DNA of 47,063 bases from a virus. A program made the translations under genes and the position numbers. This document shows, one piece after another, positions 1 to 47,063 of the stretch; the stretch's first letter is position 1, and every line of letters starts with the position of its first letter. The notes below the pieces were generated by a model. That model saw only the letters and a list, made by a program, of their open reading frames with translations, was not told the origin of the DNA and ran no database searches. The stretch is taken from positions 1-47,063 of IMG/VR virus record IMGVR_UViG_3300021406_000005; one strand, given 5' to 3'.

Positions 1-127
1 ACCGGCGGCGACGTAGACTGAAGGCGTGCCCGCAGAACCGGTCGTTTTCGAATTCGGCGAAAAATCACTTCCCGTGCTGGCCAGATTCATTGAGCGGGCA
101 GGCCATCTCGGCATACCGTTGGACACG
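1..127. repeat. Left copy of terminal 127-bp direct repeat
   Basis: These bases are identical to 46937-47063. The length equals the largest k-mer used by common short-read assemblers, so this is the overlap of a circular assembly graph rather than a phage terminal repeat. The molecule is circular or circularly permuted, with 46,936 unique bases. Confidence 0.95.
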
Positions 128-241
128 GCTATAGCCCAGGCTCTTTACCGGTGGACTCAGACCTGGCCCGGCCACGTGCTCTTATCCGTTCAAGCTCCGG
201 AGCCAACTCCCTCCACTCCTCATCCGTCACCCACGTCGTAG
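26..241 (+). CDS. Small hypothetical protein, alternative to the antisense gene here
   Basis: A 71-aa frame with a GTG start. TAGACT lies six bases before the start, so it could be a leaderless gene. The first 48 residues look coding, with the pattern ARF-x(4)-A-x(3)-GIP-x(3)-AIA-x-AL-x-RW. This resembles the 83-aa product encoded at 129-380 on the other strand (ARF...A..GVP...AVI.A...W). The last 15 residues are Pro/Ser/Thr-rich and lie antisense to that gene, so the 3' part may be spurious. It also overlaps a leftward frame across the circle junction, and probably only one of the two is expressed. Function unknown. Confidence 0.35.
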   Translation: MPAEPVVFEFGEKSLPVLARFIERAGHLGIPLDTAIAQALYRWTQTWPGHVLLSVQAPEPTPSTPHPSPTS

Positions 242-380
242 CGTCGGAGCCGATCCACAGCACCATGGCCGCAATAACCGCTTCTTCGCGGGGTACGCCA
301 CGCGCGTCCGCGACCTCGTAAAAACGAGCCTGTACTCTCGCCAGGTTGTTCTCGTCGGGATGAAAGCTCTGGATGTTCAC
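129..380 (-). CDS. Small hypothetical protein, third gene of leftward operon
   Basis: An 83-aa product from a GTG whose first base is the last base of the preceding TAG stop (TAGTG), so translation is probably coupled. The protein is soluble, helical and charged, with a hydrophobic-aromatic centre (AAMVLWIGSDATTW, residues about 37-50) and a basic Arg/Gly-rich tail. It matches no family I recognise. It is the last clear gene of the three-gene leftward operon starting at 822 and shares a sequence pattern with the frame at 26-241 on the opposite strand. Confidence 0.7.
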   Translation of the reverse strand: MNIQSFHPDENNLARVQARFYEVADARGVPREEAVIAAMVLWIGSDATTWVTDEEWRELAPELERIRARGRARSESTGKEPGL

Positions 381-634
381 TACGGGTTCTTCGGCTCCCT
401 GAACGGCCACGCGAAGTAAAGGCCGGCGGCAAGGGCGGTGGCCATCCCCCATTCCACGAGAAGCCGCGACGTGTCGATTCGGCCTGCGCGGTCCCACGTG
501 AATATGAAGTGGTGCCCCATCGTATTCGGGGTGTCGCCTTCGCCAACGTGATCGTAGGCCCACGGCGGCCACATCCCTATTGCCACAACGAGTAGCACCC
601 AAATCCAAGCGGCGCGTTTCTTGTTTGGCGTCAC
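380..634 (-). CDS. Small membrane protein with two hydrophobic segments
   Basis: An 84-aa product starting at GTG 634, which overlaps the upstream stop as GTGA. Residues about 8-20 (AWIWVLLVVAIGMW) form one membrane-spanning segment, and residues about 60-77 (VEWGMATALAAGLYFAW) a second. The C-terminal AAGLYFAWP motif recurs as AAGFYFAWP in the leftward frame across the circle junction, and the underlying DNA (about 406-431 and 46920-46945) is visibly duplicated. Role unknown; a small inner-membrane early or lysogeny protein is plausible. Confidence 0.75.
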   Translation of the reverse strand: MTPNKKRAAWIWVLLVVAIGMWPPWAYDHVGEGDTPNTMGHHFIFTWDRAGRIDTSRLLVEWGMATALAAGLYFAWPFREPKNP

Positions 635-822
635 TTCTTCGCCTTTTCCTTCGGTGCCTTCTTCTTCGGTCCCCACCGCGCCTTAGCGGCAGCGCTCGCG
701 TTGGCTTTGCGTTCCTCCGGAGTTAGCGCGGAGAAGCCCTTCGGTACCTGCGCCTTGCCGCCGACCTTCCCCCCAAGCCTGCCCAATGCAACAGCGGCCG
801 GGTTTTTCCGTTTAGCTTCCAT
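631..822 (-). CDS. NPAAVALGRLGGK-type small basic phage protein
   Basis: A 63-aa, very basic product with the hallmark N-terminus KRKNPAAVALGRLGGK-x-GG and a middle LTPEERKANASAAAKARW. It belongs to a common but functionally undefined family of phage and bacterial small proteins. I chose ATG 822 because family members start close to the KRKNPAA motif and because TAGACT lies eight bases upstream of it; ATG 840 is an in-frame alternative. It is first in a leftward operon whose promoter lies beside operator-like repeat A. The Lys/Ala-rich tail suggests nucleic-acid binding, which is inference. Confidence 0.8.
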   Translation of the reverse strand: MEAKRKNPAAVALGRLGGKVGGKAQVPKGFSALTPEERKANASAAAKARWGPKKKAPKEKAKK

Positions 823-840
823 CGCACCGAAGTCTACCAT

Positions 841-907
841 AAACCGTTTTGCCGCATTATTGCTATAAACCGCTTTTAAGTATTGACACTGTATACCGCT
901 TTATAGC
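841..907. promoter_or_regulatory. Three 26-bp-spaced operator-like repeats between divergent operons
   Basis: Three copies of a site with consensus RTAWACCGYTTT have their ACCG cores at 843, 869 and 895, an exact 26-bp period, all in the same orientation. The region is far more AT-rich than its surroundings. Site A lies beside the leftward TAGACT hexamer (831-836), and site C lies inside the spacer of the rightward promoter at 883-912. The layout recalls the triple operators of lambdoid phages. The repressor that would bind is not identified. Confidence 0.7.
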
Positions 908-912
908 ATAAT
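883..912 (+). promoter_or_regulatory. Sigma-70-type early promoter
   Basis: TTGACA (883-888) and CATAAT (907-912) are separated by 18 bases. The predicted transcript would start near 919 and carry AAGGAG (921-926) before the ATG at 938. Operator-like repeat C (891-907) sits between the two hexamers, as expected for repression. Confidence 0.6.
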
Positions 913-937
913 GACCTTGCAAGGAGCCCAGCCCCCA

Positions 938-1129
938 ATGAGCGAAGCCGAATTCCAAAGAGAAGACCGCGAATACGAACGCCAGTGCGATCACCGCGAA
1001 GAGCTGGAGCGCGAAGACATCCTGTCGATCGCCGTGACGCCCTGGCTCAAGGCCGTGACGCCACGCAGAGCCCCGCAGCCCGTCGCTGCGCTGCTCGACT
1101 CAATCAGAGACGAGTGGGAGGCCGCGTAA
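938..1129 (+). CDS. Small acidic hypothetical early protein
   Basis: A 63-aa product. Residues 1-30 are Glu/Arg/Asp-rich and probably helical; the rest is mixed, with a WLKAV segment. I chose ATG 938 over ATG 911 because the latter lies inside the -10 hexamer, whereas 938 follows AAGGAG by 11 bases. Its TAA overlaps the next ATG (TAATG). First gene of the operator-controlled rightward operon. No family recognised. Confidence 0.65.
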   Translation: MSEAEFQREDREYERQCDHREELEREDILSIAVTPWLKAVTPRRAPQPVAALLDSIRDEWEAA

Positions 1130-1740
1130 TGGCAACAGCAATCTCGCCCCGCCTTCCCAAGTTTGTTCCGGCTCTAAACGCCCCGCAGGTTGTAGCCATA
1201 GCCGCGATCCCGGGTCGGCTGGTGCCCTCGGAGTTCGGTCCCAGCGAAGTGCTATTCTCACTCGTCGACGGACGCCCCTGGTACGTACCACAGGTCATTG
1301 CCGATGAGATCTATGCTGCCGGCATCACGCCGCGGCAGCAGATCGAAGTGACTGCGGTGGGTAAGAAGAAAACGGAAGTCCGGATCGTGCCGGTGCAGAC
1401 CGCGCTGCCTCGCAGGCCTCCGGAGCGCGACTACACCCGGGAGCTTGAGCAGTCGATCAGGGACGCAAGAGGCCCGGAAAATAATTGGGCGGACACGCTT
1501 CCACACGTGGCCGCCCCCACAACCCCAGACTACAGCGGCAATGGTAACGCCACTGCACTGTACCCGCAAGCGGGACCTCTCTCACCCACCGCCCTGCGTT
1601 TCATGGGCGCCTACAAAGACGCCGTGGACATCATGGTCCAGACCCAGACCTACGCGAAGAGCCAGGGCATTCTGCTTAACGTCGAGACCGCGGATGTGAG
1701 ATGCCTCGCGGCCACCATCATGATCGGAAGCCAGCGGTGA
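1129..1740 (+). CDS. Hypothetical early protein, 203 aa
   Basis: Starts at an ATG overlapping the previous stop. Residues 1-90 look like a compact beta domain (LNAPQVVAIAAIPG ... EVLFSLVDGRPWYVPQVIADEI ... GITPRQQIEVTAVGKKKTEVRIV). The linker is Pro/Arg-rich, and the C-terminal helical part (about 160-203) includes TALRFMGAYKDAVDIMV. N-terminal domains of this look occur in phage early proteins of unknown function. Its position ahead of a nuclease-like gene suggests DNA metabolism, but nothing catalytic is visible. Its TGA overlaps the next GTG as GTGA. Confidence 0.75.
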   Translation: MATAISPRLPKFVPALNAPQVVAIAAIPGRLVPSEFGPSEVLFSLVDGRPWYVPQVIADEIYAAGITPRQQIEVTAVGKKKTEVRIVPVQTALPRRPPERDYTRELEQSIRDARGPENNWADTLPHVAAPTTPDYSGNGNATALYPQAGPLSPTALRFMGAYKDAVDIMVQTQTYAKSQGILLNVETADVRCLAATIMIGSQR

Positions 1741-2108
1741 TCCGCTTCACGGCCATCACCCGCACCACACGGCCCCGACCCAGGCGGAGGGGAACCAGAC
1801 GGGGACGCATCATCGATCGCCCCTACATCGCCTGGTGCTCCACACAGCCGTGCTGCATCAGCGGTGAGCTTCCCGCTACTACTCACCATGTCCGCGAATT
1901 CGGGAGCCCGAAGAACGATCACCGGGTGATCCGTCTCGCGGAACGATTTCACCTGCACGACGCGGGGATGTTGTCGATCGAGCGGCTTTCGAAGGCGGAT
2001 TTCGAACGCACGCATTTGATCCGCATCGAGACTGAAGTTGAAAAATTGCGGGCTCTCTGGCTCGCTGAAGAAGAGGTGTTTCATGGCAAACGAAGCTCGT
2101 CCAGTTGA
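1737..2108 (+). CDS. HNH-like nuclease (Ref/DUF968-type)
   Basis: A 123-aa protein from a GTG overlapping the upstream stop. After a basic N-terminus come RPYIAWCSTQPCCISG, then THHVREFGSPKNDHRVIRL and FHLHDAG, then SIERLSKADFER. The order C-x(4)-PC-x-x-SG, HHVR, KND-R, H-x-H, S-x-E is that of small HNH-fold phage nucleases of the Ref/DUF968 kind. The paired His of HHVR would be the metal-site residues. It probably nicks or cuts DNA during recombination or packaging. The 3' end overlaps the next gene by 26 bases. Confidence 0.7.
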   Translation: MIRFTAITRTTRPRPRRRGTRRGRIIDRPYIAWCSTQPCCISGELPATTHHVREFGSPKNDHRVIRLAERFHLHDAGMLSIERLSKADFERTHLIRIETEVEKLRALWLAEEEVFHGKRSSSS

Positions 2109-2313
2109 AGGTGCTGTTCAGATCCAGCTGGTCGCGTTGGATGCGGGAGGGTTTGGGGCTGCGCTCCTGATTCGCAAAGACCTATTTGTCGAGCTGTCTG
2201 ACGGCCCGTGGCCCGGAGTTATTCTTCTGCCGGCGGATGCGCGGCACCTTGCTGGTCTGCTGAGGATCGCCGCAGAAGACGTTGAAGCACTAGGGCGGCC
2301 TCTGGATGGATAA
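2083..2313 (+). CDS. Hypothetical small protein, last of rightward operon
   Basis: A 76-aa product. ATG 2083 is preceded by GAAGAGG. The composition is that of a compact alpha/beta protein (VQIQLVALDAGGFGAALLIRKDLFVEL, then a helix LLPADARHLAGLLRIAAEDVEAL). No recognised family. Its last 95 bases are antisense to the convergent gene at 2219-2407, an unusually long tail-to-tail overlap in which both frames look coding. Confidence 0.65.
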   Translation: MANEARPVEGAVQIQLVALDAGGFGAALLIRKDLFVELSDGPWPGVILLPADARHLAGLLRIAAEDVEALGRPLDG

Positions 2314-2407
2314 GCGGGTTTTGAATGTCCATCACGTACAGCGTGTGCTTGCCTTCCGTGTAGGCCCGGACGCCTTCGGGGATGCGCGGATCGACTCGTG
2401 TGTCCAT
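2219..2407 (-). CDS. Small hypothetical protein with GTCGAAT start signal
   Basis: A 62-aa product. The start ATG 2407 lies exactly eight bases after GTCGAAT read leftward, as in the phage's portal and tailspike genes, and there is no Shine-Dalgarno sequence. Residues 1-40 (RIPEGVRAYTEGKHTLYVMDIQNPLIHPE) look coding. The Arg/Ser/Ala-rich tail lies antisense to the end of the 2083-2313 gene. Function unknown. It is far from the other motif-preceded genes, which suggests co-expression with late genes. Confidence 0.55.
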   Translation of the reverse strand: MDTRVDPRIPEGVRAYTEGKHTLYVMDIQNPLIHPEAALVLQRLLRRSSADQQGAAHPPAEE

Positions 2408-2415
2408 GCAGGAGT

Positions 2416-2422
2416 ATTCGAC
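2416..2422 (-). promoter_or_regulatory. GTCGAAT element, N8 before ATG 2407
   Basis: Leftward GTCGAATA, then seven further bases and ATG. One of ten such sites with fixed distance to a start codon; proposed as a phage-specific -10 for a leaderless mRNA. Confidence 0.6.
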
Positions 2423-2448
2423 TGCAAGGTTACCAGCCGGAGCGGCCT

Positions 2449-2550
2449 GTGACGTTCACGGACTGGTACATGGTCCTGGTTGGCCTTGTGGGTGTGGGTT
2501 TTGTGGTGCGCGGGATCGGCGATGCTGTGAAGGAGTGGTGGACGCGATGA
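2449..2550 (+). CDS. 33-aa single-pass membrane miniprotein
   Basis: A GTG start six bases after GGAG. The peptide begins MTFTDWY, continues with a hydrophobic run of Val/Leu/Gly/Phe (residues about 8-20), and ends in an amphipathic basic tail with EWWTR. Its stop lies two bases from the stop of the convergent gene at 2553, typical of compact phage gene packing. Miniproteins like this can be holin-like, superinfection or toxin-type peptides; nothing here decides which. Confidence 0.5.
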   Translation: MTFTDWYMVLVGLVGVGFVVRGIGDAVKEWWTR

Positions 2551-2552
2551 GG

Positions 2553-2876
2553 TTACTCGGCTCCGTATTTGCGCAGCGTGTCGGACTTCTCCTCGACGGT
2601 CCGCGCCAGTTGAAGGCGTTCGCCGATCAAAGCCCGGATTTTGTCGATGTCCAGGAAGCCGGCGGCGTCCCGGTTCAGGTGCGTCATTGCGAGATTGGAG
2701 TCCACCACGTCCCAGTTCGGCTCTCTTCCATCGTGAGGGCTCAGGTCGTTACCGATCTGTTTCAGCCGGTCGCCCAGGTTGTGGAGATGATCGCTCAGAA
2801 GCTTCAGTTTCCGGCGAGCTTCGGCGCGGGCCTTCGATGCTTCCGCGATCAGGTCGTTCTCTTCTCTCTCGCCCAT
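2553..2876 (-). CDS. Helical hypothetical protein
   Basis: A 107-aa, highly charged and mostly helical product (heptad-like Leu spacing in KARAEARRKLKLLSDHLHNLG and RALIGERLQLARTVEEKSD). It looks like a soluble coiled-coil or DNA-associated protein. There is no Shine-Dalgarno sequence; TAGACT lies six bases before ATG 2876, preceded by the same GTAGACTGA string as the start at 26. Divergent from the miniprotein at 2903. No family recognised. Confidence 0.75.
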   Translation of the reverse strand: MGEREENDLIAEASKARAEARRKLKLLSDHLHNLGDRLKQIGNDLSPHDGREPNWDVVDSNLAMTHLNRDAAGFLDIDKIRALIGERLQLARTVEEKSDTLRKYGAE

Positions 2877-2902
2877 GGGATCAGTCTACGGGAAGGTGAT
2901 CG

Positions 2903-3025
2903 ATGAGGTTACCGGGATTTCTCGAACGCATGTCCCCCGTGTGGAGGCAGCGAGTGATCGGGATGCTGATCGGCGTGCTGCTGGGGATTGTGATCGCCTT
3001 TGTTGCGATCCGGCTCAGCCGGTGA
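2903..3025 (+). CDS. 40-aa single-pass membrane miniprotein
   Basis: ATG 2903 follows GAAGGTGAT. The N-terminal 19 residues are basic (RLPGFLERMSPVWRQRV). Residues about 20-37 are strongly hydrophobic (MLIGVLLGIVIAFVAI), and the peptide ends RLSR, giving a positive-inside anchor. Its stop is three bases from the convergent stop at 3029. Together with 2449-2550 it is one of two rightward membrane miniproteins wedged between leftward genes. Role unknown. Confidence 0.5.
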   Translation: MRLPGFLERMSPVWRQRVIGMLIGVLLGIVIAFVAIRLSR

Positions 3026-3028
3026 CGG

Positions 3029-3256
3029 TCAGCCACTCCAGCGAAGCAGTCCCGGAGCGGGATGCGGCCGGCGCAGATACTCCCGGATCTTCTTCTCGGC
3101 GAAGGCCCTCGCTTTTGCCAGGTTCTCCGGCGTCGGGGGTAGTCCCGCCATCTCGCATAGTTCCTCGAAAGACGAGGTTTGTATCGCCCCCCTCGCATCG
3201 AGGTAAAAGCCGGGCTCCAGCATTATCATTCCGCGTGCCCAGTGGGGAGGCTTCAT
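3029..3256 (-). CDS. Small protein cotranscribed with integrase
   Basis: A 75-aa product. ATG 3256 overlaps the integrase stop by one base (TGATG); a GTG three bases upstream is an alternative. A short N-terminal part (MIMLEPGFYLDARGAIQ) is followed by a helical region (FEELCEMAGLPPTPENLAKARAFAEKKIREYL). Coupling to the integrase suggests a role in integration or lysogeny, perhaps as an accessory factor, but no DNA-binding fold is evident. Confidence 0.65.
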   Translation of the reverse strand: MKPPHWARGMIMLEPGFYLDARGAIQTSSFEELCEMAGLPPTPENLAKARAFAEKKIREYLRRPHPAPGLLRWSG

Positions 3257-4170
3257 CACAGCGCCGCCGCCAATGGATATCGGCTCTTCGTGCGCCGCAC
3301 GTACATGCCGAGGTTCTCAACGCTTTTGTGCCCGGTGATGGTCATGATGTCGAAGACGTCCGCCCCGGCATCGGCGGAGGCGGTAACAAAGCCGGCCCGC
3401 AGGCTGTGAGCGCCAAACTTCGAGGCATCAAGGCCGGCCTTTTCCGTCGCCTTCTTCAGTGCGTACCAGACCTCGTACCCGCTCATGCGGCGATGGGTGA
3501 GCAGATCGTTCATCGTGACCTTGGAGAACAGCGGGCCGCTCCACTTGCCGCGCTCCACAATCCACGCGGTGACGGCCTTCACCGGGCACAGAGCCGGGCG
3601 CTTGGCACCGGGGATCACGAGGACGTGGCCGTGTCCCTCCTGGTCGGTTTTGCCTCGGGCCACTGTTACTTCGATCGAATCTTTCCGAAGTACGACGTCG
3701 CAAAGGTCCAAAGCGCAGATGTCCGAACGGCGGAAGGCGCATCCGAACCCGAGGAGAATTGCGGCTCTGTCGCGCAGCGCTCGCAGCGAATCGTCGTCGG
3801 CGAGAACGCCGGACACTGCGGCCAGTTCATCGATCGAGATGGCTGCCATGCGTTTCACGCGATGCTTCGTCTTGCGTCTGGCGCTGGACAGAACGTGTTT
3901 AACCATCGGCGTCACAGGGGCCGGAAAGCCGGCCGCGCCGTGCTTGCTGGATATGGCTGCGAGACGACGCGACATCGTCGAGACTTTGAACTTCGGAACC
4001 AGGTGTGAGAGGTAGAGCGCCACGGTTTCCGGATCGGCCGGGAGAGAGGATTTCCCGGCGTGCTCGCACCACTGTTCGAATGCTTTCCAGTCGCACGCGT
4101 AGCCGGAAATCGTGTTCGGTGCGTAGCGGGAAGACTTCAGTTCGTTCAGCCGCTCGCGGGCAGCGACCAT
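3256..4170 (-). CDS. int: Tyrosine-family integrase
   Basis: A 304-aa site-specific recombinase that would insert the phage chromosome into a host attB site. A SAM-like core-binding domain (about 5-100, with TISGYACDWKAFEQWC) is followed by the catalytic domain. Residues in the expected order are R147 (FRRSD), K174 (ARGKTD), H255 and R258 (HSLR), H281 (TGHKSVE) and nucleophile Y290 (MYVRR). I start it at ATG 4170 because GGAGGGT lies just upstream; the frame stays open to ATG 4251, but the added 27 residues look non-coding. The full catalytic set argues that the phage is or was temperate. No attP core could be recognised. Confidence 0.93.
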   Translation of the reverse strand: MVAARERLNELKSSRYAPNTISGYACDWKAFEQWCEHAGKSSLPADPETVALYLSHLVPKFKVSTMSRRLAAISSKHGAAGFPAPVTPMVKHVLSSARRKTKHRVKRMAAISIDELAAVSGVLADDDSLRALRDRAAILLGFGCAFRRSDICALDLCDVVLRKDSIEVTVARGKTDQEGHGHVLVIPGAKRPALCPVKAVTAWIVERGKWSGPLFSKVTMNDLLTHRRMSGYEVWYALKKATEKAGLDASKFGAHSLRAGFVTASADAGADVFDIMTITGHKSVENLGMYVRRTKSRYPLAAAL

Positions 4171-4311
4171 CTCAGACCCTCCTAGCCAATCCTCGCATAA
4201 AGCAAGCTGTTCGGGGTCTGGAACGCACGTGGAAGGAGGGGGCTTGGGCATGGGGGCGCATTAAGAAGTTCCCCATAATATCCCTTGAAGTGTTACGATG
4301 TCCAGCATCAA
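4171..4311. promoter_or_regulatory. Divergent control region between integrase and replication gene
   Basis: A 141-bp gap between head-to-head starts. It contains the integrase ribosome-binding site (GGAGGGT, leftward) and, toward the rightward gene, an AT-rich stretch around 4271-4285 with CATAAT/TAATAT that could be a -10. I cannot assign a convincing -35 on either strand. This is also a plausible place for attP. Confidence 0.4.
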
Positions 4312-5415
4312 ATGCGTGACCCGGAGCCGGAGAAAAAAACCGGAGGGCCGAATGAAGAGTATGCCGACTCTGCCCGTCAATATACATTATCGGAAGCACA
4401 ACTTGCCCGCTTCGGGCGGGCTCTCGTGATCATCGGCCAGCTCGCTCCTACACTTGGAGAAGCTGAACTCAGAACCCTGATCGCCCTGACCCGGCTGTTC
4501 GGAGTAAATGATCCGCCCAGTGGCCGAATAAGCTCCAGGGCGCTTGCGGAGCACGCTTGCCTATCCCGAGCGAACGTCAAAACCTCGCTCCACTCACTCG
4601 CGGAGAAGAACATCATAGCAACCCGGGGAGGCACGGCAACGATGCCGTCCGCGCACGTGCTCACCTTCATGCGAACTATTCAAATGGGTGGGATCACAGT
4701 GAGCCCACCCCCCGGAGAAATCCACAGATCGCTGGGATCAGGAAAGTCCCAGGGTGGGATCGAGATGAGCCCACCCCCCCCGATTTCTGTGGAAAAGGTG
4801 GGCTCATTCCAGGCCCAGGGTGGGCTCATTCCAGGCCCACCCCTCGCGGCTGGACAAGGGGACGCAGGCGCGCGCGTCGATTCGATCGATTTAAAGCTCG
4901 ATATCGATCGATTGCGCGCGCAAGGCCGAAAAACACCGGACGAAGACTCCATTCTGCTCCAGACCTTCGGTGCCAAACCTCGGGACTGGAGCGCCGGGGA
5001 ACTCGAACAGGCAAAGCGGTGGGTGCATGGCTACCAGTGCGACAAGGGCGACAAATACAAGGCCGACCCCCAGAGAAACAGGAACCCTCCGGACGACACG
5101 GTGCTTTCGCAAATCCTGATGGCGTGCGGGTCGCTGGGAGGGCTCATTAATTTCGTCCAGCTGATGGACAGCCGGCGCGAAGCACCAGGAAGCAAGTACG
5201 CCTGGTACGTGACGACGGCCCTCGAGATCTATCACGGCATCCGGCCGGAAAAGACGAAGCAAGCCAGGGCGCAACTGCGCATTGCCAGCAGGCCTTCCCC
5301 GCCTGCCATCACCGGCGAACAGCAACCGCTCATCGAAGAGCAAAAGCCGGATCCCGAGTTCGCCCGCGAACTGGTCGACGAGCTGAACCGCAAACGGAAA
5401 GGAGTCAGCCGATGA
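4312..5415 (+). CDS. Replication initiator (phage O-like) with winged-helix domain
   Basis: A 367-aa protein. Residues about 25-110 include a helix-turn-helix (SSRALAEHACLSRANVKTSLHSLAEKNII) followed by TRGG, typical of the N-terminal domain of phage replication initiators. The central segment (about 125-190) is Pro/Gly-rich because it is encoded by DNA repeats that look like origin iterons. The C-terminal half is helical and probably recruits replication partners. It resembles lambda O in organisation: initiator gene containing its own origin, first in the early operon, with no helicase recognised nearby. ATG 4312 was preferred over an in-frame TTG at 4285. Its TGA overlaps the next ATG by four bases. 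Confidence 0.65.
   Translation: MRDPEPEKKTGGPNEEYADSARQYTLSEAQLARFGRALVIIGQLAPTLGEAELRTLIALTRLFGVNDPPSGRISSRALAEHACLSRANVKTSLHSLAEKNIIATRGGTATMPSAHVLTFMRTIQMGGITVSPPPGEIHRSLGSGKSQGGIEMSPPPPISVEKVGSFQAQGGLIPGPPLAAGQGDAGARVDSIDLKLDIDRLRAQGRKTPDEDSILLQTFGAKPRDWSAGELEQAKRWVHGYQCDKGDKYKADPQRNRNPPDDTVLSQILMACGSLGGLINFVQLMDSRREAPGSKYAWYVTTALEIYHGIRPEKTKQARAQLRIASRPSPPAITGEQQPLIEEQKPDPEFARELVDELNRKRKGVSR
4687..4921. other. Putative replication origin: iterons plus AT-rich dyad
   Basis: GGTGGGATC/GGTGGGCTC occurs at 4687, 4753, 4797 and 4819. The first two are paired with inverted TGAGCCCACC (4700-4709, 4766-4775), and the last two are 22-bp tandem units sharing GGTGGGCTCATTCCAGGCCC. DnaA-box-like strings (AAATCCACA and, leftward, TTTTCCACA) lie between them. 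Downstream, 4877-4914 is AT-rich with repeated ATCGAT, flanked by CGCGCG on both sides. Iterons followed by an unwinding-like segment inside the initiator gene is the lambda-type arrangement. Confidence 0.6.
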
Positions 5416-5696
5416 AGCCGAATCCGACGTTTCGTGCTCGCGACAGGGAGATCGCGCGCGCCTGGGATAACATCGCGGCGCCTGATGTCCCGGCCATCGG
5501 GGAATGCTGTTTTTGCCCCCGCCGCTATCTGGCTTTCCAGAGCGGCGTGAATGCGCGCGGGAGGCCTGTGTTTATGTGCGCCGAGTGCCGGATGAACTTG
5601 ATCGAAATGGAACGCAGACCTTCGGCAAGGGCGGCTGGACAGCCGGCCGCCGCAGGCAAAGCCAGGGTATTTTCCGTTGCGAAGGGAGCTTCCTGA
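5412..5696 (+). CDS. Small CxxC zinc-finger-like protein
   Basis: A 94-aa product starting with a four-base ATGA overlap. GECCFCPRRY and MCAECRMNL provide two Cys pairs about 27 residues apart, consistent with one zinc site. The N-terminus is basic and helical; the tail is Ala/Arg-rich. Second gene of the replication operon, so probably an early DNA- or RNA-binding accessory factor. No family recognised. Confidence 0.75.
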   Translation: MKPNPTFRARDREIARAWDNIAAPDVPAIGECCFCPRRYLAFQSGVNARGRPVFMCAECRMNLIEMERRPSARAAGQPAAAGKARVFSVAKGAS

Positions 5697-6043
5697 TGGC
5701 GTGGCCAACAGACTGGGACCGCGGCAACGTACTCGGCGCGATCGAAGAAGCAAGCGGCGTAGCTTTGAGCGCGGAGGATTCCCTGCCCGACACGCTGATC
5801 GCAAAAGCCCAGGAGCTGGGACTGAAACCGGTGGACCTGAAACTCTGGATCTACGATTCGCCGGACCACGACTGGAGTCCGAACACACTCGAAGGCTGGG
5901 CGCGGCGCATGCACATGACAGCACCGCTGGGCATCTGCATCCACTGCGAAAAACGTCTGTACACCGCAGCCGAAATCAGTTCCCACCAGTGCGACGAGAA
6001 CGGTCAGCGGCCGACACTGCCGCCAGGAGGAATCACCGTATGA
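5696..6043 (+). CDS. Hypothetical early protein with Cys/His cluster
   Basis: A 115-aa product, ATG overlapping the previous stop as TGATG. The N-terminal 80 residues (DWDRGNVLGAIEEASGVAL ... IAKAQELGLKPVDLKLWI) are acidic and helical. The end carries CIHCEKRLYTAAEISSHQC, a C-x2-C...H-x-C zinc-binding pattern. Part of an early operon of translationally coupled small genes. Function unknown. Confidence 0.75.
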   Translation: MAWPTDWDRGNVLGAIEEASGVALSAEDSLPDTLIAKAQELGLKPVDLKLWIYDSPDHDWSPNTLEGWARRMHMTAPLGICIHCEKRLYTAAEISSHQCDENGQRPTLPPGGITV

Positions 6044-6240
6044 GCCCGGCACCAATTCCGATCGACCGCGTGGAAGTGCATCTCACCGACCAGCAGCGGC
6101 GCCGTCTCAGTTACCTGCGAAGAGCCGAGCGGTACGCCGAAGCCGAGATGGAGGAAATGGAATACAACCGCGAGGCGCTGCGGCAGAAGGCATTGGGCAG
6201 ACTGGCGCTGAAACGCGTTCAGCTGGTGGTGGGCTTATGA
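6040..6240 (+). CDS. Small helical hypothetical protein
   Basis: A 66-aa product after AGGAGG and a four-base ATGA overlap. Nearly the whole chain is predicted helix, rich in Arg/Glu (LTDQQRRRLSYLRRAERYAEAEMEEMEY), suggesting a coiled coil or nucleic-acid-binding helix pair. No family recognised. Confidence 0.7.
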   Translation: MSPAPIPIDRVEVHLTDQQRRRLSYLRRAERYAEAEMEEMEYNREALRQKALGRLALKRVQLVVGL

Positions 6241-6824
6241 CGCCGGAGCTGGAGCACATTCACTTGCCCAGTGTTCACGTCCGGGCCAAAGACGGCACGG
6301 GTTTCGATTACGAAGAGGATCTGTACGTCGGAACCAGAACCGAAGATCAACCCGTCTGGCGTGTGATCCGATTCGCAATCCTCGCAGCGGGGGAGCCAAT
6401 ATCGATCAGCGAAACATTCGACGAACTGTGCGAGGAAGAACTGGCGGAGATGGAGGAGCTGCTGCCAGTTCTCATGGACGAAGGAAACCCGGCGGCGGAA
6501 GCGCTGATGCGGGAATCGGCGCGAAACGAATTCGAGCGGCAGCTTCGAATTGGCGCTGGCGAAGAGCGGGCCTGCGCCAACTGCGGATGTTCCGAAACGC
6601 GCGCCTGTTCGGGCGGCTGCGGCTGGGCGACCGAGACGCTTTGTTCTAACTGCGCCGATTCCGTCGTTGAAGACGCCCCGCTGGTGGAGCTGGCCCAAAT
6701 GCGGTCGGACGGCCTGATCGACTTTACCCCTCCCGGTCTTCCGGAAAGTCCTGAACCGCTCGTCTCGCTGGTCAGCGACGCGGAGGCGACCCGCTTCCTG
6801 CGGGCGCGGAAGGCGGGCGCGTGA
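6237..6824 (+). CDS. Zinc-ribbon phage protein, 195 aa
   Basis: An acidic N-terminal region (about 1-100) precedes a cysteine-rich module at about 108-137: CANCGCSETRACSGGCGWATETLC ending with SNC. This spacing (CxxCxC...C...GCxW...LCxxC) is a recurrent small zinc module in phage early proteins, often just before host-takeover genes, without assigned function. It starts with an ATGA overlap. The C-terminal third is acidic and Pro-rich. Confidence 0.75.
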   Translation: MTPELEHIHLPSVHVRAKDGTGFDYEEDLYVGTRTEDQPVWRVIRFAILAAGEPISISETFDELCEEELAEMEELLPVLMDEGNPAAEALMRESARNEFERQLRIGAGEERACANCGCSETRACSGGCGWATETLCSNCADSVVEDAPLVELAQMRSDGLIDFTPPGLPESPEPLVSLVSDAEATRFLRARKAGA

Positions 6825-7120
6825 TGGTTCACATCGTCCAGTGCCTCTGTCCCCAGCGCCACTGCATCACGGCTGCCGCCTACGACGACGCGGACGGCAA
6901 ACCGCCAGGCACGGCCCTTGAGGCCCTCCAGGCGCTCAATGCGATGGCAATACGGGACGGTGTGATCAATCCCTGGTGCGGCATCTGCGGGAGCCGTGCC
7001 TGGCACTACGAGGACGGGCTTACCAGTTTCGTCACGCTGGACGAGGCGCGGCCGGCGCTGGCGCGCGCGATGGCCGACCAGTTAGCCACACGGCAATTCT
7101 TGAGGAGCGGGAGAAATTGA
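6824..7120 (+). CDS. Small protein with CxxC motif
   Basis: A 98-aa product. ATG 6824 shares one base with the preceding TGA; GTG 6821 is an in-frame alternative. Motifs are CLCPQRHC near the N-terminus and WCGICGSRAWHYEDG in the middle, enough Cys/His for one zinc site. The C-terminal part is helical. Early operon; no assigned function. Confidence 0.75.
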   Translation: MVHIVQCLCPQRHCITAAAYDDADGKPPGTALEALQALNAMAIRDGVINPWCGICGSRAWHYEDGLTSFVTLDEARPALARAMADQLATRQFLRSGRN

Positions 7121-7374
7121 TGAGAGACGCTTCCCTTCCCGTTCCTCCTCCGCTTGAAACGCCGCTCAACTGGCGCCGCGACCGCGACGGGGAATCGGAA
7201 GCGCGCGCGCGGCGGCTTTCGGCTGCCAGGATTCTGCCGATCGTTGAGCAATATAACGGCAGGCCGGAGATCGAGCTGCTGCTCGCGCTGGGCGAGGCCT
7301 GCCCGTTTACGCGCTGGTGGGAATGCGAGATCTGGCTTGGCGAGATCGATCGCATCAGGAGAGCCAGATCATGA
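7120..7374 (+). CDS. Small hypothetical early protein
   Basis: An 84-aa product starting at TGATG. The N-terminus is Pro-rich, then comes a basic segment (RRDRDGESEARARRLSAARI), then an amphipathic C-terminal half with Trp residues (FTRWWECEIWLGEIDRI). No zinc motif. No recognised family. Confidence 0.7.
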   Translation: MRDASLPVPPPLETPLNWRRDRDGESEARARRLSAARILPIVEQYNGRPEIELLLALGEACPFTRWWECEIWLGEIDRIRRARS

Positions 7375-7640
7375 TCATCTGCGAACTGCATCCCTACGCC
7401 TTGGATCCGAGCCCGCGGATGACCTGCACGGTGATGTTGATGCCTGGAGAGCCTGGATATCTGGCCGCCCACGCGGATGCTGAGGCGCGAATTGCACGGG
7501 GAGAAAGGCAGTGGTACTGCGAGCTCTGCGGGGGGCTCTGGCGCTGGACTGGAGAATGCGATCACATCGGGCTCTGGTTCTGGGGTATGGACTCTCTGGC
7601 CCAAGGCGCGCGGCCGCGCGACGCCGGAGGCAAACCCTGA
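7371..7640 (+). CDS. Small Cys/Trp-rich early protein
   Basis: An 89-aa product with an ATGA overlap. CELHPYAL, CTVMLMPGEPGYLAAHADAEARI and WYCELCGGLWRWTGECDHIGLWFWG give a CxxC plus C-x2-H arrangement, probably a zinc module. Unusually rich in Trp (five). Same coupled operon; function unknown. Confidence 0.75.
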   Translation: MIICELHPYALDPSPRMTCTVMLMPGEPGYLAAHADAEARIARGERQWYCELCGGLWRWTGECDHIGLWFWGMDSLAQGARPRDAGGKP

Positions 7641-7984
7641 TGAAATTCTTGTGCAGATTGCATCCCTCCGGGTGTGCATGCAGTTGTTGGGATGAGAGAA
7701 TCCGGAGCCGGTCAGACAAGCACCGGCAGATGGCGATGGGAACTGCACTTCTCCTGCTCGGCGGATGTAACTCGATGCCTGAGCGCCGCTACACGTGCGC
7801 CGAAATGCTGGGCGTCCCTCCGCGCCAGGGTTACATCGCGATTCTTCCGCCCGGCTATTCGACCATAAGCAGCATGCAGATCGATCCCCGCAGCGGCAGC
7901 GTTGTCGAAGTGCCCGATTTCCGCATGTGGGACGAACGGGATCACCTGGTCTGCGACGAGCGGGGAAAGGACGTCGAGCGGTGA
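7640..7984 (+). CDS. Putative lipoprotein
   Basis: From ATG 7640 the product is 114 aa. The strongest signal is internal: basic residues (RSRSDKHRQ), then MAMGTALLLLGGC, a lipobox with Cys43 as the lipidation site. Translation could instead start at ATG 7730, giving an 84-aa lipoprotein with a very short n-region. The mature part (SMPERRYTCAEMLG ... SVVEVPDFRMWDERD) has no known domain. An early-expressed lipoprotein may act in superinfection exclusion, which is inference. Confidence 0.6.
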   Translation: MKFLCRLHPSGCACSCWDERIRSRSDKHRQMAMGTALLLLGGCNSMPERRYTCAEMLGVPPRQGYIAILPPGYSTISSMQIDPRSGSVVEVPDFRMWDERDHLVCDERGKDVER

Positions 7985-8187
7985 ACTGGACCGTGGCAGC
8001 GCTCCACATGCGTGCCTCCTACATAACCGAGCACGCGGATTCCCTCTACGTACGGGTGAAGACCGGCGAACGCATGGAGACCTACCCGCTGTCGGAGCTG
8101 CGCGGCGTGGTGGCGATCCGCGAGGCCTTCCGGCTGCTGCTGCGCGACGAAGAGCCGGCGAGATTCAAACCGCCGGAGGAAACCTGA
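7981..8187 (+). CDS. Small beta-strand-rich hypothetical protein
   Basis: A 68-aa product from a GTG overlapping the stop as GTGA. Strand-like stretches (ASYITEHADSLYVRVKTGERMETYPLSELRGVVAI read in pieces) precede a C-terminal helix (REAFRLLLRDEEPARF). It lies directly upstream of the HNH gene in the same operon. No recognised family. Confidence 0.7.
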   Translation: MNWTVAALHMRASYITEHADSLYVRVKTGERMETYPLSELRGVVAIREAFRLLLRDEEPARFKPPEET

Positions 8188-8543
8188 TGCCGATCCGCCG
8201 CGAGCTTCGAAAATACTACGGCCCGGCCTGGAGACGCTTCCGCAGCGTGATGATCGAGCGTCACGGCTCGCGCTGCTCGAAGTGTGGCCGCAAGGTTACC
8301 AGATATCTGAACCTGTGCCACACCAGCCACGATCCGAGAACCTCGCCAGTCGCCCTGATGTGTCCCGGGGATCACAACCGTCACGATGCCGGCCACCGAT
8401 TGGCTGTAGAGCGCAGGAACCGCGCTAAACGCTACGGTCAGCTGTGGCTGTGGCCGGAGATCGAGCATGCTCCGTTCGCGGCGTGGATGCTGCCGAAGAG
8501 CGCGCGGGTCACGGATGCGGGGAAGCAGGGAGGGTTGTTCTGA
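8187..8543 (+). CDS. HNH endonuclease-like protein
   Basis: A 118-aa product, start TGATG. Near the N-terminus it has YYGPAWRRFRSVMIERHG, then CSKCGRK, then LCHTSHD, then CPGDHNRHDAGHR. This is the standard zinc-stabilised HNH layout (CxxC ... H ... C/H-x-x-HN). The His of CHTSH and the Asn/His of HNRH would form the active site. In phages such small HNH proteins act in packaging or as homing nucleases; here it sits in an early operon, so the former is less obvious. Confidence 0.8.
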   Translation: MPIRRELRKYYGPAWRRFRSVMIERHGSRCSKCGRKVTRYLNLCHTSHDPRTSPVALMCPGDHNRHDAGHRLAVERRNRAKRYGQLWLWPEIEHAPFAAWMLPKSARVTDAGKQGGLF

Positions 8544-8776
8544 GCCTAAACGACGTACACAGGTACACCAGCAACGGCGAAGAGGCCAAGTACCACATAC
8601 ATTCCCTCGTGCGTATCGACGCTGCCCAGAATGATGGCTACCGCTATCAGTGTCGTGTGTGTGGTTCACGACTGAAGGTGAAAAGCGGAGTAATGATCGA
8701 CGAGCTGAAGGCTCTGATTGTAGCTAAAAGCTGTTCGGCTGAAAGCCGGAGGTTTCAACCTGAGGATGGGAAATGA
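8540..8776 (+). CDS. Small CxxC protein with probable CTG start
   Basis: The frame has no ATG, GTG or TTG near its expected beginning. A CTG at 8540 overlaps the preceding stop as CTGA and follows GGAGGG by five bases, matching the spacing of its neighbours, so CTG is the likely start (78 aa). The protein contains HIHSLVRI and YQCRVCGSRLKVKSG, one CxxC knuckle. Early operon; function unknown. Confidence 0.6.
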   Translation: MSLNDVHRYTSNGEEAKYHIHSLVRIDAAQNDGYRYQCRVCGSRLKVKSGVMIDELKALIVAKSCSAESRRFQPEDGK

Positions 8777-9027
8777 AAGTCTTCATGGCTCTCCTCCAGA
8801 CCGCGACGGCCACGGTCCAGTGGATGCTGGTGCAGGACTCGCTGCGCTTTCAGGGCGAGTTGAATCGGAAGTACGGACCGGAGGTCATGTCGCTCGCCCG
8901 TGACCGCCGCATCAGAACAGGGCCTCGCGCCGGTCTGATTCCGTTCGCGTGTTTCATGACGTTGGTGGCTGCTTACTGCTGGTGGCGTGCGTGGAAGGAA
9001 GTGAAGCGGCTGAATGCAACCGAATAA
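8773..9027 (+). CDS. Small membrane protein, last of early operon
   Basis: An 84-aa product with an ATGA overlap. The N-terminal half is amphipathic (VFMALLQTATATVQWMLVQDSL). Residues about 56-76 form one transmembrane helix (LIPFACFMTLVAAYCWWRAW), followed by a basic-acidic tail. Topology and size would allow a holin or a host-membrane effector; its place in the early operon favours the latter. Confidence 0.7.
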   Translation: MKVFMALLQTATATVQWMLVQDSLRFQGELNRKYGPEVMSLARDRRIRTGPRAGLIPFACFMTLVAAYCWWRAWKEVKRLNATE

Positions 9028-9037
9028 ACGCAGCGGA

Positions 9038-9097
9038 CACCCGCGCAGCTGCATGTATTGCGAAGCGCAATTTCGATTGCATTGTGCTGCGCGGGTG
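9038..9097. terminator. Strong hairpin: terminator or operator
   Basis: A perfect 12-bp inverted repeat, CACCCGCGCAGC (9038-9049) with GCTGCGCGGGTG (9086-9097). Its 36-base loop holds a second perfect dyad, ATTGCGAAGCGCAAT (9057-9071). It lies directly after the early operon. There is no T-run, so Rho-independent termination is uncertain. The right arm overlaps the spacer of the promoter at 9077-9106, so it could equally be the operator of the downstream regulator. Confidence 0.5.
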
Positions 9098-9106
9098 CCT
9101 TAGAAT
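9077..9106 (+). promoter_or_regulatory. Promoter with TAGAAT -10, leaderless geometry
   Basis: TTGCAT (9077-9082), an 18-base spacer, TAGAAT (9101-9106), then eight bases to ATG 9115. Transcription would begin at or next to the start codon. No Shine-Dalgarno sequence is present. Confidence 0.55.
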
Positions 9107-9114
9107 TGCCCTTC

Positions 9115-9651
9115 ATGCCCTCCGCCGCAGCCAAACAAGCCCTGTCCCCCACGATGTCCAAAGCCGATGTCTGCGCGTACGTAGGCAAGTCGAAGCGCAC
9201 GATCGACAACTACATCGCGACCGGGCGGCTGGCAGTCGCCTACTTCCAGGGACCGAACGGGAAGACGGGAATTTTCCAGCGCGCTGACGTTGAAGCGCTG
9301 AAGGTGGATCTGGAGACGCCGACGTACCGACCGCCGGTGGTGCGCGAGTCCAACTATGAAAGGTCGGCAGCAACCGCGGTCGGGCCCCACGTTCCCGAGG
9401 CGTCCCGTCTCCAGCACTTTCTCGCCGAGGTCCTGCGCGCCTATCCTGTGGACCGCATCAGGCCGTGGCTCACTCTGGCCGAGGCTGCTGACTACTCCGG
9501 CCTTCCCGCCGGCTGGCTGCTCGCCCAGGCGCGAGAGGGAAAGTGCGGAAGCATCGCCGATCCGCCCCGCCCCGGGGTCATTCGCGCTATCAACGTGGGT
9601 ACCGGCAGCAAAGAATTCTGGCGCTTCCATCGAGCCAGTCTCACCAAATAA
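9115..9651 (+). CDS. Regulator with two helix-turn-helix domains (Xis/AlpA-like)
   Basis: A 178-aa protein with two excisionase/MerR-type winged helices. The first is near residues 14-65 (MSKADVCAYVGKSKRTIDNYIATGRL ... IFQRADVEALK). The second is near 118-176 (WLTLAEAADYSGLPAGWLLAQAREG ... EFWRFHRASL). Tandem modules of this kind bind direct repeats to bend DNA or repress. Because it follows a hairpin overlapping its own promoter it may be autoregulated. It is the best visible candidate for an excisionase or lysogeny regulator. Start could also be ATG 9154. Its TAA lies within an 8-bp direct repeat of the adjacent insertion. Confidence 0.7.
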   Translation: MPSAAAKQALSPTMSKADVCAYVGKSKRTIDNYIATGRLAVAYFQGPNGKTGIFQRADVEALKVDLETPTYRPPVVRESNYERSAATAVGPHVPEASRLQHFLAEVLRAYPVDRIRPWLTLAEAADYSGLPAGWLLAQAREGKCGSIADPPRPGVIRAINVGTGSKEFWRFHRASLTK

Positions 9652-9653
9652 TG
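9646..9653. repeat. Left 8-bp direct repeat (target-site duplication candidate)
   Basis: AAATAATG, identical to 10187-10194 and directly abutting the left terminal inverted repeat. It includes the stop codon of the upstream regulator. Confidence 0.65.
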
Positions 9654-10186
9654 GGGAATTATATACATGATTCCCCCGCTCTAGGAGTGAAAATAAAGAC
9701 AATGCAGGATACACCTGAATTCCAGCCTCCAACGACTTACACAAAACACAAGCCGGAAGAGATAGCTGCGGACGCGGCGCACAACGCCGCACTTCACTCC
9801 ATGAAAATGCCACCGTGTCCATGGTGCGCATCAGAGGAGAAACGCACTGGGCGAAGGGCTTGTTCTAAGCATCCTAATGGGGATTTCGCGCCTCCTCCTG
9901 CGAGGACCAGTCCGTTTTCTTGGGCATCGGTGGCCGGAGCAGATCCCGAACCGGTTGAGGTCACGGAATTTGAAGGACGGCCATGCGTTTACACATTAGG
10001 ATGCGCTGATCCGTTTTTCCTGGACGACCCTTCGGTGTTGCTCTATGCAGACGAGATGGAGCGTCCGAAGAACCTGAAAACCCAGGCCGAGATGAACGAG
10101 TTGGAGGCGCAATGGCGTCGGCGGGCTGGTGAAAGACATAGTTGGAGAGGACCAAGATGACCGGGGTAATTATGTATATAATTCCC
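9654..10186. mobile_element. 533-bp cassette with terminal inverted repeats and target duplication
   Basis: The ends are perfect 15-bp inverted repeats: GGGAATTATATACAT (9654-9668) and ATGTATATAATTCCC (10172-10186). Each is also half of a wider 24-bp near-palindrome. The direct repeat AAATAATG abuts both outer edges. Removing the element plus one repeat copy joins a frame upstream (9600s) to the open frame ending at 10313. The single cargo gene has lower GC3 than its neighbours. No transposase is present, so it would be a non-autonomous, MITE-like carrier. The alternative is two copies of a repressor-binding palindrome around a moron gene. Confidence 0.6.
9702..10160 (+). CDS. Cargo gene of insertion: hypothetical Cys-containing protein
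   Basis: A 152-aa product if started at ATG 9702; GTG 9687 and ATG 9651 (overlapping the upstream TAA) are in frame. PCPWCASEEKRTGRRACSKH suggests a CxxC...C-x2-H zinc site. Later stretches include VEVTEFEGRPCVYTLGC and an acidic-basic helix at the end (EMNELEAQWRRRAGERH). Third codon positions are often A or T, unlike the phage genes around it, indicating recent acquisition. The gene almost fills the space between the inverted repeats. No family recognised. Confidence 0.6.
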   Translation: MQDTPEFQPPTTYTKHKPEEIAADAAHNAALHSMKMPPCPWCASEEKRTGRRACSKHPNGDFAPPPARTSPFSWASVAGADPEPVEVTEFEGRPCVYTLGCADPFFLDDPSVLLYADEMERPKNLKTQAEMNELEAQWRRRAGERHSWRGPR

Positions 10187-10313
10187 AAATAATGACCTCA
10201 ACTCGCGAACTGAACTGCAACGCCTGCGGAACGAAGTAGAGGACATTGTCAGCGTGAAGGATATCCACGGCTGGCTGCGACGCGCCGTGCCCTGCGGGAT
10301 CGATCCGCTCTAA
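10182..10313 (+). pseudogene. Open frame without start, probable remnant cut by the insertion
   Basis: A 43-codon frame after a stop at 10179, with coding-like content (NSRTELQRLRNEVEDIV, then KDIHGWLRRAVPCGIDPL). It ends at a TAA interlocked with the convergent stop at 10310, as real genes here do. It has no ATG, and only a GTG at 10254 would give 19 residues. If the 9654-10186 element and one direct repeat are removed, the frame continues upstream through codons reading SGASIEPVSPNN inside the end of the regulator gene. It is therefore probably the 3' part of a disrupted overlapping gene. Confidence 0.4.
10187..10194. repeat. Right 8-bp direct repeat (target-site duplication candidate)
   Basis: AAATAATG, identical to 9646-9653, directly following the right terminal inverted repeat. 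Confidence 0.65.
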
Positions 10314-10720
10314 GCCGGATCCGCCAGCTTCGTAGCCACGTACTTCCGGTGGCCGATCTGCTCCTTCGTCACCAGCGCGTCGACCTCAGGCTGCGTAAGA
10401 AACCGCGCGAGCGCCTTCAGCGTGACGGACACCGCCGCGAGAAAGTTCACGGCGCCGAGCTTCCTGCGGGCTTTTGCGATGTCGACCACCGACTCGAAGC
10501 TCCGCGCGCCGATGTCGAGCGAATAGCGATCGCCGGAACGCACGAAGGTCTCGGTGGCCGGTGAGTTCACGACGAGCGCCTTCAACTCGTTGCCGAGCTT
10601 CACGTACAGGGCTTCGGTCGGTTTGAACGCATCATGGAGGGCCTGGACCTCGCCGAAGTTGTCGATCAGGCTGCGGGGAATCTCGATCTCTGCTGGTTTC
10701 TCTGCTGGTTTTGGTGCCAT
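10310..10720 (-). CDS. Hypothetical protein, last gene of packaging/lysis operon
   Basis: A 136-aa, mostly helical product with a Lys/Pro/Glu-rich N-terminus. The middle contains LYVKLGNELKALVV and SVVDIAKARRKLGAV; the end is LARFLTQPEVDALVTKEQIGHRKYVATKL. No recognised domain. The start ATG 10720 lies nine bases after a leftward GTCGAAT, with no Shine-Dalgarno sequence, 20 bases downstream of the lysozyme stop. It may therefore have its own leaderless transcript as well as read-through from the operon. Confidence 0.75.
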   Translation of the reverse strand: MAPKPAEKPAEIEIPRSLIDNFGEVQALHDAFKPTEALYVKLGNELKALVVNSPATETFVRSGDRYSLDIGARSFESVVDIAKARRKLGAVNFLAAVSVTLKALARFLTQPEVDALVTKEQIGHRKYVATKLADPA

Positions 10721-10729
10721 GAAGAACGA

Positions 10730-10736
10730 ATTCGAC
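10730..10736 (-). promoter_or_regulatory. GTCGAAT element, N9 before ATG 10720
   Basis: Leftward GTCGAAT followed by nine bases (pyrimidine-rich, so not a Shine-Dalgarno site) and ATG. Confidence 0.6.
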
Positions 10737-10740
10737 GGGA

Positions 10741-11223
10741 TCAGCGGCCACCGCTGACAAGCCCTTCGCCATCTGCGGTCGCATTCGTGTGTCCGGAGGG
10801 GACGGGAACGGGGATGATTTGCGGCGACGCCGAGTCGACGAGAAGCCGTTCGAGCAGCCGCCGCGACACCAGCCCCGGCTGAACGTTGCCGTGCTTGTCC
10901 GTGGTGTGGAGCGGATTGGTTATATTATCGGCACCCATCAGCACAGCATGAAGAGCTGCGCGCCCGACGTTGTAGCCGAATGAAACAAACGCCGCCGCTT
11001 TGACGAGGGGTTCAGATGCCACCATAGCCAGCAGCGGCGCCTGGTCGGCAGTAAAGTACGCCACCGATTCGTTGTGCGTGCAGGTGTCCCCGGCTTTCAC
11101 GTTCAGCGTATGGCCGCGCCCGATGGTCCATACACCGCCCGGGTCCTTGAATGCGGTCAGTTTCTCCGGACCTTCGAATGCGCCGATCAGCGCGGAACTG
11201 AGTTCGGCAAGAGACGGAGGCAT
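10741..11223 (-). CDS. Endolysin, GH24 phage lysozyme
   Basis: A 160-aa muramidase that would cleave the glycan backbone of peptidoglycan at lysis. The N-terminal motif FEG...LTAFKDPGGVWTIGRGHT carries the expected catalytic trio: E17, D27 and T33. The E-to-D spacing is one residue longer than in T4 lysozyme. No signal peptide is seen, so release would need a holin. The C-terminus is Pro/Val/Gly-rich and degenerate (PVPVPSGHT). ATG lies one base after the previous stop. No spanin genes are evident nearby. Confidence 0.85.
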   Translation of the reverse strand: MPPSLAELSSALIGAFEGPEKLTAFKDPGGVWTIGRGHTLNVKAGDTCTHNESVAYFTADQAPLLAMVASEPLVKAAAFVSFGYNVGRAALHAVLMGADNITNPLHTTDKHGNVQPGLVSRRLLERLLVDSASPQIIPVPVPSGHTNATADGEGLVSGGR

Positions 11224-11224
11224 C

Positions 11225-11395
11225 TCAATGCTTCCAGGCGCTCGCGTTCTTCGCGAACCGAGCTTCTTTGCGGAGAGAGTCCGATTTACTCTGAAGCGCT
11301 TCCGCCAGTTTGCCCGCCGGGATCTTCTCGCCCGGCGGAACTCCCAGCCTCCGATGCAGCTTGCCCTTGTTCGCGGGCTTGATTCTGATCGCCAT
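11225..11395 (-). CDS. Small conserved phage protein (KPANKGKLHRRLGV type)
   Basis: A 56-aa, very basic product (AIRIKPANKGKLHRRLG, then GEKIPAGKLAEAL, ending RFAKNASAWKH). Proteins with this pattern are common in phage genomes near structural or lysis genes, without known role. ATG 11395 lies nine bases after a leftward GTCGAAT, and no Shine-Dalgarno site is present. The whole 5' part, including the signal, lies inside the upstream gene's 3' end in another frame. Confidence 0.75.
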   Translation of the reverse strand: MAIRIKPANKGKLHRRLGVPPGEKIPAGKLAEALQSKSDSLRKEARFAKNASAWKH

Positions 11396-11648
11396 GAAGA
11401 GGAGATTCGACGCTCGAGCCCGCGAGGTACGACGCCAGGGACGACAGTAACCGCTCCAGCGCAGCGCCAAGCTCTATAAACTCGTCCAGGGCATCTTCGA
11501 GTGGCGCGCTTCTCATGTGCCCGAGCAGCGCACACGCCTGTCCAGCGAGTGCCTCAAGCAGCCGGCTTCCGCGCTGCATCTCGGCGTAAACCGCGTTGCC
11601 AATCAGATCCGAAATACGATCCGCCGTCTCGAAAGGCTTAACCGGCAT
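11286..11648 (-). CDS. Hypothetical helical protein with long same-strand overlap
   Basis: A 120-aa product. ATG 11648 shares a base with the preceding TGA. Residues 1-75 are well-formed helix (ADRISDLIGNAVYAEM, LLEALAGQACALLGHM, FIELGAALERLLSSLASYL). From about residue 80 on the sequence is Gln/Gly/Ser-rich and overlaps the 56-aa gene by 110 bases in another frame, so the tail may be a passive read-through. Role unknown. Confidence 0.65.
   Translation of the reverse strand: MPVKPFETADRISDLIGNAVYAEMQRGSRLLEALAGQACALLGHMRSAPLEDALDEFIELGAALERLLSSLASYLAGSSVESPLHGDQNQAREQGQAASEAGSSAGREDPGGQTGGSASE
11405..11411 (-). promoter_or_regulatory. GTCGAAT element, N9 before ATG 11395
   Basis: Leftward GTCGAATC, eight more bases, then ATG. 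It is embedded in the coding sequence of the 11286-11648 gene. Confidence 0.6.
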
Positions 11649-11827
11649 CACCAGTACCCCCGCACCGTTGGACAGCTGCGGCTGTGCGTCTCCCCCGCCA
11701 TGGCGTCGCAGTGCCAGCAGCGTCCCGGCTTCGGCAGCGATCGGGCAAAGCGCCGGTCCGCGAGCCATATTACCGCCCAAAACGCGAGCGCGAACGCCGG
11801 GACGAGGTACCAGTGCCAGTCGCCCAC
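11648..11827 (-). CDS. 59-aa membrane protein, holin candidate
   Basis: GTG 11827 lies six bases after the upstream TAA, and the stop overlaps the next ATG (TGATG), so it fits the operon tightly. The N-terminus is short (MGDWHWY). A single transmembrane helix follows (LVPAFALAFWAVIWLAD, about 8-24), then a basic segment RRFARSLPKPGR and a CWHCDAMAG...C cluster. It is three genes upstream of the lysozyme and the only membrane protein of this operon, so it is the holin candidate by position. The Cys motif is unusual for a holin. Confidence 0.6.
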   Translation of the reverse strand: MGDWHWYLVPAFALAFWAVIWLADRRFARSLPKPGRCWHCDAMAGETHSRSCPTVRGYW

Positions 11828-11833
11828 GACAGC

Positions 11834-12199
11834 TTACGACGCCGGTGGCGGAGGAGGTGGAAGAGTCGCGGGCGTGTTGGCGAGGACTGCGGCGGCGAGT
11901 TGCGTGTCGTTGGTGTTGAGCTGGGCCACACTGGCATCGATCGACGCCTGAACCGCAGCCAGCGCCACCGGATCGTTGGCCGCTATTGCCGCTGCGAGTT
12001 GAACTGAAAGCGACGTCTGGGACGCTGCCAAGCCCTGAATTAATACGAGAGTGGAGCCCTCGACGGTCGTGTTATTTGCGACCTCCGCGACGAGCGCGGC
12101 TACGTTAATCATCATGGTCTCCTGATTTTTGAGGATGGTCTTCTCGTTCGCGAGGATGGCGGATTCGGTCGCGTCGGGCTTCCGGTCGAGGAAAGACAC
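11834..12199 (-). CDS. Helical repeat/coiled-coil protein
   Basis: A 121-aa product from a GTG. After KTILKNQETMMINVAALVAEVANNTT it is almost entirely Ala/Leu/Gln helix with coiled-coil character. It ends in a Pro run (residues about 113-119). Similar low-complexity helical proteins occur near phage lysis and packaging genes. CATACT lies seven bases before the GTG, which could be a leaderless -10. A 35-bp gap separates it from the upstream gene. Confidence 0.7.
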   Translation of the reverse strand: MSFLDRKPDATESAILANEKTILKNQETMMINVAALVAEVANNTTVEGSTLVLIQGLAASQTSLSVQLAAAIAANDPVALAAVQASIDASVAQLNTNDTQLAAAVLANTPATLPPPPPPAS

Positions 12200-12234
12200 T
12201 GAAGTAAGTATGCGCCCGTTTTATGAAAGTGCTG

Positions 12235-12429
12235 TCACTTCTCGGCAGCATAACGCTCGGCCATCTCCAGCGCCCTCGGCCAGGGTATGAGGAGGGTCCG
12301 GCAGTCGGGGTGTGTCTCGATGGCGTCGATTCTAATCCCGGCTGCGGAGTATGTGACTCCGATGCCCTGCTTCGGGTCATCGTAGATTCTCCTGGGTTTG
12401 CCTTCGTCGCCGTGCCCGCTGTCCGTCAC
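12235..12429 (-). CDS. Small hypothetical protein after TerL
   Basis: A 64-aa product. GTG 12429 overlaps the TerL stop as GTGA. The content includes RRIYDDPKQGIGVTYSAAGIRID followed by HPDCRTLLIPWPRALEMAERYAAEK, a strand-rich part then a helix. No recognised family. Coupling to the terminase suggests expression with packaging proteins. Confidence 0.7.
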   Translation of the reverse strand: MTDSGHGDEGKPRRIYDDPKQGIGVTYSAAGIRIDAIETHPDCRTLLIPWPRALEMAERYAAEK

Positions 12430-14174
12430 CGCACCCTCACATTCTGCCCGCGCCTGTCTTCCGGCCGCGGAGGCTGTCCATACTTTCGCACTTCCGGCCG
12501 GGCGACGAGCTGCGAAGACACCGGCCGCGGCATCCGCTGCATGACGATCAGCACCAGCGCCAGCGCAATCACCAGATCGTCGTGGCAGCCGCTCTGATGC
12601 TCCGCTTTCCCGTTCGCTTTGATGACGAACGTGAGCAGCTCCTGTTGTGTGATCGGATCGTGAACCGCGAGCGCTTCCTGCCTGATTGCCTCATCAAGAT
12701 AGCCAAGCAGCATGGGCCGCGAAACTCCCGACGTGTCCCAGCCGATGCGATCGCCTCTCACCTGCGGGTCCTGATCCGGTGTCACACTCCGGTGGTATAT
12801 GAGTGCCGAGGGATAGTCCGCGTTGAGCATGGCTTCGAGCATGCTCACGCCACCGCCGCCCGGGTTACGCTCGCCGCACATCTGCGCCATGTTGTACCAC
12901 TGGCAGAAGCGGGCCATGTAGCGGCCGGTCTCGCCCGGCATCATCCGGGCTCTGAGCACCGCCACCTGTTCGCCGGTATCGCGATCGCACATCTGCCCCG
13001 CGCTGTAATCCGGATCCGCCTGTCCGTCGCCCGGCGAAACATCGAGCCCCTGGGCGCAGTCTGCACCGCAGGCATAGAGCCGCCCTTTCTCCGGTCGCTT
13101 CCAAACTCTCAATGCTCCGCGATCGCCGGGCAGGAACACGATACGTTTCTCGATACCGATCGGATCCACCACCAGCTCACCCACCAGCGGATCGCGCTGG
13201 ATCGGCATCCGCTGAATGTGCGGCACGCTGAAGCGATTGCGTGACGAAGCGGTGAACGCGTCCTCGGGAGTAGCCGGATGTTCGCGACGGAAGCGGACGA
13301 CGTCGCCCGCGAAATCGTTGGCGATGGTCCACCGTCTCCACGCCAGTTGCTCGAGCGACAGGTTGTACTGCCCGATCAGGACCAGCTCGTCCGGAGTAAG
13401 CGAGTTCTGGAAGCGGTCGGCCGACACCACGATGGGCATGCGGTTGCCGGGATGCTCCCACCAGCCCATGAACAGGCCTACCCATTCGGACTCAACGCTC
13501 GGATCGATCGCCGCCTGCCACATCCGGTTGAACACGTCGCCAATCGTTTTCGCTGTACCCTCGATCACCGCCGTAGTGTCCGGCAGTTTCGGGACTGCGG
13601 ACATCACGGCGGCAAGGAGTTCCGCCGGGCGCTCATAGTAGGGGAACTCCGAGAAGTGGACGTTCGTCAGACGGAACGAACGCCCGAAGTCGACCGACCC
13701 CGCGGTCTGCACCTGAATGTAAGAGCTCTCGGGATCGCCTGCGTACTCGAACACGATCCGGTTCGGCCGAACGCGCGACGCCGGCAGTTTGATCACGCCG
13801 GCGAAGGGCCGGTACATCGCGTGGAAGCGCTTGTAGATGCCGTAAATGTTCTGCGTCGAGACGTCCGAGTTCGCGATGACGGCCGTGTGAACACCTGCCT
13901 GAAACGCGGTACCCTGGAAGAACTGCGCCGCAGTCCCGGTCGTAGCGTGGATCCGCCTCGACTTGAGATAGATCAGTCTGACCGGCACGCCCTTCGCACG
14001 CTGCCGCCTGATCGCCTCGTTGAGGCGGATCTGGCCGGGCGACAGCTCCATCGGCACCACGGCTTTGCCTTCGGTCTCGACCACGAGCGACGAACGGCAG
14101 AACGACGCGTGATCGCGGAACCCGCGGTAGATCAGATCGACGTCCGCGCGGGAGAGAGAGTCGATGTTGCTCAC
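12426..14174 (-). CDS. terL: Terminase large subunit
   Basis: A 582-aa packaging motor ATPase and nuclease. The ATPase domain has a variant Walker A (LKSRRIHATTGTA, residues about 70-82) and a Walker B VHFSEF with E176. The C-terminal RNase-H-like nuclease domain shows ADCAQGLD (D372) and CHDDLVIAL near residue 540. It would pump DNA through the portal encoded divergently at 15581. GTG 14174 overlaps the sigma-factor stop as GTGA and follows GAGGGGAGA. A conventional small terminase was not identified; the HGG protein two genes upstream is the positional candidate. Confidence 0.92.
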   Translation of the reverse strand: MSNIDSLSRADVDLIYRGFRDHASFCRSSLVVETEGKAVVPMELSPGQIRLNEAIRRQRAKGVPVRLIYLKSRRIHATTGTAAQFFQGTAFQAGVHTAVIANSDVSTQNIYGIYKRFHAMYRPFAGVIKLPASRVRPNRIVFEYAGDPESSYIQVQTAGSVDFGRSFRLTNVHFSEFPYYERPAELLAAVMSAVPKLPDTTAVIEGTAKTIGDVFNRMWQAAIDPSVESEWVGLFMGWWEHPGNRMPIVVSADRFQNSLTPDELVLIGQYNLSLEQLAWRRWTIANDFAGDVVRFRREHPATPEDAFTASSRNRFSVPHIQRMPIQRDPLVGELVVDPIGIEKRIVFLPGDRGALRVWKRPEKGRLYACGADCAQGLDVSPGDGQADPDYSAGQMCDRDTGEQVAVLRARMMPGETGRYMARFCQWYNMAQMCGERNPGGGGVSMLEAMLNADYPSALIYHRSVTPDQDPQVRGDRIGWDTSGVSRPMLLGYLDEAIRQEALAVHDPITQQELLTFVIKANGKAEHQSGCHDDLVIALALVLIVMQRMPRPVSSQLVARPEVRKYGQPPRPEDRRGQNVRVR

Positions 14175-14827
14175 GCCACTTCTCCCCTCACAACCATCCC
14201 CACCCTCTCTCGCGCACCCGCCAGCGCAGCCCGCGTCGATGCGAGTGACCGCCCCATCCCCTTCGCAGTCACAGCCAGTGAGTGGCCCGCCAGCTGGCAG
14301 CAGAGAGCCTCTCTTTCGATATCCGGCAGCCCCGCGATCGCGTCCGTCAGCAGCCGGTGGATCTCCTCGCGTTCGGCCAGCTCGTCGGGCAGCGGACTCG
14401 CGTCCGTATCGAGCGACGGAGGGAGCCAGCCGTCATGAGCCTCAGCAATCGATTGCAGCGATACATTGCGCTCCTCGCGATACACGCGGCGTTTCTGCGA
14501 ATCGATGACAGCCCCGCGAACACGAAACCATGCGTAGGGTTCGAAGGCGCCCTTCGACGGATCGTAGCAGTTTGCTGCGTTGACCAGGCCCACTGTCCCT
14601 GCTTGGGTGAGGTCGCGGAAATCGAGATAAGGAGCGAACATCCACTTCACCTGGTTGGCGATCCGGTCAACCATCGGGAGCAGCTGAAGGATCTGTTTTT
14701 CGCGGCTCCAGCGTCTCCATGCGCCCAGCTTTCCGGCCCTCGATAGCTCTAGCCTTCTATGCGCATGATTCGACTGACGCGCCTGGAAGATGTAGGAATC
14801 CCAGAGATTGCTCATCAGGGTGATCAC
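14171..14827 (-). CDS. Sigma-70-family factor, FliA/WhiG-like
   Basis: A 218-aa protein with region 2 at about 48-110 (LPMVDRIANQV ... DLTQAGTVGLVNAANCYDPSKG, then YAWFRVRGAVID). Region 4 lies at about 155-212 (LPDIEREAL ... AVTAKGMGRSLASTRAALAGARERV). The RGAVID end of region 2 is FliA-like, and region 3 is present but short. It would redirect host RNA polymerase to phage promoters; the GTCGAAT elements are the obvious targets. GTG 14827 overlaps the upstream stop; ATG 14815 is possible. Being in the TerL operon, it could drive a late positive-feedback loop. Family assignment is sure; target is inference. Confidence 0.88.
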   Translation of the reverse strand: MITLMSNLWDSYIFQARQSNHAHRRLELSRAGKLGAWRRWSREKQILQLLPMVDRIANQVKWMFAPYLDFRDLTQAGTVGLVNAANCYDPSKGAFEPYAWFRVRGAVIDSQKRRVYREERNVSLQSIAEAHDGWLPPSLDTDASPLPDELAEREEIHRLLTDAIAGLPDIEREALCCQLAGHSLAVTAKGMGRSLASTRAALAGARERVGMVVRGEVA

Positions 14828-15186
14828 TGCGGTTCCGCGCGACGGCGGTGGATCTGGATGAACTCATCCCACAACACCTGGCCGTTGTCGACCGAAGCCG
14901 TATCGTCGGCACGGTTGACCACGATGCCGGCGCGGTTGAGCAGCTCGCGTATCGCTATCAGCGAGTGCTGAGGTTCGACGCCCTTATCTTTCCCTTTGGC
15001 CAGAGCAATGGAAACGAGCCTTGCAGCTGCGGGGTCTGCCGCCATCAGTATCCGCTGCCTTGCGGCGGCAACCACCTGAGGCGCGGAGCCGCCGTGGACG
15101 CGGCATACCCTGCCGCCCGTGATTGCGTGAGCTTTGCAGGGTTTGCCCCTGCCGGTCTTAGCCTTGCATAACGTCTGAAACCCAAT
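14824..15186 (-). CDS. HGG-motif protein with irregular 5' end; possible small terminase
   Basis: The frame reads CKAKTGRGKPCKAHAITGG, then VCRVHGGSAPQV, then a helical part ending AIRELLNRAGI. This is the C...C...HGG-x-x-P signature of a widespread phage protein family often encoded next to terL, and the AI-x-x-LL-x-RAG motif supports that. The frame is open only from 15195 and holds no ATG, GTG or TTG before the conserved part. An ATT at 15186 is the only near-start, and GTG 15075 would lose the HGG motif. A leftward frame from ATG 15236 (KPRDPWKAGG...) lies one base out of register and may be the true N-terminus, implying a -1 shift near 15165-15180. Confidence 0.6.
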   Translation of the reverse strand: MGFQTLCKAKTGRGKPCKAHAITGGRVCRVHGGSAPQVVAAARQRILMAADPAAARLVSIALAKGKDKGVEPQHSLIAIRELLNRAGIVVNRADDTASVDNGQVLWDEFIQIHRRRAEPQ

Positions 15187-15330
15187 TCCGGCGATTCAAG
15201 CGTGCCTCCGGCCTTCCATGGGTCCCGGGGTTTCATGGGTACGGGTACAACTCAAGTGTGTTCCATTTCGCACACGCCTGCCGTGGATGGGTATCGACAC
15301 TTTCAGGCGGCGGTGCGGGCCGGGCGCACG

Positions 15331-15537
15331 TCAGTGGCCGTTATGGGCCGGATTCATGTCCCACACCGGCGAGTTGATCCACTGCCTGAAATACGCCCGC
15401 ATGAACGCCACATCCCGGATCGTCATCACGCGATCGAACAGGTAGTTCTCAACTGCGATCCGCAGCTGGCCCCCGACTTCGTCTCTCCAGTACTTCGGGG
15501 CCGATGCAGAGCCGGGCGCCGGGATCGGACTTGCCAT
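15331..15537 (-). CDS. Small phage protein, first gene of packaging operon
   Basis: A 68-aa product. A Pro/Ala N-terminus is followed by KYWRDEVGGQLRIAVENYLFDRV and TIRDVAFMRAYFRQWI, then SPVWD. Helical proteins with a final R-A-Y-x-R-Q-W-I segment are common beside phage portal or terminase genes, without known function. TAGAAT lies seven bases before ATG 15537, back-to-back with the portal signal only 44 bases away, making this a divergent leaderless pair. Confidence 0.75.
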   Translation of the reverse strand: MASPIPAPGSASAPKYWRDEVGGQLRIAVENYLFDRVMTIRDVAFMRAYFRQWINSPVWDMNPAHNGH

Positions 15538-15544
15538 GCGAGTG

Positions 15545-15550
15545 ATTCTA
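15545..15550 (-). promoter_or_regulatory. TAGAAT -10-like element, N7 before ATG 15537
   Basis: Leftward TAGAAT followed by seven bases and ATG, with no Shine-Dalgarno site. A host-type -10 hexamer in leaderless position; it would drive the packaging/lysis operon. Confidence 0.5.
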
Positions 15551-15565
15551 GCGCGGTTTCCGGCA

Positions 15566-15572
15566 GTCGAAT
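15566..15572 (+). promoter_or_regulatory. GTCGAAT element, N8 before portal GTG
   Basis: CAGTCGAATAGCCGGTA then GTG 15581. The same 17 bases precede the tailspike start at 36570, a strong sign of a functional element. Confidence 0.7.
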
Positions 15573-15580
15573 AGCCGGTA

Positions 15581-17929
15581 GTGACACCGCAGCCTCCGGG
15601 GAATCCGCCGCCGTCCGCGCCGAAGCAGCGCAGGCAAGCACCTCAACAGCCGGCGCCTCCTCAACAGCAACAGCAAGCGCCTCCCGCTCCTCCGGCTCCG
15701 CCGGCTCCCCCGCCCCCGCCTGCAGCCGCACCTGCGGAGCAGCACGAATTCCAGTTGAAGTGGCCCGAAGCCGAAGTGCAGCGGCTTGCTTCGAAAGTTC
15801 AGACCGACTACCGGGCCGCGCTCTCCGATCACAACCGCCGCATCAACCGCTGGAAAGAGTACTACCGGCGCTGGAGGGGCACGGCCGATATCCCGCTGCA
15901 GGGCGAGGAAACAGCTTCGAACGTTCCGGTCCCCTTCATCCGCTGGAACATCTTCACGAAGTGGGCGAAGGAAATGGACTCCTTGTTTGGCGACGACGCC
16001 GAGATCGTCGCGATCCCCGTGGGCCCGAGTGACTATCGCAAGGACAAGAAAATCTCGCGGTACATGACGTGGCGCGTGTTCAATTCGATGAAGCTGCTGA
16101 ACCCGTTCTGCGAGTTCGTGCTGAGGAAGCTGACCTTCGGCAAATCCGTGGCCTACTCGCCCTGGAAGCGGGAAACGTTCGAGGTCGCGGGGAAAGACAT
16201 CGTCTACTACGACGGCCCGGGCTTCGAGCCGCTGTGGCCCGACGACTTCATCGTGCCGGCAGAGGAGGTGAAAACGCTGCACGAGTTCAGCTTCGTGATC
16301 CGCCGCTACAAGACCACGCCCGACGATCTGCTGGACGGCGAGTCCAAAGGCCGGTACCAGAACATCACGAAGAACTGGAAGACGATTCTCAATCTCGCCC
16401 AGCACGGCACACAGCGCCAATACGAAGGAGAAGAGATCAAGCTCGAAAAAGACGAGGCCGAAGGCGTGATGTATCAGCGGCCGCTCTCATCCGGCGAGTG
16501 GGTCACCGTTCTCGAATGGTACGGCAAGTGGCGTCCGTTGAAGAAAGGCAAGAAGGACGCGGGGGAATGGGACTTCGACCGGCGCGAGATGAAGCAGAAA
16601 GAGTTCGTCGTCCGCTACCTGTGGGACCTGAACATCGTGATCGGGATCCAGTCACTCGAGGAACTCTATCCCACGATGAGGAACCGCAGGCCCTTCGTGG
16701 AAAGCTCGATGTGCAAGGACGGCACCTACTGGTCCCCGGGCATGGCCGAGATGCTGATCGATCTCGAAGACGAGCTGCGGGTAAATCACAATCTGTCGAC
16801 TGAAAGCGCCCAGTTCGCAGCCACGCCGATGTTCGGGTACCGCCCGGCTGCAGGCGTAACCGCTGATACGTTCAAAGCCGAGCCCGGTCTCTTCATTCCG
16901 CTCGACAATCCCACGAGCGACATCAGAGAGCTGACCATCACAGCCAACCTGGAAGCGGCGACGTGGAAAGAACAGGTCGTCATCGGTTATGGTGAAAAAC
17001 TCACCGGCCTGAGTGACATGCAGCTCGGCCGGCAGCCCGATCGCCCCAACGCCCCGCGAACGGCGGCACAGACCCACATGCTGCTCGAAGAGGGCAACGT
17101 GCGGATCGCGCTCGATACCAAGGTCCTGCAGGAAGACATGGCCGGAGTGCTCGCCCACTTTTGGGAACTCGAGTATATGTTCACCCCGGAGCAGACCTTC
17201 TTCCGTGTCACTGAAGAGGATGCCGATGGTTTGTTTCCAACCAACAACGGCGCTTCGGTCATCGAAAGCAAGGACCGCGACGGCCGCTACGACTTCCGGC
17301 TGAAGTTCGCGAATTCAGTCTGGTCGAAGGAAATGAAGAAAGAGCAGGCGCTCGCCCGCTATCAGATCGACATGCAGAACCCGCTCATCGTGAGTAACCC
17401 GCGGGCTCTCTGGCAGGTTACCTGTGATGCCCACACGGCTCTCGGCGATCCCAACTTCGCGGATCTGGTGAGCGAGCCGCCGGCGCCCGACATCTCGATC
17501 GATCCGCGCGAGGAATGGGTGCGGATGGAGCAGGGCGAAGCGGTCCACGTGAACCCGATGGACAACGACCAGCTGCACATGATCCGGCATTACCGGGACT
17601 TCCAGGATTCGCAGACGGATCCGGACCGCGATCCGCAGTCCGTTGAAGCGCTCAAAGCTCACTACATGCAGCACATCGCCCAACTGCAGCAGAAGAAACT
17701 CCAGCAGGCGATCATCGAACAGGCAGTGGCTCACATCGGTCAGCAGATGGCAGCGGGACAGCCTGCAGGACAGCCGGGCGGCGTGCTGAATTTCCCGGCT
17801 GGCTTGTTCGGTAACAGCCTGAGCGGAAAGCGCGCTGAGGGAAGGAGCCCAACGGAGCCGAAGGGCAATCCGGCGGCGACGGGCCCGAACCTGTACTCAG
17901 GGCATCCGGAGGTGGGTCACGAGCAATGA
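15581..17929 (+). CDS. Portal protein, P22-like
   Basis: A 782-aa protein of the size of podoviral portals. It forms the dodecameric DNA channel at one capsid vertex and docks TerL. Residues 1-52 are an unusual Pro/Gln/Ala-rich extension. The conserved body follows: WKEYYRRWRG, VPFIRWNIFTKWAKEMDSL, DDFIVPAEEVKT, an RTAAQTHMLLEEGNVRIALDTKVLQED stretch around residue 490-515, and a helical C-terminal barrel (AQLQQKKLQQAIIEQAVAHIGQQM). GTG 15581 is fixed by the GTCGAAT signal; no Shine-Dalgarno sequence is present. The last four bases overlap the next ATG. First gene of the rightward virion operon. Confidence 0.88.
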   Translation: MTPQPPGNPPPSAPKQRRQAPQQPAPPQQQQQAPPAPPAPPAPPPPPAAAPAEQHEFQLKWPEAEVQRLASKVQTDYRAALSDHNRRINRWKEYYRRWRGTADIPLQGEETASNVPVPFIRWNIFTKWAKEMDSLFGDDAEIVAIPVGPSDYRKDKKISRYMTWRVFNSMKLLNPFCEFVLRKLTFGKSVAYSPWKRETFEVAGKDIVYYDGPGFEPLWPDDFIVPAEEVKTLHEFSFVIRRYKTTPDDLLDGESKGRYQNITKNWKTILNLAQHGTQRQYEGEEIKLEKDEAEGVMYQRPLSSGEWVTVLEWYGKWRPLKKGKKDAGEWDFDRREMKQKEFVVRYLWDLNIVIGIQSLEELYPTMRNRRPFVESSMCKDGTYWSPGMAEMLIDLEDELRVNHNLSTESAQFAATPMFGYRPAAGVTADTFKAEPGLFIPLDNPTSDIRELTITANLEAATWKEQVVIGYGEKLTGLSDMQLGRQPDRPNAPRTAAQTHMLLEEGNVRIALDTKVLQEDMAGVLAHFWELEYMFTPEQTFFRVTEEDADGLFPTNNGASVIESKDRDGRYDFRLKFANSVWSKEMKKEQALARYQIDMQNPLIVSNPRALWQVTCDAHTALGDPNFADLVSEPPAPDISIDPREEWVRMEQGEAVHVNPMDNDQLHMIRHYRDFQDSQTDPDRDPQSVEALKAHYMQHIAQLQQKKLQQAIIEQAVAHIGQQMAAGQPAGQPGGVLNFPAGLFGNSLSGKRAEGRSPTEPKGNPAATGPNLYSGHPEVGHEQ

Positions 17930-18192
17930 CGTCGCTGATGGAATACGCCGCTTACCGCCTGCAGGACACAGCCAAACAGTGGGGGCGGATCCGCGCCAAG
18001 GATCCGGGCGAAAGCGATTCGCATCGGTACCAACAATTGGAGCACTGGTTCTACTGCCTGACGGACGTTCTCGGAATTGAACGCTGTGAGGGCGAGGACC
18101 TCGACTCGTTCATCGCCCGGATTGCCGATTGGCGGGACATACACGCCGCTGGCCGCTGTGCTCCAGAAACACCACACGCCCGAAGGGAATAG
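17926..18192 (+). CDS. Hypothetical protein following portal
   Basis: An 88-aa product with an ATGA overlap. It is acidic and helical with several aromatic residues (MEYAAYRLQDTAKQWGRIRAK, YQQLEHWFYCLTDVLGIERC). It could be a small head-completion or virion-accessory protein by position. No recognised family. A 55-bp gap follows. Confidence 0.7.
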   Translation: MTSLMEYAAYRLQDTAKQWGRIRAKDPGESDSHRYQQLEHWFYCLTDVLGIERCEGEDLDSFIARIADWRDIHAAGRCAPETPHARRE

Positions 18193-18232
18193 CGGTTTAG
18201 AGGCCTGGCGGCGTTCCTCACGATTGTAATCC

Positions 18233-18239
18233 GTCGAAT
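18233..18239 (+). promoter_or_regulatory. GTCGAAT element, N8 before GTG 18248
   Basis: GTCGAATG, then seven bases and GTG. It precedes a 37-codon frame that would otherwise be missed. Confidence 0.55.
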
Positions 18240-18247
18240 GGCCATCC

Positions 18248-18361
18248 GTGCACCGCGACGACTTCGAGATCGACGATCCGGACAGGACTGGAGACGAGGT
18301 TGTGCTGCGCCGTCCGCATCGTCGAATCGTACGTCATGGCAAAGAGCACCCCGCACTTTAA
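18248..18361 (+). CDS. 37-aa miniprotein predicted by start motif
   Basis: The GTG sits exactly eight bases after GTCGAAT. The peptide is acidic at first (HRDDFEIDDPDRTGDE) and basic at the end (LRRPHRRIVRHGKEH), a bipolar charge pattern. It overlaps the start of the next gene by 26 bases in a different frame. Very short, so support comes mainly from the motif and the strong charge segregation. Confidence 0.4.
   Translation: MHRDDFEIDDPDRTGDEVVLRRPHRRIVRHGKEHPAL
18321..18327 (+). promoter_or_regulatory. GTCGAAT element, N8 before ATG 18336
   Basis: GTCGAATC, seven bases, ATG. Lies 88 bp downstream of the preceding element. Confidence 0.6.
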
Positions 18362-18503
18362 CGACATGATCGCCGCGCGCGGCGGCATCGGCGCATCCGC
18401 CCCGGTGAAGAAGATTCCGGCGCCGCCGAAAGCTCCGAAAGCGGCCCCCAGACCAGCCGGCAAGCCGCCGCTGTTCGGCTCCAACCGATCCGACGGCTAC
18501 TAG
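18336..18503 (+). CDS. Small Pro/Lys/Ala-rich protein
   Basis: A 55-aa product (AKSTPHFNDMIAARGGIGAS, then a KKIPAPPKAPKAAPRPAGKPP segment read in parts, ending RSDGY). Basic and probably disordered. ATG 18336 is set by the GTCGAAT signal. Small basic Pro/Ala-rich proteins beside the portal may act as head cement or DNA-binding virion proteins; that is a guess. Confidence 0.6.
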   Translation: MAKSTPHFNDMIAARGGIGASAPVKKIPAPPKAPKAAPRPAGKPPLFGSNRSDGY

Positions 18504-18504
18504 G

Positions 18505-18756
18505 GTGCAGCCGCCCGTCACAACCTCGAGGAGGCTCGACGCGATCGATGCCGAGCGCTTCGAAGAGATGCTGGCGTCGGAATCGTTTGCGCTGCTGAGG
18601 GCGCGGATCGCGGCCGAGCTGGAGCGGGCGCGCACGGACTGCGAGTCTCAGCCTGAATTGCGGGATATTCACCGGGCGCAGGGGGCGGCGAAGGCGCTGC
18701 GGATGACGCTCGATCTTCCGGCCAGAATGCTGACCACCATGAAGGACCGCAAATGA
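18505..18756 (+). CDS. Small helical phage protein downstream of portal
   Basis: An 83-aa product from GTG 18505, one base after the previous TAG. The pattern is FALLRARIAAELERARTD, then LRDIHRAQGAAKALRMTLDLP. Phage proteins with this layout (a SFxLLxxRI helix, then a RxAQGxxxALR helix) commonly follow portal genes and have no known role. Ends with an ATGA overlap. Confidence 0.75.
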   Translation: MQPPVTTSRRLDAIDAERFEEMLASESFALLRARIAAELERARTDCESQPELRDIHRAQGAAKALRMTLDLPARMLTTMKDRK

Positions 18757-19343
18757 AACTCGCAGTTCTCTATATATTTATTTCCGCGCTGGCGTTCGCC
18801 GGGCCGAAAGAAGATGCGGCCGCGATCAAGCAGCTGCAGGCCCAGCACGCTGCCGATCAGATCCTCATCGACAATCTCACTGCCCAGAATGCCCAGCTCT
18901 CCGGATCCGGCACGAAGACCGGGAGGGCCATCACCAAGCTCGCCGCGGCCGGAGCCGACCAGTCCGCTCTCAGCACCAAACAGTCTGTTGCCGTGATCGC
19001 TTCGGTGGAATCTCACGCGGCCGGTGCGCAGGCTGCGGCGGAAGATACGCAGGAAACCGCTGCCCGCATCGAGAACAAGGTAGACGCCATCAGCCCCATG
19101 ATGTCGGTGCCCGTGTGGCTCGCGGCTATAGCCGGCATGGTGTCGGTGATCGGGGTCGCCGGGAGCGTCATGCTCGCTTTTATCAACAAGTCGAAACTGG
19201 CCGAGATCCACATCCTCACCAACAGCAACCTCGCGAAGATCACCGGCGACCTGCAGGTGGCCAACGAGAAAATCGCAGGGCTGCGGGAGCTGGTGAGCTA
19301 CACGAGTAAAGACGCGCCCGCGCCGTCGAATAAAACCGCATGA
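18753..19343 (+). CDS. Exported coiled-coil membrane protein
   Basis: A 196-aa product. Residues 1-17 form a Sec signal peptide or N-terminal anchor (LAVLYIFISALAFAG). A Gln/Ala-rich coiled coil spans about 20-115. A second transmembrane helix lies at about 119-145 (VPVWLAAIAGMVSVIGVAGSVMLAF). It is followed by IHILTNSNLAKI and another helix, a motif seen in phage membrane proteins of unknown role. A lysis (spanin-like) or injection-channel function is possible. ATGA overlaps at both ends tie it to the virion operon. Confidence 0.7.
   Translation: MKLAVLYIFISALAFAGPKEDAAAIKQLQAQHAADQILIDNLTAQNAQLSGSGTKTGRAITKLAAAGADQSALSTKQSVAVIASVESHAAGAQAAAEDTQETAARIENKVDAISPMMSVPVWLAAIAGMVSVIGVAGSVMLAFINKSKLAEIHILTNSNLAKITGDLQVANEKIAGLRELVSYTSKDAPAPSNKTA
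19325..19331 (+). promoter_or_regulatory. GTCGAAT element, N8 before ATG 19340
   Basis: GTCGAATA, seven bases, ATG 19340. TAAAG lies 13 bases upstream of the element, close to the -35 position used by FliA-type sigma factors; the other sites do not show this. Confidence 0.6.
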
Positions 19344-19612
19344 CCTCTGTGAATTCCATCCGCACCGCGCGCTACGCCTTTAACCCGGACGCCGTCTCGC
19401 TCATCGACTTCGGCAAACCCGGGTCCACTTCCGTGATTGTCCACGTCGGACCGAACTCGATCGTTCTCGAGGGCGCTGACGCCCAAGTGGTTCGCGACGC
19501 CGTCCCGGAGTATGAACCCGTTGCAGAAGCGCCCGCGAAAGAACCGAGTGCCGCTCAGATCGCGGACGTGAAGGCGCAGGCTCAGGCCATGACGGCCGCG
19601 AAGCCCGTATAG
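19340..19612 (+). CDS. Small hypothetical protein
   Basis: A 90-aa product. The first half is a beta-rich stretch (YAFNPDAVSLIDFGKPGSTSVIVHVG, PNSIVLEGADAQVV), and the tail is an Ala/Glu/Pro-rich helix (PSAAQIADVKAQAQAMTAA). The start overlaps the upstream stop as ATGA and also carries the GTCGAAT signal, so it may be expressed both ways. Function unknown. Confidence 0.7.
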   Translation: MTSVNSIRTARYAFNPDAVSLIDFGKPGSTSVIVHVGPNSIVLEGADAQVVRDAVPEYEPVAEAPAKEPSAAQIADVKAQAQAMTAAKPV

Positions 19613-19618
19613 CAATCC

Positions 19619-20239
19619 GTGATACTGCGGCTCAGCCTCGTCCTGCCGCTGGTCCTTCTCCTGCCGGCGGCAGAGCAGACCACTCTGAACCTGCATGTAA
19701 CCGGGCAGGTTCAGAGTGTGGCCACGACGAAGAGGAATTTCGGACGGCTCCCGAAGGGCTACCGGGCGGCCGACTGGACGGTGACGAACCAGTCCGCGCA
19801 GCCCGTGAAGGTTTCGCTCGCGCGTTTGCTGCAGGAGATTCACCCCGGTCGAGGCGTTTCAATCCTTTCCGGGGTTTCGGCTACATCGGTGGTCGAGGAC
19901 GCGCAGGGCAGCAATCCGCTGAACACAGTGGCGCGGGTAGGCAGCGGAATTGTGGCGGGGCTGGCTGTGGGCCAAGGGCTCAAGATCATTCCGTCGGGCG
20001 GCTCGTGGCCTACCGTCATTCTCGGGGCCGAAGTGGCCACACTGGTAATGCAGTACGTGTTTCCGACGCTTCAGACGCACGCGCTCCAGTCGATCACGGC
20101 TATGATGCCCGCCACACTGGCTCTCGACGCGCTCGGTACGGAGAGCGGAATGGTGATTGTCGAACTGGCAAAGAAGAGTGCGGATCCACCCACGCTCGAT
20201 CTGACGATTTCAATCCCGTACCTGGAGGCAAAGCCGTGA
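19619..20239 (+). CDS. Exported protein with hydrophobic core segment
   Basis: A 206-aa product from GTG 19619. A signal peptide (RLSLVLPLVLLLPAA) is followed by a beta-rich domain (LNLHVTGQVQSVATTKRNFG, DWTVTNQSAQPVKVSLARL). Next is a Gly/Ala/Val-rich region that may insert in a membrane (VARVGSGIVAGLAVGQG, VILGAEVATLVMQYVF). The C-terminal strands are VIVELAKKSADPPTLDLTISI. Virion or envelope-directed role unknown. Confidence 0.7.
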   Translation: MILRLSLVLPLVLLLPAAEQTTLNLHVTGQVQSVATTKRNFGRLPKGYRAADWTVTNQSAQPVKVSLARLLQEIHPGRGVSILSGVSATSVVEDAQGSNPLNTVARVGSGIVAGLAVGQGLKIIPSGGSWPTVILGAEVATLVMQYVFPTLQTHALQSITAMMPATLALDALGTESGMVIVELAKKSADPPTLDLTISIPYLEAKP

Positions 20240-20550
20240 AGAAACTGATTCTGTTCGTCTCGTCACTCTGTGTCTGCTGCGCGCAGAACCCGGCGGTGCT
20301 GGTGCAGGTTGTGGAATCGCCGGTCCAGGGCGGGAGGATCTGGATGCTCTCGCACACGCCCACCCTCGCGGGAGTCAGCTGCATGCAGGGCGGCGTGGCG
20401 CTGAAGCCGGGTAAAGACTACCTCTGGCTCGGCAGCAACTTCCTGCGGCCCATCAAAGTCAACGCGCAGGGCAACTGGATTCAGTCGTCGTGGCTCCCGG
20501 GGGCGGTCACATGCACTTACCTCTACCAGCCGCCTCCGAAGACGCCCTGA
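20236..20550 (+). CDS. Small exported Cys-containing protein
   Basis: A 104-aa product. GTG overlaps the stop as GTGA and follows GGAGG by eight bases. The N-terminus KKLILFVSSLCVCCAQ is a signal peptide, possibly lipoprotein-type. The mature part (VVESPVQGGRIWMLSHTPTLAGVSC, LRPIKVNAQGNWIQSSWLPGAVTC) is beta-rich with a Cys pair, like a small disulfide-bonded domain. Function unknown. Confidence 0.7.
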   Translation: MKKLILFVSSLCVCCAQNPAVLVQVVESPVQGGRIWMLSHTPTLAGVSCMQGGVALKPGKDYLWLGSNFLRPIKVNAQGNWIQSSWLPGAVTCTYLYQPPPKTP

Positions 20551-20969
20551 TCGCGAAGTATCACGGGATGCTGCTCGGCTACGCGCGCATGATCGGCCGT
20601 CGCGTGTTTTTTCGGGTGCAGGCAGATGACCTTTACCAGTACGGCGCGATCGGTATCCTCCTCCAGTTCCGCCGGTGCGGCGACATCAACATCCGATCGG
20701 CAGCTTTTGGACAAATGATGGACGGCCTGCAGGCGGAAATGCGGAAGGGGAAGTTCTGCCTCACGAACGAATCGACCAACGGCCTGAACGACCTGGGGCC
20801 GGCGCGGGATGACATCCCCGCCATTGAGGCCGCGATCGACATCCGGAGGCTGTGCGCGATCCGCTACGCAATTCCGCTGAGCTACGCCTTCCGCCGAAAA
20901 CTGCGCGAGCTGGTTGGCGAGCCGGCCCTCGGCAGCGGCCCGCACGGTCGAATAAACCAGCAGAAATGA
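20511..20969 (+). CDS. Second sigma-like protein: region 2 intact, region 4 degenerate
   Basis: A 152-aa product. Residues 12-84 match sigma-70 region 2 of the FliA kind: ALIAKYHGMLLGYARMIGRR, RVQADDLYQYGAIGILLQFRRCGD, then DGLQAEMRKG. The rest (RDDIPAIEAAIDIRRLCAIRYAIP ...) is short and lacks a clear region 4 helix-turn-helix, so it may bind core polymerase or -10 DNA without -35 contact. It could be an anti- or co-sigma decoy, or a short sigma. ATG 20511 overlaps the previous gene by 40 bases. Confidence 0.65.
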   Translation: MHLPLPAASEDALIAKYHGMLLGYARMIGRRVFFRVQADDLYQYGAIGILLQFRRCGDINIRSAAFGQMMDGLQAEMRKGKFCLTNESTNGLNDLGPARDDIPAIEAAIDIRRLCAIRYAIPLSYAFRRKLRELVGEPALGSGPHGRINQQK

Positions 20970-21010
20970 CGCCCGAGGCATTCACGCACCCAAGGCCACA
21001 GGAGAAGAGA

Positions 21011-21262
21011 ATGACACCCACCGTAGTGACAACCGCACCTGCGCCCGCGAAGCCCGCGGCCGTCCCCATGCAGATCACCGTATCCCCGACACTGCCCAGC
21101 CACTGGCTGATGATTCTCTCGATCATGTCGGCCGTGCTAAACGCCGAGACTCCGCTCCTGCTCCAGGTCCTTCCTCCGAAGGCAGCTGTCGGAGTGGTCG
21201 GCGGAGACGTAGGACTCGCCGCGATCCTGGCCGCGTATCAGGCCACGCTTCCTCCCGTATGA
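21011..21262 (+). CDS. Small hydrophobic hypothetical protein
   Basis: An 83-aa product. ATG 21011 follows AGGAG with good spacing; an in-frame ATG at 20966 is less likely. A Thr/Pro/Ala N-terminus precedes a moderately hydrophobic stretch (SHWLMILSIMSAVLNAETPLLLQVL) and a Gly/Val/Ala segment (VGVVGGDVGLAAILAAYQ). Possibly a small structural or membrane protein. No family recognised. Confidence 0.65.
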   Translation: MTPTVVTTAPAPAKPAAVPMQITVSPTLPSHWLMILSIMSAVLNAETPLLLQVLPPKAAVGVVGGDVGLAAILAAYQATLPPV

Positions 21263-21609
21263 ACGTGCCCGGCGTGATCAGCGTCCGCTGCCACTACTGC
21301 TCGAAAGAGTATCCGGCGTGGCGCACGCACCAACTGCAGCGGTCCCAGCGCATCTGCGATTACTGTCTCGACTGGCACAACAAGGCGATCGAGTTCCTCG
21401 CGGGGCGCGGGCTGCCCGGCTGCCAGGTGTGCGGGGCCAGCTGGGAATTTCTGCACGATTCAACGCTGGGAGTCGAAGTACGGATGTATGTGGTTCCGAA
21501 AGACGGGATCTACCAGATTCTGTGTGCGACATGCGTCCGGCCATATGTGTCGAAGCGTGCAGACCTCTATGGTGGAACCCGGTTCGGAACTGAGGCCCTG
21601 AACCTATGA
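21259..21609 (+). CDS. Zinc-finger protein with four CxxC pairs
   Basis: A 116-aa product, ATGA overlap. CHYCSKEY, CDYCLDWHN, CQVCGASW and CATCVRPY supply eight cysteines for two zinc sites. The spacing of the first two pairs (about 20 residues) resembles recombination/VII-like or HNH-associated zinc fingers, but no catalytic residues follow. Lies just before the scaffold gene. Function unknown. Confidence 0.7.
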   Translation: MNVPGVISVRCHYCSKEYPAWRTHQLQRSQRICDYCLDWHNKAIEFLAGRGLPGCQVCGASWEFLHDSTLGVEVRMYVVPKDGIYQILCATCVRPYVSKRADLYGGTRFGTEALNL

Positions 21610-22361
21610 CGCCTGCCGACCCAACGACCCTTGTTTCCGCAACTCCTCCGGCTGCTCCCGCAGCCGCTGTAACCGCGGCTCCCGCAGCTGCCGCTCCAGC
21701 CGTCGATACCGCCGCCTACCAGCGGCAAATCGACGAGCTGAAGGAGCAGGTCGCCGAAGGGCAGCGCACTGCGCAGTACTGGGCCGACAAAGTCAAAGCC
21801 GGCGCGCCGACGAAACCGGCCGAAGCGGAAGACGAACCGGACGTGCTTGAAGCGATCACAACCGGCGGAGCGAAGGGCTTCGACAAGCTGGCGAAACAGC
21901 GCGGGTTCATCCAGAGGGATGAAGTCGAGAGCCTGATTAATCAGCGCGCTGCATCTCTCACCGAAGAACAGCAGCTCCTGAAGGAATACCCGGACCTCAG
22001 CAAGAAGGAGTCGGAATTCTTCAGGGCGACGGCACTCGAGTACGGCAAGCTCGTGAAAAGCGGGGTCCCTCAGGCTGTCGCGATGGGCAACGCGGCCCGC
22101 CAGACGGAGCTGGAGTTCATCAAGGCCGGCAAGATCAAACTTCCCGCTGCCGCACAGACGAAAGAAGAGAAGGAAGCTGCCCGGGTGGCCCGCATCGCAG
22201 CTCAGTCCGGAGATACCGGCGCGCGCAGGCCTGCCGCGGCCGACGAAGAAGACGAAGACCTGACGGCGGAGCAGAAACATATCGCCGACGCCATGGGTAT
22301 CTCGCACGAAGCCTACGCGAAACGCGCGAAGAACGGTGTCGCGATGAGAGGGGTCAAGTAG
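21606..22361 (+). CDS. Capsid scaffolding protein
   Basis: A 251-aa product, ATGA overlap. The N-terminus is Ala/Pro/Thr-rich, then comes a coiled coil (YQRQIDELKEQVAEGQRTAQ). An acidic central region and a charged, mostly helical C-terminus follow (EEKEAARVARIAAQS, DEEDEDLTAEQKHIADAMGIS). Length, charge and position two genes before capsid-type proteins fit a scaffold that shapes the procapsid and is then removed. No protease domain is seen. Confidence 0.65.
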   Translation: MTPADPTTLVSATPPAAPAAAVTAAPAAAAPAVDTAAYQRQIDELKEQVAEGQRTAQYWADKVKAGAPTKPAEAEDEPDVLEAITTGGAKGFDKLAKQRGFIQRDEVESLINQRAASLTEEQQLLKEYPDLSKKESEFFRATALEYGKLVKSGVPQAVAMGNAARQTELEFIKAGKIKLPAAAQTKEEKEAARVARIAAQSGDTGARRPAAADEEDEDLTAEQKHIADAMGISHEAYAKRAKNGVAMRGVK

Positions 22362-22364
22362 TCG

Positions 22365-23312
22365 ATGAGCGGCCCGCTGAATTCCCCGCGCAGTCACAAA
22401 CGGAAACCGGTTCTCGATCCGGCCGAGGCGGCGAATAAACGCATCCTCGCCGATCGCCAGCAGCGTCTCGACGACAAAGCGGCCGTCGACACCTTCGCGA
22501 CCGATCTGGGTCTCGATCTGAAAGACCCGCCGTCACTGGCCGACAATCCGGCCGACTTCCTCGCGGACGAGTGGGACCGCAAGACTTTCGGCGATGCGAT
22601 CCCCACCTACACGCGCGTTGTTTACGGTCCGGATCCGCTTCTGATTTCCTGCCCGCATATGAAGGCGGCAATCGAAAAGATCGGCCTCGAATCCTACGCC
22701 AACGCCACCATGGAAGCGATCCTTCTGAAGGAAGACAAAGCCGTTGCCGATCCGATCATGCAGACCGGTCTGCGCGCGGCCATCGCGCGATTCGGCGTCT
22801 CGGCCGTGGCTCTGGCATTTCGCGATCGCATCATGAAGATCCCCGAACGGAACGTGGAAGTGGAAGCGGACCGCTCGGACGCCATGATCTTCGCGCAACC
22901 GATGGAAGAAGCGGTGATGAGGTACGGCACACCGGGCATGGCCCCCAAATTCCTCAGCGAGCGCTGCATCGGCGTTCTCGGGATGCGCGGCTACGTAGTG
23001 GTCAAGGACGAAAAAGGCGATCCGGTCAAGGTGGGAACGCTCATCATGGGCGAGATTCCGCTGCGTATGGCCGAGGCGCGACGGAGGCACTACGCGGACC
23101 TTTCCGACCAGGACGTGAAGGACGCAGCCGAAGTATTCGAGGACACGGCCGCGCGCGCGATCCGCGACGGAGGCAGGGGCGGAATCTCGGTGCTTCGACA
23201 GGGCGAGAGCGTTTCGTCGAATGCAGCGGGGGACTTCGAAGATGCGGAGCTGACGGCTTCGTACCTCGGACAGAACCGCGAGACGGGTTTCAGGGTGGAG
23301 AGGCAAAAGTAG
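22365..23312 (+). CDS. Virion-region protein of unknown function, 315 aa
   Basis: Starts three bases after the scaffold stop. The N-terminal 50 residues are charged (RSHKRKPVLDPAEAANKRILADRQ). A mixed alpha/beta body follows (YGPDPLLISCPHMKAAIEKIG, DPIMQTGLRAAIARFGVSAVALAFRDRIM), and VGTLIMGEIPLRMAEARRRHY occurs near residue 230. It lies between scaffold and decoration genes, so it is probably a head protein. I do not recognise the family. Confidence 0.65.
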   Translation: MSGPLNSPRSHKRKPVLDPAEAANKRILADRQQRLDDKAAVDTFATDLGLDLKDPPSLADNPADFLADEWDRKTFGDAIPTYTRVVYGPDPLLISCPHMKAAIEKIGLESYANATMEAILLKEDKAVADPIMQTGLRAAIARFGVSAVALAFRDRIMKIPERNVEVEADRSDAMIFAQPMEEAVMRYGTPGMAPKFLSERCIGVLGMRGYVVVKDEKGDPVKVGTLIMGEIPLRMAEARRRHYADLSDQDVKDAAEVFEDTAARAIRDGGRGGISVLRQGESVSSNAAGDFEDAELTASYLGQNRETGFRVERQK

Positions 23313-23885
23313 ATGGCAAACGTAAACGCTCCCTTCGGTTTCCGGCCGATCATCCGCATGGGCGGCTCTCCGTTCAGCGTGGCCGAATACGGCAAAGCGG
23401 CCGCCGACACGCACGCGATCTATTCGTTCGACCTGGTGGGGCATCTCACCGGCGGCACTCCGTTCCCGCTCCCCGAGAACTCGACCTTTAACCTGTCGCG
23501 GATCCAGTCCGGGTCCGTGCTCACGCCAGGCACGTCGCTCTGGCTTGGCGCCAGTCTGACCTACGGCGCCGCATCTGTGGGTACCGTGCATCCGGTGGCC
23601 GATCAGATCGACTGCATCTTTCTCGCGCAGGCCGGTAACGGCGCCACTTCCATGACCACGGCCGGGGCCGCGGGCCAGAACGCCAACGTGTTCCAGGGCG
23701 TCGGCTCGGCCACGACAAAGCAGAGCGCCTTCGTTGTCGACAGCGCCACGGTCAACACCACATCTTCGCTCGATCTCCGGATCAGGCAGATAGCCATGAT
23801 CACGTCGAACGCCGAGGGCGCGTACGCGCTTCTCGAAGTGACCATCAACAAACACGCGCTCTCCGGATCCACGACCGCGACATAA
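23313..23885 (+). CDS. Capsid decoration/head-associated protein
   Basis: A 190-aa product starting immediately after the upstream TAG. It opens MANVNAPFGFRPI, a beginning shared by many phage head proteins encoded just before the major capsid protein. The rest is beta-rich and Gly/Ser/Thr-rich (LVGHLTGGTPFPLPENSTF, GTSLWLGASLTYG). Probably a minor capsid or cement protein. Confidence 0.65.
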   Translation: MANVNAPFGFRPIIRMGGSPFSVAEYGKAAADTHAIYSFDLVGHLTGGTPFPLPENSTFNLSRIQSGSVLTPGTSLWLGASLTYGAASVGTVHPVADQIDCIFLAQAGNGATSMTTAGAAGQNANVFQGVGSATTKQSAFVVDSATVNTTSSLDLRIRQIAMITSNAEGAYALLEVTINKHALSGSTTAT

Positions 23886-23909
23886 AGGACGGCCACGTAA
23901 AGGACACCC

Positions 23910-24833
23910 ATGTTCATCCGCACACTTTTCCCGGATCTCTACCTTCAGTCGATGCTGCCCGCGATCGACGAGGTGGTGATGACGAAGTACTCGCAGTTCC
24001 CGGACGAGTTCAAGGAAGTGTTCCGCATGGAATCCTCCTCGCGCTCGATCGAGCAGACCACCGAAGTCACCGGCTTCGGGCAGTTCGCGGTGATCCCGGA
24101 AGGCGGCGACACCCGCTACGACGAAGCGCTTCCCGGTTTCAACAAAACTTACACGCACGCCCAGTACGGGCTCGGCTTCCGTGTCACGAAAGTGGCCATG
24201 GACGACGACAAATTCGGCGTTGTGAAGAAACTAGCAACTGAGCTGGGGCGTTCGGGCAAAGAAACGAAGGAAGTTACCGTCGCCAACATCGTCAACACCG
24301 GTTTCGCCGGCGTGGTGCTGGGACCGGATGGCGTCGGGCTCTTCTCGACCGCTCATCCGCTGATCGGCGGACAGACTCAGTCGAACCGGCTGAGCTACGC
24401 GACAGATCCGGATGTGACCTCGATTCAGCTGGTACTGACGCTGATGCGGCAGACGCTCGACCAGCGCGGCAAGAAGCTGCGCATCCCGCCGAAGAAAGCT
24501 ATTTTCCCGCCGAATCTCGAATTCATTGGCGCAGAGCTGCTCGGCGGCGACACCCGTCCCGATACGGCCAACCGCGCGATCAACGCTTTCAAGCGGCGCA
24601 GCGGCCTGCCCAGCTTCGACAGCTGGATGGTGTGGGACTACCTCACCGATACGGATGCCTGGATGGTGGAGGGCGACGTAGGTGACACCGAACTCAGGTA
24701 CTACGACCGCGAAGCCTTCAACACCGTGCACGACATCGACTTCGATTCCCGATCGGTGAAGACCGCGGGGTGGATGCGGTTCAGCGCCGGCTACAACGGC
24801 TTCTACGGTATCGTCGGCGTGCCCAGTTCTTAG
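23910..24833 (+). CDS. Major capsid protein
   Basis: A 307-aa shell protein of the HK97/Mu gpT-like type. Diagnostic stretches are QYGLGFRVTKVAMDDDKFG, then LGRSGKETKEVTVANIVNTGF, then GLFSTAHPLIGG-x-TQSN, all typical of gpT-family capsid proteins. It contains no cysteine, in contrast with the exported tail proteins downstream. AAAGGAC precedes ATG 23910. It would assemble on the 21606 scaffold. Confidence 0.85.
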   Translation: MFIRTLFPDLYLQSMLPAIDEVVMTKYSQFPDEFKEVFRMESSSRSIEQTTEVTGFGQFAVIPEGGDTRYDEALPGFNKTYTHAQYGLGFRVTKVAMDDDKFGVVKKLATELGRSGKETKEVTVANIVNTGFAGVVLGPDGVGLFSTAHPLIGGQTQSNRLSYATDPDVTSIQLVLTLMRQTLDQRGKKLRIPPKKAIFPPNLEFIGAELLGGDTRPDTANRAINAFKRRSGLPSFDSWMVWDYLTDTDAWMVEGDVGDTELRYYDREAFNTVHDIDFDSRSVKTAGWMRFSAGYNGFYGIVGVPSS

Positions 24834-24854
24834 TTTTCGCGACGGAAAAACAAC

Positions 24855-25481
24855 ATGGTGCTGGTCAAGCAAACTAACAAGCCCTCGCGTTTCAAGGGCA
24901 GTGTCGCTGTCACCCTGAGGGGATCGGGCTCGGGAGGCAACGATCCGCTGAAAGTCGGGGACGGCGGCGACGTCGGCATCAGCATCGATCTCCCAACCGC
25001 CCAAACAGCGAACGCGATCCAGATTTCACAGCCCCAGGGGACCGTCATCTTTGCCATCGGGCCGAACGGCGCGCCCGCGATCGCTGCGGGGCTCGGGATG
25101 TTCGGGGTCGCACACGCGATCTACAATTTCGCGACAGATGGCGGAGCGATCGGGCTCATCACTCCTGCGCTCAATGTACTGATTCCGGCCAACGCGATCG
25201 TTATGGGCGGCATCATCAACCCCACCACGGCGCCTGTCGGCGCCACGGCCACGATTGCGTTCGGAACGTCGGCCGGTTCGAGCGCTACCAGTCTGAAGGC
25301 GGCTACGGCGATCGCCACGTACTCGATCGATGCACTGCTGGCGACAGTTCCTGTGTTCACCGCGGCCTCGTCGTTCAAGATGTCGGCCGCAGGGAACATC
25401 ACTCTGACGGTCGCCGTTGCGCCCCTCACCGCGGGCATAATCGAGGTCTTCGCATTCTTCGTGATGCCCACCAACGCATAG
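24855..25481 (+). CDS. Putative head decoration protein
   Basis: A 208-aa, Gly/Ala/Thr-rich and beta-rich product (SVAVTLRGSGSGGNDPLKVGDGG, GVAHAIYNFATDGGAIG, VAPLTAGIIEVFAFFVMP). It has no cysteines and no signal peptide. Location directly after the major capsid protein suggests a surface decoration or head-fibre role. Confidence 0.6.
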   Translation: MVLVKQTNKPSRFKGSVAVTLRGSGSGGNDPLKVGDGGDVGISIDLPTAQTANAIQISQPQGTVIFAIGPNGAPAIAAGLGMFGVAHAIYNFATDGGAIGLITPALNVLIPANAIVMGGIINPTTAPVGATATIAFGTSAGSSATSLKAATAIATYSIDALLATVPVFTAASSFKMSAAGNITLTVAVAPLTAGIIEVFAFFVMPTNA

Positions 25482-25487
25482 GCTGCC

Positions 25488-25898
25488 ATGCAGAATAAGG
25501 CTCTCCGGCGCAACATCATTCCGGCTACGGCGCTGACGGCCGGAACCACCACATCGCAAAGCGAGCAGAACACGTGGGGCCGGGGTATTCGCTTCTATAT
25601 CACGTCGGCCGCAGCCACGGCGGGCGGCGGTGTGGACACGGTTTTCCTGTGCGGGGTGCCTCCTGCGGGAGGAAACGCGGTCCCCGTTGTCGGCTTCGCG
25701 GCTGCAAATGCGTTGAGCGTTGCAGGCGTCTATGTGGCTGACTTCTACCCCGGGGCATGGCTGCCTCCGACCGTGGCAGCCGGCGGCGTGTTACTCGGGG
25801 CGGCCGGCATCGAGCTGCCGGCGAAGTGGGCAGTCCGGATTGTGATGGGAGCGGGAAACGCCGCAACGATCACGGTGGACGCCGAAACGCTACCTTGA
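25488..25898 (+). CDS. Small structural protein
   Basis: A 136-aa product. The N-terminus is basic (QNKALRRNIIPATALTAGTTTSQS) and the remainder is beta-rich and Gly/Ala-rich (GIRFYITSAAATAGGGVDTVFLCGVPP, KWAVRIVMGAGNAATITVDAETLP). Probably a head or tail accessory protein. No family recognised. Confidence 0.6.
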   Translation: MQNKALRRNIIPATALTAGTTTSQSEQNTWGRGIRFYITSAAATAGGGVDTVFLCGVPPAGGNAVPVVGFAAANALSVAGVYVADFYPGAWLPPTVAAGGVLLGAAGIELPAKWAVRIVMGAGNAATITVDAETLP

Positions 25899-25909
25899 CC
25901 GGAACGCCA

Positions 25910-25916
25910 GTCGAAT
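25910..25916 (+). promoter_or_regulatory. GTCGAAT element, N8 before ATG 25925
   Basis: CCAGTCGAATAACCGCTC then ATG. Fixes the start immediately before a signal peptide. Confidence 0.65.
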
Positions 25917-25924
25917 AACCGCTC

Positions 25925-28066
25925 ATGCGGTTCGTTCGGTGTCTCCTTCTTCTGCTGGGCGCTTTCGCTCTCCCCGCCCTTGCGCAGCAATGTCCTCAGG
26001 GGTTCACGCTCACGGGCGGGGTTTGTGTCTCGAATTCCAGCGGCGGGGGCCTCGGGCCGGTCATATTAACCGGCACGCCAACGGCCGGCGAGGTTCCCAC
26101 GGCAACGAGCGGAACGGCTGCAACATGGCAGCCGCTGAGCGGGACAGGCTGCACCACCAGCGGTACTGCGATTCTCAAGGGCGATGGCTCGGGCGGATGT
26201 GCGAACGGCACTGCGGATACAAACTATGCGGCGCCGCCCGGGCAGGTCAACCTGACGTCTTCGGCGAGCATGGCTTATGGGAGCGCAGCCGGCGTTAATC
26301 AGTTCAACGTGACGCTCTCCGCAAGTATCACGTCTCCCGTATGCCCCACTGCCGCGACGGTGGCCAAGGTCACCTACGTGTTCCACATCGTGCAGGCCGC
26401 GTCCGGAGGGCCTTTCACGAATGCATGGCCGTCGTGCTTCCAGAATTTCCCGGCCATAGGCGTTCCCGTCGAAGCCGGGGCGGCGCTGGACGTCGGCGCG
26501 CGCTTTGACGGGACGTTTTTTTGGTCTCAGTGGTCGACGAATACGACGCCGCACGGGATCGTCACGCTGGGCTCGGCTCCGGCGGCCGCGCCGCTCGCCA
26601 ACACGACCGGGTATCCGTTTTACTCACTGGCAGACCAGGATTTCGAGATGGAGATTTTCGGTGGAGGCCTGATGAAAGGCTTCCTTGCCGGGGTCGATGT
26701 GAATCCGGTGACGGGTCAGCTGACAATCTCGCCCACTACCTGCACAAGCCAGCTCCTCAGCGCGATCAGTGCCCGCGGTGCCGGGACCTGCTCCAGTATT
26801 ACGCCGGCAGAGCTGCCCGTGGCCACCACGTCGGCCCTGGGCGCGGTTCAGCCGGACGGATCGACAATCACCATCGTCGCGGGCGTCATTTCGGCTGCCG
26901 CTGCCAGCGGCACTTCGACCCTTACCATTGCCAACGCAGGGAGCACGGGTACGACGATTCACACCCTCACAAAATTGACGGGAGCGCCCAGCACGGCCGT
27001 AATCGCGGCCACGACGGATACAGGCGGCATCGTCGGGGTCACGACATCCGCCAGCGCCACGACGGGCAACGCAACGATCCAGATCAACGGCGCAGCCACC
27101 TGCGTATTTGCAGGCGCCACGACTGCGGGGCACTACGTCGGGATCAGTTCGGCGACGGCAGGCAACTGCGTCGATGCCGGGGCGACTTATCCCACATCGG
27201 GACAGGTAGTCGGCCGCGTGTTGAGTACAAATGCATCGGCCGGGACTTATTCGATTGACATCTTCCCGTCAGAAATTCAGGCTCAGGCCGGGGGCAGCGG
27301 CATCACGAACCTGGCCACGGGCGCCGGGCTTACAGGCGGACCAATCACGACCACCGGCACGATTGCGACCGCAAGTCCTGTCAACGCGCAGACCGGGACG
27401 AGTTATACGGTGCTCTCGACCGATCAGGCGAAGCTCGTCACATTCGCCAATGCCGGTGCTGTGGCCGTCACACTGCCGGTTGGCTCGACTTCCGGGTTCG
27501 GGGCAGGGTGGTACTCGGACCTCACGTGTTACGGCCCTGGCATCGTGACCATCACGCCGACGACCAGCACGATAAATAATGGAGCGTCGGCCTATGCATG
27601 TATGCCCGGATCGGGAGTCCGAATCTTCATCGACGCCTCGAACAACTATCAGATTCAGGCTGGAACCCTGTTTCCGATCATCAGCGGCGGGTCAGGCCAG
27701 GCCAACACCACCGGGGCGACCAGATATTACGCCATTTCCTCAAGCGGCAATGGCGGCGTTGAAGCGGGGGTCTACAGTTTTGCGCCCCAGACCGGCACTC
27801 TGCGAAATCTGACTTTCATGATGGGAACCGCCCAGCCGGCATCGGGATCGTTGACGGTAAATCTGCGAAAGGCGCCCAGCCCGTACACCACTCCGGCAAA
27901 TTGTGGTCTTCAGATCGTTATCGCGGCCTCGGCTGCCGCCGGACTGTATCAGGATCTGACCCACACGTGTTCGGTGCTGCAGGGAGACATTCTCGACTAT
28001 CAGATCGTAAACGCAGCGACGGCCAACTCAGGCAGCATCGTGGGAATGAGCATGTATCTGCAATGA
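25925..28066 (+). CDS. Exported Cys-rich tail-fibre-like protein
   Basis: A 713-aa product. Residues 1-20 are a Sec signal peptide (RFVRCLLLLLGAFALPALA, cleavage before QQ). The mature chain is Gly/Ser/Thr-rich with short repeats (GTAILKGDGSGG, ATSALGAVQPDGSTITIVAG, GITNLATGAGLTGGPITTTGTI) of the kind found in phage tail fibres. It has about 14 cysteines, unlike cytoplasmic virion proteins. The C-terminal 130 residues look like a globular head (GVYSFAPQTGTLRNLTFMMG). Start fixed by the GTCGAAT signal. Its stop overlaps the next start (ATGA). Confidence 0.7.
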   Translation: MRFVRCLLLLLGAFALPALAQQCPQGFTLTGGVCVSNSSGGGLGPVILTGTPTAGEVPTATSGTAATWQPLSGTGCTTSGTAILKGDGSGGCANGTADTNYAAPPGQVNLTSSASMAYGSAAGVNQFNVTLSASITSPVCPTAATVAKVTYVFHIVQAASGGPFTNAWPSCFQNFPAIGVPVEAGAALDVGARFDGTFFWSQWSTNTTPHGIVTLGSAPAAAPLANTTGYPFYSLADQDFEMEIFGGGLMKGFLAGVDVNPVTGQLTISPTTCTSQLLSAISARGAGTCSSITPAELPVATTSALGAVQPDGSTITIVAGVISAAAASGTSTLTIANAGSTGTTIHTLTKLTGAPSTAVIAATTDTGGIVGVTTSASATTGNATIQINGAATCVFAGATTAGHYVGISSATAGNCVDAGATYPTSGQVVGRVLSTNASAGTYSIDIFPSEIQAQAGGSGITNLATGAGLTGGPITTTGTIATASPVNAQTGTSYTVLSTDQAKLVTFANAGAVAVTLPVGSTSGFGAGWYSDLTCYGPGIVTITPTTSTINNGASAYACMPGSGVRIFIDASNNYQIQAGTLFPIISGGSGQANTTGATRYYAISSSGNGGVEAGVYSFAPQTGTLRNLTFMMGTAQPASGSLTVNLRKAPSPYTTPANCGLQIVIAASAAAGLYQDLTHTCSVLQGDILDYQIVNAATANSGSIVGMSMYLQ

Positions 28067-29391
28067 GAACGGCCCTCACGGTTGCGCTTTTGGCTATCCC
28101 GCTCTGCGCCCGGGCTCAGGTCAAAGTAGCTCCCTACTACACACCGGCCGTCGGCTCGAACGCGCTGACCACGGCAGCGACGACGGATACGAGCGTCGAT
28201 GTGCTGGTCTCGGGATCGATGGTCCGGACGCTGATGCCGTTCGCCGGACTTGTCTACCAGATCTCCTTCCCGATCGGCGCCGTGACCCCGACGGCGTTTT
28301 ACGTCTCGAAGGCCACCTGCAGTTCGATGGCGGCGAACGCCTGCACCGTCTTCACGGCTGCTTATGCGCAGACCATCACCGGGCCGTTCACCTCGAACGC
28401 GCTGAATACCTTCACACTGGCGGTGCCCCTTGCCGTATCGAAGTGGGACGCGCTCGCGTTCAGGATCGAATTCAGCCAGCCTCACACCATTAATTTGTCC
28501 CTGTTCACCGCGCAGCCGATCGCCGTCGTCAGCGGGAACGGCACCCCAACGCTCGCGGAGGCGGCTTACTACCAGCTCAATGTCGCCAAGCCGAGCACCT
28601 TCACTCTCTCCGGCATGACGGCCATACCCGCCAACGCGATTCCGGAATTCGGCGCATACATGGCGCCCCCACAGATGCTCGGCATCGGCAATTCGATCAT
28701 GGGGAGCGCGCCCGCGCCCAGCGATTCCGTGGCCGACTCCTTTGCCCAGGATTACCCGATTCCGGCCGTATACTCACCTCTCCATTTCTGGGCGAACAGT
28801 TTCCCGGTTGCGCCGACCTATCAGAGCATGGGCTGGAGCGGACAAACCCTGGTGCAGGAACAGACACGAATGACGTCCGACACTTTGGCTCTGCAGCCGG
28901 GCGGGTACCTGCTCATCGAAGGGGGAATCAACGACATCAACAACTGCTCGGTTACGACCGGATGTACAGGGCCTCAGATCACTGCCATAGAGAACGCGCT
29001 GGCCTCCATGATGTCCGCGGGGCAGTCGGCAGGGGCCAGGACTTTCGTGATGCTGGCCGGTCCCGACCTGCAGTCTCAGAGCGGGTCGAACGCCCGTATG
29101 ACCAGCGAGGACACGATCAATGCGAACACGATCTCAGTCGCGCCTGGATATGGCGCCACTGTCATCGACTGGCGCTGCACTCTGGGCCAGTTCCGGGCCG
29201 GCCAACGCGCAGGAAACTGCTGGGACTGGCAAGCGGCTTACATGTACGGCGACGGTCTCGGAGTCCATCCGAATCAGGCTGGCGTACAGCTGGTCGGAAA
29301 CCTGATCTACGCTGCGTCCCCCTATGCGCCGTCCAACAGCAAACCAGGGGGCGGCTCGAGCGCGGGCGGCTCGAGCGGGGGCATATTTTGA
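28063..29391 (+). CDS. Exported SGNH/GDSL-type hydrolase
   Basis: A 442-aa product. Signal peptide residues 1-18 (RTALTVALLAIPLCARA). A beta-rich N-terminal domain (about 20-200) is followed by an SGNH hydrolase domain: GIGNSIMG with S211, QSMGWSGQTL, EGGINDI with N290, and YGDGLGVHPN with D397 and H402. It would remove ester groups (for example O-acetyl) from capsule or polysaccharide. Here it could be a receptor-processing tail enzyme or a secreted enzyme. The Gly/Ser-rich end and several Cys pairs fit an extracytoplasmic protein. Confidence 0.75.
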   Translation: MRTALTVALLAIPLCARAQVKVAPYYTPAVGSNALTTAATTDTSVDVLVSGSMVRTLMPFAGLVYQISFPIGAVTPTAFYVSKATCSSMAANACTVFTAAYAQTITGPFTSNALNTFTLAVPLAVSKWDALAFRIEFSQPHTINLSLFTAQPIAVVSGNGTPTLAEAAYYQLNVAKPSTFTLSGMTAIPANAIPEFGAYMAPPQMLGIGNSIMGSAPAPSDSVADSFAQDYPIPAVYSPLHFWANSFPVAPTYQSMGWSGQTLVQEQTRMTSDTLALQPGGYLLIEGGINDINNCSVTTGCTGPQITAIENALASMMSAGQSAGARTFVMLAGPDLQSQSGSNARMTSEDTINANTISVAPGYGATVIDWRCTLGQFRAGQRAGNCWDWQAAYMYGDGLGVHPNQAGVQLVGNLIYAASPYAPSNSKPGGGSSAGGSSGGIF

Positions 29392-30335
29392 CCTGGGGCC
29401 AGCTTCGGCTGCAGCTGCAAACCTCGGCGCCCGAGATCCCGCTCGATCTGCTCGACGAGTGGCTGAACACGCGCTATGCCGCAGTTCTCGACGCGACGGA
29501 CTGGATTGGCCGCAAGGCGCATGCCATGATCCAGACCCAGGCCGCCTACCAGTCGGGCACGGACACGGTGACGGCTACGGTGGGGTCGAACGCCATCACC
29601 AGCCTCGGAACCACGTGGACGATTGCCATCACGGGCCAGAAATTCTACATCCCGGGCGACACGGCGGTTTACACAGCAACTTACGTAAGCGGAACGAGCC
29701 TCACGATTGACCGGCCTTACGAAGGCAACGGCTCCGACGCGCCGGGAACGGTTTACGCCAAGGCCTCCTACGTCTTCATGCAGAACGTGTACACGCTGCC
29801 GGCCGACTCGGATAGCGTGGTCACGGTGCTCGATCCGATCACGGGCGAGCCCCTGCAGAGCTTTACGAAAGACGGCCTCGACGCATCGGTCGGCGCGCGG
29901 ACGCTGGTGGGCTATCCGCAATCGTGGGCCGAGTACGACGACAGCCCGGAGTCTTCCCCGCCCGTGCTGCATCAGATCGAGCTCTATCCCCCACCACTCT
30001 ACGCGCGCGGTTTCCCGCTCGAATACCTGCGCAACGCCAACGCCTTCGACGGCATCAGCACCAGCCTGAGCCCGCTGCCCTTCATATCGAGCAACGTGCT
30101 GCTCTATGGCTGCCGGGCGGACATCCAGCTGCATCTCGAAAACTACAAGAAGGCGGAGGGTTACGAGCTGCAATTCGAAGGGGAGCTTGCGCGGTTGCTG
30201 CGGGTCGAGCATCAGCAGCGGAGAGTGAAGACTTCGGTCAAGATGGCATCGCGGTTCACCCGGCACCGGATGGCGAGGGCGGCGCGGGGACTGAACAGTT
30301 CATGGAGAGGCGGGACTTTAGGCGGCCCCAATTGA
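29388..30335 (+). CDS. Head-tail or tail adaptor protein
   Basis: A 315-aa product from TTG 29388, which overlaps the stop as TTGA; no ATG fits. The N-terminus TWGQLRLQLQTSAPEIPLDLLDEWLNTRYAAVLDAT is typical of podoviral proteins encoded before the nozzle gene. A beta insertion follows (TVTATVGSNAITSLGTTWT) and the basic helical C-terminus includes VKMASRFTRHRMARAARG. Probably part of the connector. Confidence 0.65.
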   Translation: MTWGQLRLQLQTSAPEIPLDLLDEWLNTRYAAVLDATDWIGRKAHAMIQTQAAYQSGTDTVTATVGSNAITSLGTTWTIAITGQKFYIPGDTAVYTATYVSGTSLTIDRPYEGNGSDAPGTVYAKASYVFMQNVYTLPADSDSVVTVLDPITGEPLQSFTKDGLDASVGARTLVGYPQSWAEYDDSPESSPPVLHQIELYPPPLYARGFPLEYLRNANAFDGISTSLSPLPFISSNVLLYGCRADIQLHLENYKKAEGYELQFEGELARLLRVEHQQRRVKTSVKMASRFTRHRMARAARGLNSSWRGGTLGGPN

Positions 30336-30336
30336 G

Positions 30337-30546
30337 ATGCGGCGGTTTTCGGATGGAATCGATCGCCCGGACTCGTACGACGGGACATCACTCTCGCGCG
30401 GCATCGAACAATACTTCGCGGACGCGAGAATGAAAGAAGCCTCGCGGCTGCGGACGGAGAACGCAGCCATGCGCGCGGCCGCGGCGGCTGAAATGCTTCG
30501 GAACCCAATAAACACAGGGGTTTCAGTTTCACGTGAAACCAGTTAA
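30337..30546 (+). CDS. Small helical protein
   Basis: A 69-aa product. ATG lies one base after the previous stop; its TAA overlaps the next ATG (TAATG). Charged and helical (RGIEQYFADARMKEASRLRTENAAMRAAAAAEML). Possibly a small virion or assembly factor. Confidence 0.65.
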   Translation: MRRFSDGIDRPDSYDGTSLSRGIEQYFADARMKEASRLRTENAAMRAAAAAEMLRNPINTGVSVSRETS

Positions 30547-31247
30547 TGCAACTCCAGGCCATGTACGGATTGACTTCGCAGCGCCTCAACGAGGGCGCGA
30601 ATCAAGGGGGACCGATCTCCTATCCGACGCTCGAAATCATCGCGGCCCTGAACGAAGCGCAGCGCCTGTTCTGTCTGCTGACCCTCGGCCTCGAGCGAAC
30701 CACGGCATGGGCCGCGGCCGGGGCGACCACGTTCTTTCACATGCTGACCACCAACGCCGGACTGTTTGCGGACTGGATTGTCCCGCTCCGGATCGCGACG
30801 GCGACAGGCGCGAAGGTGCGGCCCTCGGGGCTCGAAGAACTGAACTCCCTCGACAGCAGATGGGTGAATTCTCCGGGCGCCCCGGTTCGTTACGTTCACG
30901 TGGGCGCGGATCTTGTCGGGCTCTATCAGCAGCCTGCAGGCGGAGCAACGCTGAATGTGACTTATGCGCGCGCGCCTGTAACGCTGGTGAATCCGACTGA
31001 CGTTCCGGAGATCCCGGCGGAGTATCATCCGGCTCTCGTTGACTACGGGATCTATCGCTGCCGGCAGTCGGAAGGCGGAGCGGAGTTCGAGAAGGTTCTG
31101 CCGCTGTTCGACGGCTTTCTCGATGCGGCGCAAAAGTACGCGGACTACGTGCGGGCCCGGAATCTCGGCAGCCGGTACGACAATGTTCCGTTTGAGCTCG
31201 AATCGTTCGACCGCTCGGAGCTGATGCAGCTGCGGGGAGCCAAATAG
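30546..31247 (+). CDS. Tail/connector protein A
   Basis: A 233-aa product. YPTLEIIAALNEAQRLFCLLTLGLERTT is a helical opening typical of podoviral adaptor proteins. A beta-rich centre follows (VRYVHVGADLVGLYQQPAGGATLNVTYARAP), then an alpha-helical end in which EYHPALVDYGIYRCRQSEGGAEFEK is similar in plan to the end of the next gene. Likely one of two related ring proteins between portal and nozzle. Confidence 0.65.
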   Translation: MQLQAMYGLTSQRLNEGANQGGPISYPTLEIIAALNEAQRLFCLLTLGLERTTAWAAAGATTFFHMLTTNAGLFADWIVPLRIATATGAKVRPSGLEELNSLDSRWVNSPGAPVRYVHVGADLVGLYQQPAGGATLNVTYARAPVTLVNPTDVPEIPAEYHPALVDYGIYRCRQSEGGAEFEKVLPLFDGFLDAAQKYADYVRARNLGSRYDNVPFELESFDRSELMQLRGAK

Positions 31248-31883
31248 ATGGCCTGCGACGTCGCCAACTCGATAGCCGATGTCTGGTTTCGTCTGGGGTT
31301 TCTGTCTGCCGCGGAACTGGCGACGAACGCGCTGTGGCTGACAACGACGGAACTCTACCAGTTTGGCGACGACGCCGGAAAGCGGCTTGCCTATACGGCT
31401 GGTGTGTTCCTCGTGGTGGATTCTTCGATCAATGTTGTGGCTGCGACGCCGCTCTACGCCCTGCCGGCATCGCACGTTTTCACGGTGATCGCCTGGATTG
31501 TGTACTCGGGGCAGCCGCTCCAGATGCTGCGGATGTCGAGTGTCGGGCAATTGTTCGCGCTCGACGGTAACTGGACCGCAACGAACGGGCTTCCCCTGCG
31601 CGCTTCGCTTGATGCGGGCGGAGTGGGCAGCGTGACGCTCTACCCCGATCCGACCGTGAACGGGACGCTCAATCAGGTCTGCCAGGAGTTCCCGGCGATC
31701 GCTTCGGGTTCTTCGAGCGTCCCGGTTTCGCCGGTGATGCAGGATTACTTCAGCTACGCGCTGTTAAGTGGCTCACTCGGCAAGGAATCGGACTTCGCAA
31801 AGCCGGAAGTGGCAGGACACGCCCATGAGCGGATGAAGCTGTACGAGGCCATTGCGGCTCAGCTTTGGGGACCAGGACAATAG
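31248..31883 (+). CDS. Tail/connector protein B
   Basis: A 211-aa product starting right after the upstream TAG. It has helical ends and a beta middle (FTVIAWIVYSGQPLQMLRM, VGSVTLYPDPTVNGTLNQVC). The C-terminal VSPVMQDYFSYALLSGSLGKESDFAKPEVAGHAHERM matches the plan of the preceding protein (P..V.DY..Y....), suggesting paralogy. Ends overlapping the convergent gene at 31859. Confidence 0.65.
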   Translation: MACDVANSIADVWFRLGFLSAAELATNALWLTTTELYQFGDDAGKRLAYTAGVFLVVDSSINVVAATPLYALPASHVFTVIAWIVYSGQPLQMLRMSSVGQLFALDGNWTATNGLPLRASLDAGGVGSVTLYPDPTVNGTLNQVCQEFPAIASGSSSVPVSPVMQDYFSYALLSGSLGKESDFAKPEVAGHAHERMKLYEAIAAQLWGPGQ

Positions 31884-32098
31884 ACGAGCGAGAAGGGCTG
31901 GCCGTTCGTCGAGTCGACCATCCGCAAGGGCAGCAACCTCACGGTCGTGAACTCGTCACCGGGGAGTAGTCTAATTCCGTTCTCGTCGAACGCCGCGGAC
32001 CCCTCTTCGCAGGCCCTGAAAATCTTCTTCCTCGGAGCCGTATCGAACGGAAACTCAACGACTGCCCACGGGTAAAGCGTTTCGAACGACTGCGCCAT
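31859..32098 (-). CDS. Small protein cotranscribed with Acb2-like gene
   Basis: A 79-aa product. ATG 32098 overlaps the stop of the upstream leftward gene. The beginning AQSFETLYPWAVVEFPFDTAPRKKIFRAC precedes AFDENGIRLLPGDEFTTVRLLPLRMV, a beta-rich small domain. It may support the same anti-defence function as its neighbour. Its 3' end overlaps the convergent tail gene by 25 bases. Confidence 0.6.
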   Translation of the reverse strand: MAQSFETLYPWAVVEFPFDTAPRKKIFRACEEGSAAFDENGIRLLPGDEFTTVRLLPLRMVDSTNGQPFSLVYCPGPQS

Positions 32099-32346
32099 CA
32101 GTACTTCCCGCCATGGGTGATCGCCGAATTCGCGTCCATCCTGGCCTCGCGGATCTTGCGGATCGCCGCGCTCCGGTCGGGACACGGAGGAGCGTTCCCG
32201 ATTATGACCTTGACCGCCTCGGCCAGCGCCTCGCGAATACTCACACCCTGCGACAGTTGTTGACCAGTCCAGGCGTGATACAGGAAGGCCTCGTCTACTT
32301 CCGCCGCGACTTCCGGGGTTAGTTCCGTGGCTCTGGTGAAGTCCAT
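32098..32346 (-). CDS. Acb2/Tad1-like cyclic-nucleotide sponge candidate
   Basis: An 82-aa, all-helical product. VDEAFLYHAW (residues 17-26) is followed by a helix and then, from residue 53, PPCPDRSAAI-x-KIREARMDANSAI. This is the arrangement (F-x-YH ... P-x-R-x3-I/L-x-K-L/I-x-E/R-A-x-M-x-AN-x-AI) of phage Acb2/Vs.4 proteins. Those form hexamers that bind cyclic oligonucleotides and block CBASS (and Thoeris) immunity. It sits leftward inside the rightward virion operon, where cargo genes are common. TACGAT lies seven bases before the ATG. Family resemblance is good; ligand unknown. Confidence 0.65.
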   Translation of the reverse strand: MDFTRATELTPEVAAEVDEAFLYHAWTGQQLSQGVSIREALAEAVKVIIGNAPPCPDRSAAIRKIREARMDANSAITHGGKY

Positions 32347-32348
32347 CA

Positions 32349-32355
32349 GTCGAAT
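32349..32355 (+). promoter_or_regulatory. GTCGAAT element, N9 before GTG 32365
   Basis: CATCAGTCGAATCGTACCCCA then GTG 32365, shown as one element; it overlaps the divergent leftward TACGAT. Confidence 0.6.
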
Positions 32356-32359
32356 CGTA
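32354..32359 (-). promoter_or_regulatory. TACGAT -10-like element, N7 before ATG 32346
   Basis: Leftward TTTACG, a 17-base spacer, TACGAT, seven bases, ATG. A host-type promoter in leaderless geometry, sharing bases with the rightward phage element. Confidence 0.45.
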
Positions 32360-32364
32360 CCCCA

Positions 32365-35300
32365 GTGGGCTACGAGCGTAAATCCCTCCAGATTCTCGGC
32401 GGCGGCTTCAACATGCTTCCGCCCACCGACAAGGTGCCGATCACCGACTACCTTCTCGCGCAGAACTGGCGGGTGGATGCCCTCGGCCGTCTCGTCTCCC
32501 GCGCGGGCTACGCCCCCAAAATCTCAATCGCCGGCGCCGGAATCGCTCATAGCGCGGGCAGCTCCGGAGGCGTGGCGAGCCCGCTGTACGTCGGCTGCAA
32601 CTCCGGAGTGACCAATCCTACGAGCGCGGTCTACTACAACCAGAACGCGACTCCGATAGCCACGGGCTTCGACGGCAACCGCATCGGCTTCGCTTCCCAG
32701 AACGGCTTCATGTGGGTCATGAACCGCGGCAACCAGGGACGCCACAGCGTAGCCAACGGCTGGGAGTCGTGGAATCTCACACCACCTCCGGCGAGCCCGA
32801 CAGTGGCGGCAGGAAGTTCACCGTCGCCGACCTCGAGTGCGACGTACACCTACGGATTCGTGGGCACCACGATAGCCGCCAGCATCACAGGTGGCCCATG
32901 GACGTCGACGCCCGCATCGATGGCCGGCATCACGATCGGGATGAACCTCAGCGTCTCGAATTCCGATTTCAGCCATTACGAGGTTGTGGTGGTCACCGGA
33001 ACGACGGGCACGACGTTCGATGCCACTTACACAACGAGCAAGACCGGACCTGGAATCCTCGTCGGTTTCGCGGATTACGTCCACTCGCTCACCATCGCCG
33101 GGGCGACATATTCATTTGCGCAGAACGGGTACGCGGACAGCCAGATCGCGCTCGTCATCGCGGGCCTAGCGGGCACCGATCCCAACTGCTCGGTCACGTA
33201 CGCGGGAACGGGCAACAACGTCGTCATCACGCCCATCCCGCCCAACATCCTGATCCCGATCAGCGGATCAGACGGCAACACGCCGGAGAATCTGGCAAGC
33301 GGCTCCATCACCAGCCTGCCGAACGGAACCTATCAGTTCTATCTGACCTTCGTGTCGGCCGACCTGTCGCTCGAATCGAACCCCAGCGCGGCTTCCGATC
33401 CGGTGACCGTTGTTTCCCAGGCCATCGTGGTGACAATCCCGGGAGCCGACGCCCCTGTCGATGCGCGGATCGGCTTCGTCCGGATCTATGCGACCGGAGG
33501 AACACTGCTGCAGCCTTACCAGATCGGACAGGTTGCGTCGACCAGCGGTTCTCCGGCCACCACGTTCACCGACACCATCCCGGATCTGCAGGCCACCGCC
33601 AACGGCGTGGTCATGCCAACCACAAACGACCCTCCGCCGCCGGCAGCAGGAATCATCGGGCCGTATTTCTCACTGCTGCTCGCATGGTCGACCGCGGCCA
33701 AAGTGAACCGGCTGTTCTGGACGAACGCAGGCCTTCCCCAATACTGGCCAGGCTCGGCCGATGCGCAGGTCGGCAACTGGGTGGACGTGGGGGACGACGG
33801 AGAAGCAATTGTCTGGTGCTCGATCCACACCAACATGCTGGTGATCTACAAGGAGCGCACGATCTGGATGATGATCGGAAGCTCTCCGTCGACGGCCACG
33901 CTCGAAAAAGTGTACGAAGGCTGCGGTCTCGTCGGGCAGTTTGCGCTGGCACCGGCCGGGATGATCGATTACTTCGTGGGCGCGAACGGGCTGAATGTTT
34001 TCGACATGAACGCGGTGCACGAAGTCTCGGGGGCGATTCTCCCGATCTTCAATCAGAACTTGAGTAACAACGGAGAACTCACGCCGCCAGGGTCGGTCCT
34101 TGCCGGGACCGCCAATAACTCGACTTCGACGGCCGCGTATGCGATCGCGCTGGGCCACGCGAACGGAAAGCTGTACGTGTCCTACCCCGACAAGGGCGGC
34201 GATCGCTGCACCATGGTCTACAACGAAGGGAACCAGCCGGAGACGAACGCTTATATCGGGGCGCAGCCGGGCAAGTGGTTCTACCACCGCAACGCCGGAG
34301 GCCTCGGATTCTTCGGCTTCCTCTTTGACGGGACCGCCATGCTCGGACTCTCGGGGCCGCTCGGCGGGGCGGCGGTGGGCTGGAACGTCGACGACTTCCG
34401 CGGGTTTCTCGTCGAGGACCCGGACACGGCGGCGATCAGTTGCGTCTATCAGTCGCACTACGAAAACTGCGGGCAGCCGGACAATCCGAAAATCTGGCTG
34501 GAAGTGGTGATCGACATTGAGCTCGCCGGCGACTCGGCGAGCGTGTACGCGGGGTTCAACGGCGGCATCCTGGCTCTGACGTCGATCGGCACCATCTCGG
34601 CGTCGGGCCGGTCTCAGACCTCGTTCGCTCTGGGAGGCCCCCTCACAAAGAACGTCTCGATCGCCGTCGTTGTGCCGGCGACCGCGGGCGTCGTGATCCT
34701 GCACAACGTCTACATTTACTTCTATCTCGAAGAGAGGTACGCGCTCGCCGCTTACACGCTTCCCTCGGATCTCGGGGTGGGAAAGATCAAGCAATGCAAA
34801 GAAGTCGAGCTCGACATCAACAACGCGGTCGGCACGGCCACGCTGCATGTGGCTTCGGATCTGCCCGGTAATGCGATGGCGGTTCGGGAGACGATCACGA
34901 TCCCGCTTGGGACTCAGCGGCGCATTTACAAGTTCCCGTTCGCGACGATCGAGGGCCTGCTCTGGCAGGTTGCCGTGACTGCCTCGGGCGCGAACGTCTT
35001 CCAGCTCTACGGCGCCCGCGTGCTGATGCGCGTCATGGCCGTTTACGTGGAAGGCTATGAATCGACAGCCGGGTTTGTGTGGGACTCGATGCAGCAGGAC
35101 CTGGGCGACGGAGACGTCAAAACCTTCGACCAGATCCGGTTCGACATGGAGGCCGGTGGAGCTTCGACGGTCACGATGCTGACCGATCTGCCAGGCGAGT
35201 CTTTCAGCATTCGGGCCAACTCACTGGCACTGACAGCCGGTGGGACATCCCGCGCATGGGTGACCGTTCCCCTGCCCGACCCTTATGGCGCATCGGCAAT

Positions 35301-35850
35301 TGAGGGGCGATCGGTCCAACTGCAGGTGACGGGCAACACCGGATTCAAGCTCTACAAAGCCCAGGTGAGGGCGAACAGAGTCGGGCGCTACCTGATGGGC
35401 ACGGCTCCGGATTCGGCGAATGACGCCTTCACCACACTCGAATTCGATTTTGCTTCGGAGCGGGCGAAGGTGTTTAAGCGCCTCGAAATCGATATGCGGG
35501 CCAACGGGACAGTGTTCTTCACCATCATCACGGACCAGTCGGGTACTCTTGCAACGATCTCCGGGCCCACGGGCCTGGCAGCGTCGGGACGCCAAACCGT
35601 GATGCTGCCGATGCCGCCGGGAGTGCGGGGGCGCCTGATGCGCCTGATCCTGACGTCGACCGCGGCGGCGCGAATCTACAAGATCCGGGTGTGGACCAGA
35701 CCGCTGAGTGAGCCGAACGGGAACTGGAAGTGGGAAGACTTTCCACTTGAGACTTCGGATGTTGTCGCCTCGTGGAAGGACCTGATCGCGGAGGAGACAA
35801 CCCCGGTGTGGCAGTGGGTCGATATCCCGTTCACGGTGACGGACGCATGA
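32365..35850 (+). CDS. Large tail protein, nozzle/DNA-stabilisation-like
   Basis: A 1161-aa product. After DYLLAQNWRVDALGRLVSRAG the N-terminal 350 residues are Ser/Thr/Gly-rich beta structure. A central part contains VNRLFWTNAGLPQYWPGSADA, then NWVDVGDDGEAIVW, then MLVIYKERTIWMMIG, the recurring pattern of podoviral tail nozzle or packaged-DNA-stabilising proteins. Three similar C-terminal blocks follow (each with a strand, an F-D-M/L-D element and a V/IP-LP turn, about 830-1130), like repeated jelly-roll modules. GTG 32365 is set by GTCGAAT. Probably the bulk of the short tail. Confidence 0.7.
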   Translation: MGYERKSLQILGGGFNMLPPTDKVPITDYLLAQNWRVDALGRLVSRAGYAPKISIAGAGIAHSAGSSGGVASPLYVGCNSGVTNPTSAVYYNQNATPIATGFDGNRIGFASQNGFMWVMNRGNQGRHSVANGWESWNLTPPPASPTVAAGSSPSPTSSATYTYGFVGTTIAASITGGPWTSTPASMAGITIGMNLSVSNSDFSHYEVVVVTGTTGTTFDATYTTSKTGPGILVGFADYVHSLTIAGATYSFAQNGYADSQIALVIAGLAGTDPNCSVTYAGTGNNVVITPIPPNILIPISGSDGNTPENLASGSITSLPNGTYQFYLTFVSADLSLESNPSAASDPVTVVSQAIVVTIPGADAPVDARIGFVRIYATGGTLLQPYQIGQVASTSGSPATTFTDTIPDLQATANGVVMPTTNDPPPPAAGIIGPYFSLLLAWSTAAKVNRLFWTNAGLPQYWPGSADAQVGNWVDVGDDGEAIVWCSIHTNMLVIYKERTIWMMIGSSPSTATLEKVYEGCGLVGQFALAPAGMIDYFVGANGLNVFDMNAVHEVSGAILPIFNQNLSNNGELTPPGSVLAGTANNSTSTAAYAIALGHANGKLYVSYPDKGGDRCTMVYNEGNQPETNAYIGAQPGKWFYHRNAGGLGFFGFLFDGTAMLGLSGPLGGAAVGWNVDDFRGFLVEDPDTAAISCVYQSHYENCGQPDNPKIWLEVVIDIELAGDSASVYAGFNGGILALTSIGTISASGRSQTSFALGGPLTKNVSIAVVVPATAGVVILHNVYIYFYLEERYALAAYTLPSDLGVGKIKQCKEVELDINNAVGTATLHVASDLPGNAMAVRETITIPLGTQRRIYKFPFATIEGLLWQVAVTASGANVFQLYGARVLMRVMAVYVEGYESTAGFVWDSMQQDLGDGDVKTFDQIRFDMEAGGASTVTMLTDLPGESFSIRANSLALTAGGTSRAWVTVPLPDPYGASAIEGRSVQLQVTGNTGFKLYKAQVRANRVGRYLMGTAPDSANDAFTTLEFDFASERAKVFKRLEIDMRANGTVFFTIITDQSGTLATISGPTGLAASGRQTVMLPMPPGVRGRLMRLILTSTAAARIYKIRVWTRPLSEPNGNWKWEDFPLETSDVVASWKDLIAEETTPVWQWVDIPFTVTDA

Positions 35851-36542
35851 GCGGCCAGATTCCCGGCATCCCCCAGGCGGCAACCGGGACAATTCTTGTC
35901 AACCACATCAACGACAGGCTGCGGAGGATTTCGCAGGAGCTGGGTCCGGGCGCTACGGGCAAGCAGGGCATACAGGGAATCCCCGGAACGTCCAGCGGAA
36001 CGCTCACTGCCGGGGAGGCGGCTTACGCCAATACCGTGACGAGCGCAACGCTGACGCCCGACCTCACGAAGTCCAACATTCAGCAGGTGGTCATCCCGGG
36101 CGCCTCGACAACCGCGTCGGCGAGCAGTGGCGCATCGAGCATCACCGTGGCGTCTGCAACCGGGATTGCGATCGGCGAGCTGGTGCAGGGGGCCGGGATC
36201 GCGGCGGGGTCCCTCGTCGGACCGGGCTATGCGGGAGGAACGACGGTACCCCTGACGATCAACACGACCGGGATTCTCAGCACCACCCCGGTGACCTTCA
36301 GCACCACGACGATCGCACTCACCCAGCCGAGCGGCCTGCCCACCGGCAGCTTCAGCTGGTCGCTGGTGGCCGACAATTCGAATGCCGCGGCCTGCGCCCT
36401 CATTCCGGACGGGACCTACGGGATGGCGGCCGGGGTCCCCATAAATCCGGGCACGCGCACGGTGCTCAACTTCGTCACGACGCAGAGCGGTAACACGACC
36501 CAGATTTCCGTGGTGGCGAATCAGGCCATCATCCCCCTGTGA
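35847..36542 (+). CDS. Tail fibre/spike adaptor with short collagen-like segment
   Basis: A 231-aa product, ATGA overlap. The helical start (ILVNHINDRLRRISQEL) is followed by a collagen-like GATGKQGIQGIPG at about residue 36-48. The long beta-rich Ser/Thr/Ala region has two mid repeats (ASSITVASATGIAIGELVQG, VPLTINTTGILS). It looks like a trimeric stalk linking the spike to the nozzle. Ends 27 bases before the spike start. Confidence 0.6.
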   Translation: MSGQIPGIPQAATGTILVNHINDRLRRISQELGPGATGKQGIQGIPGTSSGTLTAGEAAYANTVTSATLTPDLTKSNIQQVVIPGASTTASASSGASSITVASATGIAIGELVQGAGIAAGSLVGPGYAGGTTVPLTINTTGILSTTPVTFSTTTIALTQPSGLPTGSFSWSLVADNSNAAACALIPDGTYGMAAGVPINPGTRTVLNFVTTQSGNTTQISVVANQAIIPL

Positions 36543-36554
36543 ACTAACCCGCCA

Positions 36555-36561
36555 GTCGAAT
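36555..36561 (+). promoter_or_regulatory. GTCGAAT element, N8 before tailspike GTG
   Basis: CAGTCGAATAGCCGGTA then GTG 36570, base-for-base the same as the portal signal. Confidence 0.7.
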
Positions 36562-36569
36562 AGCCGGTA

Positions 36570-39002
36570 GTGAAGCTCCGAACGTTCTTCCTGTCGCTGG
36601 CGCTGTGCAGTTTCATCCCGGCTCCGGTCCGCGCGCAGGCCGTTTGCCAGCTGTCGGTGTGTATCTCGCCCGTCAATTCCGCGAACGTCACCGGGCTCAA
36701 CGATGCCACGAGCGCAGGCACGTTCATCTCGTTTCCGGCAGCTAACCAGTACCGCGCCGAAATCCACACAACCGGCACACCGGACACCATCGAAGTCTCG
36801 GTCAATGGCGGCGCGTTCGGATCGCCGATCAACCTTGTGGCCGCCACTCCGCTGGCGCTCGGGGACGGGGTAACAATCATATTCGCGGCCTCGACCGGTC
36901 ACACCCTGAGCGACTACTGGCTCATCACGACAAGAGCGAACGGTTCGCTGAACCAGGAAACTACCGTCGCTCCCGTGCCGCTCGCGGGTTTCCGCAACGC
37001 GCAGGACAAGGCGTCGGACATCTTCACGGCCAAAGACGCGGGGGCGAAGGGCGACGGTATCACGGACGACACTGCGAATATTGCCAAGGGACTAAACGGG
37101 CTGTGCCTGGGAGGCGGGGGACACCTCCTGTTCTCGGATGGAGCCTACATGCTGAACGCGGCTTCATTGCCGCTTCCGATGTGCGACAACATCGAGATCA
37201 GCGGTCAAAACGCCACCCTGATGATTATCGGTGGTTCCGGTTCGTTCAATCAGATTTTCGGGACGCGAGGGCAGACGGTCAACAACTTCCACCTGCACGA
37301 CGTGGCCGTGAACATGAACTCGAGCAACAACGCGCTCGTGAGTTCAGGCGACTTGGGGAGCCACTGCCGCTGTGTCCTGGTGTTCGGGAATCCTACCGGC
37401 ATGGCTGCAACCGGTTCGAACGTGCAGATCGATCATGTGACCGTCTCGGACGTCCGCTCGACGTGGGTTTTCCGTTCGGGTGCCAGCCCCACATCGATAA
37501 CAGACAACCTCATCACCAACGTGGGCGGCGGTACCGTCGCCGCGGACTCTTCGATCTTTTACCTTGACGGGAACGGCGAAGCCGTAGTCGGCAATCAGAT
37601 CATCTCGGCCTCGCCCGATCAGAACCTGGCAGTCACGGCAATCGAGACGCACGGCAGCGCGCAGGTGATCACCGGGAACGTGATCGTGAATATGCAGGTG
37701 GGGATGAACGTCACCGGAATATCCAACGTGACGGCAGAAGGCGGGGCGGTCACCGGGAACACACTGGCCGGGGTTTTTCAGGGCATAGATATCTGGAGCC
37801 AGTCCCTCTCCGGCGGAAGTTACCCCTCGGGGTGCGGGATCGATAATTTCGTCGTGTCCAACAACTCGATTCAGGTCGACCAGCTCTCGTACCTCTCCCT
37901 CGAAACCGCAGGCGCGCAGACGTTTGGAATCAATCTGAACGGCGGCGCGACCCTGAACTTCTGCCACCTTAAAGTCAACCAGAACTCGGTTACTTTCGAC
38001 CTTTCGAACTCGGTGACGGAGCCTCTGAACGTCAGCAACGCCACGCTTGGCATCGGCTACTACGACGTGAGCTCGGGGGGCTTCTCCTGCATCGACTGCG
38101 ATTACGGGTACAACACCGTTGCGAACAGTCCGCTTTCCGCTTTCCGGTACCAGGCGAACGGGCAGAATATTTCCTTCGACGGCGACATTTGCATCGATGG
38201 AGGGTCGCATCTGAATCCGGCACTCAACGGCGTCTTTCGGTCCTGCTTCTTCCTCGCCGAACTGGCCGGGGCGCCGATTGTCGGAGATATGAGTGCGAAC
38301 AACTCGAAGTGCATCGACGACCTGGCCACGTCGCGGTCCGTTTACTGTTACGTTCTTGCCGCAAACACAACGGGCCAGTTCACCGTGGATGGAGCGGAGG
38401 TAACCTGCCTCGACGCGACTTGTGCGTCCATGGCTACCGGCGGTGGCACGGATTTCAATCTCGTCGGCCCACCGTCGCCGCCCCCCTTCATCAGGGCTAC
38501 GGCTCACGTTCCCGGCGGCGCGCTGGTGCCCAACAGCGGAAGCGGGCAGCCCCAAATCAGCAGTTCTATCCTCGACACAACGAACCAGCTGCAGTACATC
38601 TTTACGGGCGCTCAGGGATGGCTCAACCCCGACGTGGGCCACATCACGCCACTGACCACCAGCAATCTTACAAACTGCGGCAGCGGGGCAACTGTCGGTC
38701 TCAGCAGCACTGACCGGGCAGGAACTATGCAGATGGGCACTGGCCCGACTACCTGCGTCATAGCGTTTACGACCACCTTCGTCGTGCAACCTGTCGGTGC
38801 CGTGACGCCTTACCAGGAGCACACTTCCAACATTTTCTACACTATTTGCCTCACGATCACGGGTGGAGTGCCTACCAGCTGCCTGAACAACAACGTGACT
38901 TATGTGGCATCGGCCCCGAGCTTCGGTGTGACCCCGTCGCTGATATCGATCTCCGGCGCGTCGACCGGCGACATTTTCGGCTGGAGCTTTCATGGCAACT
39001 GA
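36570..39002 (+). CDS. Exported beta-helix tailspike, pectate-lyase-like
   Basis: An 810-aa product. A Sec signal peptide (KLRTFFLSLALCSFIPAPVRA, ending near residue 23) precedes a beta domain. At residues 154-167, AKDAGAKGDGITDD is the entry motif of pectate_lyase_3 right-handed beta-helices found in phage spikes. The helix runs to about residue 620, then a C-terminal head. About 20 cysteines are spread through the mature chain, implying disulfides. It is likely the capsule- or LPS-degrading receptor-binding protein, unusual in being secreted-looking. Start fixed by GTCGAAT. Confidence 0.75.
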   Translation: MKLRTFFLSLALCSFIPAPVRAQAVCQLSVCISPVNSANVTGLNDATSAGTFISFPAANQYRAEIHTTGTPDTIEVSVNGGAFGSPINLVAATPLALGDGVTIIFAASTGHTLSDYWLITTRANGSLNQETTVAPVPLAGFRNAQDKASDIFTAKDAGAKGDGITDDTANIAKGLNGLCLGGGGHLLFSDGAYMLNAASLPLPMCDNIEISGQNATLMIIGGSGSFNQIFGTRGQTVNNFHLHDVAVNMNSSNNALVSSGDLGSHCRCVLVFGNPTGMAATGSNVQIDHVTVSDVRSTWVFRSGASPTSITDNLITNVGGGTVAADSSIFYLDGNGEAVVGNQIISASPDQNLAVTAIETHGSAQVITGNVIVNMQVGMNVTGISNVTAEGGAVTGNTLAGVFQGIDIWSQSLSGGSYPSGCGIDNFVVSNNSIQVDQLSYLSLETAGAQTFGINLNGGATLNFCHLKVNQNSVTFDLSNSVTEPLNVSNATLGIGYYDVSSGGFSCIDCDYGYNTVANSPLSAFRYQANGQNISFDGDICIDGGSHLNPALNGVFRSCFFLAELAGAPIVGDMSANNSKCIDDLATSRSVYCYVLAANTTGQFTVDGAEVTCLDATCASMATGGGTDFNLVGPPSPPPFIRATAHVPGGALVPNSGSGQPQISSSILDTTNQLQYIFTGAQGWLNPDVGHITPLTTSNLTNCGSGATVGLSSTDRAGTMQMGTGPTTCVIAFTTTFVVQPVGAVTPYQEHTSNIFYTICLTITGGVPTSCLNNNVTYVASAPSFGVTPSLISISGASTGDIFGWSFHGN

Positions 39003-39806
39003 ATGATCGAGATCCGCGAGCCCTTCCCGGAATACGCGTGGCCCATGGCCTGGGGCTGGGCGGACACATGCCGCGCCCAGATTGCAGACGATTTCTTCCC
39101 GCCCACGATAGATGCCTTTGTCGAATTGAGCCTCAGCCGGTACCGGCGGACGTTCGGCCTATGGAAAGACGGGTTACTCTCGGGCGCGGTGGCTGTCGAA
39201 TGGGCTTCTCCCGTCGTCATGACCGCCCATATTCTGCTGTCGAAGCGCCTGTGGGGCGTTCCGGCGTCAGATCTCCGGGCCGTAGCTCAGCTGCTGTTCG
39301 ATACGGAGGCCTCGCTCATCCGCATTCAGGCGTTCGTCCCGGCGTGGAACCGGCTGGCGATCGCGCTGGCGAAACGACTGGGCGGGTCGGTCGAAGGGAC
39401 GCTGCGCAGCGCAACGATGCGCAGCGGCAAGCCGGCGGATGCCGTGCTGGTCGCGATCACGAGAGAGGAATTCTTCAATGGGCCTGAGCTACGGATCGCA
39501 GTCGGGGCAGACGGCATCGAATACGTCGCAGTCGACCAGCGGGACATACGCCCCGGCTCAGTCGGCAGTCCAGGGGCAGCTGGGGGGAACGCTGTCGAGC
39601 GATCTGTCGGCAGCGAGCGGCGGAACGTTGTCGCCGGGAGTGACGGCGGGGGAGACGGCGGCCGACAACGAGATCAACCAGACGTCGAGCGGGCTGACAA
39701 ACCGGGTAACTCAGATGCTCGCGGCAAGGGGATTCGGGCCAAGCGGGACAACCGGGCAGGCAACGCTTCAGGGAGAGCTAAACCGCGAAAGCCAGGTCGG
39801 AAGTGA
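39003..39806 (+). CDS. GNAT-type acetyltransferase-like protein with read-through tail
   Basis: The frame encodes 267 aa. Residues 1-158 look like a GNAT fold: LWKDGLLSGAVAVEW, VVMTAHILLSKRLWG, then LIRIQAFVPAWNRLAIALAKRLGGSVEGTLRSA and DAVLVAITREEF. The last two parts match the C-terminal half of RimL-like acetyltransferases. From about residue 159 the sequence becomes Gly/Arg/Asp-rich and runs 329 bases into the next gene in another frame with no stop. The native C-terminus was probably near 39480. It may modify a virion or host protein; partner unknown. Confidence 0.6.
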   Translation: MIEIREPFPEYAWPMAWGWADTCRAQIADDFFPPTIDAFVELSLSRYRRTFGLWKDGLLSGAVAVEWASPVVMTAHILLSKRLWGVPASDLRAVAQLLFDTEASLIRIQAFVPAWNRLAIALAKRLGGSVEGTLRSATMRSGKPADAVLVAITREEFFNGPELRIAVGADGIEYVAVDQRDIRPGSVGSPGAAGGNAVERSVGSERRNVVAGSDGGGDGGRQRDQPDVERADKPGNSDARGKGIRAKRDNRAGNASGRAKPRKPGRK

Positions 39807-39972
39807 AGCGGGCATAGCTCAGGGGCAGCAGCAGAGCTTGAACTCGAACAACCTGCTTGCGGCGCTGAATTACGCGTTCACTTCACTGGGATCGACCGGT
39901 ACAGGGGCAACGAGCGGGACCAGCAGCGGTTCTAATTTCGGGGCGCAGGTGGCCGGAGGCATCTCATTCTGA
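39478..39972 (+). CDS. Small internal virion protein
   Basis: A 164-aa product. ATG 39478 follows GAGAGAGGA. Rich in Ser/Gly/Gln/Ala with helices (ETAADNEINQTSSGLTNRVTQM, LNSNNLLAALNYAFTSL). Its place before two large Ala/Pro-rich proteins resembles the small ejection proteins of P22-like phages. Stop overlaps the next ATG (TGATG). Confidence 0.6.
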   Translation: MGLSYGSQSGQTASNTSQSTSGTYAPAQSAVQGQLGGTLSSDLSAASGGTLSPGVTAGETAADNEINQTSSGLTNRVTQMLAARGFGPSGTTGQATLQGELNRESQVGSEAGIAQGQQQSLNSNNLLAALNYAFTSLGSTGTGATSGTSSGSNFGAQVAGGISF

Positions 39973-41831
39973 TGCCGCACTTCGCTATTGCGGACACCAG
40001 TTCGGGAGCGGCTTCCCTTCTCAACGGCCTCAACAATGCCGCGAATCAACAGGCCCAGTTGCAACGGCAGATGGGGAACGCCCAGGCGGCGCAGGCCCAA
40101 CAGGGACTCAAAGACGAGATGGAGGCCTTCAATCAGGGCTGGATACCAGTCGCTGGCCCTGGCGACACCGGGAATCAGCCGGGCTACGTCACGAAAGATC
40201 CGGGAGCCTCGCCCAGCACGCCGGGAAACACGATGCCGGTGTTGAAGGGCGAACCGAGTCACTACCAGACCGATGCGCCTGCGCCCGGTGCGATGAGTAA
40301 CGGGCCTGATGGAACCCAGTATGGGCAACAGCCCGCACCTGCAGCAGCTCCTTCCGGACGCGACACAAGCCGGATGAAGCAGATCAACGGGAGCTGGTAT
40401 TACTACCCGACCGATCAGGAGAAGGGGAAGAATTTCATTCCATCGGGCCAGCTGGGCGACGCACTGAAGACCGCGGGCTGGGACGGCAAAACGCCCGTCA
40501 CTCCGGAGCAGTCGCATTCGGTCATGCAGGCGCTCAACGAAGCGCAGCCGAAAGACGAACCCTACGAGTACGACGCCTCGGGCAAATACTTGGACGCGAA
40601 GACGGGAAAGCCGGTGCCGGGCTTCATCGGCAAGAAGTCGAAAAAGTTCTTTCCCGTTGATCTGTCCGGCGGGGATTCTCAATCCTCTACGCCAGGCGCA
40701 GCTCCCGGTGGCCCGTTCGATACTTCCGCTCAGCCGAACCCAGGTTGGGCATATAATCAGCGGGACCTCGAAGGCATGGGAGCGATCCCGGTTGATACCG
40801 TAGCGGGGCCCGGTAATTCCAGCGGCTTCACCACCCGCACCCCGAATCCGGCGGCGCATGGTGCCGGGCGGACGATTCGGGCCACCGATACCGGGAACAG
40901 CTACTTCTTTCCGTCTGCCCAGCCGAACGCGCAGGCCAGCCATGGCGCCGCTCCCGGGGGTCCGTTCGATATGTCGGACGATCCGGGGCAGCCGGGGCAG
41001 AGTACTCCGCAGCAGGCGAACGGAGCCGCGCCCAACGGCCCATTCTCGTTTGCGCCTCCGGAGAAAGCGGACAAGCCCGACGCGTCGCAGATCGTGCCGG
41101 GGATGCAGGGGCCGAACGGCGGCCCACTGATCTACGACAAGACGTCGCAGTCGATGAAGGAGATTCCTCCGGTGCCGGGAAGCAAGGGAGTGCTGACGGC
41201 GGACCAGCAGGACAAGAGTAATGACCGGAAACTTGCGCAAAGCAGACTGGCAGAGGACACCGCAACGCGGCTGAGCAACGCGGATCAGGCGAAAGCCGAG
41301 AGGGCGGCAAAGATCGATGAACAGTATGCCAGAACCCACGAGGCGGAGGGGAACAAGAAAGAGTCGATGCAGTCGATGGCCCAGGGCTACTGGGATGCGG
41401 CGAAGACTGCGCCCGATGAAACCTATTTCCCTCCCCGCTATGTAAATGGCATCGTTGTGCCGGGTCCGGCAACCCGCATGCCACCCAAGGGGCCGGAGTA
41501 CGACGCGCGCCAGGCGGATCTTGGCACAACAGCGAAGGCTTTCGAAAAGACGGCCGCGACCCATCAGGCCGCCCAGGAGCGAATCGAGAAGACACGAGGG
41601 TGGGGTAAGTTCGCGGCTCCTCAAACAACACCGCAAGCTCCATCTCAGGCACCCGCGCAGAAACCTGCGCAACGCACCGCTGCACCGGCTGCACAGCCTG
41701 CTCCCGCTCCCGCAAAGCAAGTTGCCCAGCAGCTCCCCACCGGCCACAAGAAGGGCGACACGGTGAAGCTGAAGAACGGGAATACGGTGAAGATCAAACA
41801 GGTTTACGCGGACGGCAGCTTCGACTATTGA
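39972..41831 (+). CDS. Ejection/internal virion protein, largely disordered
   Basis: A 619-aa product. A helical start (LLNGLNNAANQQAQLQRQMGNAQAAQAQ) is followed by a Pro/Gly/Ala-rich chain in which APGGPFD recurs. A helical region at about 395-540 has many Lys/Glu, and a short C-terminal beta motif lies at about 590-619 (KGDTVKLKNGNTVKIKQVYADGS). The composition fits a protein threaded through the portal into the host. No enzyme motif seen. Confidence 0.6.
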   Translation: MPHFAIADTSSGAASLLNGLNNAANQQAQLQRQMGNAQAAQAQQGLKDEMEAFNQGWIPVAGPGDTGNQPGYVTKDPGASPSTPGNTMPVLKGEPSHYQTDAPAPGAMSNGPDGTQYGQQPAPAAAPSGRDTSRMKQINGSWYYYPTDQEKGKNFIPSGQLGDALKTAGWDGKTPVTPEQSHSVMQALNEAQPKDEPYEYDASGKYLDAKTGKPVPGFIGKKSKKFFPVDLSGGDSQSSTPGAAPGGPFDTSAQPNPGWAYNQRDLEGMGAIPVDTVAGPGNSSGFTTRTPNPAAHGAGRTIRATDTGNSYFFPSAQPNAQASHGAAPGGPFDMSDDPGQPGQSTPQQANGAAPNGPFSFAPPEKADKPDASQIVPGMQGPNGGPLIYDKTSQSMKEIPPVPGSKGVLTADQQDKSNDRKLAQSRLAEDTATRLSNADQAKAERAAKIDEQYARTHEAEGNKKESMQSMAQGYWDAAKTAPDETYFPPRYVNGIVVPGPATRMPPKGPEYDARQADLGTTAKAFEKTAATHQAAQERIEKTRGWGKFAAPQTTPQAPSQAPAQKPAQRTAAPAAQPAPAPAKQVAQQLPTGHKKGDTVKLKNGNTVKIKQVYADGSFDY

Positions 41832-41837
41832 GGCCGC

Positions 41838-44800
41838 ATGCCGACCGCGACCGTTGACGACATCGCTCCTGCATCCGTTCCATCGAGCGGCCATGCCTCG
41901 TTCAGCGACATCGTAGCCAGTCCGGATGTTGGGCAGGCGCCGAGCGGACTCCCGCCTCCGGATTACGTCGCTCAGCAAACAACCACTCACGCGCAGACAT
42001 TGGCGGACCGTCTGATGCAGAATCAGTTGCGCCAAACCTCGCAGTGGATGGCCGACAGTCCGCCTCCGGTACCGGCCCCACCAATTCCCACCGGCCTGCG
42101 GCGTGAGAACCAGTTTTCGCAGCTGCCGGGTGGGATACCACCGGGCACACCAGTTCAGGGCAGCCCTGTCCTTCCAGTCGAGGGACTTCTGTTTTCCGCT
42201 GCCGCGCAAGGCCTGTCGAAGGTCGACGCGAAGATGGGCATGACCGGAGAGACCGGCGAAGCTCCTAATAAATTAGGAATCCCGCCGCACACTGAAATTC
42301 AGGGCGGTCCGGTTTCGCCCAAGCCCGGCGTCGCGCCAACGCTGGAATCGTTCCCTCGGCCGAGCGCACCAGAACCGCCCACGCCACCCGCGCAAGAACC
42401 AGCGCAACCCGTCGCTGCACAGCCTGCACCGGCACACGGCGCTGCAAAAGCCGCTGACATCGTAAGCCCAGCACAAAAGCCCGCGCCGAACCTCGAAGCG
42501 AAACTGCCGGCCAACCTCAGGGGAGCGAAGCCGCGCTACAGTCACGGGGCGAAACAGTTTGATCTGAACTTCGAAAGCGACCTCGACCGCGCCGCGTACA
42601 TCACGGCACAAAAGACCCCGTCGAAGGCCGACGCCGCCTATCTCAAATTTGTGATGGACGCGACAGGTGAGGACGAAGACGCCATCCGTCTGCACGGGGG
42701 CAACGTGCGGGCCGCGATCAAAACTCAGGCCAGGACTGCGGAGCCGGGAACCCCCTTGACCGTACCCGACATGGCGCGGAAGAGATTCGCCGCGAAGCCC
42801 GCGCCGCAAGGTACAATCGAATCCCCAGGAGCCGACACAAGTGGAACACCAGCAAAACGACCAGCCCCAGCAGCAGTGGACTCCGGAGCAGCTCGCCCGG
42901 TGGACGCCGGAAGAACTGGAGAAGGGCCAGCGATTCATGAACCGGCTGGCGCAGGCCAGAGACCTGGGACTGGCGAGGCAACGGACGTCCTCATCCCCGG
43001 CGAACAGCGCTCCATCCCAGCCCACTACGCAGTCCGCGAGTTAAGCGAAATCCAGTCGAGCCACAACGGCCAGACTTTCGCAGCCAATCCGAACTACGGT
43101 CTCGAAAACGAGCGCGACTACTCGAAGCCCGAGAACCAGCAGCGGGTCATTGAGCAGTCGGCCGAGGGCGGACCGAACGAGGGATTCCAGCCCCGGTATC
43201 ACGTCACTGACAACCCGGACATGGCAAACGGACCCGTGCTCATCGATGAGCAGGGAAACGCCATCGGGGGTAACTCGCGAACCATGCACCTTCAGCGGGT
43301 CTATGGCAGGGACGGGCAGAAGGCCGCGGAATACAGGGTGCTCCTGGAGAAAAAAGCCGCTCAGTTCGGCATCGATCCCGAAGTCATTCGCGGAATGCGC
43401 CAGCCCGTTCTGGTGCGCGTGGCATCTCAGGAAGGCCTCAACTCGCTGCCCACCGGCGCGAAGTGGGCCGTGCGGAAAACAAACGTGCAGGGACAAGCCG
43501 CGCTGAGTTCTTCCGAACGTGCCGCGGCCGACGCCGGCCAGATGTCGCCGGAGATGGTGAGCCACATTGCGGGCGCGATCGAGGAGGCCGGGCCCGACGC
43601 CACCCTCAACGATGCGCTCACGGGAAAATCCGGAACGGTGATTGTGAACCGCCTCATCGCCGACGGATTCTTCAGCGAACAGGAACGGCCGGGCTTGATG
43701 GATGGCAAGACGGGCGCGCTGACGCAGGTAGCGAAGGACCGGATTTCGAAAGCGCTGCTGGGCAAGTTCTTTCGCGACTCGGATCAGATCTCGAGAACGC
43801 CGGCATCGATCCGGAACAAGCTGGAAAGAATCGCGGCGCCGCTCGCGAAGGTGGCCGGCGATCCGGAGTGGGACATCACACCGGAACTTCGCGAGGCGAT
43901 CGACTTGACGGAATTCGCGGGCGCGCACGGGATCAAGAATCTCAGCGACGTGGTGGCGCAGACGGGCATGTTCGGAGAAGCGCCGAAGTGGTCGGACGGA
44001 GCGGTGAAGCTGGCGGAGATGCTGAGGGATGGCAAGCCGAATGACGTGGTGAGCGCGTTCCGGAAGTACGTCAACTCGAAAGAACCCACGATGTTCGGGG
44101 AGTCGACGCCGGCGGAAGCGTTCCGGGATGCGTTCGGAGCTGAGAAGCCTGAGCGTCCGTCCTCCGCCACCAGCAGCGGCGTTGGCGAAGCCCCTTCGGG
44201 TCCCGGACCGACTCCCCCGGAAAGCGGACGCTCAAGTGGCGGCGGGGTACCGGCATCCAGTGTAACCGAACGGACGGAGAAACCGGCCGACAGGCCGCGG
44301 GACCGCGGGCCGGTAACGCTGGGCATGGGGCTCGGCGCATTCGAACCTTTCCTCCGCGAATCGATCGAGGACATGCGGGCGCTGAAAGCCACGCGCGATG
44401 CAGCCCTCGAGGAACTGGAGCGTTCGAAGATCACCAACGGAGAGAAGCAGTGGGGCGCGCGGGTACGCCACTTCTTCACGGCCACGCGGGATCTGTGGGG
44501 GGCACGAGCGAACCAGGGGATAGCAAAGGCCCGGAAGCTGACATACGCCTCGCGGAACCGGCGCACGGGCGTCGACACGATGGCCGAAGCCGTGGCGATC
44601 GCGCGCGAGTTCAAGGGCAATCCGGAAGAACTGAAATCCATCCTTGGCGGCTTCCATCCGGATCTGGCGCGAATCGATGACCCGAAAGTATACGAGCGGG
44701 TGATGGACAGAATTCAGGCTTTACGTCCGGCCATCGAGCGGGCTCTCGCGTTCAACGAAGGAAAGCCGGCTCCGGACGCCGCGGGCATGAAGGCCGTCGA

Positions 44801-46595
44801 CCAGTTCTACACCAACATGGCCGAGATGACGGGGACGGAGGGCCGGCGAGTCGGCGTCCATCATTCGCTGTGGAATCCCGAGACGTACGTTCCGCACGTG
44901 CTGAATCCCAAAGGTGAAGGCCAGTATCCGGGACTCAGGAAGGCAGTCGGCCGCGCGCTGGGCGGCAATGTGGGCAAGTACTTCGGGTTTGCTCAGGAGC
45001 GGACGTACCCGACGCTACTGCACGCCGTGATGAACGACGTGATCCCGAAGACGATGAACGTGCATGATGCGTTCACGATCCAGCAGGACCACTTCGCCCG
45101 CGCGCGCGCGACGCGATTGCTCGAAGACCAGCTGCGGGATACGAATGTGGGCAAGTACGTCGTGAGCAAGCTGGCGCCCGTAGGATGGAAGCCGCTGGCA
45201 TCTCACGCGGAGGAGTTCAAGCAGCTCGTCCCCTATGACACGGGCCAGATCGGTCCGGAGGGCAATGCAATTTTGGATACCGCGGAAAAGCGGCTCTACG
45301 TTCCGGACTTCATCTCAGACGCGCTGAAGGCGATCACGGCGCCGGACTACACGGTCGAGATCATGGGCAAGGACCTGATCCGCAACTCACAGGCGGCGAC
45401 GAAAGCAGCGCAGCTGGGTCTGAGTCTGTTCCATGCCACGACTGAGAATTACATGGCTCTTGCCAACATGGGAATGAAGGGCTGGGCTAAGGCCCTCGCG
45501 GCCGATCGGGACTCGGGTGAATTTCTCGAAGGGGAGCGCAGGCTGATCCGGGCCGGAGGGACCACCGCGATCCAGGGCAATACGGTCGAGGCTTACAAGG
45601 CGCTGAGCCCGGGTTCGATCCCGACGTATCAGGACATCTGGCGCAAAGCTCCGGCCGTTCGGGAGATGGATCAGTTCGCGCACGCCATCAGCGATTTCAC
45701 GTTCAACAATATGCAGCGGCGGTTTAAGGTGACCGACTTCATGCTGCACCGGGCGGCATGGATGGAGAAGCACCCGAATGCGATGCAGGGCGAGCTGCTC
45801 GAAGCTGAGCGCGGCATGGCGAAGGAAGTGAACGCCATCTACGGAGGCCTGCACTGGGAGAACATCGGGCTCAATAAAGCCACTGTCGAGATCTCGCGGG
45901 CGCTGATGCTGGCTCCGGACTGGACCATCTCGAACGTCTTCAATGTGAAGTACGCGTTTGAGAAGGGACCCGGCGGAAACATGGCCCGGATGTTCTGGAT
46001 CCGGACGCTGGTGGGCGGGATGGTCGCAACGCAGGCCGCGAGCCTGATGTTCTCGCAGCACTTCAGCAAGCGCCCCACGATGGTCTACATGGGCAAGGAC
46101 GTGAACGGAGAAGACATCTACCAGAACGTCTTCTTCAAGGGCGCGCCGGGCGATGCAACGAACCTGGTGACCAACATTTACGACTACGGGCTTGAGGGGA
46201 TCTTCCGGACGATGGCGGGAAAGGGCTCGCCGACAGTTCGCACAGGCCTGCAGCTGGCGACCAACAAGGACTACCTCGGGCATGAGATCGCGCCGAAGGG
46301 GATGAACCCGCTGGCATCGAGCGTGCGGACCGCATTCAGCGCGGTGAAGTCGCTGGCGCCGATTCCGCTGAGTCTCACGAACCAGGTGGACATGCTGTTC
46401 GGTCCGGAGTCCCACAAGTACAAGTGGCCGGAGAGTCTGACGACGATGTTCAGCGGGAATCCGCCCTCGCACGTCGCGCCGCCGGGCACTCACATGAGTG
46501 GTGGCATCCTTCGGCCGAACGCGGAGCGCGAAGAGAATTCGACGCTCGATCAGATGGAGACGGGACGGGTTTACAGGGGCCATTCAGGCCGATGA
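41838..46595 (+). CDS. Polyvalent ejected protein with ddrB-ParB domain
   Basis: A 1585-aa product. GAGG precedes the ATG. Residues 1-390 are Pro/Ala-rich. A ddrB-like ParB-superfamily domain spans about 391-540 (YAVRELSEIQSSHNGQTFAAN, ERDYSKPENQQ, GPVLIDEQGNAIGGNSRTM, PVLVRV), followed by helical extensions to about 780. The C-terminal 730 residues form a large helical region with MAKEVNAIYGGLHW and APDWTISN, typical of phage polyvalent proteins delivered with DNA to counter host defences. The part near residues 330-395 has aberrant codon use because another gene is nested there. Last gene of the virion operon. Confidence 0.75.
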   Translation: MPTATVDDIAPASVPSSGHASFSDIVASPDVGQAPSGLPPPDYVAQQTTTHAQTLADRLMQNQLRQTSQWMADSPPPVPAPPIPTGLRRENQFSQLPGGIPPGTPVQGSPVLPVEGLLFSAAAQGLSKVDAKMGMTGETGEAPNKLGIPPHTEIQGGPVSPKPGVAPTLESFPRPSAPEPPTPPAQEPAQPVAAQPAPAHGAAKAADIVSPAQKPAPNLEAKLPANLRGAKPRYSHGAKQFDLNFESDLDRAAYITAQKTPSKADAAYLKFVMDATGEDEDAIRLHGGNVRAAIKTQARTAEPGTPLTVPDMARKRFAAKPAPQGTIESPGADTSGTPAKRPAPAAVDSGAARPVDAGRTGEGPAIHEPAGAGQRPGTGEATDVLIPGEQRSIPAHYAVRELSEIQSSHNGQTFAANPNYGLENERDYSKPENQQRVIEQSAEGGPNEGFQPRYHVTDNPDMANGPVLIDEQGNAIGGNSRTMHLQRVYGRDGQKAAEYRVLLEKKAAQFGIDPEVIRGMRQPVLVRVASQEGLNSLPTGAKWAVRKTNVQGQAALSSSERAAADAGQMSPEMVSHIAGAIEEAGPDATLNDALTGKSGTVIVNRLIADGFFSEQERPGLMDGKTGALTQVAKDRISKALLGKFFRDSDQISRTPASIRNKLERIAAPLAKVAGDPEWDITPELREAIDLTEFAGAHGIKNLSDVVAQTGMFGEAPKWSDGAVKLAEMLRDGKPNDVVSAFRKYVNSKEPTMFGESTPAEAFRDAFGAEKPERPSSATSSGVGEAPSGPGPTPPESGRSSGGGVPASSVTERTEKPADRPRDRGPVTLGMGLGAFEPFLRESIEDMRALKATRDAALEELERSKITNGEKQWGARVRHFFTATRDLWGARANQGIAKARKLTYASRNRRTGVDTMAEAVAIAREFKGNPEELKSILGGFHPDLARIDDPKVYERVMDRIQALRPAIERALAFNEGKPAPDAAGMKAVDQFYTNMAEMTGTEGRRVGVHHSLWNPETYVPHVLNPKGEGQYPGLRKAVGRALGGNVGKYFGFAQERTYPTLLHAVMNDVIPKTMNVHDAFTIQQDHFARARATRLLEDQLRDTNVGKYVVSKLAPVGWKPLASHAEEFKQLVPYDTGQIGPEGNAILDTAEKRLYVPDFISDALKAITAPDYTVEIMGKDLIRNSQAATKAAQLGLSLFHATTENYMALANMGMKGWAKALAADRDSGEFLEGERRLIRAGGTTAIQGNTVEAYKALSPGSIPTYQDIWRKAPAVREMDQFAHAISDFTFNNMQRRFKVTDFMLHRAAWMEKHPNAMQGELLEAERGMAKEVNAIYGGLHWENIGLNKATVEISRALMLAPDWTISNVFNVKYAFEKGPGGNMARMFWIRTLVGGMVATQAASLMFSQHFSKRPTMVYMGKDVNGEDIYQNVFFKGAPGDATNLVTNIYDYGLEGIFRTMAGKGSPTVRTGLQLATNKDYLGHEIAPKGMNPLASSVRTAFSAVKSLAPIPLSLTNQVDMLFGPESHKYKWPESLTTMFSGNPPSHVAPPGTHMSGGILRPNAEREENSTLDQMETGRVYRGHSGR
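42812..42831 (+). promoter_or_regulatory. Internal promoter and ribosome site for nested gene
   Basis: TACAAT (42812-42817), partly overlapped by TCGAAT, then AGGAG (42827-42831) nine bases before GTG 42841. Expression signals inside the polyvalent gene. Confidence 0.4.
42841..43044 (+). CDS. 67-aa gene nested in another frame of the polyvalent gene
   Basis: GTG start, TAA stop. The product is Gln-rich, then helical (WTPEQLARWTPEELEKGQRF, MNRLAQARDLGLARQ), then Ser/Pro-rich. Third codon positions in this frame are strongly G/C, as in the rest of the genome. The overlapping frame of the 1585-aa protein has many A/T third positions here and encodes only low-complexity Pro/Ala/Gly. The coding frame thus appears to switch near 42820-42841 and back near 43030. 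Either an overprinted gene or an inserted gene that the large frame happens to read through. Function unknown. Confidence 0.55.
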   Translation: MEHQQNDQPQQQWTPEQLARWTPEELEKGQRFMNRLAQARDLGLARQRTSSSPANSAPSQPTTQSAS

Positions 46596-46871
46596 AGAAC
46601 GACGGGCGGCCGCTCCCATCTTGGCTATCTGCTGTCTGCGCTTCGGCGGCGTCATCAGCCGCATCAGCCGCGCAGCCTGTCTGACTGCCGGATCTCTGCG
46701 CGCGCAGCCGCAGGACACCTGCTTACCCTGCGTCAACCTGGTCCCGCGCACGATGATCCTGTTGCCGCAATCGCACTGGCACAGCCAATGGGTGTGGCCG
46801 CTCCTGCTCGATTCCTCGGAGAGGACTACGAGACGACCGAACCGCTGGCCCCTGAGATTCCGGACAGCCAT
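46584..46871 (-). CDS. Small zinc-binding protein (RFGRLVVL...CQCDCGN type)
   Basis: A 95-aa product. LRGQRFGRLVVLSE is followed by HWLCQCDCGN and then SCGCARRD. This GQRFGRL-x-V ... W-x-C-x-CDCGN ... SCGC order is a well-known phage module, often the N-terminal part of HNH or AP2-linked proteins, with a probable zinc site from four cysteines. Here it stands alone with a basic Arg/Ala tail. It overlaps the end of the polyvalent gene convergently by 12 bases. Confidence 0.75.
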   Translation of the reverse strand: MAVRNLRGQRFGRLVVLSEESSRSGHTHWLCQCDCGNRIIVRGTRLTQGKQVSCGCARRDPAVRQAARLMRLMTPPKRRQQIAKMGAAARRSSSA

Positions 46872-46876
46872 CAGAT

Positions 46877-47062
46877 TCACTTCACCGGCGGCGCGGCCGG
46901 CGGCGGAACGGGCGGCGGGGGCCACGCGAAGTAGAAACCGGCGGCGACGTAGACTGAAGGCGTGCCCGCAGAACCGGTCGTTTTCGAATTCGGCGAAAAA
47001 TCACTTCCCGTGCTGGCCAGATTCATTGAGCGGGCAGGCCATCTCGGCATACCGTTGGACAC
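46877..47062 (-). CDS. Small frame across the circle junction
   Basis: A 61-aa frame from a GTG at 47062 (equal to position 126). In the circle it begins two bases after the stop of the 129-380 gene and ends five bases before the next leftward ATG, so it fits the operon. The C-terminal half (YVAAGFYFAW followed by a Pro run) repeats the AAG-x-YFAWP of the 380-634 product. The first half looks weakly coding and is antisense to the 26-241 frame. Uncertain. Confidence 0.4.
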   Translation of the reverse strand: MSNGMPRWPARSMNLASTGSDFSPNSKTTGSAGTPSVYVAAGFYFAWPPPPVPPPAAPPVK

Positions 47063-47063
47063 G
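46937..47063. repeat. Right copy of terminal 127-bp direct repeat
   Basis: Identical to positions 1-127; assembly overlap showing that the genome is circular. Confidence 0.95.

Follow-up and report, generated by a model that had tools for sequence, protein, structure and literature searches.

Tailed phages of soil Acidobacteriota appear to send fibre-like and spike-like proteins out of the cytoplasm through the ordinary secretion route of the host, where disulfide bonds can form. In the window, i.e. the whole stretch of 47,063 nucleotides analysed here, this concerns three large products (genes are named by their start positions), 25925, 28063 and 36570. We read them, with confidence that is about evenly balanced, as a replaceable set of fibre-, spike- or depolymerase-like proteins that is exported via Sec and most likely joins virions at or after lysis.

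Late gene order in the window

The late strand of the window, a 47 kb phage record from IMG/VR, carries genes in a standard order, while terminase and a phage sigma factor are encoded on the opposite strand and a tyrosine-recombinase-like gene lies at 3256. Features of the late region are as follows.

15581..17929, + strand: portal (head-to-tail connector), marker for collecting relatives
18753..19343, + strand: small protein with signal peptide (196 aa, cysteine-free) and a further hydrophobic stretch around residue 112; envelope protein
19619..20239, + strand: small signal-peptide protein, 206 aa, no Cys
20236..20550, + strand: small protein with signal peptide, 104 aa, two cysteines in the mature part
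21606, late strand: scaffold, between the small signal-peptide genes and the capsid gene
23910..24833, + strand: major capsid protein, free of cysteines and without signal peptide
25488..25898, + strand: small decoration-like protein, one of two such genes after the capsid gene; left border of slot A
25910..25916, + strand: GTCGAAT element beginning exactly 15 nt before the start of 25925
25925..28066, + strand: slot A gene 1, 713 aa, fibre-like and beta-rich, mature part beginning QQCPQGFTLTGGVCV, 14 mature Cys
25925..25984, + strand: signal peptide coding region of 25925 (residues 1-20)
28063..29391, + strand: slot A gene 2, 442 aa, GDSL/SGNH hydrolase, 6 mature Cys, start overlapping the stop of 25925
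28063..28116, + strand: signal peptide coding region of 28063 (residues 1-18)
29388..30335, + strand: conserved tail/adaptor-type protein overlapping the stop of 28063; right border of slot A
30546 and 31248, late strand: genes between adaptor-type 29388 and 32365
32365..35850, + strand: large tail/stabilisation-type virion protein, no signal peptide
35847..36542, + strand: fibre-type protein that lacks a signal and bears the NDRLRRI motif, shared by nearly all relatives and bordering slot B on the left
36555..36561, + strand: GTCGAAT element beginning exactly 15 nt before the start of 36570
36570..39002, + strand: slot B gene, 810 aa, putative pectate-lyase-like beta-helix, 20 mature Cys
36570..36635, + strand: signal peptide coding region of 36570 (residues 1-22)
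downstream of 36570, late strand: ejection-type proteins

Coupling of slot A to the structural genes is tight, as both 28063 and 29388 overlap the preceding stop codons.

Export signals and gene starts

Sec-type signals had been proposed at the N-termini of six products by the sequence-only reading, and a positive n-region, a hydrophobic core and small residues at positions −3 and −1 were indeed registered in all six. The signal sequence of 18753 is MKLAVLYIFISALAFAGPKED, and cleavage is predicted as MILRLSLVLPLVLLLPA^AEQ in 19619, MKKLILFVSSLCVCCA^QNP in 20236, MRFVRCLLLLLGAFALPALA^QQC in 25925, MRTALTVALLAIPLCARA^QVK in 28063 and MKLRTFFLSLALCSFIPAPVRA^QAV in 36570. Signals were scored by a purpose-written heuristic rule of thumb, not by SignalP. 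Shuffled N-termini of the six products reached the real score in 0 to 11 cases per 1000, and a score of 12 was reached by 2 of 584 internal start codons and by 1 of 215 non-coding ORFs. On these sequences Sec export of the large proteins is predicted with high confidence.

The same reading had regarded the starts of 25925 and 36570 as fixed by GTCGAAT, and the exact 15-nt spacing in both cases agrees with this. The element is also found 15–16 nt before the portal gene 15581 and before 19340, 32365 and 10310, and likewise, by called gene starts, before 18336 and 11225. In relatives CGAATA gives a sharp peak at −13 (56 gene starts), and the two starts are therefore fixed. For the ORF listed at 27901 the true start is 28063.

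Character of the large and small products

The 28063 product belongs to Lipase_GDSL_2 (PF13472; E 2.6e-9, 38.2 bits against a curated cut-off of 32.9), while 36570 approaches Pect-lyase_RHGA_epim (PF12708) with E 7.4e-6 and 26.4 bits, just under the curated cut-off of 27. No PHROG or Pfam match was obtained for 25925 itself, which is placed by position only, unlike other signal-peptide proteins of relatives that match tail-fibre families. Neither pattern search of viral contigs for close homologues nor tblastn against cultured phages gave any match to 36570 or 28063, and AlphaFold models built without alignment were of low confidence (pLDDT 32 for 28063 and 33 for 36570). A fibre- or spike-like character of the large proteins is nevertheless supported, at the level of predicted domains, by the Pfam pectate-lyase signature, by the GDSL assignment, by tail-fibre PHROG matches of relatives and by matches of a 36570 homologue without signal to tail-spike families.

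All six products had initially been taken for tail proteins. This is plausible for 25925, 28063 and 36570, which look like fibre, spike or depolymerase proteins, but not for 18753, 19619 and 20236, which are small, lie between portal and scaffold, gave no tail-protein match and probably are not tail genes. They might be nearer to phage lysis proteins with signals, such as SAR endolysins, spanins and T4 RI.

Recurrence among relatives

Relatives were gathered via the portal (56 viral loci) and via capsid alignment (80 viral loci), and capsid-based removal of duplicates left 77 distinct phages. Slot A, defined as the position after the decoration-like genes, is complete in 49 of the 77. At least one signal-peptide gene by the heuristic score was found in 34 of these 49 complete slots; the second slot A gene of L152 was counted as signal-bearing due to an in-frame upstream signal with a GTG start. 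Most of the remaining complete slots have no fibre gene, i.e. nothing beyond the decoration-like genes. Such a survey had been suggested together with the original observation, and the recurrence of the trait means that it is no quirk of one genome. By the same rule portal, capsid, scaffold, adaptor and ejection families are 0% signal-positive. Weak signal hits were seen in two small alanine-rich families among relatives; small alanine-rich proteins of the 25488 family were judged to be weak false positives (18% at a loose threshold, 0% at a threshold of 13) and were excluded.

The 69 signal-peptide proteins fall into 27 homology families, the mature parts of which are unrelated between families, so that different passengers met the same requirement. 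Their domains include collagen, pectate-lyase, GDSL, laminin-G, CBM5/12 and F5/8 type C, some exported proteins match PHROG tail-fibre families, and most have A^Q or A-x-A cleavage sites, while long n-regions occur in a few members (e.g. L114 and L152). In slot B of relatives large proteins with or without a signal were found at the same position, and in G002 a signal-less NDRLRRI protein is apparently fused to a beta-helix spike.

Signal-less homologues

Signal-less versions of both fibres are present in the close relative G010, the portal of which is 80% identical to that of the window. Its homologue of 36570 retains the N-terminal region, with an alignment that starts at residue 40 (31% over 208 positions, E 9e-14), shares only one Cys with 36570 and matches PHROG tail-spike families; the two fibre genes share the upstream sequence GAGCGAGCGAGC, which occurs nowhere else in that record. 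In G010 and L001 the slot A module is a bare MCPQGY... protein, and in L001 the start codon directly follows the preceding stop, leaving no room for a signal. Homologues without a signal start where the mature part begins or close to it. It follows from the G010 and L001 versions that the mature region may occur without being exported and that the signal can be detached. Spikes lacking a signal in this slot also indicate that export is dispensable in some phages.

Cysteine content and probable oxidative folding

Mature cysteines number 0, 0, 2, 14, 6 and 20 in 18753, 19619, 20236, 25925, 28063 and 36570, respectively, so that the earlier estimate of about 14 and 20 for 25925 and 36570 is exact, and the absence of cysteines from the capsid protein 23910, also claimed there, was reproduced. 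Exported proteins with disulfide bonds are known to favour even cysteine counts (PMC7678975). Two or more cysteines are present in 53 exported proteins, and of these 48 have even and 5 have odd mature counts, i.e. the exported set exhibits the preference by which disulfide-bonded periplasmic proteins are judged. Control families are even in 41% of cases on average, counted from one Cys upward, and non-exported host proteins are nearly balanced (23 even vs 20 odd). A lean to even numbers (425 vs 253) is also seen in unclustered phage proteins that are not exported and have two or more cysteines, and part of the bias is therefore background. Besides, 40 of the 69 signal-peptide proteins are linked through shared modules, and because of this sharing the even counts are not independent and nominal p-values are too optimistic. 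Some odd counts were traced to a misplaced predicted cleavage site, and counts were made before and after refinement; parity became better when counted from the predicted cleavage site. Judged from these sequences, disulfide bonding of the mature proteins is very probable.

Other lineages and hosts

The same trait was registered in cultured podoviruses of Tunturiibacter. In the tail region of Tunturi_1 (PP887698) and Tunturi_2 (PP885685) five genes encode products with signal peptides; the annotations are tail fiber, tail spike, pectin lyase, virion structural or hypothetical protein, and mature cysteines number 20, 10, 20, 1 and 34 in Tunturi_2. No other large spike candidate was found within the region examined. 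No relationship of these phages to the window appeared in the search of cultured phages with the window portal, and both capsid and portal lineages differ. Their metagenomic relative L236 also has signal-peptide genes. In the siphovirus Tunturi_4 two such genes stand beside a signal-less tail-fibre gene, and its gp114, 46% identical to Tunturi_2 gp17, carries a signal of its own immediately ahead of the common domain. Tunturi_3, isolated on the same host strain, has no signal-peptide genes in the region examined, and none were found in the available regions of the Manatee Spring lineage, distant relatives taken as a negative control. Thus the trait follows Acidobacteriota hosts in our sample, but not every phage of them. 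The terms “mass spectrometry”, “signal peptide” and “structural protein” are all absent from the text of the Tunturi paper. A search of the open literature gave no description of signal peptides as a lineage trait of tail-fibre genes, which is weak evidence, many subscription journals being outside the search.

Bacterial genomes gave five capsid matches, of which four belong to Bryobacterales MAGs, and the fifth, on a contig binned with a Streptosporangiaceae MAG, was taken for mis-binned; the hosts of the lineage are Bryobacterales. Further capsid homologues reside in Terriglobia genomes, where prophages G392 and G170 have signal-peptide genes adjoining the adaptor gene. Glutamine at +1 (A^Q) was found in 12 of 21 secreted proteins of one Terriglobia prophage host genome. 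DsbA-like thioredoxins are encoded in 6 of 6 host genomes, while VKOR, a candidate oxidising partner for DsbA-like proteins, was found in only 1 of 6, a point against the reading given here.

Possible route to the virion and its alternatives

Export and oxidative folding are well supported because the trait recurs throughout the lineage, is absent (0%) from canonical structural families, and is accompanied by even cysteine counts and host-like A^Q sites. Based on these data one can suppose a route of four steps. The signal would be recognised and cut at A^Q as in secreted proteins of the host, and the mature proteins would then fold with disulfide bonds in the oxidising periplasm; both steps are strongly suggested by sequence features. 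The folded proteins may be kept in the periplasm, away from heads filling in the cytoplasm, until lysis mixes both, and spikes would most likely dock onto finished heads only then. Late docking is favoured because the main spike candidates of Tunturi_1, Tunturi_2 and several relatives are these exported proteins, and because homologues without a signal are found at the same position. Docking is a prediction, the most likely one, and to the exported proteins joining the virion we assign, from gene content, just under an even chance. More tentative still is the general proposal that in Acidobacteriota tailed phages of at least two unrelated capsid lineages heads are formed in the cytoplasm and disulfide-locked receptor-binding spikes in the periplasm, so that the particle becomes complete only at lysis.

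Signal-less NDRLRRI protein 35847 could be the real virion-bound fibre, which counts against late docking. Because such a separate fibre is found in nearly all relatives, there is a serious alternative, to which we give appreciably less than an even chance: that the exported proteins never enter the virion and act freely as depolymerases, esterases or lectin-like decoys, altering the host surface, blocking superinfection or clearing polysaccharide. The enzyme-like and carbohydrate-binding passengers (pectate lyase, GDSL, laminin-G, CBM5/12, F5/8 type C) suit this function, as does Tunturi_4 with its two signal-peptide genes next to a signal-less tail fibre. However, the genes lie within the structural run and vary like those for receptor-binding proteins, Tunturi_1, Tunturi_2 and many relatives lack another large spike candidate, and proteins this large would need an extra step across the outer membrane before lysis.

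It is improbable that we deal with secreted host proteins, surface adhesins or exoenzymes, carried as moron cargo that serves the lysogen and is unrelated to infection. Even if host-like signal peptides, the recombinase-like gene at 3256 and related prophages in Terriglobia contigs are in line with this idea, one would look for a cargo gene at the edge of the genome, under a promoter of its own, while these genes keep the slot and strand of late genes in dozens of phages, overlap virion genes by start and stop codons, and give tail-fibre PHROG matches. Slightly less probable again is an uncleaved hydrophobic N-terminus acting as a membrane or virion anchor during assembly, one of the meanings initially offered for the signal, since the long hydrophobic cores and the long n-regions of L114 and L152 that speak for it are outweighed by strong cleavage motifs in most members, by signal-less homologues starting at or near the mature N-terminus and by the improvement of cysteine parity from the predicted cleavage site.

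Comparison with known systems

Textbook assembly of tailed phages is cytoplasmic, and to our knowledge tailed viruses do not routinely export fibre or spike proteins via host secretion. If late docking is true, an abundant group of soil phages completes its virions outside the cytoplasm; otherwise tail-type proteins would routinely act as free exoproteins. Such a finding would also change the search for receptor-binding proteins, since genes with a signal peptide are usually discounted as virion genes, and their expression, for which oxidising hosts would be needed. Cultured Tunturiibacter phages make the question testable now.

P22-type tailspikes are made and folded in the cytoplasm without signal peptide or disulfides, and can be added last to finished heads in vitro. 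The products described here resemble them and beta-helix depolymerases in their position in the tail gene run, in the putative beta-helix pectate-lyase signature of 36570 and in high variability. Unlike these signal-less cytoplasmic tailspikes, 36570 carries an apparent signal peptide and is an apparent Sec substrate with 20 cysteines. In filamentous phages pIII and pVIII are virion proteins with Sec signals that are finished outside the cytoplasm, pIII with disulfides; Sec signals are the common feature, virion membership being a proposal in our case. Filamentous phages, however, have no tail, do not lyse the cell and are assembled at the inner membrane during extrusion. Tailed-phage proteins using Sec are known as SAR endolysins, spanins and T4 RI, for the last of which a cleavable signal is described in PMC8385771, but these are small envelope or lysis proteins and not large fibre- or spike-like ones. 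There is also a likeness to the Tunturi_1/2 cluster, where short-tailed phages of Acidobacteriota have runs of signal-peptide, mostly even-Cys fibre, spike and pectin-lyase proteins on a capsid and portal lineage other than that of the window.

Start-site element

Start codons in the window are in many cases preceded by the heptamer GTCGAAT, which lies 15-16 nt before them:

15566, 19325, 25910, 32349, 36555, + strand: GTCGAAT, 15-16 nt before start codons
10736, - strand: GTCGAAT, 15-16 nt before a start codon
14171-14827, - strand: phage-encoded RNA polymerase sigma factor

Across the lineage the position of CGAATA in the relatives peaks at -13 (56 gene starts). A Shine-Dalgarno-like stretch was registered in 629 of 1850 genes, leaving many without it. 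GTCGAAT/CGAATA may mark starts independently of a Shine-Dalgarno sequence, or it may belong to a leaderless promoter, as the -10 element recognised by the phage-encoded sigma factor. The gene of this factor adjoins terminase and is present in nearly all larger relatives.

Another repeated sequence, GAGCGAGCGAGC, occurs in exactly two copies in the record of G010, a close relative, upstream of 18952 and 25885 (G010 coordinates), each directly 5' of one of its two signal-less fibre genes.

Fibre genes and other products

In another relative, G002, the NDRLRRI protein (signal-less, fibre-type) and a beta-helix spike seem to form a single in-frame fusion. This suggests a virion-docking role for NDRLRRI, whose detached partners may be the exported spikes found in other phages.

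39003-39806, + strand: gene directly after the pectate-lyase-like spike candidate; product begins EPFPEYAWPMAWGW
41838-46595, + strand: very large ejection-type protein with ddrB-like ParB domain (PF18763, E 7e-13)
7730-7984, + strand: small protein with lipobox-like LLLLGGC

Counterparts of the ejection-type protein vary in length from 1200 to more than 3000 aa in the relatives, and the small protein may be a lipoprotein, for instance an outer-membrane spanin. The product of 39003-39806, for which no Pfam match was found, is a possible fibre-modifying enzyme. Similar small genes (PFP...W.W...R...DDF) occupy the equivalent position in several relatives and prophages, and in the cultured Tunturiibacter phages Tunturi_1, Tunturi_2 and Tunturi_3 annotated acetyltransferases lie close to fibre genes.
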